From Caenorhabditis remanei (lineage: Eukaryota; Nematoda; Chromadorea; Rhabditida; Rhabditidae), in contig NC_071331.1 in the NCBI RefSeq assembly GCF_010183535.1, positions 4,588,001-4,652,000 of the forward strand: a DNA stretch of 64,000 nucleotides, in the 5' to 3' direction. Below are positions 1 to 64,000 of this stretch, in pieces (positions within the stretch are counted from its first letter, which is position 1; every line of letters starts with the position of its first letter). The translations under genes were made by a program, and so were the position numbers. The notes below the pieces were generated by a model, which worked only from the letters and a program-made list of their open reading frames with translations, had not been told where the DNA came from and ran no database searches.

Positions 1-182
1 GATTGTGCTACCCACAATCGCTCCTACCTTCAATTGTTATTTTACTATTAAAAGTTCAAAAAAAACTTGTTATTGAAAAAGCAGTCTACTGACCACCACG
101 CATCACGAAAAGGACTTTATTTCTAGTCTAATTTGAAGAACATATGGAAGCAGAGCCATTGTCAATCAATTTTTGCACCTTT

Positions 183-190
183 TGAAACAG
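183..190 (-). promoter_or_regulatory. piRNA (21U-RNA) core promoter motif
   Basis: Exact CTGTTTCA on the minus strand. No YRNT falls 38-41 nt downstream; the nearest is at 34 nt. It is duplicated at 32391. Confidence 0.45.
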
Positions 191-390
191 AATATTTTTA
201 GTTTTATGAACTGATTGAAAAAATGAGAAACAACGGATATCAATGTCCCTAAAGTAATGACAAAATGGGGACCGTCATAATTAAAAACAATTTGAATCAT
301 GTTATAATAAATAAACCAATGAAAAGTAGTAAATTCAAACCTAGCATATGATCTGAGTAGAAAGGAATTCCGCCTTCCGCCTTTCGTCTT

Positions 391-457
391 TTCAAAAACG
401 CTCAATACTGAATAAGACATTAATGATAGTAGGGATAAAAATAACACTTTGAAACAG
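391..457 (-). ncRNA. predicted type I 21U-RNA gene
   Basis: Exact CTGTTTCA core at 457-450. TATT places the predicted 5' U at 411, 39 nt past the core. The mature RNA would be 411-391. Duplicated at 32599-32665. Confidence 0.62.
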
Positions 458-1025
458 AAATAGCTGGAAAACCCTTTGAAACTGAAAAGCTACGTCCGAA
501 CAAAATGTTCTGTTGGAATCATGGAAAACGGCTTTTTAGAACATTTCTGAAATAACAATTTTATTGTTTCTATGCGGTCATTAACCAGTATTTGTCATCA
601 TTAGTTTACTATATTCTTTACAATATATGTGAGCTAGATCTTCATAGAAAATAAAAAATCTACAGTTTTTAATTGTGTTCAAGAAGAAAACCCGCATTAT
701 GACTTGTTTAAGATGTTCAAGAAAAAATTGATAACACTGTTTTAATTTCTCCTAATTTTTTATCCTCACCAATTTTTAAGATAATTGCATGGACACCATT
801 GACCTCAACAAAAATACATGGTATTAAAGAAAACGTGGCACAGTAATATATGTATCTCATCATGCTTGAAATTTTTTTTGAAACATAAACGTTCACAATG
901 AAATAACGGGTCGGTTATGTTTACTGTCTTTGAAGTTTATGTGTTTTAAAATTAATTTGGAAAATGTGATTGATATGAGAAGTATCATAAAACATGAAAC
1001 CAAATTTTGATTTCGAGAAACATTC

Positions 1026-1093
1026 CTGTTTCACACTGTCATTCTATATTGGTGGCTGGGAAAGATAAGCAATTTAAGCATAAATCAAAAAAA
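1026..1093 (+). ncRNA. predicted type I 21U-RNA gene
   Basis: Exact CTGTTTCA at 1026-1033. CAAT places the predicted 5' U at 1073 (40 nt). Paralogues with the same core and a CAAT start lie at 19960, 33234 and 37965. Confidence 0.68.
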
Positions 1094-1766
1094 AGAATTA
1101 TGCTCTTATCTTGTTTTACAAGAGCAGCATTAAAGCAAAATGGAACCATTTCAAAGTGCTAAGTTTTTTATATGGATTCACTTGAAATTTCTGATAAAAA
1201 AAATTAAAAATGGCAAAGAAAAATGAGAACATTCTCTTGGCAATACAGTTTCACGTGCGCGAGACAAGATTTTTCTTTGAATTATGGTACGCTTTTTTGA
1301 CCCCTTTGTTGTGAATGACTTCTTCGAGGCCGATTCTCAGATTTACCTCGAAAAAGAAAGAATTTTAATTTTTATAACCTCTTGTTTTTTTCTGATTGTT
1401 TTTATAAGAATAAACGTTGTTTTTCAAAAAATGGAGAAAAGGTGACACCAGAATTGCACAAGGAATGTCGTAGTTCAAAAGATGAAAAGTATGAAAATTG
1501 CAAAACAGTCTGCTTTTGAGTATCGTAACCAATCGATAATTTTTTCTTTCTTTCTAGTAAATAAGTTATAAATCGGACATCAAAATTATTACAGATGCAA
1601 TTACGAACTGATTGATCAATTTTTGAAAAGTGATGCTTTGCTTCTAAAACAGAAATTTTCCTAAGGTATCTTACTAGATAGCAGAGAAATTCAAATGAAC
1701 ATTTTTGTGAATTTCGAACTACAAATATCATTTTGTATTAGAAGAAACTATCAGAATGTTTCAATA

Positions 1767-1833
1767 TTGTGGGAAGAATCTTTGGCACTGAAGCAGAAGG
1801 ACATGCTGCAAAATAAAAATGTTACTGAAACAG
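1767..1833 (-). ncRNA. predicted type I 21U-RNA gene
   Basis: Exact core at 1833-1826 on the minus strand. CAGT places the predicted 5' U at 1787 (39 nt). Duplicated at 33975-34041. Confidence 0.65.
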
Positions 1834-2337
1834 AGAAAAATTCTCATTTGATACAAGTTATTAATTAAATATATTTTTCGCTTTCAAATTATTGTGGAGA
1901 AGGCAAAATAAGAGCGGTCGGAGACTATTGCCTAATCCGTTATTATCACGCAATCTAATATGAATAATGGCTATTTTTGTGTAAGATAAGCAATGCAACC
2001 GGAAATAACAGTACACATGTATACAATGACCCATTTATTACGCTCTCTATCGCGGAATCCCTTGATAAAGCACCAGAAAAAGGTAAAATAAGGTGAAAAT
2101 GATAAAGTTGACGGTATGACGAGCAGGTGACTGCGAGGAGTGCGTGCGGGTGTTGTCATTGATGGCGAAGGGTGAAAAGAGTGACAATGCACCCAAAAAA
2201 CCTTCGGAAAAGATGGAAATCCATTCAAAAGCACTCACATTGCACGCACGCACCTCCCCTGTCGTCTCACTCGCATATACGAAACTATTCGTGATGAACG
2301 AACATTCGAGAACATCTCTGCAGTGAGAGAGTGGAGA

Positions 2338-2541
2338 ATTAGAGAAGTGCAGGGGAGCGCGCTTGCATATTCATTTGCGAGGGCATTTAAATTGTAGTTA
2401 TTTGTTGATAATGATAAATAAGCCTGATAACAGGAAATAAAGGAGAATTATAATATAGTGAGTAGAAATGAGAGTATTACGAAGGTTCTGAAGGTCCTAG
2501 TTTTGTGGGCAAAACCTTAGGGGGCCTTCAGATGACCTTCA
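2338..2541 (-). mobile_element. Pao LTR remnant (3' LTR of the element at 2.5-9.6 kb)
   Basis: The block with CCTGATAACAGG, then a TAGTGAG/TTAGTGA-like stretch, then TCCTAGTTTTGTGGG-AAAACC resembles the solo LTRs ending at 18439, 35649 and 40016. Read on the minus strand it would start with TGAAGGTC at 2541, directly beyond the Pao integrase end, as expected for a 3' LTR. The other LTR end probably lies between 1897 and 2338. The 5' LTR partner was not found. Confidence 0.5.
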
Positions 2542-4668
2542 AGTTGGCAACTGAGAGTATTCTCTGGTAAAGTTGACAACACTCCGGGGGGGGAGGGGGC
2601 GACGGATTCTTAGCTTTTGCGCTAGCGTCAGAAATATGCACGTAGTTTATGGGCAAGCTCTTGGCTTTGCGAGAGAGGTATTCTCTGACGCGTCCCGTCG
2701 ACAACTCGGCAAAATTCTTAACTGCAGCTTTAGCTGATATCATCCTGTGTGGATCTTGATAGATGCTCTCGTCTTCTACTCCATTCCCGAGGAGTTTCAA
2801 AGTCCTCGTATTCTGGCTCACCAGGTTCTCCAATACTTTCGAGTTTATCGGTTATTGGGTTCAGTGGTAGATTTGATTCTGGTAAGTTGTACTCAGATTC
2901 AGCAATATTTGGCAAGTCATTTGTAGGGAATAGCTCGGGGGCGTATCTCATGTCGGGATCTTCGAGAATTGCGGGTGTTGGCAGCTCAAATGAGTGGTTG
3001 TCCTCTGCTTGATCAGCTTGCTTAACCGCCTGTGTAGATGGGTGGTTCAGTGGATGTAGTTCAAGCGGGATCAGCTGACAGACTGCACGTGAGTACAACT
3101 TGCCTTTCACCTTGACAATCGCTGAGCGAATTTGTCCATCTCTTTCAGATATTTCGACTTTAGTGATAATGCCTAGTGGCTATTTATGCCCTTTAACCAA
3201 CTTGGTAACAACGATGACCACCTGACCCACTTCCGGTTTGATGAGCGAACAACGCTTCTTTTTGTGCATGTTTTCTCTCAGATGGAGCAAGTATCCTGTC
3301 GACCATAATTAATTACCACATTCGTTCCGTAGCTGCTTCCATTTTATCTAGATGTGCTCGAACTGTTGCCTCAGTACTTCTTGGAGGTACATTAGGGTCT
3401 TCAGATTCAGCTGGAATTTCAGTTAGGACTCCTGGGTTTATGAAATCGAAGGGTCTCAGTGCGACCATGTCTCCTGGAGATCTGGCGTGTGGGATCAGAG
3501 GGCGGTTGTTGACCATTGATTGAGCTCTTGACACGACATATTGAAGCGAATAGTAGTCATACATTCGTGCCCCACACTCTTTGGTGATCTGGGTTTACAC
3601 GAGTTTTACCACTCTTTCGTAGATACCTCCTTGCCATGGAGCGAGAGGTGTGATGAACTTAAAGTTGATCAGTTCTCTGGCGAGGTACTCGACAAGTGAT
3701 TGACTATAATCTGCATTCTTAATGTCTTTGTTGAGGATCTCACTGTTCGACTTGACCGTGGATGCGTTGTCCGAATAGATACTCTTTGGCACTCCGACTT
3801 CTCCGAAGATCATTTTGAGTGTTTGGATGTATCTGTAGGCTGTTCCATCTGGGACAACCTTGAGGACTGCTCCGCGGGTGTTGAGACAGGAGTAGATAAG
3901 GACGTACGCTTTTTGGCTGATCTGCCATCGTCTCGGTACATGATTGGTCTTAGGTAGTCTAGTGCTACATTTGAGAACTGTGTATCTGGAGTAGTACGGC
4001 ATTTAGGGAGATTTTAGTGTATGGATAGTCGAAAGGAAAATTGTTCACTTTCTGACACTCGACACATTCTCTGATGATATTATTATTTTTTTTTTTTTTA
4101 GGATGCCTCCAAGTTTGGGAATCCAATACTTGGTCCGGATTGCGGATACTGTATACGTCTCTGGTAGATGACCATTTATTTCATGTGTCTCTCGAGCGAT
4201 TAGCTGAGCAAGCGGATGTCGATTGTGGATGAAGATGGGCTCGCTGGCTTCCTGTGGAAGTACTGGAGATTCAATTCTTCTGTGCACTCGACGTATTCCT
4301 TGTGTGTCAATTTTGAACTCAATGTCGGTTGGGTATTTGTAGTCAAGTGCTTCACAGTCATTACAATGCTCTGTGATTATGAGCAGTCGAGCTACCTTGG
4401 CTCTGTGGAGCGGGCAGTCTGATTTGGTGAACTGTTTCATCACTTGACTTTCCCATGACTTGTTTTTCAGTGGGATGCTGAATGAGCACAGAATCTGTAC
4501 GACTATTCTAGTCAATTTGGTTAGAGATTTGGTTGCGTAGAACGGAATGAACGATCCTTTCCGAGTGACTCTGATGTCAGTAGTCATCACTGTATCGGAT
4601 GGAGTCTGAGCTTCTTTGTTGGCCGCGGGTGTTGTTTTCTGAGAGAATCCAATGGAGAGCACATGCAC
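2542..4668 (-). pseudogene. BEL/Pao integrase region, decayed
   Basis: In minus-strand order, 4668-4045 carries the zinc-binding H2C2 part (HPLAQLIARETHEINGH and a following WIPK). 4002-3595 carries the integrase core, with YSDNAST for the second catalytic Asp and WQGGIYERVV for the catalytic Glu. 3564-3313 has NNRPLIP, typical of the Pao integrase tail. About 3240-3060 resembles the C-terminal Pao domain (RDGQIRSA, then LIPLE). The parts lie in different frames, and an in-frame TAG interrupts the tail near 3180. A run of T at 4086-4099 breaks the frame after the H2C2 part. The assignment to Pao is firm; the copy is clearly inactive. Confidence 0.85.
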
Positions 4669-6340
4669 TGTCTGTGAACAGTTTGATGGACGAGATTTTT
4701 ACACGGAGCTCTGCGATAATTGCACAGGCTAGATTGGGCGCACATTGACAGGCAAGAAGCTCGAGTTTCGGAATTGTCCAATTCTCGTTCTTTGACGGTC
4801 GGATTTTGTTCTTACTGGCGAGTAATGTTGCACTTGGTGGTCTCCCATCCACGATGTTGTAGGCGTAACAGACTGAAGCGTAGTTGTCATGCGAGGCGTC
4901 ACTAAACGTAGGCAGGTGTTTTCAGAATGTCCCTATTCTGTCGTAAGCTGTTTAGGTACGCTAATCGCTCTGTCTACGTAGTAGTTACATGAAGCTCTAC
5001 ATTCACGGAGTAGCTCTTTTGGGATGGAATCCTTCCAATTCATGCTATTATTCCAGATACGTTGCAGTAACCGTTTAAAGGTACTAGGCTTGGTGTCACT
5101 AGACCTAACGGTCGAACGTCTCCGCCGTTTTGGACGCAACATCTCTTTTAGTTGAATGATCAATATTCAGCTGGGCTATTTTTACGGATAGTCTATCCTT
5201 AATCGAATTCCACGCATATCCGAGCAGCTTGATAGTGGACTGTTGAGCTCTATCTTCTGGTGATAGTGACTGCATGGTCTCCGGATGATTTACAATAAAC
5301 TCTCAAGTTCATTCCCATGTTCTGGAAAATTTCTTTTGAGTCTTTGATTATTGCGGAGATTGCTGATTCGTCATTCACTCAGAACAGGCAGTTGTCAACG
5401 TTAATGTTGTTCTTGATCTCTTTGTTGAGATCGTGCGGATTGTTGTTCAGATGATGGGTGATATATGCTGCAAGTTGGAAGGGGCTGCTAGCGACTCCGA
5501 AGGGAATACGTGTGAATCGATATACTTGGATATTGTCGGCTGTTGCGGGTGCTGTTACGTCTTTCAGCCAAAGCAACATAGTCACATTACGAAATTCAGG
5601 TTGAAGTCTGGCTTGATGGAACGCCGTTTTGATGACAGCTACCACGATGATTGGTGGAGCTTCAGTCTGACTAGAATTCCGAAAAATAGGAGTGATCATG
5701 TTAGTCCCGGCGTATAAGCATTCATTCAATGAGAGTTCGCCGGCAGCGTGGCTGGAGGCGTCCAAGACAATGCGTAGCTTGGTTGTCATTGAATCTTCTT
5801 TTACTACGCAACGATGCGGGATGTTGTACTTTGGACCTTTGACTGTCAGCATCTCCGGTGTAACCTTCTCAATATAGCCAGCGATTTCTTGATCGATGAT
5901 AATCTTCGCGTACTTTTCGAGAAGATCTTTGCCTCTCTTCAAAGTCACAAGAAGACTTACTAATCTTTTGAACGCTACTGCATAATTGTCAGCTAGACGT
6001 ATTTGGTTGCCATTGTAGGGAAGTGCTACTTCCAGTTGTCCGTCTTTGTTGAACTTGACGGTTTTGTTGAATTCAACAAGTAGATCGAGAGTGGTCCTCT
6101 TGAGATCATCGGATACAGTTATGTTCTCGATTCCCAGATTCTCAACTCTGCTCATTTGGGCAATAAGATACGTTAGCTTGGTCATGGCGTCTTCAGGTTC
6201 ACAGCAGTTCAGAATTGTGTTGGCCATGTTGAATGTTGATTGATACTCGTCAGATTGCGGCGGATGTTGTCCGGGAGACCATAGGTCTGTCCTCGGTACA
6301 GAATGGATCAAAATTCCGAGCTGAGTTTGCTCCAGAGCTC
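4577..6340 (-). pseudogene. BEL/Pao reverse transcriptase and RNase H, decayed
   Basis: The longest piece (6509-5379) contains the RT landmarks: RIVLDASSHAAG, AFHQARL, YRFTRIPFGVASSPFQ and NINVDNCLF. In Pao relatives the A motif usually has Asp before the AFHQ block; here it reads VAVIKTAFHQ. The tyrosine usual in the YVD motif is Asn. 5163-4933 holds the linker piece (IWNNSMNWKDSIP). 4852-4577 holds the RNase H-like part (IPKLELLACQ, FTDSACALHWIL). Frameshifts and stops separate the three pieces. Confidence 0.85.
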
Positions 6341-6700
6341 TTCCGGATGGAAGCATGTGTTCGCGGTACTGTCGTTGAGCTGAGATCCAGGATAACAGGT
6401 GGTTTCCCAGAATCATGTCAATCTTTCGACCGTTGTATTTTGCACTGGTTCTGACTCGTTGAGTATCAATTCTATGGCTTTTATATACTGTGAATCTTCT
6501 GAAGAACACTTTGGAGCAGCGAACTTCGTATTTGGAAGTATTGGGGTACCTACGATCATAGAAGAAGGTAGATTTTCGGTACCATACAGGGATACTTGTA
6601 AGGCATAAATCTTCGTTCTTGTCAATGGTGGAACAGAGTCCTTAAACTGTAAGTTGTGTTTGTTTCAAGAGTAGGATTGACTGCGCTTTGGATGTGGCCT
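6290..6700 (-). pseudogene. Pao retropepsin-like region
   Basis: Two overlapping frames (6625-6413 and the start of 6509-5379) carry pieces such as IVGTPILPNTKF and IDMILGNHLLSWI, like the aspartic protease domain that precedes RT in Pao elements. The frame is broken between them. The region joins the RT piece without a gap. Confidence 0.6.
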
Positions 6701-7028
6701 CAAGAATGAGGGATAACGATGCGCCCGAACCCGCCAGAGCCAGCAGATGTTGTCCATCTGAGGCCTCTAGACATGGGAACGTTAGGTGGCTGTTGTCACT
6801 ATCAGCAATCGCTGTAGTCACCTAAAGCGGTGGATATCTTGCCAAATATTTGGTAAACAGCAACGTGTCCAATTCATTGGGATCTTTGCCCTCTGACCAG
6901 TCGACAGAAACGAGATTTCACGATACATAATAGTAGTTGGACCAGCAACAAGGCACTTGGTTGTTGGGATTTTGAAGGGAATTGCTGTACTCTCACCACG
7001 GTGTGTGGAAACGTCCGATGAATCAATT

Positions 7029-9640
7029 TCAGATTAACGCCTTCAGTTCCTGGGGCATAATAGCCTTCCAGTCAGGCGTTGGTGGCAGGATCTGTGTATT
7101 CATGTGGATGTTGTGATGTAACGTAAACTGGATCCATTCTCCCGGCGTTTGCGGTCTTGTAGCTTTGTTGACCTGCGGATGCTGTCCGACTCTGATTGGA
7201 ATTCGTATAGTGTACAGCAGCGTATGACTCTGGCAGTTCATTCATTGGAGGCTGATTCATCTGGCTAGTGAATGTATGCTCGATAGTCATGACTTCGATT
7301 TCACTGCTGATGAGATCGAGGATTTGATCGTGAGTGATGTTGTCCTCCCCGATCTCCACCGTCTATCTGGCTAGACTTTTCTTGAAGTCTGCTGGGAGTT
7401 TTGCTCCAATGGCTCCGCTGACCATGTGAGCGGTTGCTGGAACGCCTTTGTCTTTTAGCTGTTGAAGAATTCCGGCTATTTTCACGACGTCCAAACGCAT
7501 TGCTTCTGGGTCTGTTTGATGGAACGGCATTTTTTTGCAGCTTCGAAATGAGGCTGTGCCTGTTGTTTACCTTTCCACAGACCTTCTTCAATGAGCAGAA
7601 TGTTGTCATGATAGCGATGTGTGAGTCTTTAGCAAGCGAGATGCAATTCTTTGCTGGACCAGTAATATGATTCAGAAGAATGGCATACTTCGCCTCCGCG
7701 TTGAAGTTATTGTTCGATAAACGAACTTTGGATATACGTGTTCGAAGAAGTCCAAATTCGTTGTACCATCGAATTTCGGCAAGTATTTCAGCATAAAGTC
7801 CGCTGGTACCCCGGTGATTTGTGGTCCAGCAGCTGAGATCTCAGTGGTGTTCTGTTGCTGTTGTCTCTTGCTTCTTTCTGAGATGATAGATTCGGCTCTT
7901 CCTTGGAAACGGGCATCCATTCGCTGCTCCAGTTCATGAATCATGATGATATTATGATGCACGATCTGCTTTTGATTCTCAGCAACCGAATGTATCGCTT
8001 GCATGATATCTTGCATGTTTGGAGTATTATTAGCGATTGGTGTCTCGTTATGTTGTGGCACAACTAGAGGGCTTCTGAAGGGTACTGGTGTGCTCAAGAT
8101 TGGTGTTTCAATGTGTTTTTCAACATTAGTAATGACTGAGGCTCGTGTGCCCGCAGACGTCGAAACCATTTGCATCGTGGCTTGGGCTCTTGTTGCCATA
8201 GTGGCTGGAGCCGTGGCTACATTATTATTCGGAGTCGACGCTGCTATTGGCGATGGTTGAGCAGTGATATGTTGTGGTCTAGCTGCGTGGAGAGCAAGCG
8301 CCTGATTCGGCATTGGTGAATGTTCAACATGTGGTTGAGCCAATGTCATAATATCTTGCGGCTGTTGTGCAAGCTCATTCTGCAGAGAGTAGACCCGATC
8401 AATGTTTTCAGTCTCTTGAGCAGTTCTCCTTCTGACGTCCTCTTCGTGGGCTCGACGATGTTTGTCTGCATTGATCCTTTAGGATACGGTTCTCTTCTTG
8501 GAGTCTCAAGTTCATGAACTTGTGAGCGTTGGCCAGCTGGTCAAACGCTTCGTAGTCGTAGTCCATTCGAGAGATGTTTCGTGCTGCGGATTATGTGATT
8601 GGTCCGGAGCTAGATTGAGACTCAGTGCGGATAGCGGCTGGTTGTTCTACAGTTGTGGACTGCATGTTGTTCTGGCGGACGTTGTCCGAAATGCCGCTAC
8701 CGACTTCGTTAGCTTCTACCAATCTGTCATCTTCCTGGGCACCCGTTCCATAAGGATCGAATTCAGTTGGGCGACAACCACAAGATGCCAGGACATACTC
8801 CAAATTGCTGACGCCGTTGTTGAGGTCAAGTAAGACTTCGTTGGCACCACTGTCATGGAGAGCGTCCGTGACTTCCTTGAGGAATGCGTCTTAATCCTTC
8901 GATGCTTGCATCTCGGGTTTATTGCTTTATCTCTCTGTAAAGTCGCTAAGCTCATTGATCTTTTGGATGGCAGTCTTCATATTGAAGGCTAGTTTATCCG
9001 TGAGTTCGAGCATTTCATCGCCAATACTTTTGAGATTTTTGTTTTCGGGAACAGCGAAGAACCACGTCGCCGCTGAAGCTTCAATGAGCTCCTTGGCTTC
9101 GTTGATGTCCCTCGTGGTAACCTTTCTTGGAAGGACCTACAAACGACTGCATAAACGCCGTCGGTTGAGATCGAGATTGAGCTGTTGTTGGCTCGTGTAT
9201 GTGGCACTTCGAATGCCGAAAGAACGGAGAGCTCTTTGCGGCTTCTTGGCAGCGAGTTTGAAGAGCGGCTAATACGGCTAGACATCCTGATGAGGCGCGC
9301 TTGTCGATGACGATGTAAATCCAGTTAACTGCAAACGGTTCGTTGTCTATCTTGAAGTTGTTTACGCGAACAGCTGCGGTAGAATCTGGAGCCGTGAGAT
9401 GATGACTAGCTGGGATCTTGTGATAACCAGCTCCTCATATGAACACATTTGTGTTGAATGATGTTTGTATGTGTTGATGTTGTGAAGTATTTCCAGACAG
9501 CGGTGAAACTGTTGGATGTTTGTATATTGCACAAGCAGTGCAGCATACTGAATGACTGGGGTGGGATTGAGACTCTACAGTACCCGAGAGCTGCGCAACT
9601 CTTGGTGGAAAGTCACCGCGCACCCGTCCAATTCCAGTAA
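7029..9640 (-). pseudogene. Pao gag region, decayed
   Basis: Several minus-strand frames together look like a Pao gag. 8349-7672 is rich in Pro, Ala, Thr and Gln and ends with LPKFDGT-NLDFFEH, like the gag domain of Pao elements. 7670-7301 continues in another frame, including a run reading YAILLNHITGPAKN. 9285-8591 consists of short frames with many stops. No intact gag ORF remains. The N-terminal boundary near 9640 is a guess based on where coding-like composition fades. Confidence 0.6.
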
Positions 9641-11235
9641 AATGTCGGAATCATCTGGGCAACATAGCTTCATAGGACCCGCCCATTCCGGCTCCGACTG
9701 ACTGTCGAAGCGTCGAGCATTGGAACCGTAGGTTCGCGAATGCTAGGGTGCCTACTTATAGTGGTTTCCTCAGTCTCCTTTCAGAAACTGATACTGACGA
9801 CGAGCAGCTCTTACAATCACCGGATTCAGCGCGACCGAAGGTCCGCAATATATGCTCCTCATGCAGTGGCTGTTCAAGTAAAACCAGTATTCCAGGTAAT
9901 ATGTTACATACTCGGTCCAGTTAGGCATATCGATTCTATTAGAAATAAGTTTAGCAGTCAGCGCTGTGGCGCAAAGTTATGTCTTTATTAGATGTTTTGT
10001 ATGTTACGCTAACTAGATCAGTGGTTTTATCGTGTTAGTGTCACGGTCACCCTGTCTATGTTTCACGCACGATATTGTAACTTTTTGCTGCGTATTCTTA
10101 TAACTAACTTCATCGATATCAATCAATACAGATTTGCTGCAAGAACATGATAAAAACAGCCGTCCAGACGGCGTCTTGTCTGCGTTATATCTCTTTGTAG
10201 TGCGATATTTCTTTGTGAATTCGTTGTTCAAATTCCTCGGGTACCAGCCAAGGATTTGATGTTCGAAATCTCGCTACCAACGTCATTACTCATGTAGGCC
10301 TCTGCGTATCAGCTGATCAGACTGATACAGACAACCTTCTTTCCGCTACAATCTGTAACTGCCACTTATAGACCTTATTCAGTCAACAAAGTCACGTGCA
10401 TTGGCTTAATGAGTATTCTGTTGGGTCCTCCGGAGCTGGTGACTCCTTCGGATACTACAATGTCCTGGATACTACTCAGCTTTGACTACCGTCAGCGCTA
10501 TAGTTTATGTATTCTAGTAACATCTCTATATTTCAATTATAGCCGAAGCTATAACCTAACTTTCGGAATAACAATCCCAAATGGGCGAAGTTTCCCTGAA
10601 CCTAGCCGAAGCTTGTGGTCACGTGGGGGATACCTCTATTGAAGTTGGTGAGTTCAATGCAATCGCACCTTACTCGAGATGTTTGACTTCCGGCTCTAAA
10701 TTGAATTTCACTTCATATGAACCGTCCGTCTGTGTTGCAACTGACTGATGTTATAAAACAGATGTTTTGTCGAGCAGAAGCGGATGGAGTTTGCCACAGA
10801 GCATGTGATGTTTTGATCGTAGAACGTGTACTCGTTGTGGACTTTTGATGATGTCTGCTTCACGAGCAGTCTTGTTGGTGCCTATACAGGTCTTCTGAAG
10901 TTTGACGTTGGCCAAGAGACAAGCGTCTGTATTGTGGATGATGTGTCATCATTTAATGTGCAAATATGTTTTGCGGATTCGTGAAAATTTATTTGGGTTT
11001 GTCATTCCCGTGATTCTGATACTCTTTGAGTAATCAGTGTGTACCTATATGGTGTTGTTGTAGCTAAAATGTGTTGCTGAAAGTTTGTGTTCGAAAGAGC
11101 ACCTCTTGTTGCGTAAATCATCATCTCATCCTCTCAGAATGTTCCGTGATTCCACCTGAAACAGATGTATCCGGCAGTGTATTCTCTTCATGAATCTCAA
11201 AGAAACTCTGGAAGTTGTACGAGATAACAGTTTAA
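9641..11235. other. no gene recognised
   Basis: About 1.6 kb with no ORF that resembles a known protein, no CTGTTTCA core and no clear inverted or direct repeat. It may hold the lost 5' end of the Pao element and the downstream flank of the gene ending at 11415. Confidence 0.5.
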
Positions 11236-11239
11236 TATC

Positions 11240-11245
11240 TTTATT
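11240..11245 (-). terminator. poly(A) signal AATAAA
   Basis: AATAAA on the minus strand, 170 bp past the stop codon at 11415. It is the likely 3' end signal of the upstream spliced gene. Confidence 0.5.
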
Positions 11246-11414
11246 CAAATGAGCATTCGCTCTGAAAGAAACACAACAATTATGCCCATATAGTGGAGCA
11301 ATCATAACACTTCTACAAGGAGAACAGTGGTAACCAAAAAATAGATAAACAAGAATTAACAATTCAGCGGAATCTGAGCCCATAGTGCGGATGGTGACGA
11401 CTTCTGTGACTGGA

Positions 11415-12614
11415 TCAATGTCCAGATCTCGAAGGACCAGCTCCTGCAATTGGATGCGACTGAAAAATCAATAATTGTTCACTATCAGGTTGTAATTATG
11501 TTTTACCTTGAGTAGTGCAGATTTTGGCTTGTGAGGTGGCGGGTGTTGTCTCAATCCACTGGCCTTTTGCAGTTTCCAAGTACAGAACACGATGTTGTGG
11601 TTCGCAGCCTTTGGATCATCAACTATGTGGATGCAGTTGCGGCACAATGTGTCGACCTTCTTGCAATCTTGATGAATTCCGCGATCGTTTTCCGGAAACT
11701 TCTCCAAACACTGCAAGCAGATGTTGTGACGGAGAGCTATTTGGATTCTGTCGATCGATGTTGGGAAACTATGGCATTGGTCAGTGTTGTGATTCGGCTC
11801 AACACACAATGTGCAGCTTCGCTGAAAAATTAACAGCATTAGCTCTCTTTCAAATGAATCAAAAGATAACTCACGTTGACTTTTGCGGATGTCGTCCCTG
11901 GAATCGCATTTTTTGCGTTGTCCAGTTTGTATGGATTGGCGTGAGTGACTGTGGGTGCAGAGGCCGATAAGATAACTTCAATGCGGTTGTTGGTCGTTGT
12001 GAGAGAGCTCAGTAATTTGCGAATCTCTTGTACGTAGCCAACTACTCTGTCCATGTCTCTTAGCCAGGATTGCTGGCGCTCGGCTTGGATGATAGCAGTG
12101 AGTAAGTCACGGAGCTTCTTAAGCAGGTCCGTTTGGCTGTTGTATGCTAACACGAGTTCACTGTTGGTTTTCTCGATGCAGCTCAGCTTCTCCGTTACTT
12201 GATCAGCGAATCGGATCCATTCCAGAGTCACTTCATCCACAGACTTGAACGTGCACAGTTTGTTTTTTACAGTCTCGATGGTTTCACGCAGATCCTTGTC
12301 TTCTGAAAGACGGGACGTTAAAGGTTTAGGCTTTTACTGCTATTTGATTTACCCTGACTCGCATAATTCGCGGCGGTTGTTGTTTTCACTGCTTTGAAGG
12401 CTGGATAGATGACCTTCGCTTCTTCCGATGCTTCGATTTCTGCGGATGTAGCCGGTGGCACGTTCTCGTCGCCCCCTTCCATATGTCCTGAATGAGTGGA
12501 CCAGCGCGAGGGACGCGTGAATTGTGCGGATGTTGGTGTCGCGCAGATAGCAACTTCGGAAGCCTTGGTGTCTTCTTTATTGAATTTCAGTTCGTGCGGT
12601 CCGATGTCATTCAT
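11415..12614 (-). CDS. spliced gag-derived zinc-finger protein (second gene of an operon-like pair)
   Basis: Four exons fit one frame: 12614-12353, 12302-11875, 11821-11507 and 11459-11415 (349 aa), with introns of 48-53 bp, GT donors and TTTCAG acceptors. The ATG follows a TTACAG acceptor directly, which suggests trans-splicing. Residues 1-87 are low complexity. About 88-200 is helical and coiled-coil-like (NSELVLAYNSQTDLLKKLRD). Exon 3 has a Cys/His region: CTLCVEPNHNTDQC (C-x2-C-x4-H-x4-C), then CLQC, later CRNC and HNIVFC. This is the pattern of the zinc region after gag in Pao elements, but no protease or RT follows in frame. It could be a domesticated gag or a spliced remnant of a second Pao copy. 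Its upstream neighbour ends about 100 bp before its start. Exon boundaries are seen in the sequence; function is unknown. Confidence 0.6.
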
Positions 12615-12726
12615 CTGTAATACATATTACAGTGAGACATGGAGACCACACTGAGAAATAACAACAAGTCGTGATGTACGAGAAAAATCAATATCTGTAG
12701 AGAAAATGAATGTATTCTCATTTATT
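12615..12726 (-). promoter_or_regulatory. intercistronic region: poly(A) signal then trans-splice acceptor
   Basis: AATAAA (12726-12721) follows the first gene, and TTACAG with ATG directly after it opens the second. Spacing of about 100 nt between a 3' end and the next trans-splice site is typical of nematode operons, where SL2 is used. No U-rich element was checked in detail. Confidence 0.5.
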
Positions 12727-12883
12727 ACACGATAAGGATTAACAGAAGGTAAAGACAGTGGTTAAACAATTAGGGATGTTAGCAGCTCCTAGGCTTTTCA
12801 GCGGTTGTCGCTCTCTTCCTTTTCCGAGTGTTGTGCGGATGGTGTCCTTGTCGTGTTTCGTCCCATTCCCCTTGTCTTCCGTT

Positions 12884-14256
12884 TCAGTGAACGGTTGAGG
12901 AGTTGATGTTGATCGAGCGATGCACAAACTCTGGAAAGGAGAGATTCGTTATATTTTCGACATATTTGCTTTAATTTTACCTCCTATTCTGTCCAAGACA
13001 GGTTCGGATGCGGCTGTTGGCGTTGGACGCGGGATGTTGACTCCGACTGCCGCTGTGCGGACTGGTTGTCCAGTGGCAGCGTCGATATGGATTGGAGGTG
13101 GGCGGATTGGATGTTCGGTGAAGGCTTCGACTGGAACTGCGGTTGCAGTTTTTCTTCCGAGCTCTCTTTCCGGGTGGCATCCTCTTCCCTCCATCACTGA
13201 GTCGATCCATTGTCTCATCGTCCTTGATTGGACTCGTCCTTGAGACTCTGTAACTATTTTAGTTATTTAAGAGCTCTTCTCTCATGTACACTATACCTCT
13301 GAGCAACATAGATGGTTGTGGACGAGGTTGGCGCGGAGCACCCGGTGCTGAAATGGGCATGCGGATGTTGGTCTCAGTGGCCGAATCCTCAGAATCGTTG
13401 TCAACGTCATCTTCCGCTTTGATGTCGCGGTTGTTGTCGCTGTTCTGTAATGAAAACAGTATGATTAGAGGTTATTATAGGTAATGAGAGTGGATTATCG
13501 AGTTTTTAGCCTTAAATTAGCAAATTTTTAGCTGTAAATCAGTGTATTTCAGTATATTTCTATTAAATTCTTAATGGAATAGTGACCGAAATTGTGAGTA
13601 ATGAGCAATAATCGATTTCTATGGGTAGGTATTCGAAATATTTTCGAAAGTAGCGCTGGAACCGCTACGCGGCCGCGTCGCCTCCCCCGGAATTCTAAAA
13701 TTGCATCATTAAGTGAGGTTTTAGCTGAAAATCTCTCGGAAGTCCTTAAAATCTAATAGAAACTGGGCAGAAATGGTGTCAGCTTTGATGCTTTTACCGA
13801 ATTTAAGCAGTTTGACTACGATTTCGTCGGCGTTCACTGAATTTTAGCTTAAACATGCTCAAAATCACTGATTTTTAGCGTTTTTCGTCGAAATATTACG
13901 AAATTTTAGCGAATCCGACTAAAATTTTGCCGAAGGAGTGGCCATTGGCCTTTTTATCCACAAAAGAGTGAAATTTATCTGGTTTTGACACAAAATTTAC
14001 AGCTTTTAGCCACTTTTCGATGATTTTCAGTCGGAAATTATCGATTTTTTGCGTTTTTGGTCGAAAATTCTCAGATTTTTTCAGATTTTTTGGTGATTTT
14101 TTCTATTCATGACAAGAAAATACCAACCTCACTCTTAGTAGAGCTTGAGTCCGCGGATGTTGGCGCTGGAATTGCTGCGGAGGTTGTCACAGACTGTCCC
14201 TCCACGTTTTCGCTGGCCTGTGGGGCGGATGGTGGTGTTTCGTCGTCGGTCGCCAT
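12884..14256 (-). CDS. spliced gene of unknown function (first gene of an operon-like pair)
   Basis: Four exons give 196 aa: 14256-14128, 13444-13297, 13247-12981 and 12930-12884. A TTTCAG acceptor lies 8 bp before the ATG, as for SL1 trans-splicing. The first intron is long (683 bp); the others are about 50 bp. The protein is low complexity, rich in Ser, Thr, Ala, Pro and Asp (it starts MATDDETPPSAPQASE), with no domain I recognise. The first donor (GTTGGT) is weak but is the only one that keeps exon 2 open. In the last exon a second frame stays open to 12739, so the C-terminus is uncertain. The exons repeatedly contain CAACATCCGC-like DNA read in different frames. It may be part of a transposon-derived unit rather than an ordinary host gene. 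Confidence 0.5.
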
Positions 14257-14392
14257 CGAGAAGTCTGAAATAATCCCTTTAATTAATTTTAATCACGAAA
14301 AAAACGGATAAAATCAACGGAAATTACGGAGAAACGGCATGAGAGACGATAAAAATTTTAGGAGAGAAAAATTTTTTCGTTCGCGCTCGTTA

Positions 14393-15330
14393 ACTAGGGA
14401 ATGTTGTGAGTGGGGTATGGAGTTATGGCACGTGACCTATATCATTGGAAAGCTGAGAACACGTCATTTTTTTATCTGTTTTTCGTTTTTGCTGAGGACC
14501 CTCACAGTTCGAGAAATTTAGGTCTGAAAATGTAAGGATATTTTCCCCGTGAACTTGCGGTCACAGTTGATTTTTGGAGATTTTCGGCAGATTCAGTTCA
14601 CGTGAAGTTTCAAAATATAATAAAAGTGAAAACCTTAAAAAATCAGCGGTCGAATGGTTCAGTGGTAGAGTTCGGGAATAGTAATCAGAGGGTCTGGGGC
14701 TCGATATGCTCTACTCGAATTATTTTTTTTATTTTTTGTAAAGCTCATAACTGGCTCCCAGAGCAATCTTGGTCGCTTTTTCACACACAGCAACAGCCTC
14801 ACATAGGCAACTTTCACATTTTCGACCAGAAAAAAATTCTAAAAATTTTTGCATCATATAAAGTCTTGAAAAATTCAACAAAATTTTTTTTGAAAAAGGC
14901 CTGAACGAGATGCTCTAAAGATCAGAGAACCCCGAAAACAAGGAAAAGTGACCAAGATTGCTCTGGGAGCCAGTTATGAGCTTTACAAAAAATAAAAAAA
15001 TAATTCGAGTATAGGATATCGAGCCCCAGACCCTCTGATTACTATTCCCGAACTCTACCACTGAACCATTCGACCGCTGATTTTTTAAGGTTTTCACTTT
15101 TATTATATTTTGAAACTTCACGTGAACTGAATCTGCCGAAAATCTCCAAAAATCAACTGTGACCGCGAGTTCACGGGGAAAATATCCTTACATTTTCAGA
15201 CCTAAATTTCTCGAACTGTGAGGGTCCTCAGCAAAAACGAAAAACAGATAAATAAATGACGTGTTCTCAGCTTTCCAATGATATAGGTCACGTGCCATAA
15301 CTCCATACCCCACTCACGACATTCCCTAGT
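14393..15330. mobile_element. palindromic element with tRNA-like A and B boxes
   Basis: Arms of about 388 bp (14393-14780 and 14943-15330) are near-perfect reverse complements around a spacer of about 160 bp. Each arm contains TGGTTCAGTGGTAGAG, which looks like a tRNA D-arm/A box, followed about 40 bp later by GGGGCTCGAT, which looks like a T-arm/B box. The plus copy is near 14651-14710 and the minus copy near 15072-15013. It could be two tRNA-derived SINE-like copies in head-to-head array, or a foldback element that captured a tRNA pseudogene. Confidence 0.7.
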
Positions 15331-15639
15331 AAGTCCGCAGTCGTACGCAATGTCGGTGAACATTAGACAGTACGACTTTTTGGCGGGAAATTCAAACTTG
15401 TGTCGATTTACGGCATTGTTGCTCATGTTAAAAGCAAAATTGCTCATAATGACGCAAATTTATGCGAAATTCATAGAATTTCGACTTGGGTGAATAGAAA
15501 AAATCGAGCAGAGTTTCGCCATGACATGACACAGAGTTTTTCGGCATTCTAGATGAGAACGACAATCGAAAAAGGGTCTCTAGTGCGGGTCTGGGGCTAG
15601 TTCCGTCGTTTTTCAGCAGATGTCAGCTTCGACGGCGAT

Positions 15640-15780
15640 TTTCGAGCGGATGTTGGCCAACGTAGACGTCGTAGAATGATGTAGACTTCGTAGAATGACT
15701 GTGACATCGTAGAATAACGCAGACATCGTAGAAAATCTGCCGTAGACCTCGTAGAATAACGCAGACATCGTAGACTGAAT
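15640..15780. repeat. short tandem repeats
   Basis: Units built on CGTAGAATAACGCAGACAT recur with variation several times in this stretch. No function is evident. Confidence 0.7.
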
Positions 15781-15903
15781 TGTTCTTCTTTCTTCAACGA
15801 TTTTCGTGCGGATTGTTGGCCAACGACGACTTCTTGGATCCATTTGGCCTTCTTTCTTCTGCCTACACACTGAGGTGTAGGTCTTTTCAGCTCGATTCGC
15901 GTC

Positions 15904-16045
15904 GTTGACTGCCAAAATTCTTCTTTGACCAGGAATGGACTAGCGGACAATGCCGGTAGCCGTCGACTGGTGACGTTGACTGCCAAAATTCTCCTTTGAC
16001 CAGGAATGGACTAGCGGACAATGCCGGGAGCCGTCGACTGGTGAC
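15904..16045. repeat. 71-bp direct tandem duplication
   Basis: 15904-15974 and 15975-16045 are almost identical, both starting GTTGACTGCCAAAATTCT and ending CTGGTGAC. Confidence 0.9.
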
Positions 16046-16791
16046 AAAGGAAAAATCTGAAAAGGAGAGAACGGAAAAACGACGAAAGCGCGGAAAATCA
16101 AAGAAAAACGAAACACAGAGGGTAAAGGGTAACATGTTGCTATTTTTTAGCTACAATTGCTCACTTTTACAAATTTTTAGCCAAATATTCAGAAAATCAG
16201 ATGTTTGCGAGCCGACTCGGTTCATATACAGCGGGAAAGTCGAAAAAACGATAAATTTACGATTTGTGTAGAGACATAAGAGCCGCCTTCAAGTGGGAAT
16301 GTCGAAATCGATATGAAATGAACCGATAACTGGAACAAATAGTAATACCGGGTTTAACTTGGCTAGAGACATCAGTGCTAGCAGAAAGTTGTAGTGAACT
16401 GTAAAGAGAAACGAAAAACAATGAAACAATAAAAAAATTGTATTTGAAACATTCATTAAACAGAAAATATTCAATGCAGAGATTGGTTTGATCGACTGTT
16501 TTACTAAAACAATTGTTTGTAGTTGTTTTCTCTAATGAAGACTTCGAAATATCACTCTTTAACACTTCTTTCATCAACCATGTTGACAAAAAGCTTTACA
16601 GCCTTCCAGCCTTACAACTTTGCAGCTGTACATGCAATCAGTAGAATTACTTCATATAACGAATGAGCTCAGAGTCCAAGAATAAAAATAAAATTTATAT
16701 CAGACTATTTATGACAATAGAAATAATATTTTTTTATAAATAAATTGTAGAACTGTAGAAGTTTATGTACAAGAAAGTTGGTGATTTTCCA

Positions 16792-16857
16792 CTGTTTCAT
16801 AAAAATGTAATATTTTTGATACATCTTTGGCATTAGTGAGTTAGTGAAAGATTTAAA
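16792..16857 (+). ncRNA. predicted type I 21U-RNA gene
   Basis: Exact core at 16792. TAGT puts the predicted 5' U at 16837 (38 nt). The copy at 34583 has a 20-bp duplication between core and start. Confidence 0.6.
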
Positions 16858-17377
16858 AAATTGTTTTTTGTCGGTGAATTTACAACTTTATTTCAACTTT
16901 TCAAACATAAATTCTGTCATTTTAGTCAGATTCTCTCCAAAATCTCTCAATGTTCTACTAAATTTTCGAAAATCGGGCCCAGGCAGCACGGGTAGGCACA
17001 ATTTCTCACCTGCAGGTCTGAATATTGTTCCATATTTTCGGGTAGTCCGGCTTTCAGACAATTTATTATGAAACTTCCAGAGAAAAACTAACTGCTCAAA
17101 AAATGATATTTCAGAAATATTAGGAAATATAGAAACAGTGACAAAAATTGTAATGCTCATCTCAGTTTCCATCAGAAACCACTACAACACGAAGAAGAAT
17201 GAAAAATATTCAAAAATCACAAGTTTTATGAACTTTTTGAGACAAATGGTCTAAAGTTTGGAAAACATGACATTTACGCTTCTGATAGTATGACTCAACT
17301 ATAAAATGAAAATGAGAAAAAATTACATATTGCAGCAGAAACAAAAAAAGCAGACACATATTTTGATGAATTTCAAC

Positions 17378-18439
17378 TGTACCAAAAAGAAGGAGAATTA
17401 GGTTTCCCTAGCGTCAGTACGTGCTTAAATAGGCTAGAAATAGTCCTGGAAAATGATAAGGATCTATTTCGCCAGGAAAATCACACACTCTCTCGCATTC
17501 TACAAAGAATAGTAGTACCAACCTCACTCGTTGAACAAGATAAAGATAAAGATGCGCGGTGGACCGCGACGCGAACACGCTCGCCGCCGACGGCATTAGA
17601 GAGAGTTTTGATGTGGAGCAGGGCTGTGCGGCAACAAGTTGCCGGTTGCCGAAATTGCCGAAATTGCCGAAGTTTTAGTTGCCGAGTTGCCGTTGCCAAA
17701 TTCGGCAACTCATGTTTCGGCAACCGTTTGAGGTTGCCGAATTTCGGCAACAGTTTTTCGGCAACTCGGCAACAACGTTAAATTTTCTTTTCGTGATAAA
17801 TTTTTGCAATTTTACAGAAAAAATCAGTGAAAAGACTTAATCAGGGCAAGACCCGCGGAAAAAAACTAGTCATGCAAATTTAACAAACTGTAGTCGAATT
17901 TCGGCGGTAGCTTCAAAAAAGTCTTGGTTTTGACAAAAACCATAGAATTAATGGAAAATAGTTGATTTTAAGAATGTTTAGTGGTTTCACAAGCTCTCTT
18001 TATGATTTCTTGTCTCATTTGTAAATTTTTGTTATTAGGTTTGAGTGAACATAACTTTTTATGAGACTTTAGTAAAAAATACTACTGTTGCCGAAAGTTG
18101 CCGAAAGTTGCCGAATGTTGCCGAGTTCAAATTTCGGCAAGTTGCCGAGTTGCCGAAAGTTGCCGAAGCATGAATTGCTAGTTGCCGAGTTGCCGAGTTG
18201 CCGAAAAAAGCTGTTGCCGCACAGCCCTGATGTGGAGGAGAGTGCGATTCTTTACTGACAAAAGGGAATTAAGAGCGGTAATTTGAATTATAATTATTTG
18301 AATATTCCTGATAACAGGAGATTGAAAAGAGATAAATAAAGTGAATTAGTGAACAGATTGAAACAATATTGAAATAAGAAATTAGTAAGGCGGTGATGAG
18401 CCTAGTTTAGAGGGAAAACCACATAAGGGTCATCATTCA
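17378..18439 (-). mobile_element. solo Pao-type LTR, interrupted
   Basis: Compared with the copies at 35188 and 38997, this unit runs from TGTACCAAAAAG to TCATCATTCA. On the minus strand it therefore starts TGAATGATGA and ends in CA, a normal LTR layout. The size without the nested element is about 443 bp. No internal retrotransposon sequence is attached. The homologous tail at 2338-2541 assigns it to a Pao family. Confidence 0.65.
17619..18229. mobile_element. hAT-like non-autonomous element (GTTGCCG-rich)
   Basis: Terminal inverted repeats CAGGGCTGTGCGGCAAC / GTTGCCGCACAGCCCTG, flanked by an 8-bp direct repeat ATGTGGAG (17611-17618 and 18230-18237). Copy B has the empty site. The ends are built from GTTGCCGAA repeats. 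The 8-bp duplication and CAG ends point to the hAT superfamily. Confidence 0.88.
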
Positions 18440-19747
18440 TTGTTAATCGAATTTCGTCACTTTTGAAACTGTGCTTTTGCAACAGTACTTTTTAGTCTTA
18501 CAGACTGATTGAAAAGATGAAGGGAAAACCAACAGATATTAATATGCTTACATTAATGACAAAACGTAGCCCATCACAATTAAAAACAATTTGAAACATG
18601 TATCAAACAATTTAAAAAACAATGAAACATTCAAAGTGGCAAATGCAAACCCATGTGTCATTAATGATAGTGGTCTGTTTTTCTTTAGAAATTTCTGAAT
18701 AATAATTTTATTGTTTCTCTGCGGTAATTAACAATGACTGTTTTTGGATGTTACTATTCCTTGACTGGCATCAACAGTTTACTATATATTTCCACAGTGA
18801 AAGTGAGCTAGAAAAAATAAAAAATCTACAGTTTCTAATTCTGTTCAAGAAACCCACATCATCATTTGGTTTCTATCCACTTAGTAGATTGATAACACAA
18901 TAATTGCATGGACACCATTGACCTCTAAAAAAATACATGGTATTACAGAAAACATGACACAGTAATATATCTCATCATAATTGAAATGTTTTTGATGTTC
19001 TCTTTTGAGCTGTAGATATTTTGCTATCGATGGAGATCTAGCTCGGCTTCACTGTAAGAACACAGAGTAAGCTACTGATGACAACTGGGAAGAACAATAA
19101 AAGAACAACAAGCACATTGTTGGAGCAGACAGGGGGAATTGGAAATAAGTTACACAATGATGATCACTATGTCAATAATACTTCCACTGTCTTATGAGAA
19201 TTAAAAAAAGTAAAATCGTCGTGGCGGAACAGTAATTACATTTACAAAAGTGAAACTCTCGAGGATATGTGGAAATAATAGTTTTGAGAGAATATCTGTC
19301 GCTATACTTTTTTGACAGTATTTCCAGTATCAGTTTGGCGTATATGTGTATGAAGATTCAAGAACAGTTCATATTGGTTACCTTGAAATCGTTGGTTGCA
19401 ACAATAATAAAATTTGAAAAGGCGAACTTCTTTCTTACTTTAAAATAACATTTAAAAAAAAGATTCTGAAAAATAAGAATGTTATTTTAATATTGCAGGT
19501 ATTGCAAAAATTTTCAAAGGTCATGCAAGCCTAACCTAAAATATCCATAATTCTATTTGAAAGCGATTTCACTTCTGTACTTCAATTCACTCAAAACTGA
19601 TTGCAAAAAATTGACCAGATGGTGCGAATCATCCTCTTGTAACAGTTTTTGTTTTTAACTTATTATTTGTCATTTTGTGAATTTTGTTAGTAAGAGCCTT
19701 TGAAAAATGAAATCCAACAATGCAAATTGGAAAGTTTTCAAAAATTA

Positions 19748-19813
19748 AAAATGGTATGATACAGAAAATTGGTGTTTGTTTTGAGTGAACTAGATTAAGA
19801 CTTTTTGAAACAG
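19748..19813 (-). ncRNA. predicted type I 21U-RNA gene
   Basis: Exact core at 19813-19806. CAAT puts the predicted 5' U at 19768 (38 nt). The paralogue at 37817-37810 has lost one core base. Confidence 0.6.
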
Positions 19814-19959
19814 TACCATTTTTTTGAGGATCACCGAACATACTCACAAAATCTGGTAAGAGCATTCAAAAAAATTTTTGGAAATGTTATAGAATTTCTG
19901 TAGCTATAATTATAACAACATGGGACATTGAAGCCAATTTTTGATTTCGAGTAACATTT

Positions 19960-20026
19960 CTGTTTCACACTATCATTATAAACTGGTGGCTGAAAAAATA
20001 AGCAATTCCTGGTTGATCAAACTTAG
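19960..20026 (+). ncRNA. predicted type I 21U-RNA gene
   Basis: Exact core at 19960. CAAT puts the predicted 5' U at 20006 (39 nt). Paralogous to 1026, 33234 and 37965. Confidence 0.68.
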
Positions 20027-20538
20027 AATGAATAAAGCTGTTATCATGTATTACAAGAGCAACGTTAAAAGGGAATGGAACCATTTGGAAATGTTACATT
20101 TTTATATGGATTGGCGTAAAATTTCTGATAAAATCGTAAATGAACTAAAATTAGTAGAGAAAATGAGAAATCTCTCTTGTCAATACAGTTTCACGTGCGC
20201 GAGAAGACGTTTCCTTGAAATGAAATGTTATTCTTAGATCCTTTTTGAGATTATCCTTTTCGAGTCCGATTTTCAAACTTACCAAGAAGAGAATTATCGA
20301 TTTTATTAGAAAATTTGAGTCGATCCATATTAAAAAAATAATTTTGAACATGGTTTCCCCTCCAAGAAAACAACTGGAATTTAATGAAACATAATAAGAA
20401 ATACTGTATGATCCGATTTTGCATTCAAAAATGAAAAATATTAGTGAAACTGCATAACTGATGAAAAATAAATCATCTAGATTAATCAACGCCAATATTC
20501 TTGTGTAAATAAGAATCATGAAACAAAACATTTTTTCA

Positions 20539-20604
20539 CTGTTTCAAACTGATATAAACTGGCAACTAACATTAAGCGCTTGTTATTTCGTTTGACTCAT
20601 TTTC
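20539..20604 (+). ncRNA. predicted type I 21U-RNA gene
   Basis: Exact core at 20539. TGTT puts the predicted 5' U at 20584 (38 nt). Paralogues at 23128 and 27721 keep core and start. Confidence 0.66.
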
Positions 20605-21765
20605 CTCTGTACCGTCTTTTTGCAGATCAGTAGCAGAAACACGTGTTCCTTTTTAGTCGGTAGCTCTAATCATATTAGCATTGGAAAATTGAGGTGAAGG
20701 TTTTCTTGGATTTTGTTTGTTTCAATATGATAAAATAAATATTTTCCTGTGTAAAAATTAAGTGCACTTCACTAGAACTGTCATGTTTTTAAAGGTTTCT
20801 GATCACTTTGAAACCGGATTGTTCTAGAGATACATATTAATGCTGGTACTAAATTGATGTAGGTTGCAAAAATTCTCATAATGAGTACCTACACAAATAA
20901 GGCTGCCAATACAGATTCAGCACCCTCTGTGTGAGGAAAAGATTTCGAAATTCTAAGAAATTTTGGAAAAAGTAGGGTGTCTCCTTTACTTTCATTTTTC
21001 CTTTTTGACCATATTTTTGTTTCTGATTCTATTGACACGAACAAATCACTACTAGCACTAAATGGTTCTTTAGATGAGCATAGTGAAACACTGTTTACAT
21101 TTTTCAATAGTCATTTATGGTCATAAGTAAGCTGAAACTACTGAAACTACGTTCAAGTTTCAGCATTTCTATAATTTGTTTGTTTTGGGTGTGAGAGATT
21201 GCTCCGGTAGCATCACATACATACGTGATTATAGCAGTCATTTTTATTTCTCAACTGGATGTTTTCTGGTATTCGATATGATTCAGTCCAAACACTTTTC
21301 ACTGTGTTGGAGTCTGCTACACTTCAAGAGTCTTTGATTTTACTTCCAACAATTTTTGATTTGGATTTGACTATTGATTTTGACACGTAACAGTATAAAA
21401 TGAAAGCTTCTAGCAGAGTGCTGCATTGTGTTAAAAAATGGCCACAGAACAAATTTGTGAGAGAAGTTAATCAACACAAGAACGTTTGAAAACAGAAAAA
21501 ATGCTCAAAGCGGAGTATTAGCACGGCACGCTTCTTACAACAACGCTCTACCACAACCAAAGAAAATTATGTGCGAAATTGAGAGACTCAGAGAGAAAGA
21601 CACATTTTCAAGGGCATTTCGGTAAAACGCAGTTGTAAAAACTGTGCCGAGCTAAAAAGTTGCATAACAACTCGGTTACTTTTTGAATCCCTAATGAAGA
21701 TTTCATAATAACAACAGTTACTTCATCAACCATGTTGACAAAAAGCTTCAGAACCTTTTACATAT

Positions 21766-21834
21766 GCAGCCAGTGGAAAATTTCTATTAGCGATTGAGCT
21801 CGATTTCCAAGACCAAAAATTGTATTTGAAACAG
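21766..21834 (-). ncRNA. predicted type I 21U-RNA gene
   Basis: Exact core at 21834-21827. TAAT puts the predicted 5' U at 21786 (41 nt). Confidence 0.55.
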
Positions 21835-22220
21835 ACTATTTCTGGCAAAAGGAATTGATTTTATGTTACATACTTTGATTGTATAAATGTATGTACAAGA
21901 AAGTTGAAGAATTTAAACTGTTTCTTAAAAAAGTAATAATTTGTGATAAATTTTTGGTTATATAATATGTTTCAAGGGGTTGTGTTTAGTGAAAAAGACT
22001 AAATTTAATTTGATGCAGCATCGAGTTTTCGAATTTTTGAATTTCAACGGTACTGTTGGGAAGCAAAAAAAACCATTATCGTCCAGATTTTATCCTCCAG
22101 TTAAATGGGCTGAAACACTGAAAGTAGCTTTCTGAGCTTTTTTGATTGTTTTGGAACAGAACCTGTCTGATACAGAAATGATACTTATCAAAAAGGAAAA
22201 ATGTGGATTAAACAGTTTTT

Positions 22221-22228
22221 TGAAACAG
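22221..22228 (-). promoter_or_regulatory. piRNA core promoter motif
   Basis: Exact CTGTTTCA on the minus strand, duplicated at 26607. No YRNT at 38-41 nt. Confidence 0.42.
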
Positions 22229-22715
22229 AAATGTATGTATGAAAATAGAAAAAATAGTGGAGCAGAATGGCAAAAAAAAATGCAGGCAAAAATAACGAAG
22301 CATGTTTCCTAGTTAGTTTTAGTTTTAATATCATATAAAATTTTAGGATGTGCAATTTATAACCAAATGAATAGCCCGTGATGAAATATAAGAATATTGT
22401 GGAACAGAAACGGTGTGATATTTTTCGACAGATTCAAGCATGCAGATAATAAAAAGTGGAAAGTGAACATAGGAAAACCCAATATCAAGCCTATTTTTTC
22501 TCAATCTTACGCTCAGTCGTATATATTTTATCTATGAACTCTGACTTGCCCACTTCCCAAGAACTTCTTCAATTCGATCACTAGTTAGTCGATTTACAGT
22601 TTCGATAATAAGCAATAATGAATTAAAAACTTTTTCTTCAATAATATCCAACAGATTCCAAAACATAACTTTTTACTTTAACAAAAACTAAGGTTTCTGA
22701 CAAAAAATAAAATAT

Positions 22716-22723
22716 TGAAACAG
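22716..22723 (-). promoter_or_regulatory. piRNA core promoter motif
   Basis: Exact CTGTTTCA on the minus strand, duplicated at 27261. No YRNT at 38-41 nt. Confidence 0.42.
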
Positions 22724-23127
22724 ATTGTATTTGACGAAACAGAAAAGAGAAAAAAGAGAAACTATTCAAATGAGTTTCAAAAAATTCTAGACGTTGTATC
22801 TTGATTAGAAGCGAGTTTCGACTAACCTCGAAAAAGAAAGGATTTTCGATTTTACCAGAAAATCTGCATCGATCCATACATCTAGCATTTTTGAGAAAAA
22901 AAATTATTCCGTCACCACTTGAAGGGAAACAACTGAACACAATGGAGCAGTGAATTTCATAAAAATAACGACAAAAAGGTTCAATATTGATTTAATAATA
23001 CGAGAAAATACTCTAAAATTTTGAAGATTATTGTTAACTTATATCCAATTTGAATTGCCTAGATTCATCGATACCAATATTCTTCTGTTAAATAAGAATC
23101 ATGAAACAAAATATATTTGTGTTTTTA

Positions 23128-23193
23128 CTGTTTCAAACCGATATAAACAGCCAACTACCGTTAAGCGCTTGTTATTTTGTTTGACCAGTTTCT
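23128..23193 (+). ncRNA. predicted type I 21U-RNA gene
   Basis: Exact core at 23128. TGTT puts the predicted 5' U at 23173 (38 nt). Paralogous to 20539 and 27721. Confidence 0.66.
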
Positions 23194-23716
23194 TGTGTAG
23201 CGTCTTTTAGCAGATCAGTAGCAGAAGCACATGTTCAATTTTTTTTTAGCAAAGAATACTATTCAATTTCTAAGTGTATCATTTTGCCACAGTCTGAAAT
23301 TTGGAGAATTTCAGCGGATTCGCGCATACGACTAACGCGGATTAAACCACTTTAATATTAAGCTTTTCGTGAAAGAATGAAATTTGTTAATATGAAACAC
23401 AGTGGTCAAAGTTGAAAAAAAAACATGTTTCACATATGTAAAATGTTTTATTTTCAGTTAAGTAAAATGATAGGGATCGTCTTTTCCAAATATGAGACTG
23501 TTCAATTGTGATATTACTACTCATCTGTAACTGAAATTATTTTATGAAAGATCTTAATCTATAAGCAGCTGTGGAGTATATAAATAAATGTTATTATCGT
23601 GAAAAAATAACAATGCCGTGATGATGACCATTTTAAACAAGCGTCCTTTATTCTCCCAAAATGGACAACCTGGTGGAAGAATTCTCAATGTGTCTCCTTG
23701 CAGAAAAAATACCTGA

Positions 23717-23724
23717 CTGTTTCA
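23717..23724 (+). promoter_or_regulatory. piRNA core promoter motif
   Basis: Exact CTGTTTCA. The nearest YRNT is CATT with T at 36 nt, short of the usual spacing. Paralogues at 28528 and 28790. Confidence 0.48.
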
Positions 23725-23950
23725 AGTCGTCAATGAGTTTGGGACATCAGACTCAGCATTTCTGGAAGTGGTGCTAGAAAATAAAGAAAATATAAAACAT
23801 TTCACTATTTCACCGACTTCACATAATCAGTGACCACAATAGACATACGATATATTTACTCCATGGGTGTCTCTCATTATAACTTTCTTTGAAATCACCG
23901 CTTATTTGAAAAAGATACGTATTTTCCTTGAAAATTTACTGATGATCTAT

Positions 23951-24017
23951 CTGTTTCAGTTCGGGCATTTTATGTAACCATCCTGATGGACGTTGCTCTG
24001 GTTCGTCCAAAAGCTAC
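23951..24017 (+). ncRNA. predicted type I 21U-RNA gene
   Basis: Exact core at 23951. TGCT puts the predicted 5' U at 23997 (39 nt). The paralogue at 28980 keeps the core but not the start signal. Confidence 0.62.
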
Positions 24018-24853
24018 TTGTCATTTTCTGTTACAGTCACTTTTGATTTTCTTGTATTTTGATGACTTTATAGTTCGAATGTGACATATTTTGAACACAT
24101 TTTCAGTTGCCATTCTTAAATCCAGATTCGGTGACATCTCTTTCTGCATGTCTTTCCTAAAAAAATTCTTTTTCAATTTCATCAATTTTCTAAATTAAAT
24201 TATAAGTGTACGTTTTATTATCATAAAAATAACAGATATAGTTTTCTGGTCGTTTTTAATCTAATAATGAAATCCCAATATTTCATCTATCATTCTCAAC
24301 GATGATCAGTTTTTGACGGAGCAGAAGTTTTATTTTTACGCGCAAGACGGCATCAAAATGTCATTGATCGAAAATTTCTTTTTTTTGTCTTTCAGTTGAA
24401 ACATCGAAATACATTTTTTTGGAATATAATAGTTTAAAAAAGTTTTTTTCCCGGTCTCAAGCTGTATTCTGGCACTAAAAACAACAAATGATATGATGTC
24501 GGTTTCACTGTTTTCATATCCAAACAGGATAATATGTATTATTAATTATTGTAACGATATTGGTGTTTTAAATACACGTCTTAGTCCCCCTGACGCCTTG
24601 TTACTCACTTTTTGTGTTATCTTCCGACATCTCTTCAGAATAATGTACAAATTTTAGTATATTTAAAAAGGTTATCTTGAAATGGATTTTTTTGTAAATA
24701 TACAAAAAAAATCCAAAACTGTTTTTAGGTTTCAAAGTTTCTAGAATTCGTTGGTCAAAGTATTTGAACATTGCAAACATTTCATCCCCCAGTATTATCC
24801 CAGTTCCTGTTTTTTTAATGCTCAAACTGTTAGTTTTCTAGTTTAGAACTTAT

Positions 24854-24921
24854 CTGTTTCAATCTGAGCATTTCCAAACACGTTGGAATCCTCAAGTCAA
24901 TAAGTACAGTATGCGACCATT
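24854..24921 (+). ncRNA. predicted type I 21U-RNA gene
   Basis: Exact core at 24854. CAAT puts the predicted 5' U at 24901 (40 nt). Its paralogues at 29533 (CACT) and 30839 (CAGT) keep core and spacing while the product sequence differs. Confidence 0.75.
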
Positions 24922-25020
24922 TCTATAGTTAGTTTTCACCTGATTTCTTCATAATCCGTATCGCCTTTTTTCAATACAACTGACATATGGTATACGCCAA
25001 GTCTGTTTCCCATTTTAGTT

Positions 25021-25088
25021 CTGTTTCAGTGACATAATTATTGCAACTTTTAATTAACTTCTTTTAGTGATATTTTTTGCAAAGTATG
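25021..25088 (+). ncRNA. predicted type I 21U-RNA gene
   Basis: Exact core at 25021. TAGT puts the predicted 5' U at 25068 (40 nt). Paralogue at 31020 with the same spacing. Confidence 0.72.
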
Positions 25089-26241
25089 TATAGCTAGAAA
25101 ATTTTTTAATAATGTCAGGTTAGAAATTATTGAAGAATCAAAAAAATGAAATAATGCTTCAGAACAACAGGCAATGACAAAATGTAGTGTAAAGTGTAAT
25201 CATTTTCAAGCTTTATGAATGTTATGAAACATGAAAACTATATTTCTGAAACTTGCTCGAAGGACATGACCAATAAGTTTGATAACTGAAAACAAAAGTG
25301 ATACCAAAAATAATCAGAAAACAAATATGCACTTTTCATCAGATAAAAAAAAAACATTTTGAAGCAGAAATATGTAGATGTTTTTGAGAAAAGAAGTTTT
25401 CCATCCTGAATCAGAGATGCAAAGAAGACAGTTTACGGAAATGCGTAAGTCGGAAGCTTTAATTTAGGGATAGACTTGCTTTTCTTTCACAAATTAATTT
25501 TTTCCAGATGTTTCTGGTATATTTTCTAGAAACATATGTTAGAAAAAACCGCCGATAACCAGTTTTTGATAAAATTTGACATTCGAAAATTATCTTGATA
25601 AGTCATGCACTGAAGACAATTACGAAAAATGCAGAGCACAAAAAGCGGAAGGCGGGAGATTGAAGACTGAAAAAGGACCATTCGAAAATCGAGTCAGATA
25701 GTTTGGATTACCCAATTTTCAACTTTTTGAAACCGTTAAGTTTCTTTTTTCAGAAAACTAATGAAAATACAGAAGAGAAAACGAATAATTTCGAAAATAT
25801 TGAACAATTTCCGAACAAGGAGGTGTTTCTGAGTGCGCAAACAAAACGATAGTAAAACAGATTGTTTTTTTTTAAATTAGAAAACTGCGATTTGGACATT
25901 ATTATCTTCAAATTTTCCTGTAGAGTTTTCCCGTTTTTCTCCTGTTTTACTGGGGTAATTAGTAATGTTCAGAATGTTTCTCCAGCAATAAATTTTGATT
26001 ATAGGGATTTCAAACAGGTTTATATAAAATGTTTCAAGGGGTTGTGTTTAGTGAAAAAGACTAAATTAAATTTGATGCAGCATCGAGTGTCCCAATTTTT
26101 AAATTTCAACTGTACTGTTGGGATGCAAACAAAAAAAACCATTACCGTCCAGATTTTATCCTCCAGGTAAATCGGCTAAAACACTGAAAGTAGCTTTCTG
26201 AGCTTATTTGATTGTTTTGAAACAAAACCTGTCTGATAAAG

Positions 26242-26563
26242 AGCTCACGTAATTGATGGGCGAACTGCGCTATCATTGGGCAGGTTGCGGGACATTTGGG
26301 CAGCCCTGCGGAATGGCAGCGGCAACCCGCCCATTTGAGGCGCAGTTCGCCCGATCCCCGCGCATTGCCTGCCCAAACTCATGCCAGATCTCGCGTCACA
26401 GCTGCCCACCTTCGCGCATCGGCTGCCCATCGCCGCGCATTGCCTGCCCAGTAGCTGCCCATCACCTGCCCATGCGCAGTTTGCCCAAAACCGGCGCGGT
26501 CGCCCAAACCACTTGGCAACTGGCGCACTAGCTGCCCATCTGCTGCGCAAAATTATGTGAGAG
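26242..26563. mobile_element. non-autonomous DNA element made of TGCCCA-type repeats
   Basis: Absent from the paralogous site near 22170. The ends are inverted repeats CTCACGTAATT (26244-26254) and AATTATGTGAG (26551-26561). The inside is GC-rich, with many variants of CTGCCCATC and GCGCA. The target-site duplication is unclear. The open frames across it have no stops only because of the repeat composition. Confidence 0.75.
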
Positions 26564-26606
26564 ATGATACTTATCAAAAAGGAAAAATGTGGATTCAACA
26601 GTTTTT

Positions 26607-26614
26607 TGAAACAG
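26607..26614 (-). promoter_or_regulatory. piRNA core promoter motif
   Basis: Exact CTGTTTCA on the minus strand, paralogue of 22221. No YRNT at 38-41 nt. The element ending at 26563 lies just downstream of the expected start. Confidence 0.4.
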
Positions 26615-26673
26615 AAATGTATGTATGAAATAAGGAAAAATAGTGGAGTAGAAAGCCAAAAAAACATATGCAG

Positions 26674-26824
26674 CAGAGCTGTGCGGAATTCCTTCCTTCG
26701 ACTTCCTTCTTCCTTCTTCCGGGCTTTTTTCACTTTTTTCTTCCTTCTTCCTTCTTCCCTTTTGAAGAAGTTATTTCCTTCTTCCTTCTTCCTTTTTAAA
26801 ATATTTTACTTCCGCACAGCTCTG
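26674..26824. mobile_element. hAT-like MITE, TTCCTTC-rich
   Basis: Inverted ends CAGAGCTGTGCGGAA / TTCCGCACAGCTCTG, flanked by ATATGCAG and ATGTGCAG (8 bp, one mismatch). The paralogous site near 22280 is empty. The interior is CTTCCTTCTTC repeats. Same family as 39437, 54900 and, more distantly, 49012. Confidence 0.88.
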
Positions 26825-27260
26825 ATGTGCAGGCAAAATAACGATGCATGCTTGCTAGTTAGCTTTAGTTTTAATAGCATATAAAATATTAGGATGTGCA
26901 ATCTATAACCAAATGAATAGCCCGTGATGAAATATAAGAATATTGTGGAACAGAAACGGTGTGATATTTTTGCAGATTGAAGCATGCAGATTATAAAAAG
27001 TGGAAAGTGAACATAGAAAAAACCAATATCAAGCCTATTTTTTCTCAATCTTACGCTCAGTCGTATTTATTTTATCTATGAACTCTGACTTGCCCACTTC
27101 CCAAGAACTCCTTCAATTCGATCACTAGTTAGTCGATTTACAGTTTCGATAATAAGCAATAATGAATTAAAAACTTTTATTTCAATAAAACCCAATAGAA
27201 AGTTCCAAGATAACTTCTTACTTCAACAAAAACTAAGGTTTCTGACAAAAAATAAAAAAT

Positions 27261-27268
27261 TGAAACAG
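27261..27268 (-). promoter_or_regulatory. piRNA core promoter motif
   Basis: Exact CTGTTTCA on the minus strand, paralogue of 22716. No YRNT at 38-41 nt. Confidence 0.42.
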
Positions 27269-27515
27269 ATTGTATTTGACGAAACAGAAAAGAGCAAAAA
27301 GAGAAACTATTCAAATGAGTTTCAAAAAATTCTAGACGTTGTATCTTGATTAGAAGCGAGTTTCGACTAACCTCGAAAAAGAAAGGATTTTCGATTTTTC
27401 CAGAAAATCTGCATCGATCCATACATCTAGCATTTTTGAGAAAAAATTTTTTTCCGTCACCACTTGAAGGGAAACAACTGAACACAATGGAGCAGTGAAT
27501 TTCATAAAAAGAACG

Positions 27516-27581
27516 ACAAAAAGGTTCGATTTCGAATCAGAAATGAATAATATCAGTAAAATTGGATAACTTATGAAACAG
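27516..27581 (-). ncRNA. predicted type I 21U-RNA gene
   Basis: Exact core at 27581-27574. TGAT puts the predicted 5' U at 27536 (38 nt). Confidence 0.6.
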
Positions 27582-27720
27582 TCAATATTGGTTTTAGAAA
27601 GTACTCTAAAATTTTGAAGATTATTGTTAACTTATATCCAATTTGGATTGCCTAGATTCATCGATACCAATATTCTTCTGTTAAATAAGAATCATGAAAC
27701 AAAATATATTCGTATTTTTA

Positions 27721-27786
27721 CTGTTTCAAACCGATATAAACCGCCAACTACCGTTAAGCGCTTGTTATTTTGTTTGACCAATTTCT
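27721..27786 (+). ncRNA. predicted type I 21U-RNA gene
   Basis: Exact core at 27721. TGTT puts the predicted 5' U at 27766 (38 nt). Paralogous to 20539 and 23128. Confidence 0.66.
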
Positions 27787-28183
27787 TGTGTAGCGTCTTT
27801 GATATTAAGCTATTCGTGAAAGAATGAAATTTGTTAATCTGAAACACAGTGGTCAAAGTTGAAAAAAAAAACATGTTTCACATATGTAAAATTGTTCATT
27901 TTCAGTTAAGCAAAATTATAGGATTCACAAATAATCAATATTAGACGATTAACGTTTAGTCTTGTTTCACGCAAATTAGAACAATTTGATACAGAAAATA
28001 CTAAAATCGAAACCAATGTGAGTATGTGCTCAATTGTATACTTTACACTCCCCCACTTTTTTCCCGCTCCCTCTCCCGTTTCCCCAATCAGATGATTCAT
28101 AAGATTGAGCCTTGAATCATTCTATTTTTTTATTTTTAATATTACATTTTTTCACCCACACACCTATGTTTAAGCTCTGGTCA

Positions 28184-28260
28184 GTATAAAAGCCGAGGCG
28201 AGCGTCTATATTTTATCTTCAACAAATATTATTCCCACAGCCAGTTTAACACAGAGTAAA
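28184..28260 (+). promoter_or_regulatory. TATA-box-like promoter relic
   Basis: GTATAAAAGCCGAGG near 28185-28199 follows a pyrimidine-rich stretch (28048-28085) and precedes a TTCCCACAG that could serve as a splice acceptor near 28240. The only ATG close by (ATGGCGTAA) stops at once. It may be the promoter of a lost gene. Confidence 0.3.
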
Positions 28261-28527
28261 AGAATATTCACTGATGGCGTAACAAGACGAAATGGTTTTC
28301 TGAGTGTTCAATTGTGATATTTTCACCATCTGTAACTGAAATTATTTTATGAAAGAACTTAATCTATAAGCAGCTGAGGAGTACACAAATATGAGCAATT
28401 ACTCTGAGAAATAACAATGACGTGATGAAGACCATATTAAGCAAGTGTCCCTTATTCCCACAAAAACATATTACCTACTGGAAGAATTCGCAATGCGTCA
28501 TATTTGAAGTTCCGCAAAAACAGCTAA

Positions 28528-28592
28528 CTGTTTCAAGTCATCAATGATTTTGGGGTCATCAAACTCGGTATTATCTGAATAGTGGTTAGAAA
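28528..28592 (+). ncRNA. possible type I 21U-RNA gene
   Basis: Exact core at 28528. TATT puts a T at 28572, 37 nt past the core, one base short of the common range. Paralogous to 28790. Confidence 0.5.
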
Positions 28593-28789
28593 AATCATCT
28601 GTAACGGAAAAATTTTATGAGAGAATTTAACCTATAAGCAGCGGTGGAGTATATAAATAAATGTTATTATCGTGGAAAAATAACAATGACGCGATGAGGA
28701 CCATAATAAACAATCGTACTTTATTCTCCTAAAATGGACAACCTGGTGGAAGAATTCTCAATGTGTCTCCTTGTGGAAAAAACACCTGA

Positions 28790-28855
28790 CTGTTTCAAGT
28801 CGTCAATGAGTTTGAAGACATCAATCTTCGGTATTATCAGAATAGTGGTTAGAAA
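28790..28855 (+). ncRNA. predicted type I 21U-RNA gene
   Basis: Exact core at 28790. TATT puts the predicted 5' U at 28835 (38 nt). Confidence 0.62.
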
Positions 28856-28979
28856 ATAGAAAAAATAGAAGACGTTTCACTATTTCACCAACTTCACATC
28901 ATCAGTGACAACAATAGACATACGGTATCATACCCTTTTGTGTGTCTCAACTTTCGTTGAAAATTAACAGATGATGTAT

Positions 28980-28987
28980 CTGTTTCA
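28980..28987 (+). promoter_or_regulatory. piRNA core promoter motif
   Basis: Exact CTGTTTCA, paralogue of 23951. No YRNT at 38-41 nt. Confidence 0.45.
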
Positions 28988-29532
28988 GGTTGGGCACTTT
29001 ATGTAACATTTTCGGATGGACGCCCATAAGCTGCTTGTCATTTTCCGTAAAAGTCACTTCTGATTTCAAGCTTTAGGTTTTTTAATAACTTCATTGTTCG
29101 AATGTGACATGTTTTAAACAAATTTTTAGCTGCCATGTGATTTATTGATTTATCGATAGCTTGTTTTCTAGTTGTATTATTATTCAAATACTATAATCTC
29201 ACTTATGTCGATTATTCTCAACGATGATCAGTTTTTGCCGGAACAGAAGTTTTATTTTGTCGCGCGGACTGCAATCATATTGATAAAAAGTTTCCGCGCT
29301 GTACTCTGCACCTAGAACAAATAATGGTATGGTGTCGAATTCACTGTTTTTACATCCAAAAAGGATAACATGTACCATTAATTTTTTTAACGAAATTTGT
29401 TTTCATGTTTCAAAGTTCCAAGAATTTATTGGCTAGAGTTTTTGAAAATTGTATATCGAATACCCCCAATATTATCCCAGTTCTTAGCTTTCAAAAATTT
29501 TTAAACTGCTGGTTCTCTAGTTTGAAACTTAT

Positions 29533-29600
29533 CTGTTTCAATCTGACCATTTCTAACCGTGTTGTAGTTCTCAAATCACTTTCATCATCGAACTCCGTTT
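29533..29600 (+). ncRNA. predicted type I 21U-RNA gene
   Basis: Exact core at 29533. CACT puts the predicted 5' U at 29580 (40 nt). See 24854 for its paralogues. Confidence 0.73.
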
Positions 29601-30482
29601 AGTAGTTTTTTTAAAAGTTAAGCGTTTTTATTAAGCGTTTTTATAAAAGATTGATAGCTTGAGTAATTCTCAATCATGTGAGGTTAAAAAATTATTAAAG
29701 ACTCACAAAAATGAAACTAAGCTTCAGCACAACAGTGAACCAACCAAGTCTAGAATTAATTATTTTCAAGCTTTATGAATGTTCTGAAACATGACAATTA
29801 TATATCTGAAACTTCTTCGGATGACATCACCAATAAGTTTGACAACTGAAAACAAATGTCGTACAGGACCTAGAGAAGAATTTTCTGTAACAGTCACTTT
29901 TGATTTCAAGTTTCAGGTGGTTTTATGACTTTGTTGTTCGAATGTGGCATTTATTAACCGTGCTTTCTGCTGCCATCGTAAAATTCCAGATTCGGTGACA
30001 TCTCTTAATTGCCGCTCATCTGTTTTTTTTCAGGAACTATTTACACCTTCCAAAGATTTCATCTTCCTCCTCCTTTAACCGAGAAAACACCATGATCCAT
30101 TGGTCCTGTTTTTAGTAGACTTTCTGCATGTCTTTCCTAAAAAGTTTTTTCAATTTCATCAATTTTCTAAATTAAATTATAAGTGTACGTTTTATTGGCG
30201 TCAGGATAAATGATATAGTTTTCTGGGTCTTTTCTTTTTCTAATAATAAAATACCAATAATTCATCTATCATTCTCAACGATGATCAGTTTTTGCCGGAA
30301 CAGAATTTTTATTTTTACGCGCTAGACAGCATCAAAATGTCATTGATCGAAAATTTTAACGATTTCTTTTGTCTTTCTACTAAAACATTATACAATTTTT
30401 TTTTGAAATGCAGTAATTTTTTATAAATTTTTCCTGTTCTCATGCTGCATTCTAGCACCCAAAACAAATAATGGAATGATGT

Positions 30483-30551
30483 CTGTTTCACTACTTTTAT
30501 ATCCAAACAGGATAATACTAGTGATTTTATTAACCATTCCGTCGTTTCAAA
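30483..30551 (+). ncRNA. predicted type I 21U-RNA gene
   Basis: Exact core at 30483. TATT puts the predicted 5' U at 30531 (41 nt). Confidence 0.57.
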
Positions 30552-30838
30552 TATGCATCTTCCTCCCAAACGCCATTTTACTTAGCTTTCGTGTTATCTA
30601 CTGCCGACATTATTTAGGAACCATTTACGGTACAAAATTTACGGTATCTAATAAGACAATCTTGAAATTGAACTTTTTGTAAATATACAAAAAAAAATCC
30701 AAAACAATGTTTAAGGCTAAAAGTTCCAAGAATTCGTTGGTTAGAGTATTTGAACATTGCAAATACTTCATCCCCCAGTATTATCCCAGTTCCTATTTTT
30801 TAATGCTCAAACTGTTAGTCCTGTAGTTTAAAACTTAT

Positions 30839-30906
30839 CTGTTTCAATCTGAGCAATTCCTAACACGTTGGATTCCTCAAGTCAGTAAGTCTATGTGCAT
30901 ACTGTA
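30839..30906 (+). ncRNA. predicted type I 21U-RNA gene
   Basis: Exact core at 30839. CAGT puts the predicted 5' U at 30886 (40 nt). Confidence 0.74.
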
Positions 30907-31019
30907 TTAGACCATTTCTATAGTTAGTTTCCACCCGATGTCTCCATAATCCGTATCGCCTTTTTTCAATACAACTGACAGATAGTATGCATACTCCAAG
31001 TATGTCTTCCATTATAGTT

Positions 31020-31087
31020 CTGTTTCAGTGACATAATTATTGCAACTTTCAATAACTTTCCTTTAGTAGTGTTCTGCGACTTTGTGA
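31020..31087 (+). ncRNA. predicted type I 21U-RNA gene
   Basis: Exact core at 31020. TAGT puts the predicted 5' U at 31067 (40 nt). Paralogue of 25021. Confidence 0.72.
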
Positions 31088-32390
31088 AAATTATTGATAG
31101 CACGAATCAACTCTCAATGTGAGGGCAGAAAGTTATTGAAGAACCACAAAAATGAAACAAAGATTCAGTAGAAAATTGAATCGTCATCAAAATATAGAAT
31201 TGGTTGTCTTCAAGCTTTATGAATGTTCTGAAACATGAAAACTATATTTCTGAAACTTCCTTGGTTGAGATGACTTATAATTTTGAAAATGAAAAGAAAA
31301 GTGATACCAAAAATGATCTAGAAACAAAAATACACTTTTCATAAGAGGAAATGAACATCATGAAGAATAAATGTATTTTTGAGATAATGAATCTTTCATC
31401 GAGTATCAGAGATTCGCCTAAGCCTATATACGGAAATTCGTGTGTCAGAATCTTAAATTCAGAAAAAACTTGCCATTCTATCACAAACCAGTACTTTTCA
31501 GATGTTTCTGGTATATTTCCTCTGAAAGTTATCTATAAAAGCTTCCGAATATAAGTTTTTATTGATATTTGATATTAGAACTTTTTCTTGACATACATCT
31601 GACATCGAGACACATAGTTTGGATTGCCAATTTTTCACCTCTTTGAAACCGTTAAGTTTTTTGTTTCAGAAAAGTGATAAAAAGGCGGTGAGGGAAAAAT
31701 CAATAAGTTTGAACGTCTGAGCGATTTCCGAACAAGAGGTTAAGAATGCACAATGAAAACAATAGTAAAGGTACATTATTTAAAAATTGAGAAAACTGTA
31801 ATTTTTAGTTATTAGACATCATTATCTCTGAATTTACTTGTTGAATTTTCCTGTTGCACTGAGGTAATAAATAATTGATTAAAAAAAATATACTGATTCC
31901 ATCGACAAACTGATTGAAATCTTGAGGTTTTACAAAATTTTCGGTAAAAATAAGCGTGAAATGAAGTAAACTAATAGTACACATCAGAAATATATTTAAA
32001 ATAAAGAAACAGTGACAAAAAGTTGTAAATTATCTTATTTTCCATCAGAAACCGCTTCAACAAAACGTAGAATAAAAAATTCAGAAGTCACAAATTTTAT
32101 AAACTTTTTGAGACAGTTTTGAGACAAATGGGTTAAAGTTTGGGAAACATGAAATTTACGCCCCTATTTTCTCACCTTCACGATATTCCCCTTTTTTTTC
32201 ACCCCACCGATTGTGCTACCCACAATCGCTCCTACCTTCAATTGTTATTTTACTATTAAAAGTTCTAAAAAAACTTGTTATTGAAAAAGCAGTCTACTGA
32301 CCACCACGCATCACGAAAAGGACTTTATTTCTAGTCTAATTTGAAGAACATATGGAAGCAGAGCCATTGTCAATCAATTTTTGCACCTTT

Positions 32391-32398
32391 TGAAACAG
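32391..32398 (-). promoter_or_regulatory. piRNA core promoter motif
   Basis: Exact CTGTTTCA on the minus strand, identical copy of 183. Confidence 0.45.
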
Positions 32399-32598
32399 AA
32401 TATTTTTAGTTTTATGAACTGATTGAAAAAATGAGAAACAACGGATATCAATGTCCCTAAAGTAATGACAAAATGGGGACCGTCATAATTAAAAACAATT
32501 TGAATCATGTTATAATAAATAAACCAATGAAAAGTAGTAAATTCAAACCTAGCATATGATCTGAGTAGAAAGGAATTCCGCCTTCCGCCTTTCGTCTT

Positions 32599-32665
32599 TT
32601 CAAAAACGCTCAATACTGAATAAGACATTAATGATAGTAGGGATAAAAATAACACTTTGAAACAG
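32599..32665 (-). ncRNA. predicted type I 21U-RNA gene
   Basis: Copy of 391-457 with the same core, TATT and 39-nt spacing. Predicted 5' U at 32619. Its RNA could not be told apart from the first copy by sequencing. Confidence 0.6.
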
Positions 32666-33233
32666 AAATAGCTGGAAAACCCTTTGAAACTGAAAAGCTA
32701 CGTCCGAACAAAATGTTCTGTTGGAATCATGGAAAACGGCTTTTTAGAACATTTCTGAAATAACAATTTTATTGTTTCTATGCGGTCATTAACCAGTATT
32801 TGTCATCATTAGTTTACTATATTCTTTACAATATATGTGAGCTAGATCTTCATAGAAAATAAAAAATCTACAGTTTTTAATTGTGTTCAAGAAGAAAACC
32901 CGCATTATGACTTGTTTAAGATGTTCAAGAAAAAATTGATAACACTGTTTTAATTTCTCCTAATTTTTTATCCTCACCAATTTTTAAGATAATTGCATGG
33001 ACACCATTGACCTCAACAAAAATACATGGTATTAAAGAAAACGTGGCACAGTAATATATGTATCTCATCATGCTTGAAATTTTTTTTGAAACATAAACGT
33101 TCACAATGAAATAACGGGTCGGTTATGTTTACTGTCTTTGAAGTTTATGTGTTTTAAAATTAATTTGGAAAATGTGATTGATATGAGAAGTATCATAAAA
33201 CATGAAACCAAATTTTGATTTCGAGAAACATTC

Positions 33234-33301
33234 CTGTTTCACACTGTCATTCTATATTGGTGGCTGGGAAAGATAAGCAATTTAAGCATAAATCAAAAAA
33301 A
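33234..33301 (+). ncRNA. predicted type I 21U-RNA gene
   Basis: Copy of 1026-1093. Predicted 5' U at 33281. Confidence 0.66.
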
Positions 33302-33974
33302 AGAATTATGCTCTTATCTTGTTTTACAAGAGCAGCATTAAAGCAAAATGGAACCATTTCAAAGTGCTAAGTTTTTTATATGGATTCACTTGAAATTTCT
33401 GATAAAAAAAATTAAAAATGGCAAAGAAAAATGAGAACATTCTCTTGGCAATACAGTTTCACGTGCGCGAGACAAGATTTTTCTTTGAATTATGGTACGC
33501 TTTTTTGACCCCTTTGTTGTGAATGACTTCTTCGAGGCCGATTCTCAGATTTACCTCGAAAAAGAAAGAATTTTAATTTTTATAACCCCTTGTTTTTTTC
33601 TGATTGTTTTTATAAGAATAAACGTTGTTTTTCAAAAAATGGAGAAAAGGTGACACCAGAATTGCACAAGGAATGTCGTAGTTCAAAAGATGAAAAGTAT
33701 GAAAATTGCAAAACAGTCTGCTTTTGAGTATCGTAACCAATCGATAATTTTTTCTTTCTTTCTAGTAAATAAGTTATAAATCGGACATCAAAATTATTAC
33801 AGATGCAATTACGAACTGATTGATCAATTTTTGAGAAGTGATGCTTTGCTTCTAAAACAGAAATTTTCCTAAGGTATCTTACTAGATAGCAGAGAAATTC
33901 AAATGAACATTTTTGTGAATTTCGAACTACAAATATCATTTTGTATTAGAAGAAACTATCAGAATGTTTCAATA

Positions 33975-34041
33975 TTGTGGGAAGAATCTTTGGCACTGAA
34001 GCAGAAGGACATGCTGCAAAATAAAAATGTTACTGAAACAG
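33975..34041 (-). ncRNA. predicted type I 21U-RNA gene
   Basis: Copy of 1767-1833. Predicted 5' U at 33995. Confidence 0.63.
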
Positions 34042-34582
34042 AGAAAAATTCTCATTTGATACAAGTTATTAATTAAATATATTTTTCGCTTTCAAATTAT
34101 TGTGTTCAATGAACCGATAACTGGAACAAATAGTAATACCGGGTTTAACTTGGCTAGAGACATCAGTGCTAGCAGAAAGTTGTAGTGAACTGTAAAGAGA
34201 AACGAAAAACAATGAAACAATAAAAAAATTGTATTTGAAACATTCATTAAACAGAAAATATTCAATGCAGAGATTGGTTTGATCGACTGTTTTACTAAAA
34301 CAATTGTTTGTAGTTGTTTTCTCTAATGAAGACTTCGAAATATCACTCTTTAACACTTCTTTCATCAACCATGTTGACAAAAAGCTTTACAGCCTTCCAG
34401 CCTTACAACTTTGCAGCTGTACATGCAATCAGTAGAATTACTTCATATAACGAATGAGCTCAGAGTCCAAGAATAAAAATAAAATTTATATCAGACTATT
34501 TATGACAATAGAAATAATAATTTTTTATAAATAAATTGTAGAACTGTAGAAGTTTATGTACAAGAAAGTTGGTGATTTTCCA

Positions 34583-34651
34583 CTGTTTCATAAAAATGTA
34601 ATATTTTTGATACATCTTTGGCTTTTTTGATACATCTTTGGCATTAGTGAG
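34583..34651 (+). ncRNA. 21U-RNA gene copy with altered spacing
   Basis: Exact core at 34583. A 20-bp tandem duplication (34603-34622 / 34623-34642) moves the start used in copy A to 58 nt. TGAT at the junction now puts a T at 34631 (41 nt), so a different product is possible. Confidence 0.45.
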
Positions 34652-35187
34652 TTAGTGAAAGATTAAAAAAATTGTTTTTTGTCGGTGAATTTACAACTTT
34701 ATTTCAACTTTTCAAACATAAATTCTGTCATTTTAGTCAGATTCTCTCCAAAATCTCTCAATGTTCTACTAAATTTTCGAAAATCGGGCCCAGGCAGCAC
34801 GGGTAGGCGCAATTTCTCACCTGCAGGTCTGAATATTGTTCCATATTTTCGGGTAGTCCGGCTTTCAGACAATTTATTATGAAACTTCCAGAGAAAACTA
34901 ACTGCTCAAAAAATGATATTTCAGAAATATTAGGAAATATAGAAACAGTGACAAAAATTGTAATGCTCATCTCAGTTTCCATCAGAAACCACTACAACAC
35001 GAAGAAGAATGAAAAATATTCAAAAATCACAAGTTTTATGAACTTTTTGAGACAAATGGTCTAAAGTTTGGAAAACATGACATTTACGCTTCTGATAGTA
35101 TGACTCAACTATAAAATGAAAATGAGAAAAAATTACATATTGCAGCAGAAACAAAAAAAGCAGACACATATTTTGATGAATTTCAAC

Positions 35188-35649
35188 TGTACCAAAAAGA
35201 AGGAGAATTAGGTTTCCCTAGCGTCAGTACGTGCTTAAATAGGCTAGAAATAGTCCTGGAAAATGATAAGGATCTATTTCGCCAGGAAAATCACACACTC
35301 TCTCGCATTCTACAAAGGATAGTAGTACAACCTCACTCGTTGAACAAGATAAAGATAAAGATGCGCGGTGGACCGCGACGCGAACACGCTCGCCGCCGAC
35401 GGCATTAGAGAGAGTTTTGATGTGGAGGAGAGTGCGATTCTTTACTGACAAAAGGGAATGTTTACTGACAAAAGGGAATTAAGAGCGGTAATTTGAATTA
35501 TAATTATTTGAATATTCCTGATAACAGGAGATTGAAAAGAGATAAATAAAGTGAATTAGTGAACAGATTGAAACAATATTGAAATAAGAAATTAGTAAGG
35601 CGGTGATGAGCCTAGTTTAGAGGGAAAACCACATAAGGGTCATCATTCA
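35188..35649 (-). mobile_element. solo Pao-type LTR
   Basis: Copy B counterpart of 17378-18439 without the nested hAT-like element and with a 20-bp tandem duplication at 35441-35480. Ends TG...CA in LTR orientation. It contains no retrotransposon gene. Confidence 0.65.
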
Positions 35650-36660
35650 TTGTTAATCGAATTTCGTCACTTTTGAAACTGTGCTTTTGCAACAGTACTT
35701 TTTAGTCTTACAGACTGATTGAAAAGATGAAGGGAAAACCAACAGATATTAATATGCTTACATTAATGACAAAACGTAGCCCATCGCAATTAAAAACAAT
35801 TTGAAACATGTATCAAACAATTTAAAAAACAATGAAACATTCAAAGTGGCAAATGCAAACCCATGTGTCATTAATGATAGTGGTCTGTTTTTCTTTAGAA
35901 ATTTCTGAATAATAATTTTATTGTTTCTCTGCGGTAATTAACAATGACTGTTTTTGGATGTTACTATTCCTTGACTGGCATCAACAGTTTACTATATATT
36001 TCCACAGTGAAAGTGAGCTAGAAAAAATAAAAAATCTACAGTTTCTAATTCTGTTCAAGAAACCCACATCATCATTTGGTTTCTATCCACTTAGTAGATT
36101 GATAACACAATAATTGCATGGACACCATTGACCTCTAAAAAAATACATGGTATTACAGAAAACATGACACAGTAATATATCTCATCATAATTGAAATGTT
36201 TTTGATGTTCTCTTTTGAGCTGTAGATATTTTGCTATCGATGGAGATCTAGCTCGGCTTCACTGTAAGAACACAGAGTAAGCTACTGATGACAACTGGGA
36301 AGAACAATAAAAGAACAACAAGCACATTGTTGGAGCAGACAGGGGGAATTGGAAATAAGTTACACAATAATCACTATGTCAATAATACTTCCACTGTCTT
36401 ATGAGAATTAAAAAAAGTAAAATCGTCGTGGCGGAACAGTAATTACATTTACAAAAGTGAAACTCTCGAGGATATGTGGAAATAATAGTTTTGAGAGAAT
36501 ATCTGTCGCTATACTTTTTTGACAGTATTTCCAGTATCAGTTTGGCGTATATGTGTATGAAGATTCAAGAACAGTTCATATTGGTTACCTTGAAATCGTT
36601 GGTTGCAACAATAATAAAATTTGAAAAGGCGAACTTCTTTCTTACTTTAAAATAACATTT

Positions 36661-37449
36661 CACAGTCTCCCAGACTCCGAGTAAGAACTGCAAGGAAATT
36701 TTTGATCTAACCTCATGAAACGAAAAATTTGAGAAATTAGCAGGTCTAAAACGTTATTACTTAAATTTTTAGCGTAAAGCTTCAGGTCGGAAGTAAGAAA
36801 ATTTCAGTTTTATAATTATTCTGAGAGAATTATCCACCCATTCAATCCAAAAAATCCTGGTTTCATATATTATTTCAAGTCGAAATGGCAATGTTTCATT
36901 TTGATTTTGGAAAAATCTACGGGATTTTTTTCATTTCTCAACATTATCCAACGAATGATAGCTCAAATCGTGCTCCGGAGATTTGTTCACATTTCTGTAG
37001 GACGGTTTTTCAATTTGCTCATTAGTTTTTGAGAAATCGATCAAATTCCGAATTTCTTTCAATTTTTTGTTATTTTCTCGAAAACTAATAAGCAAATTGA
37101 AAAACCGTCCTACAGAAATGTGTACAAATCTCCGGAGCACGTTTTGAGCTATCATTCGTCGGATAATGTTGAGAAATGAAAAAATCCCGTAGATTTTTCC
37201 GAAATCAAAATGAAAAATTGCCTTTTCGACTTGAAAAAGTATCTGAAACCAGGATTTTTTAAGATTGAATGGGTGGATAATGCTCTCAGAATAATTCTAA
37301 AACTGAAATTTTCTTACTTTTGACCTTGAGCTTTACGCTAAAAATTAAAGTAATAACGTTTTAGGCCTGCAAATTTCTCAAATTTTTCGTTTCATGAGGT
37401 TAGATCAAAAATTTCCTTGCAGTTCTTACTCGGAGTATGGGAGACTGTG
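36661..37449. mobile_element. palindromic DNA element with CACAGTCTCCC ends
   Basis: Ends CACAGTCTCCCA / GGGAGACTGTG, flanked by the 5-bp direct repeat CATTT (36656-36660 and 37450-37454). Copy A has the empty site near 19450. The two halves are nearly complete reverse complements. Related to 50190-51164. The superfamily is not assigned. Confidence 0.88.
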
Positions 37450-37964
37450 CATTTAAAAAAAAAGATTCTGAAAAATAAGAATGTTATTTTAATATTGCAT
37501 GTATTGTCCACATTTTCAAATGTTATGCAAGCCTAACATAAAATGTCTTGAACTGTATCTGAAAGCGATTTCATTTTTGTATTTGAGTTCACTCAAAACC
37601 CATTGCAAAACATTGATCAAATGATGCAAATTATCCTCTTGTAACAGTTTTTTTGTTTTCAACTTATTATTTGTCATTTTGTGAATTTTGTTAGTAAGAG
37701 CCTTGGAAAAATGAAATCCGACAATGCAAATTGGAAAGTTTTCAAAAATTAAAAATTGTATGAAGCAGAAAATTGGTGTTTATTTTGAGTGAACCAGAAT
37801 AAGACTTTTTGAAACCGTACCATTTTTTTTGAGGATCACCGAAAATACTCACAAAATCTGGTAAGAGCATTCAAAATAATTCTTGGAAATGTTATGGAAT
37901 TTCTGTAGCTATAATTATAACAACATGAAACATTGAAGCCAATTTTTGATTTCGAGTAACATTC

Positions 37965-38031
37965 CTGTTTCACACTATCATTATAAGTTGGTGGCTGGGA
38001 AAATAAGCAATTCCCGGTTGATCAAACTTAG
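37965..38031 (+). ncRNA. predicted type I 21U-RNA gene
   Basis: Exact core at 37965. CAAT puts the predicted 5' U at 38011 (39 nt). Paralogue of 19960. Confidence 0.68.
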
Positions 38032-38996
38032 AATGAATAAAACTGTTATCATGTTTTACAAGAGCAACCTTAAAAGGGAATGGAACCATTTGGAAATGTT
38101 AGATTTTTATATGGATTGGCGTAAAATTTCTGATAAAATCGTAAATGAACTAAAATTAGTAGAGAAAATGAGAAAACTCTCTTGTCAATACAGTTTCACG
38201 TGCGCGAGAAGACGTTTCCTTGAAATGTAATGTTATTTTTACTACTAGATTTTTCTTTGTGATTAACATTTTCGAGTCTGATTTTCAAGCTTACGAAGAA
38301 GAGGATTTTCGATTTTACCAAAAATTCTTCGTCGATCCATATCAAAAGATTTAAAATTTTGAACATGGTTCCATCTCTTTTTAAGGGAAACAACTGGAAT
38401 ATCATGAAACAAAATAATAAAGACTGTATGATTCTATCTTGTAATTAGACAGGAATAATATGAGGGAAATTGAAAAACTGATGTAACAGTAAATATTGTC
38501 TTAACAAAACGAAAAATTACTTTGAATTATAGAAGCTTATGATTAGATTGTTTCAAATCTGGATAACATAGATTAGTCAATACCAATATTTCTTGCATAG
38601 CGCTTTTTGCAGATCAGTAGCAGAAGCGAGTGTTCCTTTTTTATAGTAAAGCATGTGATTTTATGTGTCACATTTTACCACACTAGAAAATTTTGAGAAT
38701 CTGTGGAGACGGGTCATAAATGCGGTCGGAGACAGACCCGCTCCTGATAAAACCTTCCCAAACTGAATAAAAATGTGTGAAAATACGGCTATAAGTGTGA
38801 GGATAAGCGATGCGACAACAGAACACAAGTTTAAGACAAGTCGTAAACGGTATTACGAAAGTGGTATTACGAAAAATTAGAAAAAAACTTAAGAGAAAAA
38901 ATTTAATATTTAGAAAAGCGTCCAACTGGGAGTTCTGCTGGTCGAAAGGGGGCCGATTGGGCGCTCACAGCAGCGAATCACTAAAAATGGCCTAAA

Positions 38997-40016
38997 TGAC
39001 CCAAAAAGGGGGAGAATTTGGTTTCCCTAGCGTCAGTCCGCGCTTAAAAATGGCTAGAATATTCGGCAAAAAATAAACGGAAATATTCTGCCGAGAAACA
39101 CACACTCTCAACGCATTCTACGAAGGGTGGTAGTATGAACCTCACTCGTTGAACGAGTTTAGGATAAAGATGCGCGGTGGACACGCTCGCGTCTAGCGGC
39201 ATTTCAGAGAGTATTGATGCGGAGGAGAGTGCGTGTCTGCCGCTGTGCGACAGAGCGCGTTTACTGACAAAAGGGAATTAAAGGAGGTGATTTAAATTAT
39301 AATTATTTGAATATCTCTGATAGCAGGTGATTGAAAAGAGATAAAAAAAATTAATTAGTGAACAGATTGAAACAATATTGAGATAAGAGATTAGTAAGGC
39401 GATGATGAGCCTAGTTTTGCGGGGAAAACCACATGACAGAGCTGTGCGGAATTCCTTCTTCCTTCTTCCTTCTTCCTTCTTCCTTTTTTGAAATTTTATT
39501 CCTTCTTCCTTCTTCCTTCTTCCTTTTTTGAAATTTTATTCCTTCTTCCTTCTTCCTTCTTCCTTTTTTGAAATTTTATTCCTTCTTCCTTCTTCCTTCT
39601 TCCGTTGAAATTGTTCGACTTCCGTGTTAAAAGTTCACAAAAATTTTGTAATTTTCGACGGAATTTTGGCGGAATTTTGGGGGTTTTTGACGGAATTTTG
39701 TATGAAACAACATCAAAATTCGTTTTCAGAGATGACTAGAAAAAAGTTTCCTCAAATTTGTCATTTTCAAAATTAACTTCCGATTTCCCGGTTTGGAACC
39801 CAACTTCCTTCTTCCTTCCTTCTTCCTTCCTTCTTCCTTCTTCCGGGCTTTTTTCACTTCCTTCTTCCTTCTTCCTTCTTCCTTTTTGAAAATTTTCGTT
39901 CCTTCTTCCTTCTTCCTTCTTCCTTTTTGAAAATGTTATTCCTTCTTCCTTCTTCCTTCTTCCTTTTTTGAAAATTTTACTTCCGCACAGCTCTGCCACA
40001 TGAGTGTCATCATTCA
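38997..40016 (-). mobile_element. solo Pao-type LTR, interrupted
   Basis: Runs from TGACCCAAAAAG to TCATCATTCA and is diverged from the LTRs at 17378 and 35188. It is split by the MITE at 39437-39995. Without it the length is about 450 bp. Confidence 0.65.
39437..39995. mobile_element. hAT-like MITE, TTCCTTC-rich
   Basis: Ends CAGAGCTGTGCGG / CCGCACAGCTCTG with the perfect 8-bp target duplication CCACATGA (39429-39436 and 39996-40003), nested in the LTR. The interior has long CTTCCTTCTTC runs and a non-repetitive core shared with 54900-55438. Confidence 0.92.
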
Positions 40017-40901
40017 GCCTTTAAGTTGTCGACGTCTTTGGGGAAATAGTTGACAATAGAATCTCACCAAATTTTCAAAAACGCGGATAGAACCACTTTA
40101 ACATTATGGAATTCATGAAACAATGAAATTTGTTCAACTTTGTGAGAACGCGTGTTGAAAAATTGAGAAACAACAGGTTGGAATATTTGTGAGGCTTAAA
40201 ATACGTATTGTACAGTAATAACTTACTCAAAACACCAATTTTTCACGCCACCAATAAGTACGAAAAAAATTACGAAAAATTATGGAAAAAAAAACAATTC
40301 AGTATTTGTGTTCAATGAATTCAATTTTAAGTTTTTCCGTTTTGATATGGCCTGGTTATTATACAGAAGTCGTAATTCAAAAGATGAAAAGTATAAAAAT
40401 TGCAAAAAAGTTTGCTTTTGAGTATCGTAACCAATCGATACTTTTTTCTTTCTTTCTAGTAAATAAGTTAGTAATAAGCTAAATAAGCTAGTAAATAAAT
40501 CAGACATCAAAATTACGAACAGATTTATTATGATTCAAGTTGTGAAGCTTTTCGCCGAAGTAAAAGTTCGACTGTGAGATTATAATTTTTGAAAACAATT
40601 TCAATTATTTCTTTTCTTCATATTTATGACACCATCTTGGAATTAATACACTGAAAATAAAGTAAATATTCTTACCATTTCGAAACAGTGACAAGATGAA
40701 AATAGTAATAAAGAAAAGCTGTCAGGAAAATGTCGGCATTTTGCTTTTCTTCTCTTTTTCTGGGAAACTAGTTTTACACTAGACAATATCAAAAGTTTAA
40801 AAATGTCTTAAAACCACCCGAGGAGTATTTTCTGGGATTCAAAAATCACTCAAAAAAACGAATGAAACTGAGAATTCTGGCTGGGCACAATAGGCTACAC
40901 T

Positions 40902-41060
40902 CAGACTTGCCACGGACCGGGCCAGGCCAAGCCGAAATTAAAAATAATCCCGGCATGTAGCCAGGCCCGGCCCGGCCCAATTTGAACCATTTTTCGAAAA
41001 AACGTTTGGACAAACAAAACTTTTTCTGAAAAAAGTATAGTTTTCGACTAAAAATTAAAA
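40902..41060. mobile_element. remnant of a GGGCCGGGCC-type element
   Basis: Starts CAGACTTGCCACGG and contains stretches of GGCCCGGCCC, like the better preserved copy at 51792-52127. The right end was not found. Confidence 0.5.
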
Positions 41061-41197
41061 ATGCAATCAAAAAAAAATCAAAAGCTGAATCAAACTTAAC
41101 CAGCTGTCAAATAAATGAAACATTATCTTGTAACTGCATAGCTTTTATTTTTTTTTGGCTGAGGTCTAGAATATACAGAAAAAATTAGCGGCAAGTT

Positions 41198-41263
41198 GCA
41201 ACCAACTGGATCGACCCAACACCAGAAAAATAATACATCATTTTTAAGTGTTATCTGAAACAG
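41198..41263 (-). ncRNA. predicted type I 21U-RNA gene
   Basis: Exact core at 41263-41256. TGTT puts the predicted 5' U at 41218 (38 nt). It lies in a block of about 200 bp duplicated at 51536-51755. Confidence 0.6.
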
Positions 41264-41774
41264 ACAATATTTTTAATACTGTTTCTGACCTGCACCATAG
41301 AAAAAAATTATTTTCTAAGACCGTTGCGCGCAATTCATTTCAAAGAATAACAAAAAATCCTAATCGTGAGCTGGAAAATAAGCGGGTTTATAACCAATAG
41401 ATCTTCTTTACCGTAATCCAAAATCATATCCTATCAGGCTCTTCATTTAGGTTGGTTCTTTCAATCACACTCACTGGGACTGGAAAATTAGAAAAAAAAT
41501 CAATCTAACATCTAAAACGGCACCTGAAAACTTTTATCGTGATTGCGAAACAGGTGTTCCCACCTAGCGCCTATTGAATGAAATTTGTTTTCGAATAAAT
41601 TTTTCAAAGCGGTATAAAACGAGCAAATTTCCACCAAAGAGATTTTGAAAAAATACGGAGGAGTCGTTCATAAGATTTCAAAATGAGCAAATACCGGTGA
41701 TAAAAATGAATTAAGGATATACATTTTTATAAAACAGACTTTGGTAGATTAATTTCCAATAAAAGTGCTAGCAA

Positions 41775-41841
41775 TAGTTTTGGGCAATGGTACAAACATA
41801 CCAAATTAACGAAACGAGGTCTTCTGGTTATTCTGAAACAG
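41775..41841 (-). ncRNA. predicted type I 21U-RNA gene
   Basis: Exact core at 41841-41834. TGTT puts the predicted 5' U at 41795 (39 nt). Confidence 0.63.
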
Positions 41842-41879
41842 TTGCTTCGAATTTTTTTCAAAGCTATGATGTTGCAAAG

Positions 41880-42293
41880 TAAGGCTTCCATTCGGTCCAA
41901 TTTTAGACCGACCTGACCGACCGCCGACCCGACCGACCCCCGACCGACCGATCGCCGACCTACGCAATTTTTTCTGTCTGCATGCGCCATATTTGACGAC
42001 AATTTTTGAAAAAAAAAATCGGAAAAAAAAACAATTTTTAACACCAATTTTCGGTCATGGTGCTATTTTTTACGAGCACAGATTTATTTTTTCGATTTTC
42101 ATTTTCACAATTTGAATTTCGGGAAATTATGAAATTTGTGAAAAAAATAAACTAAATTTAAACTTCCGCCGATAAATACGCAAACACTTCACGCACAAAT
42201 GCGGACCTCGGTCGGGTCGGTCGGTCGGCAGTCGGTCGGGTCGGCGTCGGTCGGCGGTCGGACCGAACCCGACTGGACCTAATGGAAGCCTTA
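41880..42293. mobile_element. non-autonomous element with CCGACCGACC repeats
   Basis: Ends TAAGGCTTCCATT / AATGGAAGCCTTA with the perfect 8-bp duplication TTGCAAAG (41872-41879 and 42294-42301). GACCGACC repeats sit at both sides as inverted repeats. The 8-bp duplication suggests hAT. Confidence 0.88.
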
Positions 42294-42661
42294 TTGCAAA
42301 GTTCCGTTCTACTAAAATATCGCATAAAATCGAGTTTTCCAGCAATACTGACATTTTATAAAACACGATAATGCTTTGTTACGGCAAAAGCTAACTGTTG
42401 TGTTTTAAAAAACAAAGAACACTGGATAGTGTATATTATGCAGACAGTCGTCATAAATATAAAAGTTGAAACATAGAAAAAATTAATAGTATTTTCAGAC
42501 AAAAGTTTGAAATTCTATCACCAGGTGGGATTTGAGAATCAATTGGTTTATTTTGGTTATGTTTCAGTTAGATTTTTTTTAGAGAATGAATCAAAAATCT
42601 GCTTGAAATCGATTTTCTTCCAGCTATGAACATAAGCTTGAAGTTCCTCAATCGTCAGTGT

Positions 42662-42728
42662 GGTTGAAAAACTTCCCATATATCAATCACCAGCGGATCA
42701 GACACTCGATAAAACATTTCTGAAACAG
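42662..42728 (-). ncRNA. predicted type I 21U-RNA gene
   Basis: Exact core at 42728-42721. TGAT puts the predicted 5' U at 42682 (39 nt). Confidence 0.62.
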
Positions 42729-43037
42729 ATAAATGTATGTTTCATAAGGTTGTGTTGACTGACTACAGATTCAATAATTCGTTGGTTCAGAGGGCTTAAG
42801 TTCATCAAAACTTTAAAAAAACCTTCAAGATTTAAAAAAATCCGCAAAATAAGGGTTTGAAAATAGTTATAACAATAAAACATGAAAAAATGGTGAAGAA
42901 TGAAGGAAAGGCAAAAACTTACATCGCCCACCGAAAAACGTTCGAAGTCAAAACGAAAGGTGGCCAAGTTTTCCGTATGCAGCTTATGCATTTTCGCGCC
43001 CGGAGGCGGGTAAGCTGATAATAGTAGAACAATTCAA

Positions 43038-43045
43038 TGAAACAG
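43038..43045 (-). promoter_or_regulatory. piRNA core promoter motif
   Basis: Exact CTGTTTCA on the minus strand. The region 38-41 nt downstream is GC-rich with no T, so it is probably not productive. Confidence 0.35.
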
Positions 43046-43155
43046 TTTCTGACCACAATCTAGGTCGCTTTTCATTTTTTCCAAGATGAAAAACTTTGAG
43101 TGATCCTCTTCCTCAGCTTCGAAATTTTCAAAGAAAAACCTAAAGTAAAAAAAAA

Positions 43156-43221
43156 CTGTTTCAGCATGTGTACATGAGGAAGGATTTTTACAATTATTAA
43201 TAAAGTAGAGCTCCGATAAAC
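43156..43221 (+). ncRNA. predicted type I 21U-RNA gene
   Basis: Exact core at 43156. TAAT puts the predicted 5' U at 43201 (38 nt). Confidence 0.6.
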
Positions 43222-43299
43222 AGCTTGATTGGATCCAAACAATGAAATTAACAACATAGTACTGTTCACTGACAAATGAACGACAGCCTCGAGAACAAA

Positions 43300-44988
43300 T
43301 TGAGAAATAATTATTTTTGAAAATTTTTTAAAAGATTTTCAGCAAAGTTACCAAAAACTCAAAACAATTCTGATTTGAAGAACTGAAGTGTTTTTATTTT
43401 GGTGTCATTCTTATACTAAAATTTTGTTTTGGAAAACTTCGGTGTTCCCGTTTCAACTCATTTGCAAAAAACCATTGCATTTTTTCAAAATTACTATTCG
43501 ATCGTTAGGCAGTAAAGAATATGTAATTTATTGAAGCATAAAACGAAACAGCTAAACTTTTGAGAAGTGTGAGAATAAGTGTTTGGATTACTGTTACACT
43601 ACTGTCTTAAATGGACCCTGTAGAACAACAAAACAATCGCTTAGCTAATCAATTTGAGGCAATTGCAAAAAATTAAAAGGACAATTAGTCGCGCTTTTTC
43701 ATTTTCAAATGGAAATTAAAAAAGAAATATCAAGAAAATAAGCGCTTGACACAAGTTCAGTGAGAATACTGGCGAGAGAAGCAACTCTCGAAAAGTGAAC
43801 GAGCCCCGCTGGTCGCCGCCAGTAACAAGCCTAAAAATTGCAGTTATAACTAATCAACATAATGTCAAAAACCCAGACGGGTTATTCGACAATAGGTAAA
43901 CAGAGCTGTGGTGCAAGGTCCAATATGATGCCAAACTAAAATGAATTAAAAAATAACATATGTTTCAACTTCAGTTTGATGTCAGAGTCAATAATCCATA
44001 CACCGTTATTTTTGTTTTCATTAGACTCATGATATTCCCATTGTGCCAATCATCTTAATTCTTTCCTCTTTCATGTTCCAAGTTTCCCATGTATCGATCG
44101 ATATGGCATACAAGACAGTGTGAATAAGTGTGACATCACCTTGTAAGCGTTCCCAACTAATCCCTTATTCAAAAGTATCTTCTCATATTTAGTGCGTTTC
44201 GCGCGCAGAGCACGCAGTCACACTGTCATTCTCACGCATTTTTGCGACATTATACCGTGAGCAGTCACTTTAGGTTATGAGGTTATTGTTCTCTCACTTC
44301 CGTCTATCGATTGTAAATTTGTATTGTGTTAGTTGTAAATCTATGCTATTTTTAATTGAAATAGACTATCTTTGAGAATTTGTCACGGCACAGAATCATA
44401 GAAAGTCCATATGCAGCATCTCAAAATTTTTTTGGTAATTTCGATATTTTTTGTGCGGGGTTTAACCGAAAAAAGCTAGAAATAAAAAAGCTAGCACCAA
44501 TCCGCCACATGGGCGCCGGTTAGTTGCCAAACGCCACCTAGATGCCGGATACTCGCCCTCTTGACCTTATTTGCCGTTTCCATCCCATTTCGGTGCCACA
44601 CCGGCTAACTGCCATATACCTCGGCTAACTGCCATTTTCACGGCTAACTCCAGAAACTCATGGCAAACTCCTATATACATGCCGACTTCGTGCCAAAAAT
44701 TACCTGAGAAGTTTCATTATTTTCCACTGAAAAAAATTTCTAAACTAATAGACCTGCAACAGTAATATACTGTCCTAGCAAAATGGTTTTTTGTTTTGAT
44801 ATACCGGTTTCTTGTTGCCCGCTTAATTATTGACTCTAGTTTGGTAGAGCCCGTTTGTCTTACTCTCTTGCGACATAAGGGTTCAATCAATTTTTTTTAA
44901 TTAAAAATTGTTTCATGTCGATGATATCAGCTTTTCACTTTATTAATTTTTTAATAACGTGTTTCCGTTCCCCAACCATACATAACAA
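43300..44988. other. upstream region of the T-box gene
   Basis: No exact piRNA core. 44190-44270 is a GC-richer stretch (CGCGCGCAGAGCACGC) that could be promoter. 44505-44700 is a GC-rich patch with repeated CGGCTAACTGCCA-like units, probably another small element. No ORF resembles a known protein. Confidence 0.45.
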
Positions 44989-44997
44989 TTTTCAGTA

Positions 44998-46979
44998 ATG
45001 TACCCCAACTACTACCAAAACTTACACAACTACCCAGTGGCGGCTCAAAATCAGCAGGCAAATCCCAACGGGCAGCACGGTAACCAGGACTACTTACAGT
45101 ATGCCGCAAATCAGTATTGGACACAGACAGGATATGTGAATAGTGAGTTAGCGTCTTACAACCGCGCTCTACCGAACCCGAAGAAAATTGTGAGATTTTT
45201 CAATGGGGATTTCGGTGGAGCGCAGTTGTAAGAGGTGTGTAGAGCCAGTAAGTAGAAATATGTTTCAGACTACAATCCTCCCGCGCCTCCCGTCCAAACC
45301 CCATTCGAGCCAGTCAACCCGGACGCCATTAAAGTCACACTGCACGACTCAAAACTGTGGAAAGCGTTTCATGTACTGGATAACGAGATGGTCACCCTCC
45401 CCAACGGACGTCAAATCTTCCCCACTCTCCACTACAACGTCGCTGGTCTCCCGCACTCAGCAAATTACATTTTTGGGCTGAAACTCCAACGAGTCAACAA
45501 GAATTATTTGATGGAATACAGAGGTGGCGAGTGGAAAGAGACTGGGAAAAGTGTGAAGGCAGATTTGGAGAGTAATGAGATATTTGCTGGAGTCATGGGT
45601 GGAGGTGTCAATTTCAAAAACGCTAGGATCCAGAGCATTAGAAGATATAATACAAAAGGAAAAGATAAGGAAGAATCACAAAAACCAAAGGCAGATCAAA
45701 ACAAGAATATTTCGGTGAGTCACCCTCCTTTCTTCGCTCACTTTTCCACTTGTTCTCATATGGCGAAGGTTTGGTGTAGTGGTTAACAACCTTGTTTTTG
45801 AATCTGCTCCCCCCGAGTTCGAACTTTTTTTGCGGCAATTTTTTTTTCTTTTTTTTTCTGACAAAATTAGATGAGATAATATGAAACGGTGCAAAAAAAG
45901 TATAATCATGACCTATTTCTGTACACTTTGAAAATGTTGGGTCTCGCCACGAAAATCTAGATGTTTGGGGTACTGTAACTTTTCGTGGTGGGATCAAAGC
46001 GGTTTAAAATTTATGTATTCGTGATTAGTGCGTCAGGACCAATTGGAAAAGTATAATCATGAATATATTCCGTTCATTCTGGGTCTCGACGCGAAAACAC
46101 TGTATTACTGTAGCATTTCGTGGCGAGACCCGATTTCTTCCAAACTACGTCATGATTATACTTTTATGAAAGCTCTCAACGTACTGAATCCGATTCTGTT
46201 CCCAAATACGCAAAATCTTAAATTTGTATTTTTTAGCTCTTCGTCACCAGCCACTGCCGTTACACCCCCATACTATCAGTCTACTATATGCAATCTACCG
46301 AGAAGAAATTCCTCAAATCATTCGTGTTCAAGGAGACACAATTCGTTGCGGTCACTGGTTACAAGGTAAAATTTATTTTTAGTTTTCAGATTTTAAAGAA
46401 AATTTTTTGTTTTAGAACGAAGCTGTCAGAAAATTGAAAACAAACAAGAATCCATTCGCTCGACCGGATTATAAGGAGGATTATAAGGAGGATTCTAAGG
46501 AGGATGTTGTGGAGAATTCAGAAAAGGATTCAACATGGGATTCTGGAATTTCGTCGATGAATAGCACAGTGGCGTCGTCAATTGAGTCACCAACTTCTAG
46601 AAGGGATTCAGGAGTCTCTTCTCATTCTCAGAATCAATATCAGTTTTGGGGCTCATCGATAACTCCAGGACCGTTAATTAAAAAGGAGCCCACTCCCGAA
46701 AATTCCAGATTCGATATGAATTACACATCCGGAGGAGCGTCTACTTCTGATTCTCAGAATCAATATCAGTTTTGGAACTCATCAATGACTCGAGGGCCAT
46801 CCAGCGATGTTAAAATGGAACCAATTTCTTTTAATATGGATCTGAATTCTCAATACAATAATCTACCACCGCTACACTCTTGGCAACAGGACCCATACCC
46901 GCTCACGGCCACTCCAGGACCATCGAATCAGCCATGGGATGAGAACAGCTTCGGACAGAAGCAGAACTATAAGTTTTGA
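44998..46979 (+). CDS. T-box transcription factor, divergent nematode type
   Basis: Four exons give 427 aa: 44998-45142, 45269-45714, 46237-46365 and 46416-46979. A TTTTCAG acceptor ends 2 bp before the ATG, so SL1 trans-splicing is likely. Residues about 69-260 form a T-box DNA-binding domain. It starts IKVTLHDSKLWKAFH, then EMVTLPNGRQIFP. Exon 3 gives FKETQFVAVTGYK, and exon 4 opens NEAVRKLKTNKNPFA, matching the ETQFIAVTAYQN...NNPFA signature. The family normally binds DNA as a nuclear regulator. The middle of the domain is poorly conserved, as in the fast-evolving Caenorhabditis tbx genes; from memory tbx-39/tbx-40 are candidates. The C-terminus has acidic YKEDYKED repeats and two copies of SQNQYQFW-SS, an internal duplication. 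Intron 2 carries mobile sequence. The family is certain, the exact gene is not. Confidence 0.93.
45154..45233. mobile_element. small inverted-repeat element inside T-box intron 1
   Basis: TCTTACAACCGCGCTC (45154-45169) and GAGCGCAGTTGTAAGA (45218-45233) are inverted repeats that take up most of the 126-bp intron. The same end sequence occurs near 21535-21640 and, inverted, near 50738 and 50966. Confidence 0.6.
45765..45833 (+). mobile_element. tRNA-like (SINE-like) sequence in T-box intron 2
   Basis: GGTTTGGTGTAGTGGTTAAC resembles a tRNA A box and D arm. GAGTTCGAAC, about 45 bp later, resembles a B box. A T-rich tail follows. The acceptor stem does not pair well, so this is not a working tRNA gene. 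Confidence 0.5.
45896..46165. mobile_element. palindromic MITE in T-box intron 2
   Basis: Ends AAAAGTATAATCATGAC (45896-45912) and GTCATGATTATACTTTT (46149-46165). Inside are further inverted copies of GGGTCTCGCCACGAAA and TTTCGTGGCGAGACCC, a sequence I recall as common in C. elegans. Confidence 0.8.
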
Positions 46980-47034
46980 GTTAATTGAGTTAATTGAATA
47001 ATTGGTTTAATTTTGATTCATTTGGATTTCTTTG

Positions 47035-47040
47035 AATAAA
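47035..47040 (+). terminator. poly(A) signal of the T-box gene
   Basis: AATAAA 56 bp past the stop codon at 46979. Confidence 0.7.
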
Positions 47041-48325
47041 AATAATAGAAATGTAAAATTTTCGGTTTCAAAGCAACGCAATTATTCAGGGAAAATTAGT
47101 TTTTTTGTTGCTTGACGGCATGTCTGTTTAATTGCTTAAAATGATGCAGCTTACGGTTTCAAAAATGTGATTCTTCGAATTATTATCACAACCAATGTTA
47201 CAGTCAACGGCTTTAAAGGATTTTTTCTTTTTTTTTAGCAATACATGTAAAGTGAAAGAGACACGAATGTTAGTTGAAAACAGCAAGGAATTGAGAAATA
47301 ATTTTGTCCGAGAGGACTACACGACCGCGTGGAAAAACTTTTTTACCTATACTACTTTTGGGTCAGGAGAACGAGAATTGAAGCATTTCATTAATGCTCC
47401 AATTTCAAAAGTTTCTTAGAATCATCTGAAATATCGGAATCTGAAGTAAAAATCATGACTTCAGAACTCCTGTAAATTCGAAAACCAAAAGAGAACAAAT
47501 ACATTTTATTCGCGTTTTTAACAGTTTCAAACTCCTTTCATATTGAATATTTTTTCATTGAGACAATCATCCGTCCTAAGTAGTTTGTCTGCTTAAGAGC
47601 GCCTATAAACGGATCACCTATGTAACTAGTTCTTATTGAAAAGTTATACATTCGATTATGCTTTTCTGTTTTATGAAACCGCCAAAATCTGTTTCTTTTT
47701 TTCAGAGTAGTAAAGATCTGACAAATAATTGTTAATAAACATAACACCCGACAACAAAAATATTTTTATGTCTATCACGGTTCTGAATGTTAAATGAAAA
47801 ATTATGATAACTGTGTCAAGCTTAGCATAAGTGTCCATTCTTATTTCAGAAGTGTTAATTACACAAATAAATTGTTTTCGCTTTAACCTTCCTCTTTTTT
47901 TTTTTGAAAAAAAAGGGGTCTGACTATAAGCGATGACTGGTAAGACTGATTGCAGAAATGAAAATTTTCAAAGTTACAAATACAGTTTGAGACAGGGAAA
48001 AATGAGTCACTAAGAAAAACGAACAAAAAAAATATCCAAATCTTTTGAATCAGTCTGTTTACGTTTTTTTCAATTTTAAATTATTTTTCCCACTTTACAT
48101 ATGTATTTCTTTACTGTTTTGAATGAGTTTTCTAATTCTAGTTTTTGGAATGCTCGAATGGTAATTGCGTGAAACCAGAAGTTTATGAAAACTATAATGG
48201 AAAAACTCATGAGATTCCCTACTATCAAAATAGCTAAACCTTCAAAAATCCTTGATTTATTTGCAATAGATTTATCAAACGTTTTTTCTCTAGAGAAGAA
48301 ACGTTATTAAAACAGTGAAGTTATT
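47041..48325. other. intergenic, no gene recognised
   Basis: AT-rich, without an exact CTGTTTCA core (one CAGTTTCA variant at about 47521). A piece near 47298 (AATTTTGTCCGAGAGGACTA) is repeated in reverse at about 50085. Nothing else stands out. Confidence 0.4.
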
Positions 48326-48393
48326 CTGTTTCAATAGTTCAACATCAAGTTATAAAGTAAACTATATTTTATTCACATTGTTGGTTGGTTCAC
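48326..48393 (+). ncRNA. predicted type I 21U-RNA gene
   Basis: Exact core at 48326. TATT puts the predicted 5' U at 48373 (40 nt). Confidence 0.66.
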
Positions 48394-48713
48394 GCTGTAC
48401 TCTTCGATATCAGTAATCACAAATCGCAAGAACTCAATGTTGAACTGTGATTAAACTGAACCTTCTGTTTGAATGCAAACATTTCGTGTTCAACGATTTT
48501 GACCGACTAGAACAATGCAAGCGCCAAGGTTTTCAATACATCAGAGAGCATTCTGCCAAGAAATCTCCAAAATGAATAAATGTGAAAAAGTTGAGAAAAA
48601 TTCAGGATAGCAATCTCGGATAAGTGCATCCCAGCACACACCTTTTCTAAAAAAGAATAAGTTATTATATCAAAACAAAAACTGATTCGTATGCAATTAG
48701 AAGGCTTCGATAT

Positions 48714-48780
48714 ATATTAAAAGAACACACTTCAATGTCAACAAAATGCAAATTAAATAATAGTAGACGTCCTGAAACAG
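48714..48780 (-). ncRNA. predicted type I 21U-RNA gene
   Basis: Exact core at 48780-48773. CATT puts the predicted 5' U at 48734 (39 nt). Confidence 0.64.
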
Positions 48781-48898
48781 GTGAAAAATTGTAGCGACAG
48801 TCCAACTTTGAGACAAAAAAAACTGACTAATAGCCATTGTTCGGTTGGTTTTTCAATTTGAAAGTTTATTCGGAGTTATGCTATGATGTTCCTAAAGT

Positions 48899-48965
48899 GC
48901 TATTTGAGAAACTTGGATACTGTACGCAAGGAATGCACTATTAAGATAAAACGTATGTGAAACAG
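48899..48965 (-). ncRNA. predicted type I 21U-RNA gene
   Basis: Exact core at 48965-48958. CAGT puts the predicted 5' U at 48919 (39 nt). Confidence 0.66.
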
Positions 48966-49011
48966 ATACGGTTTTTGTTAAATGTTCAGTTTCCGAATAA
49001 CTATTGTACAC

Positions 49012-49416
49012 CAGAGTTGCGCGGAATTCCGACTTTCGACTTCCGACTTCTGACTTCCGGGCATTTTTCACTTCCGGCTTCCGCCTTCTGTTTTGAAAAT
49101 ATTAATTCCCACTTCCGACTTCCGGATAAGGAGTTTTACTTCCGACTTCCGTCATTCCAACACTGTAAAATTTGGGAAGAATACATTTCGCAGAAATACA
49201 TGAAAACATGGTCAAATAGGATGAAAATAGGCTTTTCTATAGCCAAAAACCAATTTTCCAATGATTTTAGCGAGTTTTATAATTTTTGGAATTCGGAATG
49301 TTTGCGAAAAAGAATCTACTTCCGATTTCTGACTTCCGACTTCCAAGCGTTTTTTTCAATTCCGGCACCCGACTTCCGACTTCCGTTTTAGAAAAAATCA
49401 CTTCCGCACAACTCTG
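49012..49416. mobile_element. hAT-like MITE, GACTTCCGACTTCCG type
   Basis: Ends CAGAGTTGCGCGGAA / TTCCGCACAACTCTG with the perfect 8-bp duplication TTGTACAC (49004-49011 and 49417-49424). The interior is CTTCCGACTTCCG repeats around an AT-rich core. Related to the TTCCTTC-rich family. Confidence 0.9.
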
Positions 49417-50189
49417 TTGTACACCTTGTGTTATTTGCACATTTCACATTCTTGAAACCAAGAAACATACACTAATGAATCTCTCGAATGTTTAAATGTT
49501 CGTGAAACACTAGAAATATCTAATTTTGGCACACGAAAATATGGAGGAAAAATTTCTGTAACGATAAGATAGCATAAATGAGTAACATTTGAAACGGGAC
49601 TCGGTGGACTTTATTTCCAGCTGAATTTCAAACTTTTAACGATGAATTTCTCTAATTTTTGGTGTATTGAAAGCTTTGTGAACAAATTGGCAAATCAAAC
49701 TGGTAAATTGACTCAATTATCATATGAATGTTCGGAAATATTACTGTTGCAGGAACATATCATAAATGAGAATAATTTAAAACGGGATTCAGTGGTCTTT
49801 TGATTCTGTTGAATTTCAAACTTATTATATAACAATTCATTTCTCGAAGTTTAGGTGTATTGAAAGCTTTGTGAAAAACTTGGCAAAGTTCGGAACAGTA
49901 AGTGTTTATATTTAAAGGAGGACTGAAATCATATTTATTCATTTCAGATTCTGACACGTCAGAAAATTCGAGCAACTTTCATCATTAGAGCATGTGCTAA
50001 AATCGCTCTAATCGCTCTAAATTCACGTTTTCTCGGCTCAAATAGAGCTTTCGTGGAAGAGTTTTCCCACGCGAATTTCTCCCTTTGTGTAGTCCTCTCG
50101 GACAAAATTATTTCTTTTTATTTCTCGATTTTTCGTTTTCTTGCTTTTTTCAACACATTTTCGTGATTTCTTCTTCTTTTTTTACGGTA

Positions 50190-51164
50190 AACGGTCTCCC
50201 AAAGTCCGAGTAAGAACTGCAAGGAAATTTTCGATCTCCCCTCACGAAACGAAAATTTGAGAAATTTGCAGGTCTAAAAGTGAATTTTTTAATTTTTAGC
50301 GTAAAGCTAAAGGTTGAAAAGTCACTTCAATAAAGGTTAATGTGATGAATACATCAAAGAAAAACAATTATTCTTCTAAAAAACCATGATATCATGTCTT
50401 TTGAGTGTTGCATTTGATATTTTTTCTAATAAAACCCCATTTTCCACTGGAAAAATTGTGGCGAATTCTCGACTTCAAACTGTATCCAGCTCTCCATTTC
50501 TTGACGGTTTCATTTCAATTATAGCTCAAAAAATCCGCAATAAATAGATCTTGATTTCTGATGGATGGGTCACTTTTTTGCCTAATAATTTTCGAGAAAT
50601 AATGGAAAAACCGAATTTTCAGGACAAAACTTCGATCTGTATCAGCGCCTTTATTTTTGCTCCAAAAATAGTTTTCTTTTTTCCGAAATGTTGCTTTTGC
50701 CTTTCTCGTTTTTTGTTATTAGCCGAGCGAATTCGTTACAACTGCGCCCCACCGCAAACGAGAGAGTATCGGCGAGAGACGCAGATTTTTTTCTCGCGCC
50801 AACAATTATTTTCACAGTTTTTGACCTATTTTCACTGTTTTTCGAAAGTTTTTAATGTAATTTGTTCTTAAAAACAGCGAAAATAGGTCAAAAATAGTAA
50901 AAATATTTATTCGCGCGAGAAAAAATTCTGCGTCTCTCACCGATACTCTCTCGTTTGCGGTGGGGCGCAGTTGTAAGAGGGGGTGGGCCGCTAATATTGA
51001 CAATTTTCACTTTTTATTTCCTTTAATGTTCGTAATTTGAATAAAATCAAAATTTTCAGTTGAAAAATTAATAAAAAATTATTTTTGACTACTGTAGCGC
51101 GCAGCCTTTGCGCTCCACTGAGAACTTTCGCTTGCAGTTGTTTTTCGGGGTTTGGGAGACTGTG
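50190..51164. mobile_element. large element with CACAGTCTCCC-type ends and a nested palindrome
   Basis: Ends AACGGTCTCCCAAAG / TTTGGGAGACTGTG with a 5-bp duplication CGGTA (50185-50189 and 51165-51169). Inside is a second inverted repeat pair with TTACAACTGCGCCCCACCGC (50738-50757) against its reverse complement near 50959-50978. The central arms are rich in CTCGCGCC. No transposase ORF. Confidence 0.82.
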
Positions 51165-51535
51165 CGGTATAAATTGAAATATAAAAATATGACTTCAGCC
51201 CTCCTTTAAACTGAAAAGAAATTTAGAACAAAAAACCTTACAATCCGGTCAATAAACGTTTCTAAAAATACATAAACTCTCATGAAAACGCAACAAGTCA
51301 ATACTCCTAGAACATGTTCCAGGTAAAATGTGTAATTTGTTGGTAGCATGAAAAAATTCGATATGAAGTTCTTTTTCAGGTTTTGTGTAAGTGAAGTTAA
51401 TATGTAGAAACCGATCATCGAAACCCTATTGATGAAAAAGTTATGCATTTCTCAAAATAGGGAAACCGTAAACTTTTCCATTTTTGCTTGAATCGATTTC
51501 AAATAGATTATTGTTTCAAGAAATCAATTTTACAT

Positions 51536-51755
51536 TATCTTGTAACTGCATAGTTTTTAATTTATTTTTGGCAGAAGTCGAAAATATACAGTAAAAATTA
51601 GCGAAAAATTGCAACCAACAGGAATAACCCAACACCAGAAAAATAATATTTCATTGTCAAGTGTTATCTGAAACAGACAATATTTTCAATACTGTTTCTC
51701 ACCTGCACGATAGCAAAAAATTATTTTCTAAAACCGTTCCGCGCAATTCATTTCC
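51536..51755. repeat. duplicated piRNA block (partner about 41125-41340)
   Basis: Diverged copy of 41125-41340 that keeps the minus-strand core and the following CTGTTTCT variant. Each copy has a GGCCCGG-type element close by: it lies about 40 bp downstream of this copy and just upstream of the other. Confidence 0.82.
51611..51676 (-). ncRNA. predicted type I 21U-RNA gene
   Basis: Exact core at 51676-51669. TGTT puts the predicted 5' U at 51631 (38 nt). Paralogue of 41256. Confidence 0.6.
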
Positions 51756-51791
51756 TTGTGATTAAAAAAAAATGATATACCACAGTTAGTA

Positions 51792-52127
51792 CAGGTAAAT
51801 TTTGCAAAACGAAATACGGGCCGGGCCGGGCCAAAATCAGGAAAAATCTCGGCCCGGCCCGTTTTGAAACATTTTTTCAAAACACTTTGAGTTTTTGAAT
51901 TTTTTTTGGGAAATTTTTGGAAATTTTTTGAAATTTTTTGAAAAAAGTATAGTTTTCGAATGAACATTTAAAATTGAATTAAAATGTGAATATGTAGGAT
52001 AATTTAAGCATTTTTACTCTATTTTTTCGAAAAATTTCAAAAAAAAAATTGGTAAAAATGGGTACCCATTTTTGAATCCGGCCCGGTCAAGAAAAATCTC
52101 GGGCCGGCCCGATTTTTGACAAGTCTG
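51792..52127. mobile_element. GGGCCGGGCC-type DNA element
   Basis: GGGCCGGGCCGGGCC near 51818 and GGGCCGGCCCG near 52100 flank an AT-rich centre. The right end is GACAAGTCTG at 52127, complementary to the CAGACTTG start of the copy at 40902. The left end is eroded and no target duplication is clear. Confidence 0.55.
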
Positions 52128-52870
52128 ATAATTACTTTTACAATAGTTTCATTTTAATTTAGCAGTAAATGCATTCATGTTGAAAATCGAAAACAGTACA
52201 ACAACGCTTTCCTAACAGGAGACATTTCAAATCAGAAACAGAAAATAATACTTGTATCCTCGGTTTTTGAATCGAAATTTTTTTTACACATAAACCAAAA
52301 TTCAATTTTCATATTCCAGAAGTTTCCAAAATGGTGTGAACTCATGTTTAGCCAATAGAGTTGAAATGATAATAGAATAATGATAACAATAATTATGTTC
52401 TTGAATCTCTGAAACGGAAAAAAAATTAGGACACAATATGTTTGGGTCTGTAATAAGCCGGCTGAATTTTTTTAAATGTTTGGTTTTTTGAACAAATATT
52501 TAGAGTCGATTTCACTGAAAACCCATTTTTAAAACTACAGTAAGAAGTTTTCGTTGCAGGACCCGGAGTGTTGTTGCGACAGCCTCAACTGCCAGCGATA
52601 GTAAATTTGAAACTGAGATGTATGGCTCAATTAATACGTGAGACTGATTGGATGGCTAGGAAAACCGATAAGTAGTGAAACCGAAAGTGTAATTTCTGAA
52701 ATTGTTTTGAAATTTCACTATTTTCTGTTCAGTGGATAACTTACCGGAAGCACATTGAAATATTCAACAGAAATGTGAAAGTTTGCGGTATTATTTTGAA
52801 AGAAACTTCCGAAACAATGGAAAACCAAGTTAAGTACACATTGTGAAGTTAGGAACACAAATATGTAAGT

Positions 52871-52936
52871 CTGTTTCACGTTTCCCTGTTCAACAAGCAT
52901 AACAATCTGCAGTATTAAAGATCCTAGTGCATATTT
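52871..52936 (+). ncRNA. predicted type I 21U-RNA gene
   Basis: Exact core at 52871. TATT puts the predicted 5' U at 52916 (38 nt). Confidence 0.6.
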
Positions 52937-52939
52937 CCA

Positions 52940-54240
52940 GACACCAGACCATTAGGGAATAAATTTTGTTCTAAGTTATGGATTAGAACAAAACGGTTAT
53001 TGTCTTGAACCGAAATATGCTAGTTTCATAATATCATCTGAAAAAACGGCTTTCACTGTTTGAAAAATGTTAAAATTCTTTTTCTCGCTGTCTTGAAACA
53101 TGAAGCAAGTAAAAATGGAATAACAGTTGGCTCGTCAAAATCAGAATACAGTTTTGAATTATTAGTCATCGAGAAAAACTTTCCCAGCCTTTCAAAAAAA
53201 GTTAAAAAATCCAAAATAAAGAAGGTATAGGCTGACGAACATCGGGACTAAGTAAAAATTACAGCTAAAAAATGACAACCATTTTTTGGAACTCCTGAAG
53301 CAGAAGTTTTCGGAAGGTGGATTTTTCACTGATATGTACAATTGACATGCTGGTTTCTGTATGTGAGATGAATATATTCTCACATAAAATAAGCCTCCAG
53401 CTTTCAAACAGCGAAAAATAATGAGCGTGGTGCTATTCATGACATTTAAAAGTGTGTTGGTTTAATCAGTCTACCATCATCCAATTTTTGGTATTGAAAG
53501 AATCAGATTGTACATTTTAAGTAGTACTCGTAAAACAGTAACTTTAAACAGAAACGTTAGAAAAAAGGTGAATGGAACATTTTCAGTGTTTCAAGAAGGT
53601 AAAATAGAATATAAGTTTCACTGCCATCAGTTTTGGGGAATTTCAATGTGTTTTGTAACCGTATTCAGCAAGTGTAATGTTTTTTTTTCGATTCTATGAA
53701 CTGTAAACGATTCTGATTTAAAAAGTTTAATAAATACTAAACAGATTGTTTGAGTGATTAAAGAACAATTGCAGTCAGGTTATAAGTGGGAAATAATGAT
53801 TATACTGAAACACAATTCTTTCAAATCTGGAAAAATTCGAGTGAAACGATTTACAAGAGAACTGACTGAAAATAAACCATATTACTGCAATACTTTGGGA
53901 ATTACAGCATTTAATGAACTGCTATTTCTAACAATGAATATACATGAAGACTGTTTGAAAATCATTAAGAAAATCTTACTACATATTAGAACTAGTAAAA
54001 AAAATTCTATTGGAAAGAGTGAGGATTATTGAATGTGAGAGCTTGTGTGCAAATTCGGATGAAATTTTCAGGACTACAATTTTCTTGTTTCAAAAAAATG
54101 AGATAAATGCTTTTGTTTATTTACTAAACTTGTGTGGTTACTCTTGTTTTAGAAACATACTGAAACTGATGGAGTTCGTATTCAAATTATTCCACTGTCA
54201 CTTGCTTATTTTTATATGTCATCAAGCATTCCCTCCTATC
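52940..54240. other. intergenic, no gene recognised
   Basis: The open frames here (for example 53754-54032) have no recognisable domain and contain near-miss piRNA cores such as TGAAACAC. I see no supported gene. Confidence 0.4.
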
Positions 54241-54255
54241 ATAACACGTTATTGC

Positions 54256-54263
54256 TGAAACAG
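54256..54263 (-). promoter_or_regulatory. piRNA core promoter motif
   Basis: Exact CTGTTTCA on the minus strand. No YRNT at 38-41 nt; the nearest T in such a context is at 35 nt. Confidence 0.42.
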
Positions 54264-54899
54264 AAACGGGTCGGAACAGGCTTTCTTGATTTTATCGAGT
54301 AACTAAAATTTCACTTCTTTTAAAATATTTACTACCAGATTGGAGCCCCGGGAAGAATAGACATGTAACTTTTAAGGAATGTCTAAAAGAAAACAGAAAA
54401 AATGACATTTGTAACCATTTGACACAAATTCGATGAATTTTCCGAATATCTGTATCACTGTCACATTCTCGGTTTCACTGCTATGAAAATATGAAGATTT
54501 CAAGAAAATGATAATTGCCTTTCAAATTGAACAATTGATACTTCATTCGTGACGTATGTAGAAATTACATTGGTTATCACATTTTACACATAAAAAAACT
54601 ACTAGAGTGAAATCGTTAATTTGTACGAAATTATAGAAAACAACGCAGCCCTTAGCTTTGGAACTGTTGTGAAATATAAAAATTAGAAAAAAAATCAGAT
54701 TCAGAACAAAACCAAATGAGATTTCTTTGAAATACAAATGTTAGATCTTGATAAAAAAGAATGAAGAGAAATTGATGTGAGAGTATGGTAGTGACATTAA
54801 GCAATCCATGAAACAATAAGTTTCTAGAGAAAAAATCTTGGTTTATGAACTTGTATTTCTGAATTAGGATAGGATGTAGGTTGTTTCAAACATGTTTTC

Positions 54900-55438
54900 C
54901 AGAGCTGTGCGGAATTCCTTCCTTCGACTTCCTTCTTCCTTCTTCCGGGCTTTTTTCACTTTTTTATTCCTTCTTCCTTCTTCCCTTTTGAAAAATTTAC
55001 TTCCTTCTTCCTTCTTCCTTCTTCCCTTTTGAAAAAGTTATTTCCTTCTTCCTTCTTCCTTCTTCCGTTGAAAAGTTTACTAAAATTTTGTAATTTTCGA
55101 CGGAATTTTGGCGGAATTTTGGGGGTTTTTGACGGAATTTTGTATGAAACAACATCAAAATTCGTTTTCAGAGATGATCAGAAAAAAGTTTCGTCAAATT
55201 TGTCATTTTCAAAATTAACTTCCGATTTCCCGGTTCGGAACCCAACTTCTTTCTTCCTTCCTTCTTCCTTCCTTCTTCCTTCTTCCGGGCTTTTTTCACT
55301 TTTTTCTTCCTTCTTCCTTCTTCCCTTTTGAAAAAGTTATTTCCTTCTTCCTTCTTCCTTCTTCCTTTTTGAAAATTTCACTTCCTTCTTCCTTCTTCCT
55401 TCTTCCTTTTCAAAAAATTTTACTTCCGCACAGCTCTG
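54900..55438. mobile_element. hAT-like MITE, TTCCTTC-rich
   Basis: Ends CAGAGCTGTGCGGAA / TTCCGCACAGCTCTG with the perfect 8-bp duplication ATGTTTTC (54892-54899 and 55439-55446). The core around 55075-55240 matches 39630-39800 closely. The open frame 55029-55331 is only repeat. Confidence 0.92.
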
Positions 55439-55446
55439 ATGTTTTC

Positions 55447-56373
55447 ATACTTTATGGCTAGTGTTAATTCTAACAAAGATAAATGTTCACTGAAAATTTA
55501 TGGACACCATTTGCGACGAAACAAGTAGCTATTATTGAAAGAGTTCAAATCTTCTAGGAACATAACTGTTTTTGAGAACACCATGTCTTTATTTCACGTT
55601 TTATCGCATCAAATATCAACTTTCATTTTTATTATCAATTTTTTTGGGTTCTGTCAAAAAATTTTCAAGTTTCAGCAAGTTCCTGAACACATTCAAAATA
55701 TGGAACTCGATACTACATAGGGCTGAAACACTAATTGATAATTAGCCGGAGATTACTCCACAGTTTATCTCAGCACTTCTCATCTCTCTCTCTGTATGAA
55801 AGTACTAGAAACAAATATAGTTTTCTGTTGATTGAGAGAAGATACAAAATATAGAACTGTAGTTCTCTGTACTAAAATTAGCTGCAAAGTTAATAAAAAG
55901 TACACAACAATAAAATACACGAATAAATGTGTCTATTATACACATTCTAAAACAGATATTTTCTTTAAAAGTTTTTCAGGTTCTTTTCTGGAGCCTAATA
56001 TTTATATCATTGCATTTTTCTTCTATTATTGAGCAGAGCACATTGAGAGTCAAAAATTTCAAAAGTTTTTGGAACAGTGGATTCATGTATCTCTCACGAT
56101 TTGAATCTGGAACTTCGTTCATTTCATGTTAAAACAGTAATAACATTTCCTCTACCGCACAGTGTTATGAGTTGTAATCAGAAAAACTAAAACTGTAATC
56201 AAAAAAAATTCTGAAGCAAGAATTCTTAGAAAGTTTTTCAAACATTGCTGTTCGTGCTTTCCATGGCGTACTTATCGGAAGGATTGTGTTATCTTATTAC
56301 GAATCGCTGAAGAAAAAATCGTGAAGCACGATTATTTAGTAGCACATGCTATTTTTGAAAGTTCCTAAGTATT
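55447..56373. other. intergenic, no gene recognised
   Basis: AT-rich sequence with near-miss cores (TGAAACAC near 55713) but no exact core and no recognisable ORF. Confidence 0.4.
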
Positions 56374-56441
56374 CTGTTTCACAATATACATAAGGTACGA
56401 TAAATGAAGAGTATTTACAATTGCTCAATCAGATTTAATAG
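56374..56441 (+). ncRNA. predicted type I 21U-RNA gene
   Basis: Exact core at 56374. CAAT puts the predicted 5' U at 56421 (40 nt). Confidence 0.68.
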
Positions 56442-57004
56442 TGCTAGTAATGTCAAAAAAATACTGCACCAAAACGCCCCATAAGCATAAAAAGTCGCTT
56501 ACCTCTTTTAGTCTGCAAGCATTATTCCGACTGATGATTTTTAGAAAGAAGTACAGTTTGGAGTATGAAAAAATTCAGATTCCTCAATTGCCTGTCTTGG
56601 ACGGCATCGATACTTTTAGTCACACGGAAAACCGGAAACCACAGAATGTGAAGGACACAAATCAACTGGACTCGCCAAACGTGATATTCAAAGGTTTCTG
56701 AAACGGTGCGTTTTTATTCAAAATTGGTTCCACTACAGAACAATTTTTATTCAATTTAACCCCTATGTAGTTTTGCATTACTGTCTAGAACATTTCAAGT
56801 ATTACCAAGATGAAATAGAGCAGAACTAATTCGTGAATGACTTCAAAGGCACTAAAAGAGAAGTTGAAAGATAATTGAAGAAGTAATAAATGAATTTAAA
56901 AAGAAAAAATAGCATTTGAAGCCAAAAATAGATGTTCTATAGTTTCACGGTTTCAGTAAACAATTTTTCCAGAACACATGTTAGTAGGACATTGCTTCTG
57001 AATT

Positions 57005-57072
57005 AAATTGCTAGATGCTTTTGAAGTAAATTGCGTAAATAACAGACATCTCAGATTTTGACTATGAAACAG
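57005..57072 (-). ncRNA. predicted type I 21U-RNA gene
   Basis: Exact core at 57072-57065. TACT puts the predicted 5' U at 57025 (40 nt). Confidence 0.66.
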
Positions 57073-57286
57073 TAGTTTATTCAAGTCCAGTGATTATTAC
57101 AGTGGTTTTTAGAATGAAAAAAGGGGAACACAATAAAATATATAAAACTTTTGATAAAATGTTTTAATCTTTTGCGAATTCAACGAGCAGAATATATCGA
57201 GAAAGTGAATCTTATTTTAATTTAGTGAAACTGTGAAACCACGTTTTCCCTAAAATAGACAGTTCTTTTTTGTCATTTATTCAAAA

Positions 57287-57294
57287 CTGTTTCA
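57287..57294 (+). promoter_or_regulatory. piRNA core promoter motif
   Basis: Exact CTGTTTCA. The only nearby YRNT puts a T at 44 nt. A DNA element begins at 57392. Confidence 0.42.
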
Positions 57295-57391
57295 CGTTCT
57301 CCATTATTTGTAGATTCTCATTTTGCACCTGTCCTATTTTTGAAATGAAATGCCTGTCCACAACGGGAAGTGACTGTTTCTGACTGCAGAT

Positions 57392-57770
57392 CAGGCTTGT
57401 TCGGAAAAAACTTTTCGGAAAATCGGAAACGGAATTTTTTTTCCGATTTACCTGTTCGGAAAATCGGATATCCGAAATTTTTTCCGAATTTATTTTTCGG
57501 AAAAACCGGAAAATTCGGAAAAATTCGGAAAATGACAAAAACGACTTATTCGGGCCTGAAATCAAGGAATATAATTGAAATATCATAGATATTATCGATA
57601 GTAAACAATAAAAACAATTTATTAATTGTCAGGCCCGCTATTCTGATGGTCAAACCCGTCAACCGAATGTTTTGTTTTTTTTCAGTCCGACTTTTTTCGG
57701 AAAATTTTCCGAAAAAAGTCGGAAAATCGGAAAAATCGGAAATTCCGATTTCCGGTTTTGAACAAGCCTG
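57392..57770. mobile_element. hAT-like MITE, TCGGAAAA-rich
   Basis: Ends CAGGCTTGTTCGGAAAA / AACAAGCCTG with the perfect 8-bp duplication CTGCAGAT (57384-57391 and 57771-57778). The interior is TTTTCCGA / TCGGAAAA repeats. Confidence 0.9.
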
Positions 57771-58009
57771 CTGCAGATATATGTAGAATCCTTGTGGACA
57801 AAGTAGTACTCTTGTTTTATAGTTGTTACGAGTATCATAGTCCTAGAAGTTTTCTGACCGTTTATTCCAAAACAGATTGAATCAAAAACAAACTACTAAA
57901 AGTAGTAAAACGCAATAAAATCATTGTGAAACGGGAACATTGTTCATAAATATTGAATACACACAAGTTTGTTAATACTAATTGAATACTTTCTTTGCAT
58001 GTTAAAATT

Positions 58010-58076
58010 TTAATAAAAAACCACGGATCAATAGTCCGAAGATTTGTGAAAACTAATTCTTGGCAATCTGAAACAG
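58010..58076 (-). ncRNA. predicted type I 21U-RNA gene
   Basis: Exact core at 58076-58069. TATT puts the predicted 5' U at 58030 (39 nt). Confidence 0.64.
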
Positions 58077-58226
58077 AATTTTTCGAGTTAAAAAAAAATT
58101 CTTGGTCACACCTTCGGAATGGAAATAGAACTAACGTGGTGTAGTTGTGGAAAAACGTTCAAAAAATCTATCCCGACTGCAAATTAATTTAGAAGTTTCC
58201 TAACAGCAGCAGTTGAGAAGTATAAT

Positions 58227-58293
58227 AATTTGTATAATGATAAATCACTGAAATCTTTGAACGTGTTTTCTGTTTCAGTTGTCCGTGAAACAG
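58227..58293 (-). ncRNA. predicted type I 21U-RNA gene (interlocked pair)
   Basis: Exact core at 58293-58286. CAGT puts the predicted 5' U at 58247 (39 nt). Its spacer contains the plus-strand core at 58270. Confidence 0.6.
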
Positions 58294-58338
58294 GAAACAA
58301 AAAAAAAGGTTTTTTGCTTTACAAAATATTTAACAAGG
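58270..58338 (+). ncRNA. predicted type I 21U-RNA gene (interlocked pair)
   Basis: Exact core at 58270. TGCT puts the predicted 5' U at 58318 (41 nt). Its spacer contains the minus-strand core at 58286 and a long A run. Confidence 0.5.
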
Positions 58339-58339
58339 T

Positions 58340-60610
58340 ATTGAAACGACTAATGCATTGATTGTTATTGTATCGAATTAGTTGTGAGCTCTTTGAGGGG
58401 ATTATTAGTCTAATGAAATCACGTCTGAATAAAAGTGTATCATAATTGTTCCGTGCAAAACAAACTAATCATCCCCTCAAATCAATAAAACAAAATTCCG
58501 TTTCTCTAATGTGGCTTTTTTGTAGTATTTTTTGCTTCTATCGAGTTTTATTTTCGCCCTCAATCAAGTTATATTGTGAACCGGTTGAAATAATTCGCCA
58601 AACCTTGATACAAGCATTAAGTAACAAGTTGTTACAGCAATATATTCAACATTGGAATTCTAGTTAAAGGCTTCCCGATACTAATTTGTAATTTGAAACT
58701 GAAAACTTTTAATGTAATTTATTACTCAAATTTCTAATTCTTCAGCTAATTTTTAGTTTCAACGCTAATCCAAACAAGAATAAAGTTAGAACTTTCTCAA
58801 AACGCCTTTTTTTTAAATTTGACTTGAAATCCTAAAAAATTGAAGAATACGCTGAAAATCAGACACATTGCACTGAAATCAAATATTGGGACCAACTTGT
58901 TTGGCTGCGTTTGGAAGGTTCTTTTCACCTGAATGATTAACAGATTGAGAACCTTCATAAATTTAGATGTACCGAAAACATACAAACGGTCATTCCAATT
59001 TCCTCTGATAAGTTTTTCATACTCATTACTTGAAACCGAACAATTCATGTTCTATTGGTTATTTCGCACGAGGAATCGAATGCTGTTACCCATTTTTCAT
59101 GAAAACTTACGGCTGAGCCAGATCTGACATAATTGCAAGGGGGCTATCTTTATGACGCGCACTGTATACAGATTATAATTTTTTATTTCCTTCATAACTT
59201 GGTGACGTACGGAATTTCAAGCATTTTATTTATTTCTGTTCTGTTTTTTTTTCATTAAATTACTGTAGGTTTTTGAATAAAAGGAATTGAAGCATAAAAT
59301 CTATTAAAGCTTTATGCTGAAATCCTCAGAAGATATAAAATGCCAAAATTGAAACTCACAGAATTTCTGGGAAAAGTTTCTGAAAAGCAGTCTTCTTTTA
59401 AGCTCGTGTTTAGATCCATTTAATGTTTCTCACTGTTTATTTCAAATATAAAACTACTCTGCAACAGTCGAAAACAACAAAAATATTGATTAGTCAAAAA
59501 CAATTTACTGCCTCTCTAAAAAAAATTGTGATATTTCAAAATTATATAAATTAAAAATTAAAATGAGTGGGTGGAATTCGCAGTATAATGAATCAAAAAC
59601 TTCATTTCATATGAAACCAAAGAAACCGCAATTTATAGTTTTTATAGAAGATATTTTATGTCAGTTCTGAAAACTTCACTGATTCTACAATTCTTGTTTA
59701 GTAGGTGTTTTGTAAAAACACCGATATTACTTCCCAATAGTTTTAAAATAGTCCAGCGTCTTACGGTTGTCTATATTTTGAATTAAACATATATTATTTC
59801 ACATTTGAGTCTTTGAAAATGTTGTCTCATTGATTTCGTTTATTTATGGGTTCGCTCAGTGTCTTCCATGCTCAAATTGTCAAAATATGTAAACTTGTAT
59901 TATAACTTTTGGTTTTCCGATTCGATTAATAGTAAATTCAACAAGCACTTTCTAATCTTTCAAAAATATTGAGAAACAGGTAATTGAAGTTTGAATATTG
60001 ATCAGTTTCAAGTGAAAATTACTAACGTTTTACACACATCTTTATGTGCTGAACTATATACTCAGAGAACAGTAAGTTGACGCATTGAATGAAAAAAACA
60101 AGCAGCAACTTTAGATTGAACCGAAGCAGGAAAACTATCAGGCAAGATAATTTGTGAGAATCAACAATATCTTTGGCAACCCATATACATAGATTTTTTT
60201 TCTCATCAAGCTCCATAGCTTTTATGCTTACCAATATTTTTTCAACCGCGGTGAATAATCTTGGACTTCTGAAACAAGAAAAAAACGCTATAAAGAGTAG
60301 AAAGAAGTGAGGGCTTGTGTTCTTGTTTTCTGAATCTGAACGAAAAACCGCACATATATCGTCCAACTTTTGCCAATGAATATTCAACAAGAGTTTGAAA
60401 CGGGCTCAGTTTTAGAAATAAAAATGACAACATGTCTCTCAAATCAGTAACATTGACAAATAAATGCAAAATATTCAAAACTCCAAAATAAAAATCATAA
60501 ACCTCGCGAAAATCAGTAGAAAATTAATTTTTGGCTGAAGACAAGTCTATTTTCTGCTCTTTTGGACCATTTTCCCATTTAATTCTGCGAATCGTATTCT
60601 TCGTAAATTT
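58340..60610. other. intergenic, no gene recognised
   Basis: Only near-miss cores (TGAAACTG, TGAAACAA, TGAAACGG). The minus-strand frames 59048-58797 and 60390-60022 have no recognisable domain, and I could not build splice structures around them. Confidence 0.4.
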
Positions 60611-60718
60611 CACAGTTGTGAAATGACGCAAGTCGGAAGTAAAATTTTCAAAGCGGAAGTCGGAAGTCGGAAGTGAAATAATCCCGGAAGTCGGAAGTCG
60701 GATGTCCGCACAACTCTG
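60611..60718. mobile_element. degraded hAT-like MITE, GGAAGTCGGAAGT type
   Basis: The right end CCGCACAACTCTG is intact and the interior is GAAGTCGGAAGTCGG, as in the 49012 family. The left end (CACAGTTGTG) is degenerate and no target duplication is seen. Confidence 0.6.
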
Positions 60719-60820
60719 ATAGATGAACCGAAAACAACGAAAAGGAAGTTTAGTAGTTTTACCGTTAATTTTACAATCGTTGTTGAAATGAACTTTCGAT
60801 GGATTTTTTTTTTCAGTTAA

Positions 60821-60888
60821 CTGTTTCATTTTTATTTCTTCAATCTGCTCTTTTAATATTTGAGTATTGGATTTACTCGTTTTTTTTT
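60821..60888 (+). ncRNA. predicted type I 21U-RNA gene
   Basis: Exact core at 60821. TATT puts the predicted 5' U at 60868 (40 nt). Confidence 0.66.
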
Positions 60889-61332
60889 GGAATATTGTAA
60901 TAACTTTTCGGTTTCTAAATAATATTATTTTGCTGTATATATTGAAAATTCGTTTGCACAGAAAAAATGAATGCATAATATCAATGAAACTTTTATAACT
61001 CTAGATTGTAAGACACCGAACGAATTCAATTGTTTTAATGTTTTAAGATCTACACATATCCATTCTTAAAACCACATTTTTCGTTAAAATCAATTTTGAG
61101 CTTGCAGCCAAGCCAAGCAATACCAAGCAGCCAAGCTAGCCATAGACTCGCAATTCCCACAGATGACGTCATCATTTCTTTTCTACATAAATTCACTGTA
61201 TTATGTTCAATTTTTTGGCTAGACGCGTTTTATTTCTCAATTCTGGACTCAAAACAGAAATACTCATGTGTACATATTTTAAGTTCCTATCACGCTGACA
61301 ACAGTTCGAATCCATGTATGTCGCTTGCAGAT

Positions 61333-61400
61333 AGATTTCTATCGTTTCGTACACTGAACTTTTGAAAATGCTGGCCATGCTAATCATCAATATGAAACAG
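61333..61400 (-). ncRNA. predicted type I 21U-RNA gene
   Basis: Exact core at 61400-61393. CAGT puts the predicted 5' U at 61353 (40 nt). The LTR element starts 6 bp upstream of the core, so the promoter's upstream flank is now transposon sequence. Confidence 0.62.
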
Positions 61401-61405
61401 GAAAT

Positions 61406-61598
61406 AGTTATCTATTTCTATCGCATAGGACAGAAACAGACTTTGAGAACTAAGAACACAACTAAAACTTACAAGTCAAAGAGCGTTTATTCGTTGCCAA
61501 AAGCAAACTTAGAACTAACTTTATCAATGAGTTCAATCTTATAAAGGCTTGAGTTTCATGATGTGGATTAGGGTTTCCGGTTGCCACGCGAATATACA
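61406..61598 (-). mobile_element. 3' LTR
   Basis: The first 111 bp (61406-61516) match 63890-64000. On the minus strand the LTR would begin TGTATATTC at 61598, right after a purine tract, and end GATAACT at 61406. The length of about 193 bp is inferred, because the other LTR runs off the window. Confidence 0.75.
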
Positions 61599-63628
61599 TT
61601 TCCTTTTGTTTCTTCTCTTCCAATGGGTTTCGAGAATGAAGAACTTCGGCGAAGCCACTTCCCCCTCCTCTCGGCGATCGGGCATCCTTTTCCGAGGTCT
61701 TTCTTCAATCCAGATTGTGGTCTTCTGTCTGCGTTCTTCTCCCACTGACATCTGACTGAATGACTCGGCAACGCATTGCGCAAGTACTTCTGTAGACCAT
61801 CCAGCGACTTCCGATGCCATTTCTCCAAGATCAACGGTGTCTTGTGATTTCCGACGGGCATCAACGGATCCACAACTTCCACGTTCGCTGATGTCTTCAG
61901 CCATTCTTTCCACTGTTTGGCCACATTGTCCACGTCCCCGAATTCACATTGTAGACTTCTCGGCATCATCCAGACTTTCTCCACTTCCTTCGCAACTGAT
62001 TTTACGAACTCAACTCTCTTGCTGTTCTCATCCTCCTTATCAGTGTACTCAACAAGCACCACTGCCTCCTTCACTTCTCCCCAATCGAACTTCTGAGTCC
62101 ACCCCGTTATCGTCTTATTACGATACTCGAGAACACCTGGCCCTCTCGCCTCCAATCTAGGTCCGATGACCGCCACACTCGCCCGAATCTTCACCTTCTT
62201 TCTTTCCTTCTCCCCTTCCGACTTGAACACCTCTCCCACGTCACCCGTGCTTGCACTTCTCCCCCTCTCCCCACGCACGGCAACGCTCTTGCACTGTATC
62301 TCTGATACCTCCGTCGGAACCTTCCGAAGTTTCTCTCCTGGTCTCTCCAGTTTCTTCTCACCTCCAATGAACTGTACTTCTGCCGAGTTCTCTTCGGCAT
62401 TCACCAAACCATATGGATCTTTCCATTTCAGCTCAACGCCAATGCTCTCAAAAGCATTAGTTCCTATCAGTATCCTCTCCACCCAATTGTCAACCAACTG
62501 GAAAACTACTCTCACTTTCCGCCCTCTGACCACCATGGGAATTTTGATCTGCCCCCTGACTCTCATCTTAGAGTTTGACGCATTCAAAACTGTGAATGTC
62601 GGCTTTCCGAACACTTCAACTTCCTTTTCCCAGTCACGACACCCCGCCTTCAACCTCTCATAAGCACTAGTCGACATCACCGATACGACTGCCCCACTAT
62701 CAATGACAACCCGTCTCCGTTGTCCCAACATCTCCACCATTTCCACGGTTTCCACCCCAGCATTCTTGACAGTCCCCTCCTGGATCTGCACTTTATCGAC
62801 TCTTTTCGATACACATTGCCAGGAACCATGTCCAATTCCTCCACAAGTGAAGCATTTCATTTTCGCTCCACTATCTCTTCTCTCCCCTACAGTTTTCCGG
62901 TCACCACGCCTGCCGTGCATCGAGAATTCGTCATCCGAATCCCTTGGGGACCACTTTCTGACCACCTCCAACCTCGAGGGCACCGGAACTTCCTTAGTAT
63001 CACGGACCTGTCCAGCCTTCTTAGGTTCACTTTCCTGCTTTCTGAGCAGTCCTCTCAACTCGCTACTTGCCTCACGCTCCTCCTTTAGCGTCTTTTTGTA
63101 CTTCGAGACAGCCTCCTCAGCTAATCTCTTCTCCTCTTTCAGCTTGTTCAATTCTCTAAACAACGTCTCTCTCTCCTCCTTCCAAGCATCTTGTAACAAT
63201 GCCAACTCATCCCGAGCCTTTTTGGCATTCTCCACGATGCCACCTGGCACCATTTCTACACCTTTCTCACAGAGTTCACGCAACTCTTCTACCGTTTCCA
63301 CTCCATTTTCCCTCATTACTCCAATAATCTCTAGCGGCCATCTCTCTCCGCCAAGCTCTTCAAATCGTTCTCGCAACTCATGACAGTACTTTTTCACCGG
63401 CTCTACAAGCACTTCTGACTGTCTCTCATTGCCTTTGCACGCCGCCTTGAGTGCCTCATACATATCACTCTCCATACGACCCGAAGACTCCAAAAAGTCA
63501 GTGAATCCCTTCACCAACTTGCGTCTCTCCTTCAGTCTCACCTCGTTCATTTGGACAGCCCATGACTTCCCGGAAGAAGTAACACTCGAGCTTCTCTTTT
63601 TAGTTCTCTCCGTACTGAACGACATCAC
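61568..63628 (-). CDS. gag-protease polyprotein of an LTR retroelement, no RT or integrase
   Basis: Single 686-aa ORF. Residues about 130-200 are strongly charged and coiled-coil-like. A CCHC zinc knuckle has C259, C262, H267 and C272 (CFTCGGIGHGSWQC). A retropepsin follows, with D310-S311-G312 (VVIDSGAVVSVMS) and ILIGTNAF near 386. This order is normal for gag-pro of Ty3/Gypsy-like elements. Instead of continuing into RT, the frame runs about 290 more residues without a known domain and stops inside the 3' LTR. The element is therefore an internally deleted or naturally non-autonomous form that stays open, which suggests recent mobility or selection on gag-pro. The start at the first of two Met codons (63628) is 262 bp inside the 5' LTR edge. 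Confidence 0.85.
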   Translation of the reverse strand: MMSFSTERTKKRSSSVTSSGKSWAVQMNEVRLKERRKLVKGFTDFLESSGRMESDMYEALKAACKGNERQSEVLVEPVKKYCHELRERFEELGGERWPLEIIGVMRENGVETVEELRELCEKGVEMVPGGIVENAKKARDELALLQDAWKEERETLFRELNKLKEEKRLAEEAVSKYKKTLKEEREASSELRGLLRKQESEPKKAGQVRDTKEVPVPSRLEVVRKWSPRDSDDEFSMHGRRGDRKTVGERRDSGAKMKCFTCGGIGHGSWQCVSKRVDKVQIQEGTVKNAGVETVEMVEMLGQRRRVVIDSGAVVSVMSTSAYERLKAGCRDWEKEVEVFGKPTFTVLNASNSKMRVRGQIKIPMVVRGRKVRVVFQLVDNWVERILIGTNAFESIGVELKWKDPYGLVNAEENSAEVQFIGGEKKLERPGEKLRKVPTEVSEIQCKSVAVRGERGRSASTGDVGEVFKSEGEKERKKVKIRASVAVIGPRLEARGPGVLEYRNKTITGWTQKFDWGEVKEAVVLVEYTDKEDENSKRVEFVKSVAKEVEKVWMMPRSLQCEFGDVDNVAKQWKEWLKTSANVEVVDPLMPVGNHKTPLILEKWHRKSLDGLQKYLRNALPSHSVRCQWEKNADRRPQSGLKKDLGKGCPIAERRGKWLRRSSSFSKPIGREETKGNVYSRGNRKP
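61599..61621 (-). other. polypurine tract
   Basis: A purine-rich minus-strand stretch (GAAGAGAAGAAACAAAAGG) directly before the inferred 3' LTR start, where plus-strand DNA synthesis would be primed. Confidence 0.55.
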
Positions 63629-63874
63629 CGTTTCTCACCACCGTCTCACCAATATCACACCAAAGTATCTCACCACGGTCTCACCGTTTCTATTTGTCCG
63701 ACTCTTCGATCTTCGATCTCCGAGACAGGAACAGCACGTTCGCTGATATTTAGTCAACGAGAGGTTTTTTTCTCTCAAAACGAATTCGAATTGAGAAATA
63801 GTTCTAATAGCGAAGGAGCTCGGATCAGGTCTTATCACCTTCACCAGCGTCTGACTTCTACTACTACAACTAAT

Positions 63875-63889
63875 TTGGTTCGGCCCCCA
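63875..63889 (-). other. primer binding site
   Basis: On the minus strand TGGGGGCCGAACCAA begins directly after the 5' LTR. TGG matches a tRNA CCA end. I did not identify the tRNA. Confidence 0.55.
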
Positions 63890-64000
63890 AGTTATCTATT
63901 TCTATCGCATAGGACAGAAACAGACTTTGAGAACTAAGAACACAACTAAAACTTACAAGTCAAAGAGCGTTTATTCGTTGCCAAAAGCAAACTTAGAACT
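63890..64000 (-). mobile_element. 5' LTR, cut by the window end
   Basis: Matches 61406-61516 with no difference that I could see, which suggests a young insertion. The remaining part lies beyond the window. Confidence 0.85.

What the first reader, a model, noticed from the sequence alone, without database searches (positions are those of the whole stretch)
1..61405. The gene-poor DNA is a type I piRNA (21U-RNA) gene cluster
By eye I find 52 exact CTGTTTCA/TGAAACAG octamers outside the two retroelement segments (27 plus, 25 minus). With one third each A and T and one sixth each C and G, about 1.8 would be expected in 47 kb on both strands. CTGTTTCA is the known core of the upstream motif of C. 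elegans 21U-RNA genes, each an independent small Pol II unit in AT-rich DNA. Many one-mismatch versions (TGAAACAC, CTGTTTCT, CGAAACAG) add to this. A protein-centred annotation would call this region empty.
Basis: partly seen in the sequence, partly recalled or inferred. Interest (0 to 1): 0.92.

Follow-up and report, generated by a model that had tools for sequence, protein, structure and literature searches.

The report
Worm piRNA gene cluster, C. remanei
This stretch of roundworm chromosome IV is packed with what look like tiny, individually driven genes for germline guard RNAs (piRNAs), as known from related worms, and local copies of it suggest that the promoters are kept while the 21-letter RNA sequences drift.

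Summary
Contig lengths identify the genome as Caenorhabditis remanei PX506; the window is chromosome IV 4,588,001-4,652,000. The octamers collapse to 36 families once local duplications are removed. The decisive test is spacing: in 27 of 36 families a YRNT start puts a U 45-47 nt after the octamer start, against 25% in control windows; chromosome IV samples outside the window agree (46 of 66, against 21%), while a decoy with 50 octamers in 10 kb does not (7 of 49). This matches the C. elegans type I 21U-RNA promoter. One-mismatch cores are positioned too, giving roughly 78 positioned promoters in 45 kb, duplicates included. Between duplicated copies identity peaks over the octamer and is lowest over the predicted 21-nt RNA; control sites are flatter. 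So it is a type I 21U-RNA domain: a known kind, in a species whose 21U-RNAs have been sequenced (review passage). No RNA reads were available here.

The parts
183..190 (-). core octamer, no YRNT start at +43..+50
391..457 (-). predicted 21U-RNA gene (octamer to 21-nt end), U at 411
1026..1093 (+). predicted 21U-RNA gene, U at 1073
1767..1833 (-). predicted 21U-RNA gene, U at 1787
4432..4499 (+). octamer with YRNT inside the retroelement-like segment, U at 4479; doubtful
11097..11164 (-). octamer with YRNT inside the retroelement-like segment, U at 11117; doubtful
16792..16857 (+). predicted 21U-RNA gene, U at 16837
19748..19813 (-). predicted 21U-RNA gene, U at 19768
19960..20026 (+). predicted 21U-RNA gene, U at 20006
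20539..20604 (+). predicted 21U-RNA gene, U at 20584
21769..21834 (-). predicted 21U-RNA gene, U at 21789
22221..22228 (-). core octamer, no YRNT start at +43..+50
22660..22723 (-). predicted 21U-RNA gene, U at 22680 (spacing +43)
23128..23193 (+). predicted 21U-RNA gene, U at 23173
23717..23780 (+). predicted 21U-RNA gene, U at 23760 (spacing +43)
23951..24017 (+). predicted 21U-RNA gene, U at 23997
24854..24921 (+). predicted 21U-RNA gene, U at 24901
25021..25088 (+). predicted 21U-RNA gene, U at 25068
26607..26614 (-). core octamer, no YRNT start at +43..+50
27205..27268 (-). predicted 21U-RNA gene, U at 27225 (spacing +43)
27516..27581 (-). predicted 21U-RNA gene, U at 27536
27721..27786 (+). 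predicted 21U-RNA gene, U at 27766
28528..28592 (+). predicted 21U-RNA gene, U at 28572 (spacing +44)
28790..28855 (+). predicted 21U-RNA gene, U at 28835
28980..28987 (+). core octamer, no YRNT start at +43..+50
29533..29600 (+). predicted 21U-RNA gene, U at 29580
30483..30551 (+). predicted 21U-RNA gene, U at 30531 (spacing +48)
30839..30906 (+). predicted 21U-RNA gene, U at 30886
31020..31087 (+). predicted 21U-RNA gene, U at 31067
32391..32398 (-). core octamer, no YRNT start (copy of 183-190)
32599..32665 (-). predicted 21U-RNA gene, U at 32619 (copy of 391-457)
33234..33301 (+). predicted 21U-RNA gene, U at 33281 (copy of 1026-1093)
33975..34041 (-). predicted 21U-RNA gene, U at 33995 (copy of 1767-1833)
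34583..34651 (+). predicted 21U-RNA gene, U at 34631 (spacing +48; copy of the 16792 site with a 20-bp tandem repeat inside)
37965..38031 (+). predicted 21U-RNA gene, U at 38011
41198..41263 (-). predicted 21U-RNA gene, U at 41218
41775..41841 (-). predicted 21U-RNA gene, U at 41795
42662..42728 (-). predicted 21U-RNA gene, U at 42682
43038..43045 (-). core octamer, no YRNT start at +43..+50
43156..43221 (+). predicted 21U-RNA gene, U at 43201
48326..48393 (+). predicted 21U-RNA gene, U at 48373
48714..48780 (-). predicted 21U-RNA gene, U at 48734
48899..48965 (-). predicted 21U-RNA gene, U at 48919
51611..51676 (-). predicted 21U-RNA gene, U at 51631
52871..52936 (+). predicted 21U-RNA gene, U at 52916
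54256..54263 (-). core octamer, no YRNT start at +43..+50
56374..56441 (+). predicted 21U-RNA gene, U at 56421
57005..57072 (-). predicted 21U-RNA gene, U at 57025
57287..57294 (+). core octamer, no YRNT start at +43..+50
58010..58076 (-). predicted 21U-RNA gene, U at 58030
58227..58293 (-). predicted 21U-RNA gene, U at 58247
58270..58338 (+). predicted 21U-RNA gene, U at 58318 (spacing +48), overlapping the one at 58227-58293 on the other strand
60821..60888 (+). predicted 21U-RNA gene, U at 60868
61333..61400 (-). predicted 21U-RNA gene, U at 61353
1..1896 (.). duplicated segment, 99.8% identical to 32209-34104
32209..36660 (.). second copy of 1-1896 + 16317-17618 + 18251-19453, without the 14.4-kb segment 1897-16316

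Best explanation
The gene-poor DNA of the window is part of a type I piRNA (21U-RNA) domain on C. remanei chromosome IV. Each unit is a small Pol II gene: the core CTGTTTCA or a one-mismatch form of it, a spacer of 37-39 nt, then a YRNT initiator whose T becomes the 5' U of a 21-nt RNA. In C. elegans the core recruits the USTC (SNPC-4, PRDE-1, TOFU-4, TOFU-5), Pol II starts about 2 nt upstream of the U, and a short capped precursor is trimmed and loaded into PRG-1 to direct 22G-RNA silencing in the germ line. Here the promoter anatomy, the spacing and its conservation between local copies are shown; transcription, factor binding and PRG-1 loading are inferred from relatives.
For: Enrichment: 54 octamers against 4.33 in shuffles. 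Independence: 36 families. Fixed spacing: YRNT with U at +45..+47 in 27 of 36 families (25 of 34 without the two sites in the retroelement-like segment) against a control mean of 25% (largest control window 42%), Fisher P 8e-7. The same peak shows in 19 other chromosome IV samples (46 of 66, control 21%, P 2e-12). Letter-permuted octamers show none (0.076 per position at +45..+47 against 0.080 background, 1445 sites). One-mismatch cores are positioned too (33 of 60 for the first-base variants and 32 of 50 for the others, controls 26% and 25%); GTTTC sites with two or more mismatches hardly are (40 of 143, control 23%, P 0.11). Domain: four C4 samples from 2.9 to 6.8 Mb carry 7-9 octamers per 10 kb, close to the window's 8.4; five 8-kb samples on the other chromosomes hold 1 in 40 kb. 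Evolution: in duplicated alignments 70-85% identical, 14 of 21 octamer positions are conserved where 4.2 are expected (pairs not all independent). In 23 paralogous pairs identity is 0.917 over the 20-nt window holding the octamer and 0.776 over the predicted RNA. Published C. elegans values agree: spacer about 35-42 nt, core G most often at -44 (PMC3597512 passages); YR before the U and CTGTTTCA within clusters on chromosomes I and IV of C. briggsae (PMC9683057 passages).
Against: No small RNA, capped RNA or ChIP data were available. 8 of 54 octamers have no YRNT at +43..+50, and about a quarter of +45..+47 hits are expected by chance. The window also has raised YRNT rates at +41 and +42 (9 and 10 of 40) and +17 (10 of 40), which the model does not explain; in the outside samples +41 and +42 are only weakly raised (7 and 6 of 61). 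Those offsets were not among the controls. Window spacer GC is 0.323 against 0.330 for the region, so an A/T-rich spacer is not distinguishable in such AT-rich DNA, and no clear low-melting valley was seen downstream (GC 0.317 at +21..+27 against 0.326 in the 21-mer). Not every sample inside the presumed domain is rich: C4:8.10 Mb has none in 10 kb.
Confidence: 0.94

Rival explanations
1. The octamer is a word inside a dispersed or tandem repeat, so its abundance reflects repeat copies and not promoters.
For: 18 of 54 sites are extra copies made by local duplication. At C4:23.70 Mb a stretch with 50 octamers in 10 kb has no start-site signal (7 of 49).
Against: 36 families remain after collapsing copies, and 27 of 36 keep the spacing to YRNT.
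Confidence: 0.03
2. The octamers are 3' splice-site words (TTTCAG) or intronic elements of unannotated genes.
For: 16 of 54 octamers are followed by G, and in the decoy at C4:23.70 Mb 33 of 50 are.
Against: A splice-site word predicts no YRNT at a fixed 45-47 nt downstream, yet the sites followed by G show it as well as the others (13 of 16 and 26 of 38). Both strands are used about equally, and of 28 ORFs or ORF pieces scanned only one had a Pfam match at E 0.001.
Confidence: 0.02
3. It was a piRNA domain but much of it is now silent or decaying, the promoters being relics carried along by duplication.
For: 8 of 54 octamers lack a YRNT at +43..+50; two retroelement-like segments lie in the window (sub-threshold domains); no expression data.
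Against: Octamers are conserved between diverged copies beyond expectation (14 of 21 against 4.2), and identity is highest over the promoter core, which relics would not show.
Confidence: 0.08

Closest known systems
Type I (Ruby motif) 21U-RNA genes of C. elegans, chromosome IV clusters
   Same: Core CTGTTTCA; spacing of the U (core G at -44 there, U at +45..+47 from the octamer start here); YR before the U; chromosome IV (passages)
   Different: Species; spacer not clearly more A/T-rich than its surroundings here; expression not seen here. The individual 21-nt sequences were not compared between species
C. briggsae piRNA clusters (chromosome I 9.8-12.0 Mb; IV 0.02-7.1 and 13.0-15.0 Mb)
   Same: Ruby motif with YR initiator, left part of chromosome IV (PMC9683057 passages)
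   Different: The C. remanei samples suggest a domain at about 2.9-12 Mb of chromosome IV with another rich sample at 18.5 Mb; on chromosome I only one 8-kb sample and eight 3-kb loci near its start were seen
C. remanei 21U-RNAs found by small RNA sequencing (reviewed in PMC6468775)
   Same: Same species and RNA class; two to three times more 21U-RNAs than in the selfing species (review passage)
   Different: I could not compare the published sequences with the predicted ones; the primary paper was not seen

Membership tests
Type I 21U-RNA gene cluster | Core octamer CTGTTTCA enriched over chance | tested here: met
   54 against 4.33 in shuffles; 36 families
Type I 21U-RNA gene cluster | Spacer of about 35-42 nt between core and the RNA's 5' U | tested here: met
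   U at +45..+47, i.e. spacer 37-39 nt: 27 of 36 families, control 25%
Type I 21U-RNA gene cluster | YR(N)T initiator ending in the 5' U | tested here: met
   Peak in the window and, separately, in 19 other chromosome IV samples
Type I 21U-RNA gene cluster | A/T-rich spacer | tested here: inconclusive
   Spacer GC 0.323 in the window, region 0.330; 0.290 in other chromosome IV sites
Type I 21U-RNA gene cluster | Low-melting region downstream of the RNA (termination signal) | tested here: inconclusive
   GC only, no melting model: +21..+27 is 0.317 in the window and 0.298 in other chromosome IV sites, against 0.326 and 0.342 in the 21-mer
Type I 21U-RNA gene cluster | Megabase domain on chromosome IV | tested here: met
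   C4 is chromosome IV by length; 20 C4 samples and 5 samples elsewhere. Sampling is sparse, so borders are not set
Type I 21U-RNA gene cluster | Rapidly diverging 21-nt sequence behind a conserved promoter | tested here: met
   23 paralogous pairs inside the window; no comparison between species made
Type I 21U-RNA gene cluster | 21-nt 5'-U RNAs that depend on PRG-1 | not testable with these tools
   No reads. 67 Piwi-domain matches exist in the genome, but their clade was not assigned
Type I 21U-RNA gene cluster | SNPC-4/PRDE-1/TOFU-4/5 binding | not testable with these tools
   No ChIP data

The most novel reading that the evidence does not exclude
Local tandem and segmental duplication is a main source of new 21U-RNA genes: the promoter cassette is kept by selection while the 21-nt payload is released and diverges faster than the DNA on either side, so each duplication yields a new guide sequence under a ready-made promoter.
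Probability: 0.35. Interest if true: 0.6.

Novelty: new member of a known kind. Interest (0 to 1): 0.33.

Why it matters
It shows that a 21U-RNA domain can be recognised from raw sequence by octamer plus start-site spacing, and that the octamer alone misleads, as the decoy at C4:23.70 Mb shows. The duplicated copies bear on a question that the C. briggsae study calls open, how new piRNA genes arise (PMC9683057 passage): 18 of 54 octamers here come from local duplication, and the predicted RNA body is the least conserved part of the copies.

Tried and rejected
Rfam at gathering thresholds: no match in the window. No tRNA, but the scan is set for bacteria. Pfam on retroelement ORFs: nothing at E 0.001; at E 5 only sub-threshold reverse transcriptase (16.2 bits, cut-off 29.6), integrase (16.4, cut-off 32.6) and gag-protease (15.2, cut-off 28.2) matches among others that I take as chance, one of them a viral family at 19.4 bits (cut-off 25); so 'retroelement' rests on weak evidence. 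Pfam on 28 ORFs or ORF pieces: one hit, the T-box. The window's spacer and downstream GC gave no clear signal. Forkhead-site reading: forkhead proteins bind CTGTTTCA in vitro in C. elegans (passage), but a bare binding site does not predict the fixed YRNT spacing. Assigning a PIWI-clade gene was dropped because the loci could not be cut out. The script stopped with an error in its last part (paralogue comparison), which was rewritten and run; the parts that I cite had printed. Literature: nine searches, listings only; in them I saw no map of C. remanei piRNA clusters on the PX506 assembly and no title on 21U genes arising by local duplication, but the listings are capped, the library lacks most subscription journals, and the primary C. 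remanei small RNA paper was not seen. One listed paper holding both '21U-RNA' and 'segmental duplication' (PMC10990930) was not opened. Papers opened, passages only: PMC3597512, PMC9683057, PMC6468775, PMC10461856, PMC6436959 (the last has no mention of C. remanei).


Full report
Where it is. The window lies at G000:C4:4588001-4652000. The six large contigs have 17,247,545, 19,935,723, 17,877,849, 25,790,997, 22,502,457 and 21,501,900 bases, identical to chromosomes I-X of Caenorhabditis remanei PX506 in Table 1 of PMC10461856 (passage seen). That table ends the left arm of IV at 8,639 kb, so the window is in the left arm.

The observation. Shuffles give 4.33, largest 11. The genome holds 19,000 octamers against 6,781 of the reversed word, i.e. 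146 per Mb against 844 per Mb in the window. Under order-1 to order-3 models only CTTC-type tandem words rank above it among the octamers of the 47-kb part (rank 6, 8, 8); under order 5, which contains most of the word, the excess falls to 1.66-fold and rank 22.

Independence. The window has many local duplications: 1-1896 and parts of 16317-19453 recur at 32209-36660 at 98-99.8% identity, and older copies at about 79-97% identity link 20-25 kb with 26-31 kb. Grouping octamers whose surroundings align in register leaves 36 families from 54 sites, two of them single sites inside the retroelement-like segment. An earlier ungapped grouping gave 40.

The spacing test. In the C. elegans literature the core is separated from the RNA by about 35-42 nt and its G lies most often at -44 from the U (PMC3597512 passages). 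In 19 chromosome IV samples outside the window (L027 left out and treated apart) the YRNT frequency peaks with U at +45..+47 from the octamer start: 46 of 66 sites have one, control windows 21%. In the window 27 of 36 families do, control 25% (25 of 34 without the two retroelement-segment sites). In the L027 decoy 7 of 49 do, control 21%; in eight C1 loci 3 of 8, control 18%. The position +45..+47 was read off both profiles at once, so it was not fixed before the window was seen, but the peak stands in the outside samples alone. The window profile also has raised values at +41, +42 and +17 (9, 10 and 10 of 40), which lie outside the control offsets and which I do not explain.

More promoters than the exact word. 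In 16317-61405 the first-base variants (33 of 60) and the other one-mismatch GTTTC cores (32 of 50) are also positioned, so subtracting control rates gives about 28 + 24 + 26 positioned sites in 45 kb, duplicates included. GTTTC sites with two or more mismatches are not clearly so in the window (40 of 143, P 0.11); in the eight outside samples from 2.9 to 12 Mb there is a weak excess (68 of 242, control 22%, P 0.011), and in all 19 none (114 of 600). The five samples on other chromosomes with six C1 loci show no significant excess in any class.

Domain. Octamers per 10 kb in 20 C4 samples, in order from 0.3 to 25.0 Mb: 2, 0, 9, 8, 7, 8, 0, 5, 8, 5, 1, 1, 1, 2, 7, 1, 0, 1, 50 and 0; the 50 is the decoy. 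Five 8-kb samples on C1, C2, C3, C5 and C6 have 0, 0, 0, 0 and 1. Within the window no octamer lies between 43163 and 48326, the interval that holds the T-box ORF.

Evolution inside the window. In same-strand self-alignments 70-85% identical, 14 of 21 octamer positions are identical, 4.2 expected from the conservation of all 8-column blocks; at 85-97% it is 5 of 7 against 3.9; above 97% 5 of 5 against 4.9. Six of 58 alignments are below 70% and outside these bins; they hold one octamer, not conserved. Some alignments share sites, so the counts are not independent. For promoters with at most one mismatch and a YRNT at +45..+47, one search gave 27 pairs. One search dropped three near-identical repeats (33234, 33454, 35809) and any site whose partner lacks the aligned position (27581), leaving 23. 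Sliding 20-nt identity peaks at 0.917 in the window holding the octamer (-50..-31 from the U) and is lowest, 0.776, at 0..19, the predicted RNA. The profile of 30 control GTTTC sites (two or more mismatches) is flatter, 0.80 to 0.87, with a shallow dip of its own to 0.802 at 10..29. The RNA body is less conserved than the 40 nt downstream in 16 of 20 untied pairs (Wilcoxon P 0.0018) and less than the spacer in 19 of 23 (P 0.0003); for controls 16 of 29 (P 0.14) and 17 of 29 (P 0.07). With 27 pairs the octamer-minus-upstream difference alone was not significant (bootstrap P 0.10). I read this as a kept promoter with a free-running payload; pairs that share a copy make the P values optimistic.

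Mechanism. Shown here: promoter anatomy, spacing, sites on both strands without long same-strand order (25 of 53 neighbours on the same strand), chromosome IV domain, conservation. Inferred from C. elegans and C. briggsae (passages of PMC3597512, PMC9683057, PMC6468775, PMC6436959): USTC recruitment, short capped Pol II precursors, trimming, PRG-1 loading and 22G-RNA silencing. PMC6436959 reports that piRNA-dense contigs of the majority of its Caenorhabditis species map to C. elegans chromosome IV, so the location is expected; C. remanei is not named there.

Verdict. It is a known kind of locus in a species whose 21U-RNAs have been sequenced (review passage). What goes a little beyond is the footprint in the duplicated copies and the decoy, which shows that octamer density alone is not proof.

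Noticed in passing
L027 (C4:23,700,001-23,710,000): 50 CTGTTTCA in 10 kb (37 +, 13 -), 33 of 50 followed by G, with no YRNT spacing signal. By eye the first 3 kb look like long introns between coding pieces. An octamer-rich decoy whose cause is unknown.
   Followed up: partly
1897-16316: A 14.4-kb segment with weak (sub-threshold) reverse transcriptase and integrase matches on the minus strand is absent from the 98-99.8% identical copy at 32209-36660, so it marks an insertion or deletion after (or a haplotype difference at) the duplication; no clear target-site duplication by eye.
   Followed up: partly
14393-15330: Inverted repeat with 344-nt arms, 98% complementary, 250 nt apart, inside the retroelement-like segment; could be a foldback element.
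   Followed up: no
45256-46979 (+): T-box transcription factor gene (Pfam T-box 61.7 bits on the ORF 45256-45786; the following ORFs at 46025 and 46416 gave no match, so the gene's extent is inferred) in an octamer-free gap of about 5 kb.
   Followed up: partly
39452-39984 and 54967-55416: Two related CTTC-type arrays with a 40-41-bp period about 15 kb apart; CTTC-type words are the only octamers ranked above CTGTTTCA under order-1 to order-3 models.
   Followed up: no
58227-58338: Two octamers 16 bp apart on opposite strands, each with its own YRNT: overlapping predicted 21U-RNA genes on the two strands.
   Followed up: no
36661-37449 and 50736-50976: Two inverted-repeat elements found as self-alignments in reverse orientation (91% and 86% identity), possibly MITE-like.
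   Followed up: no
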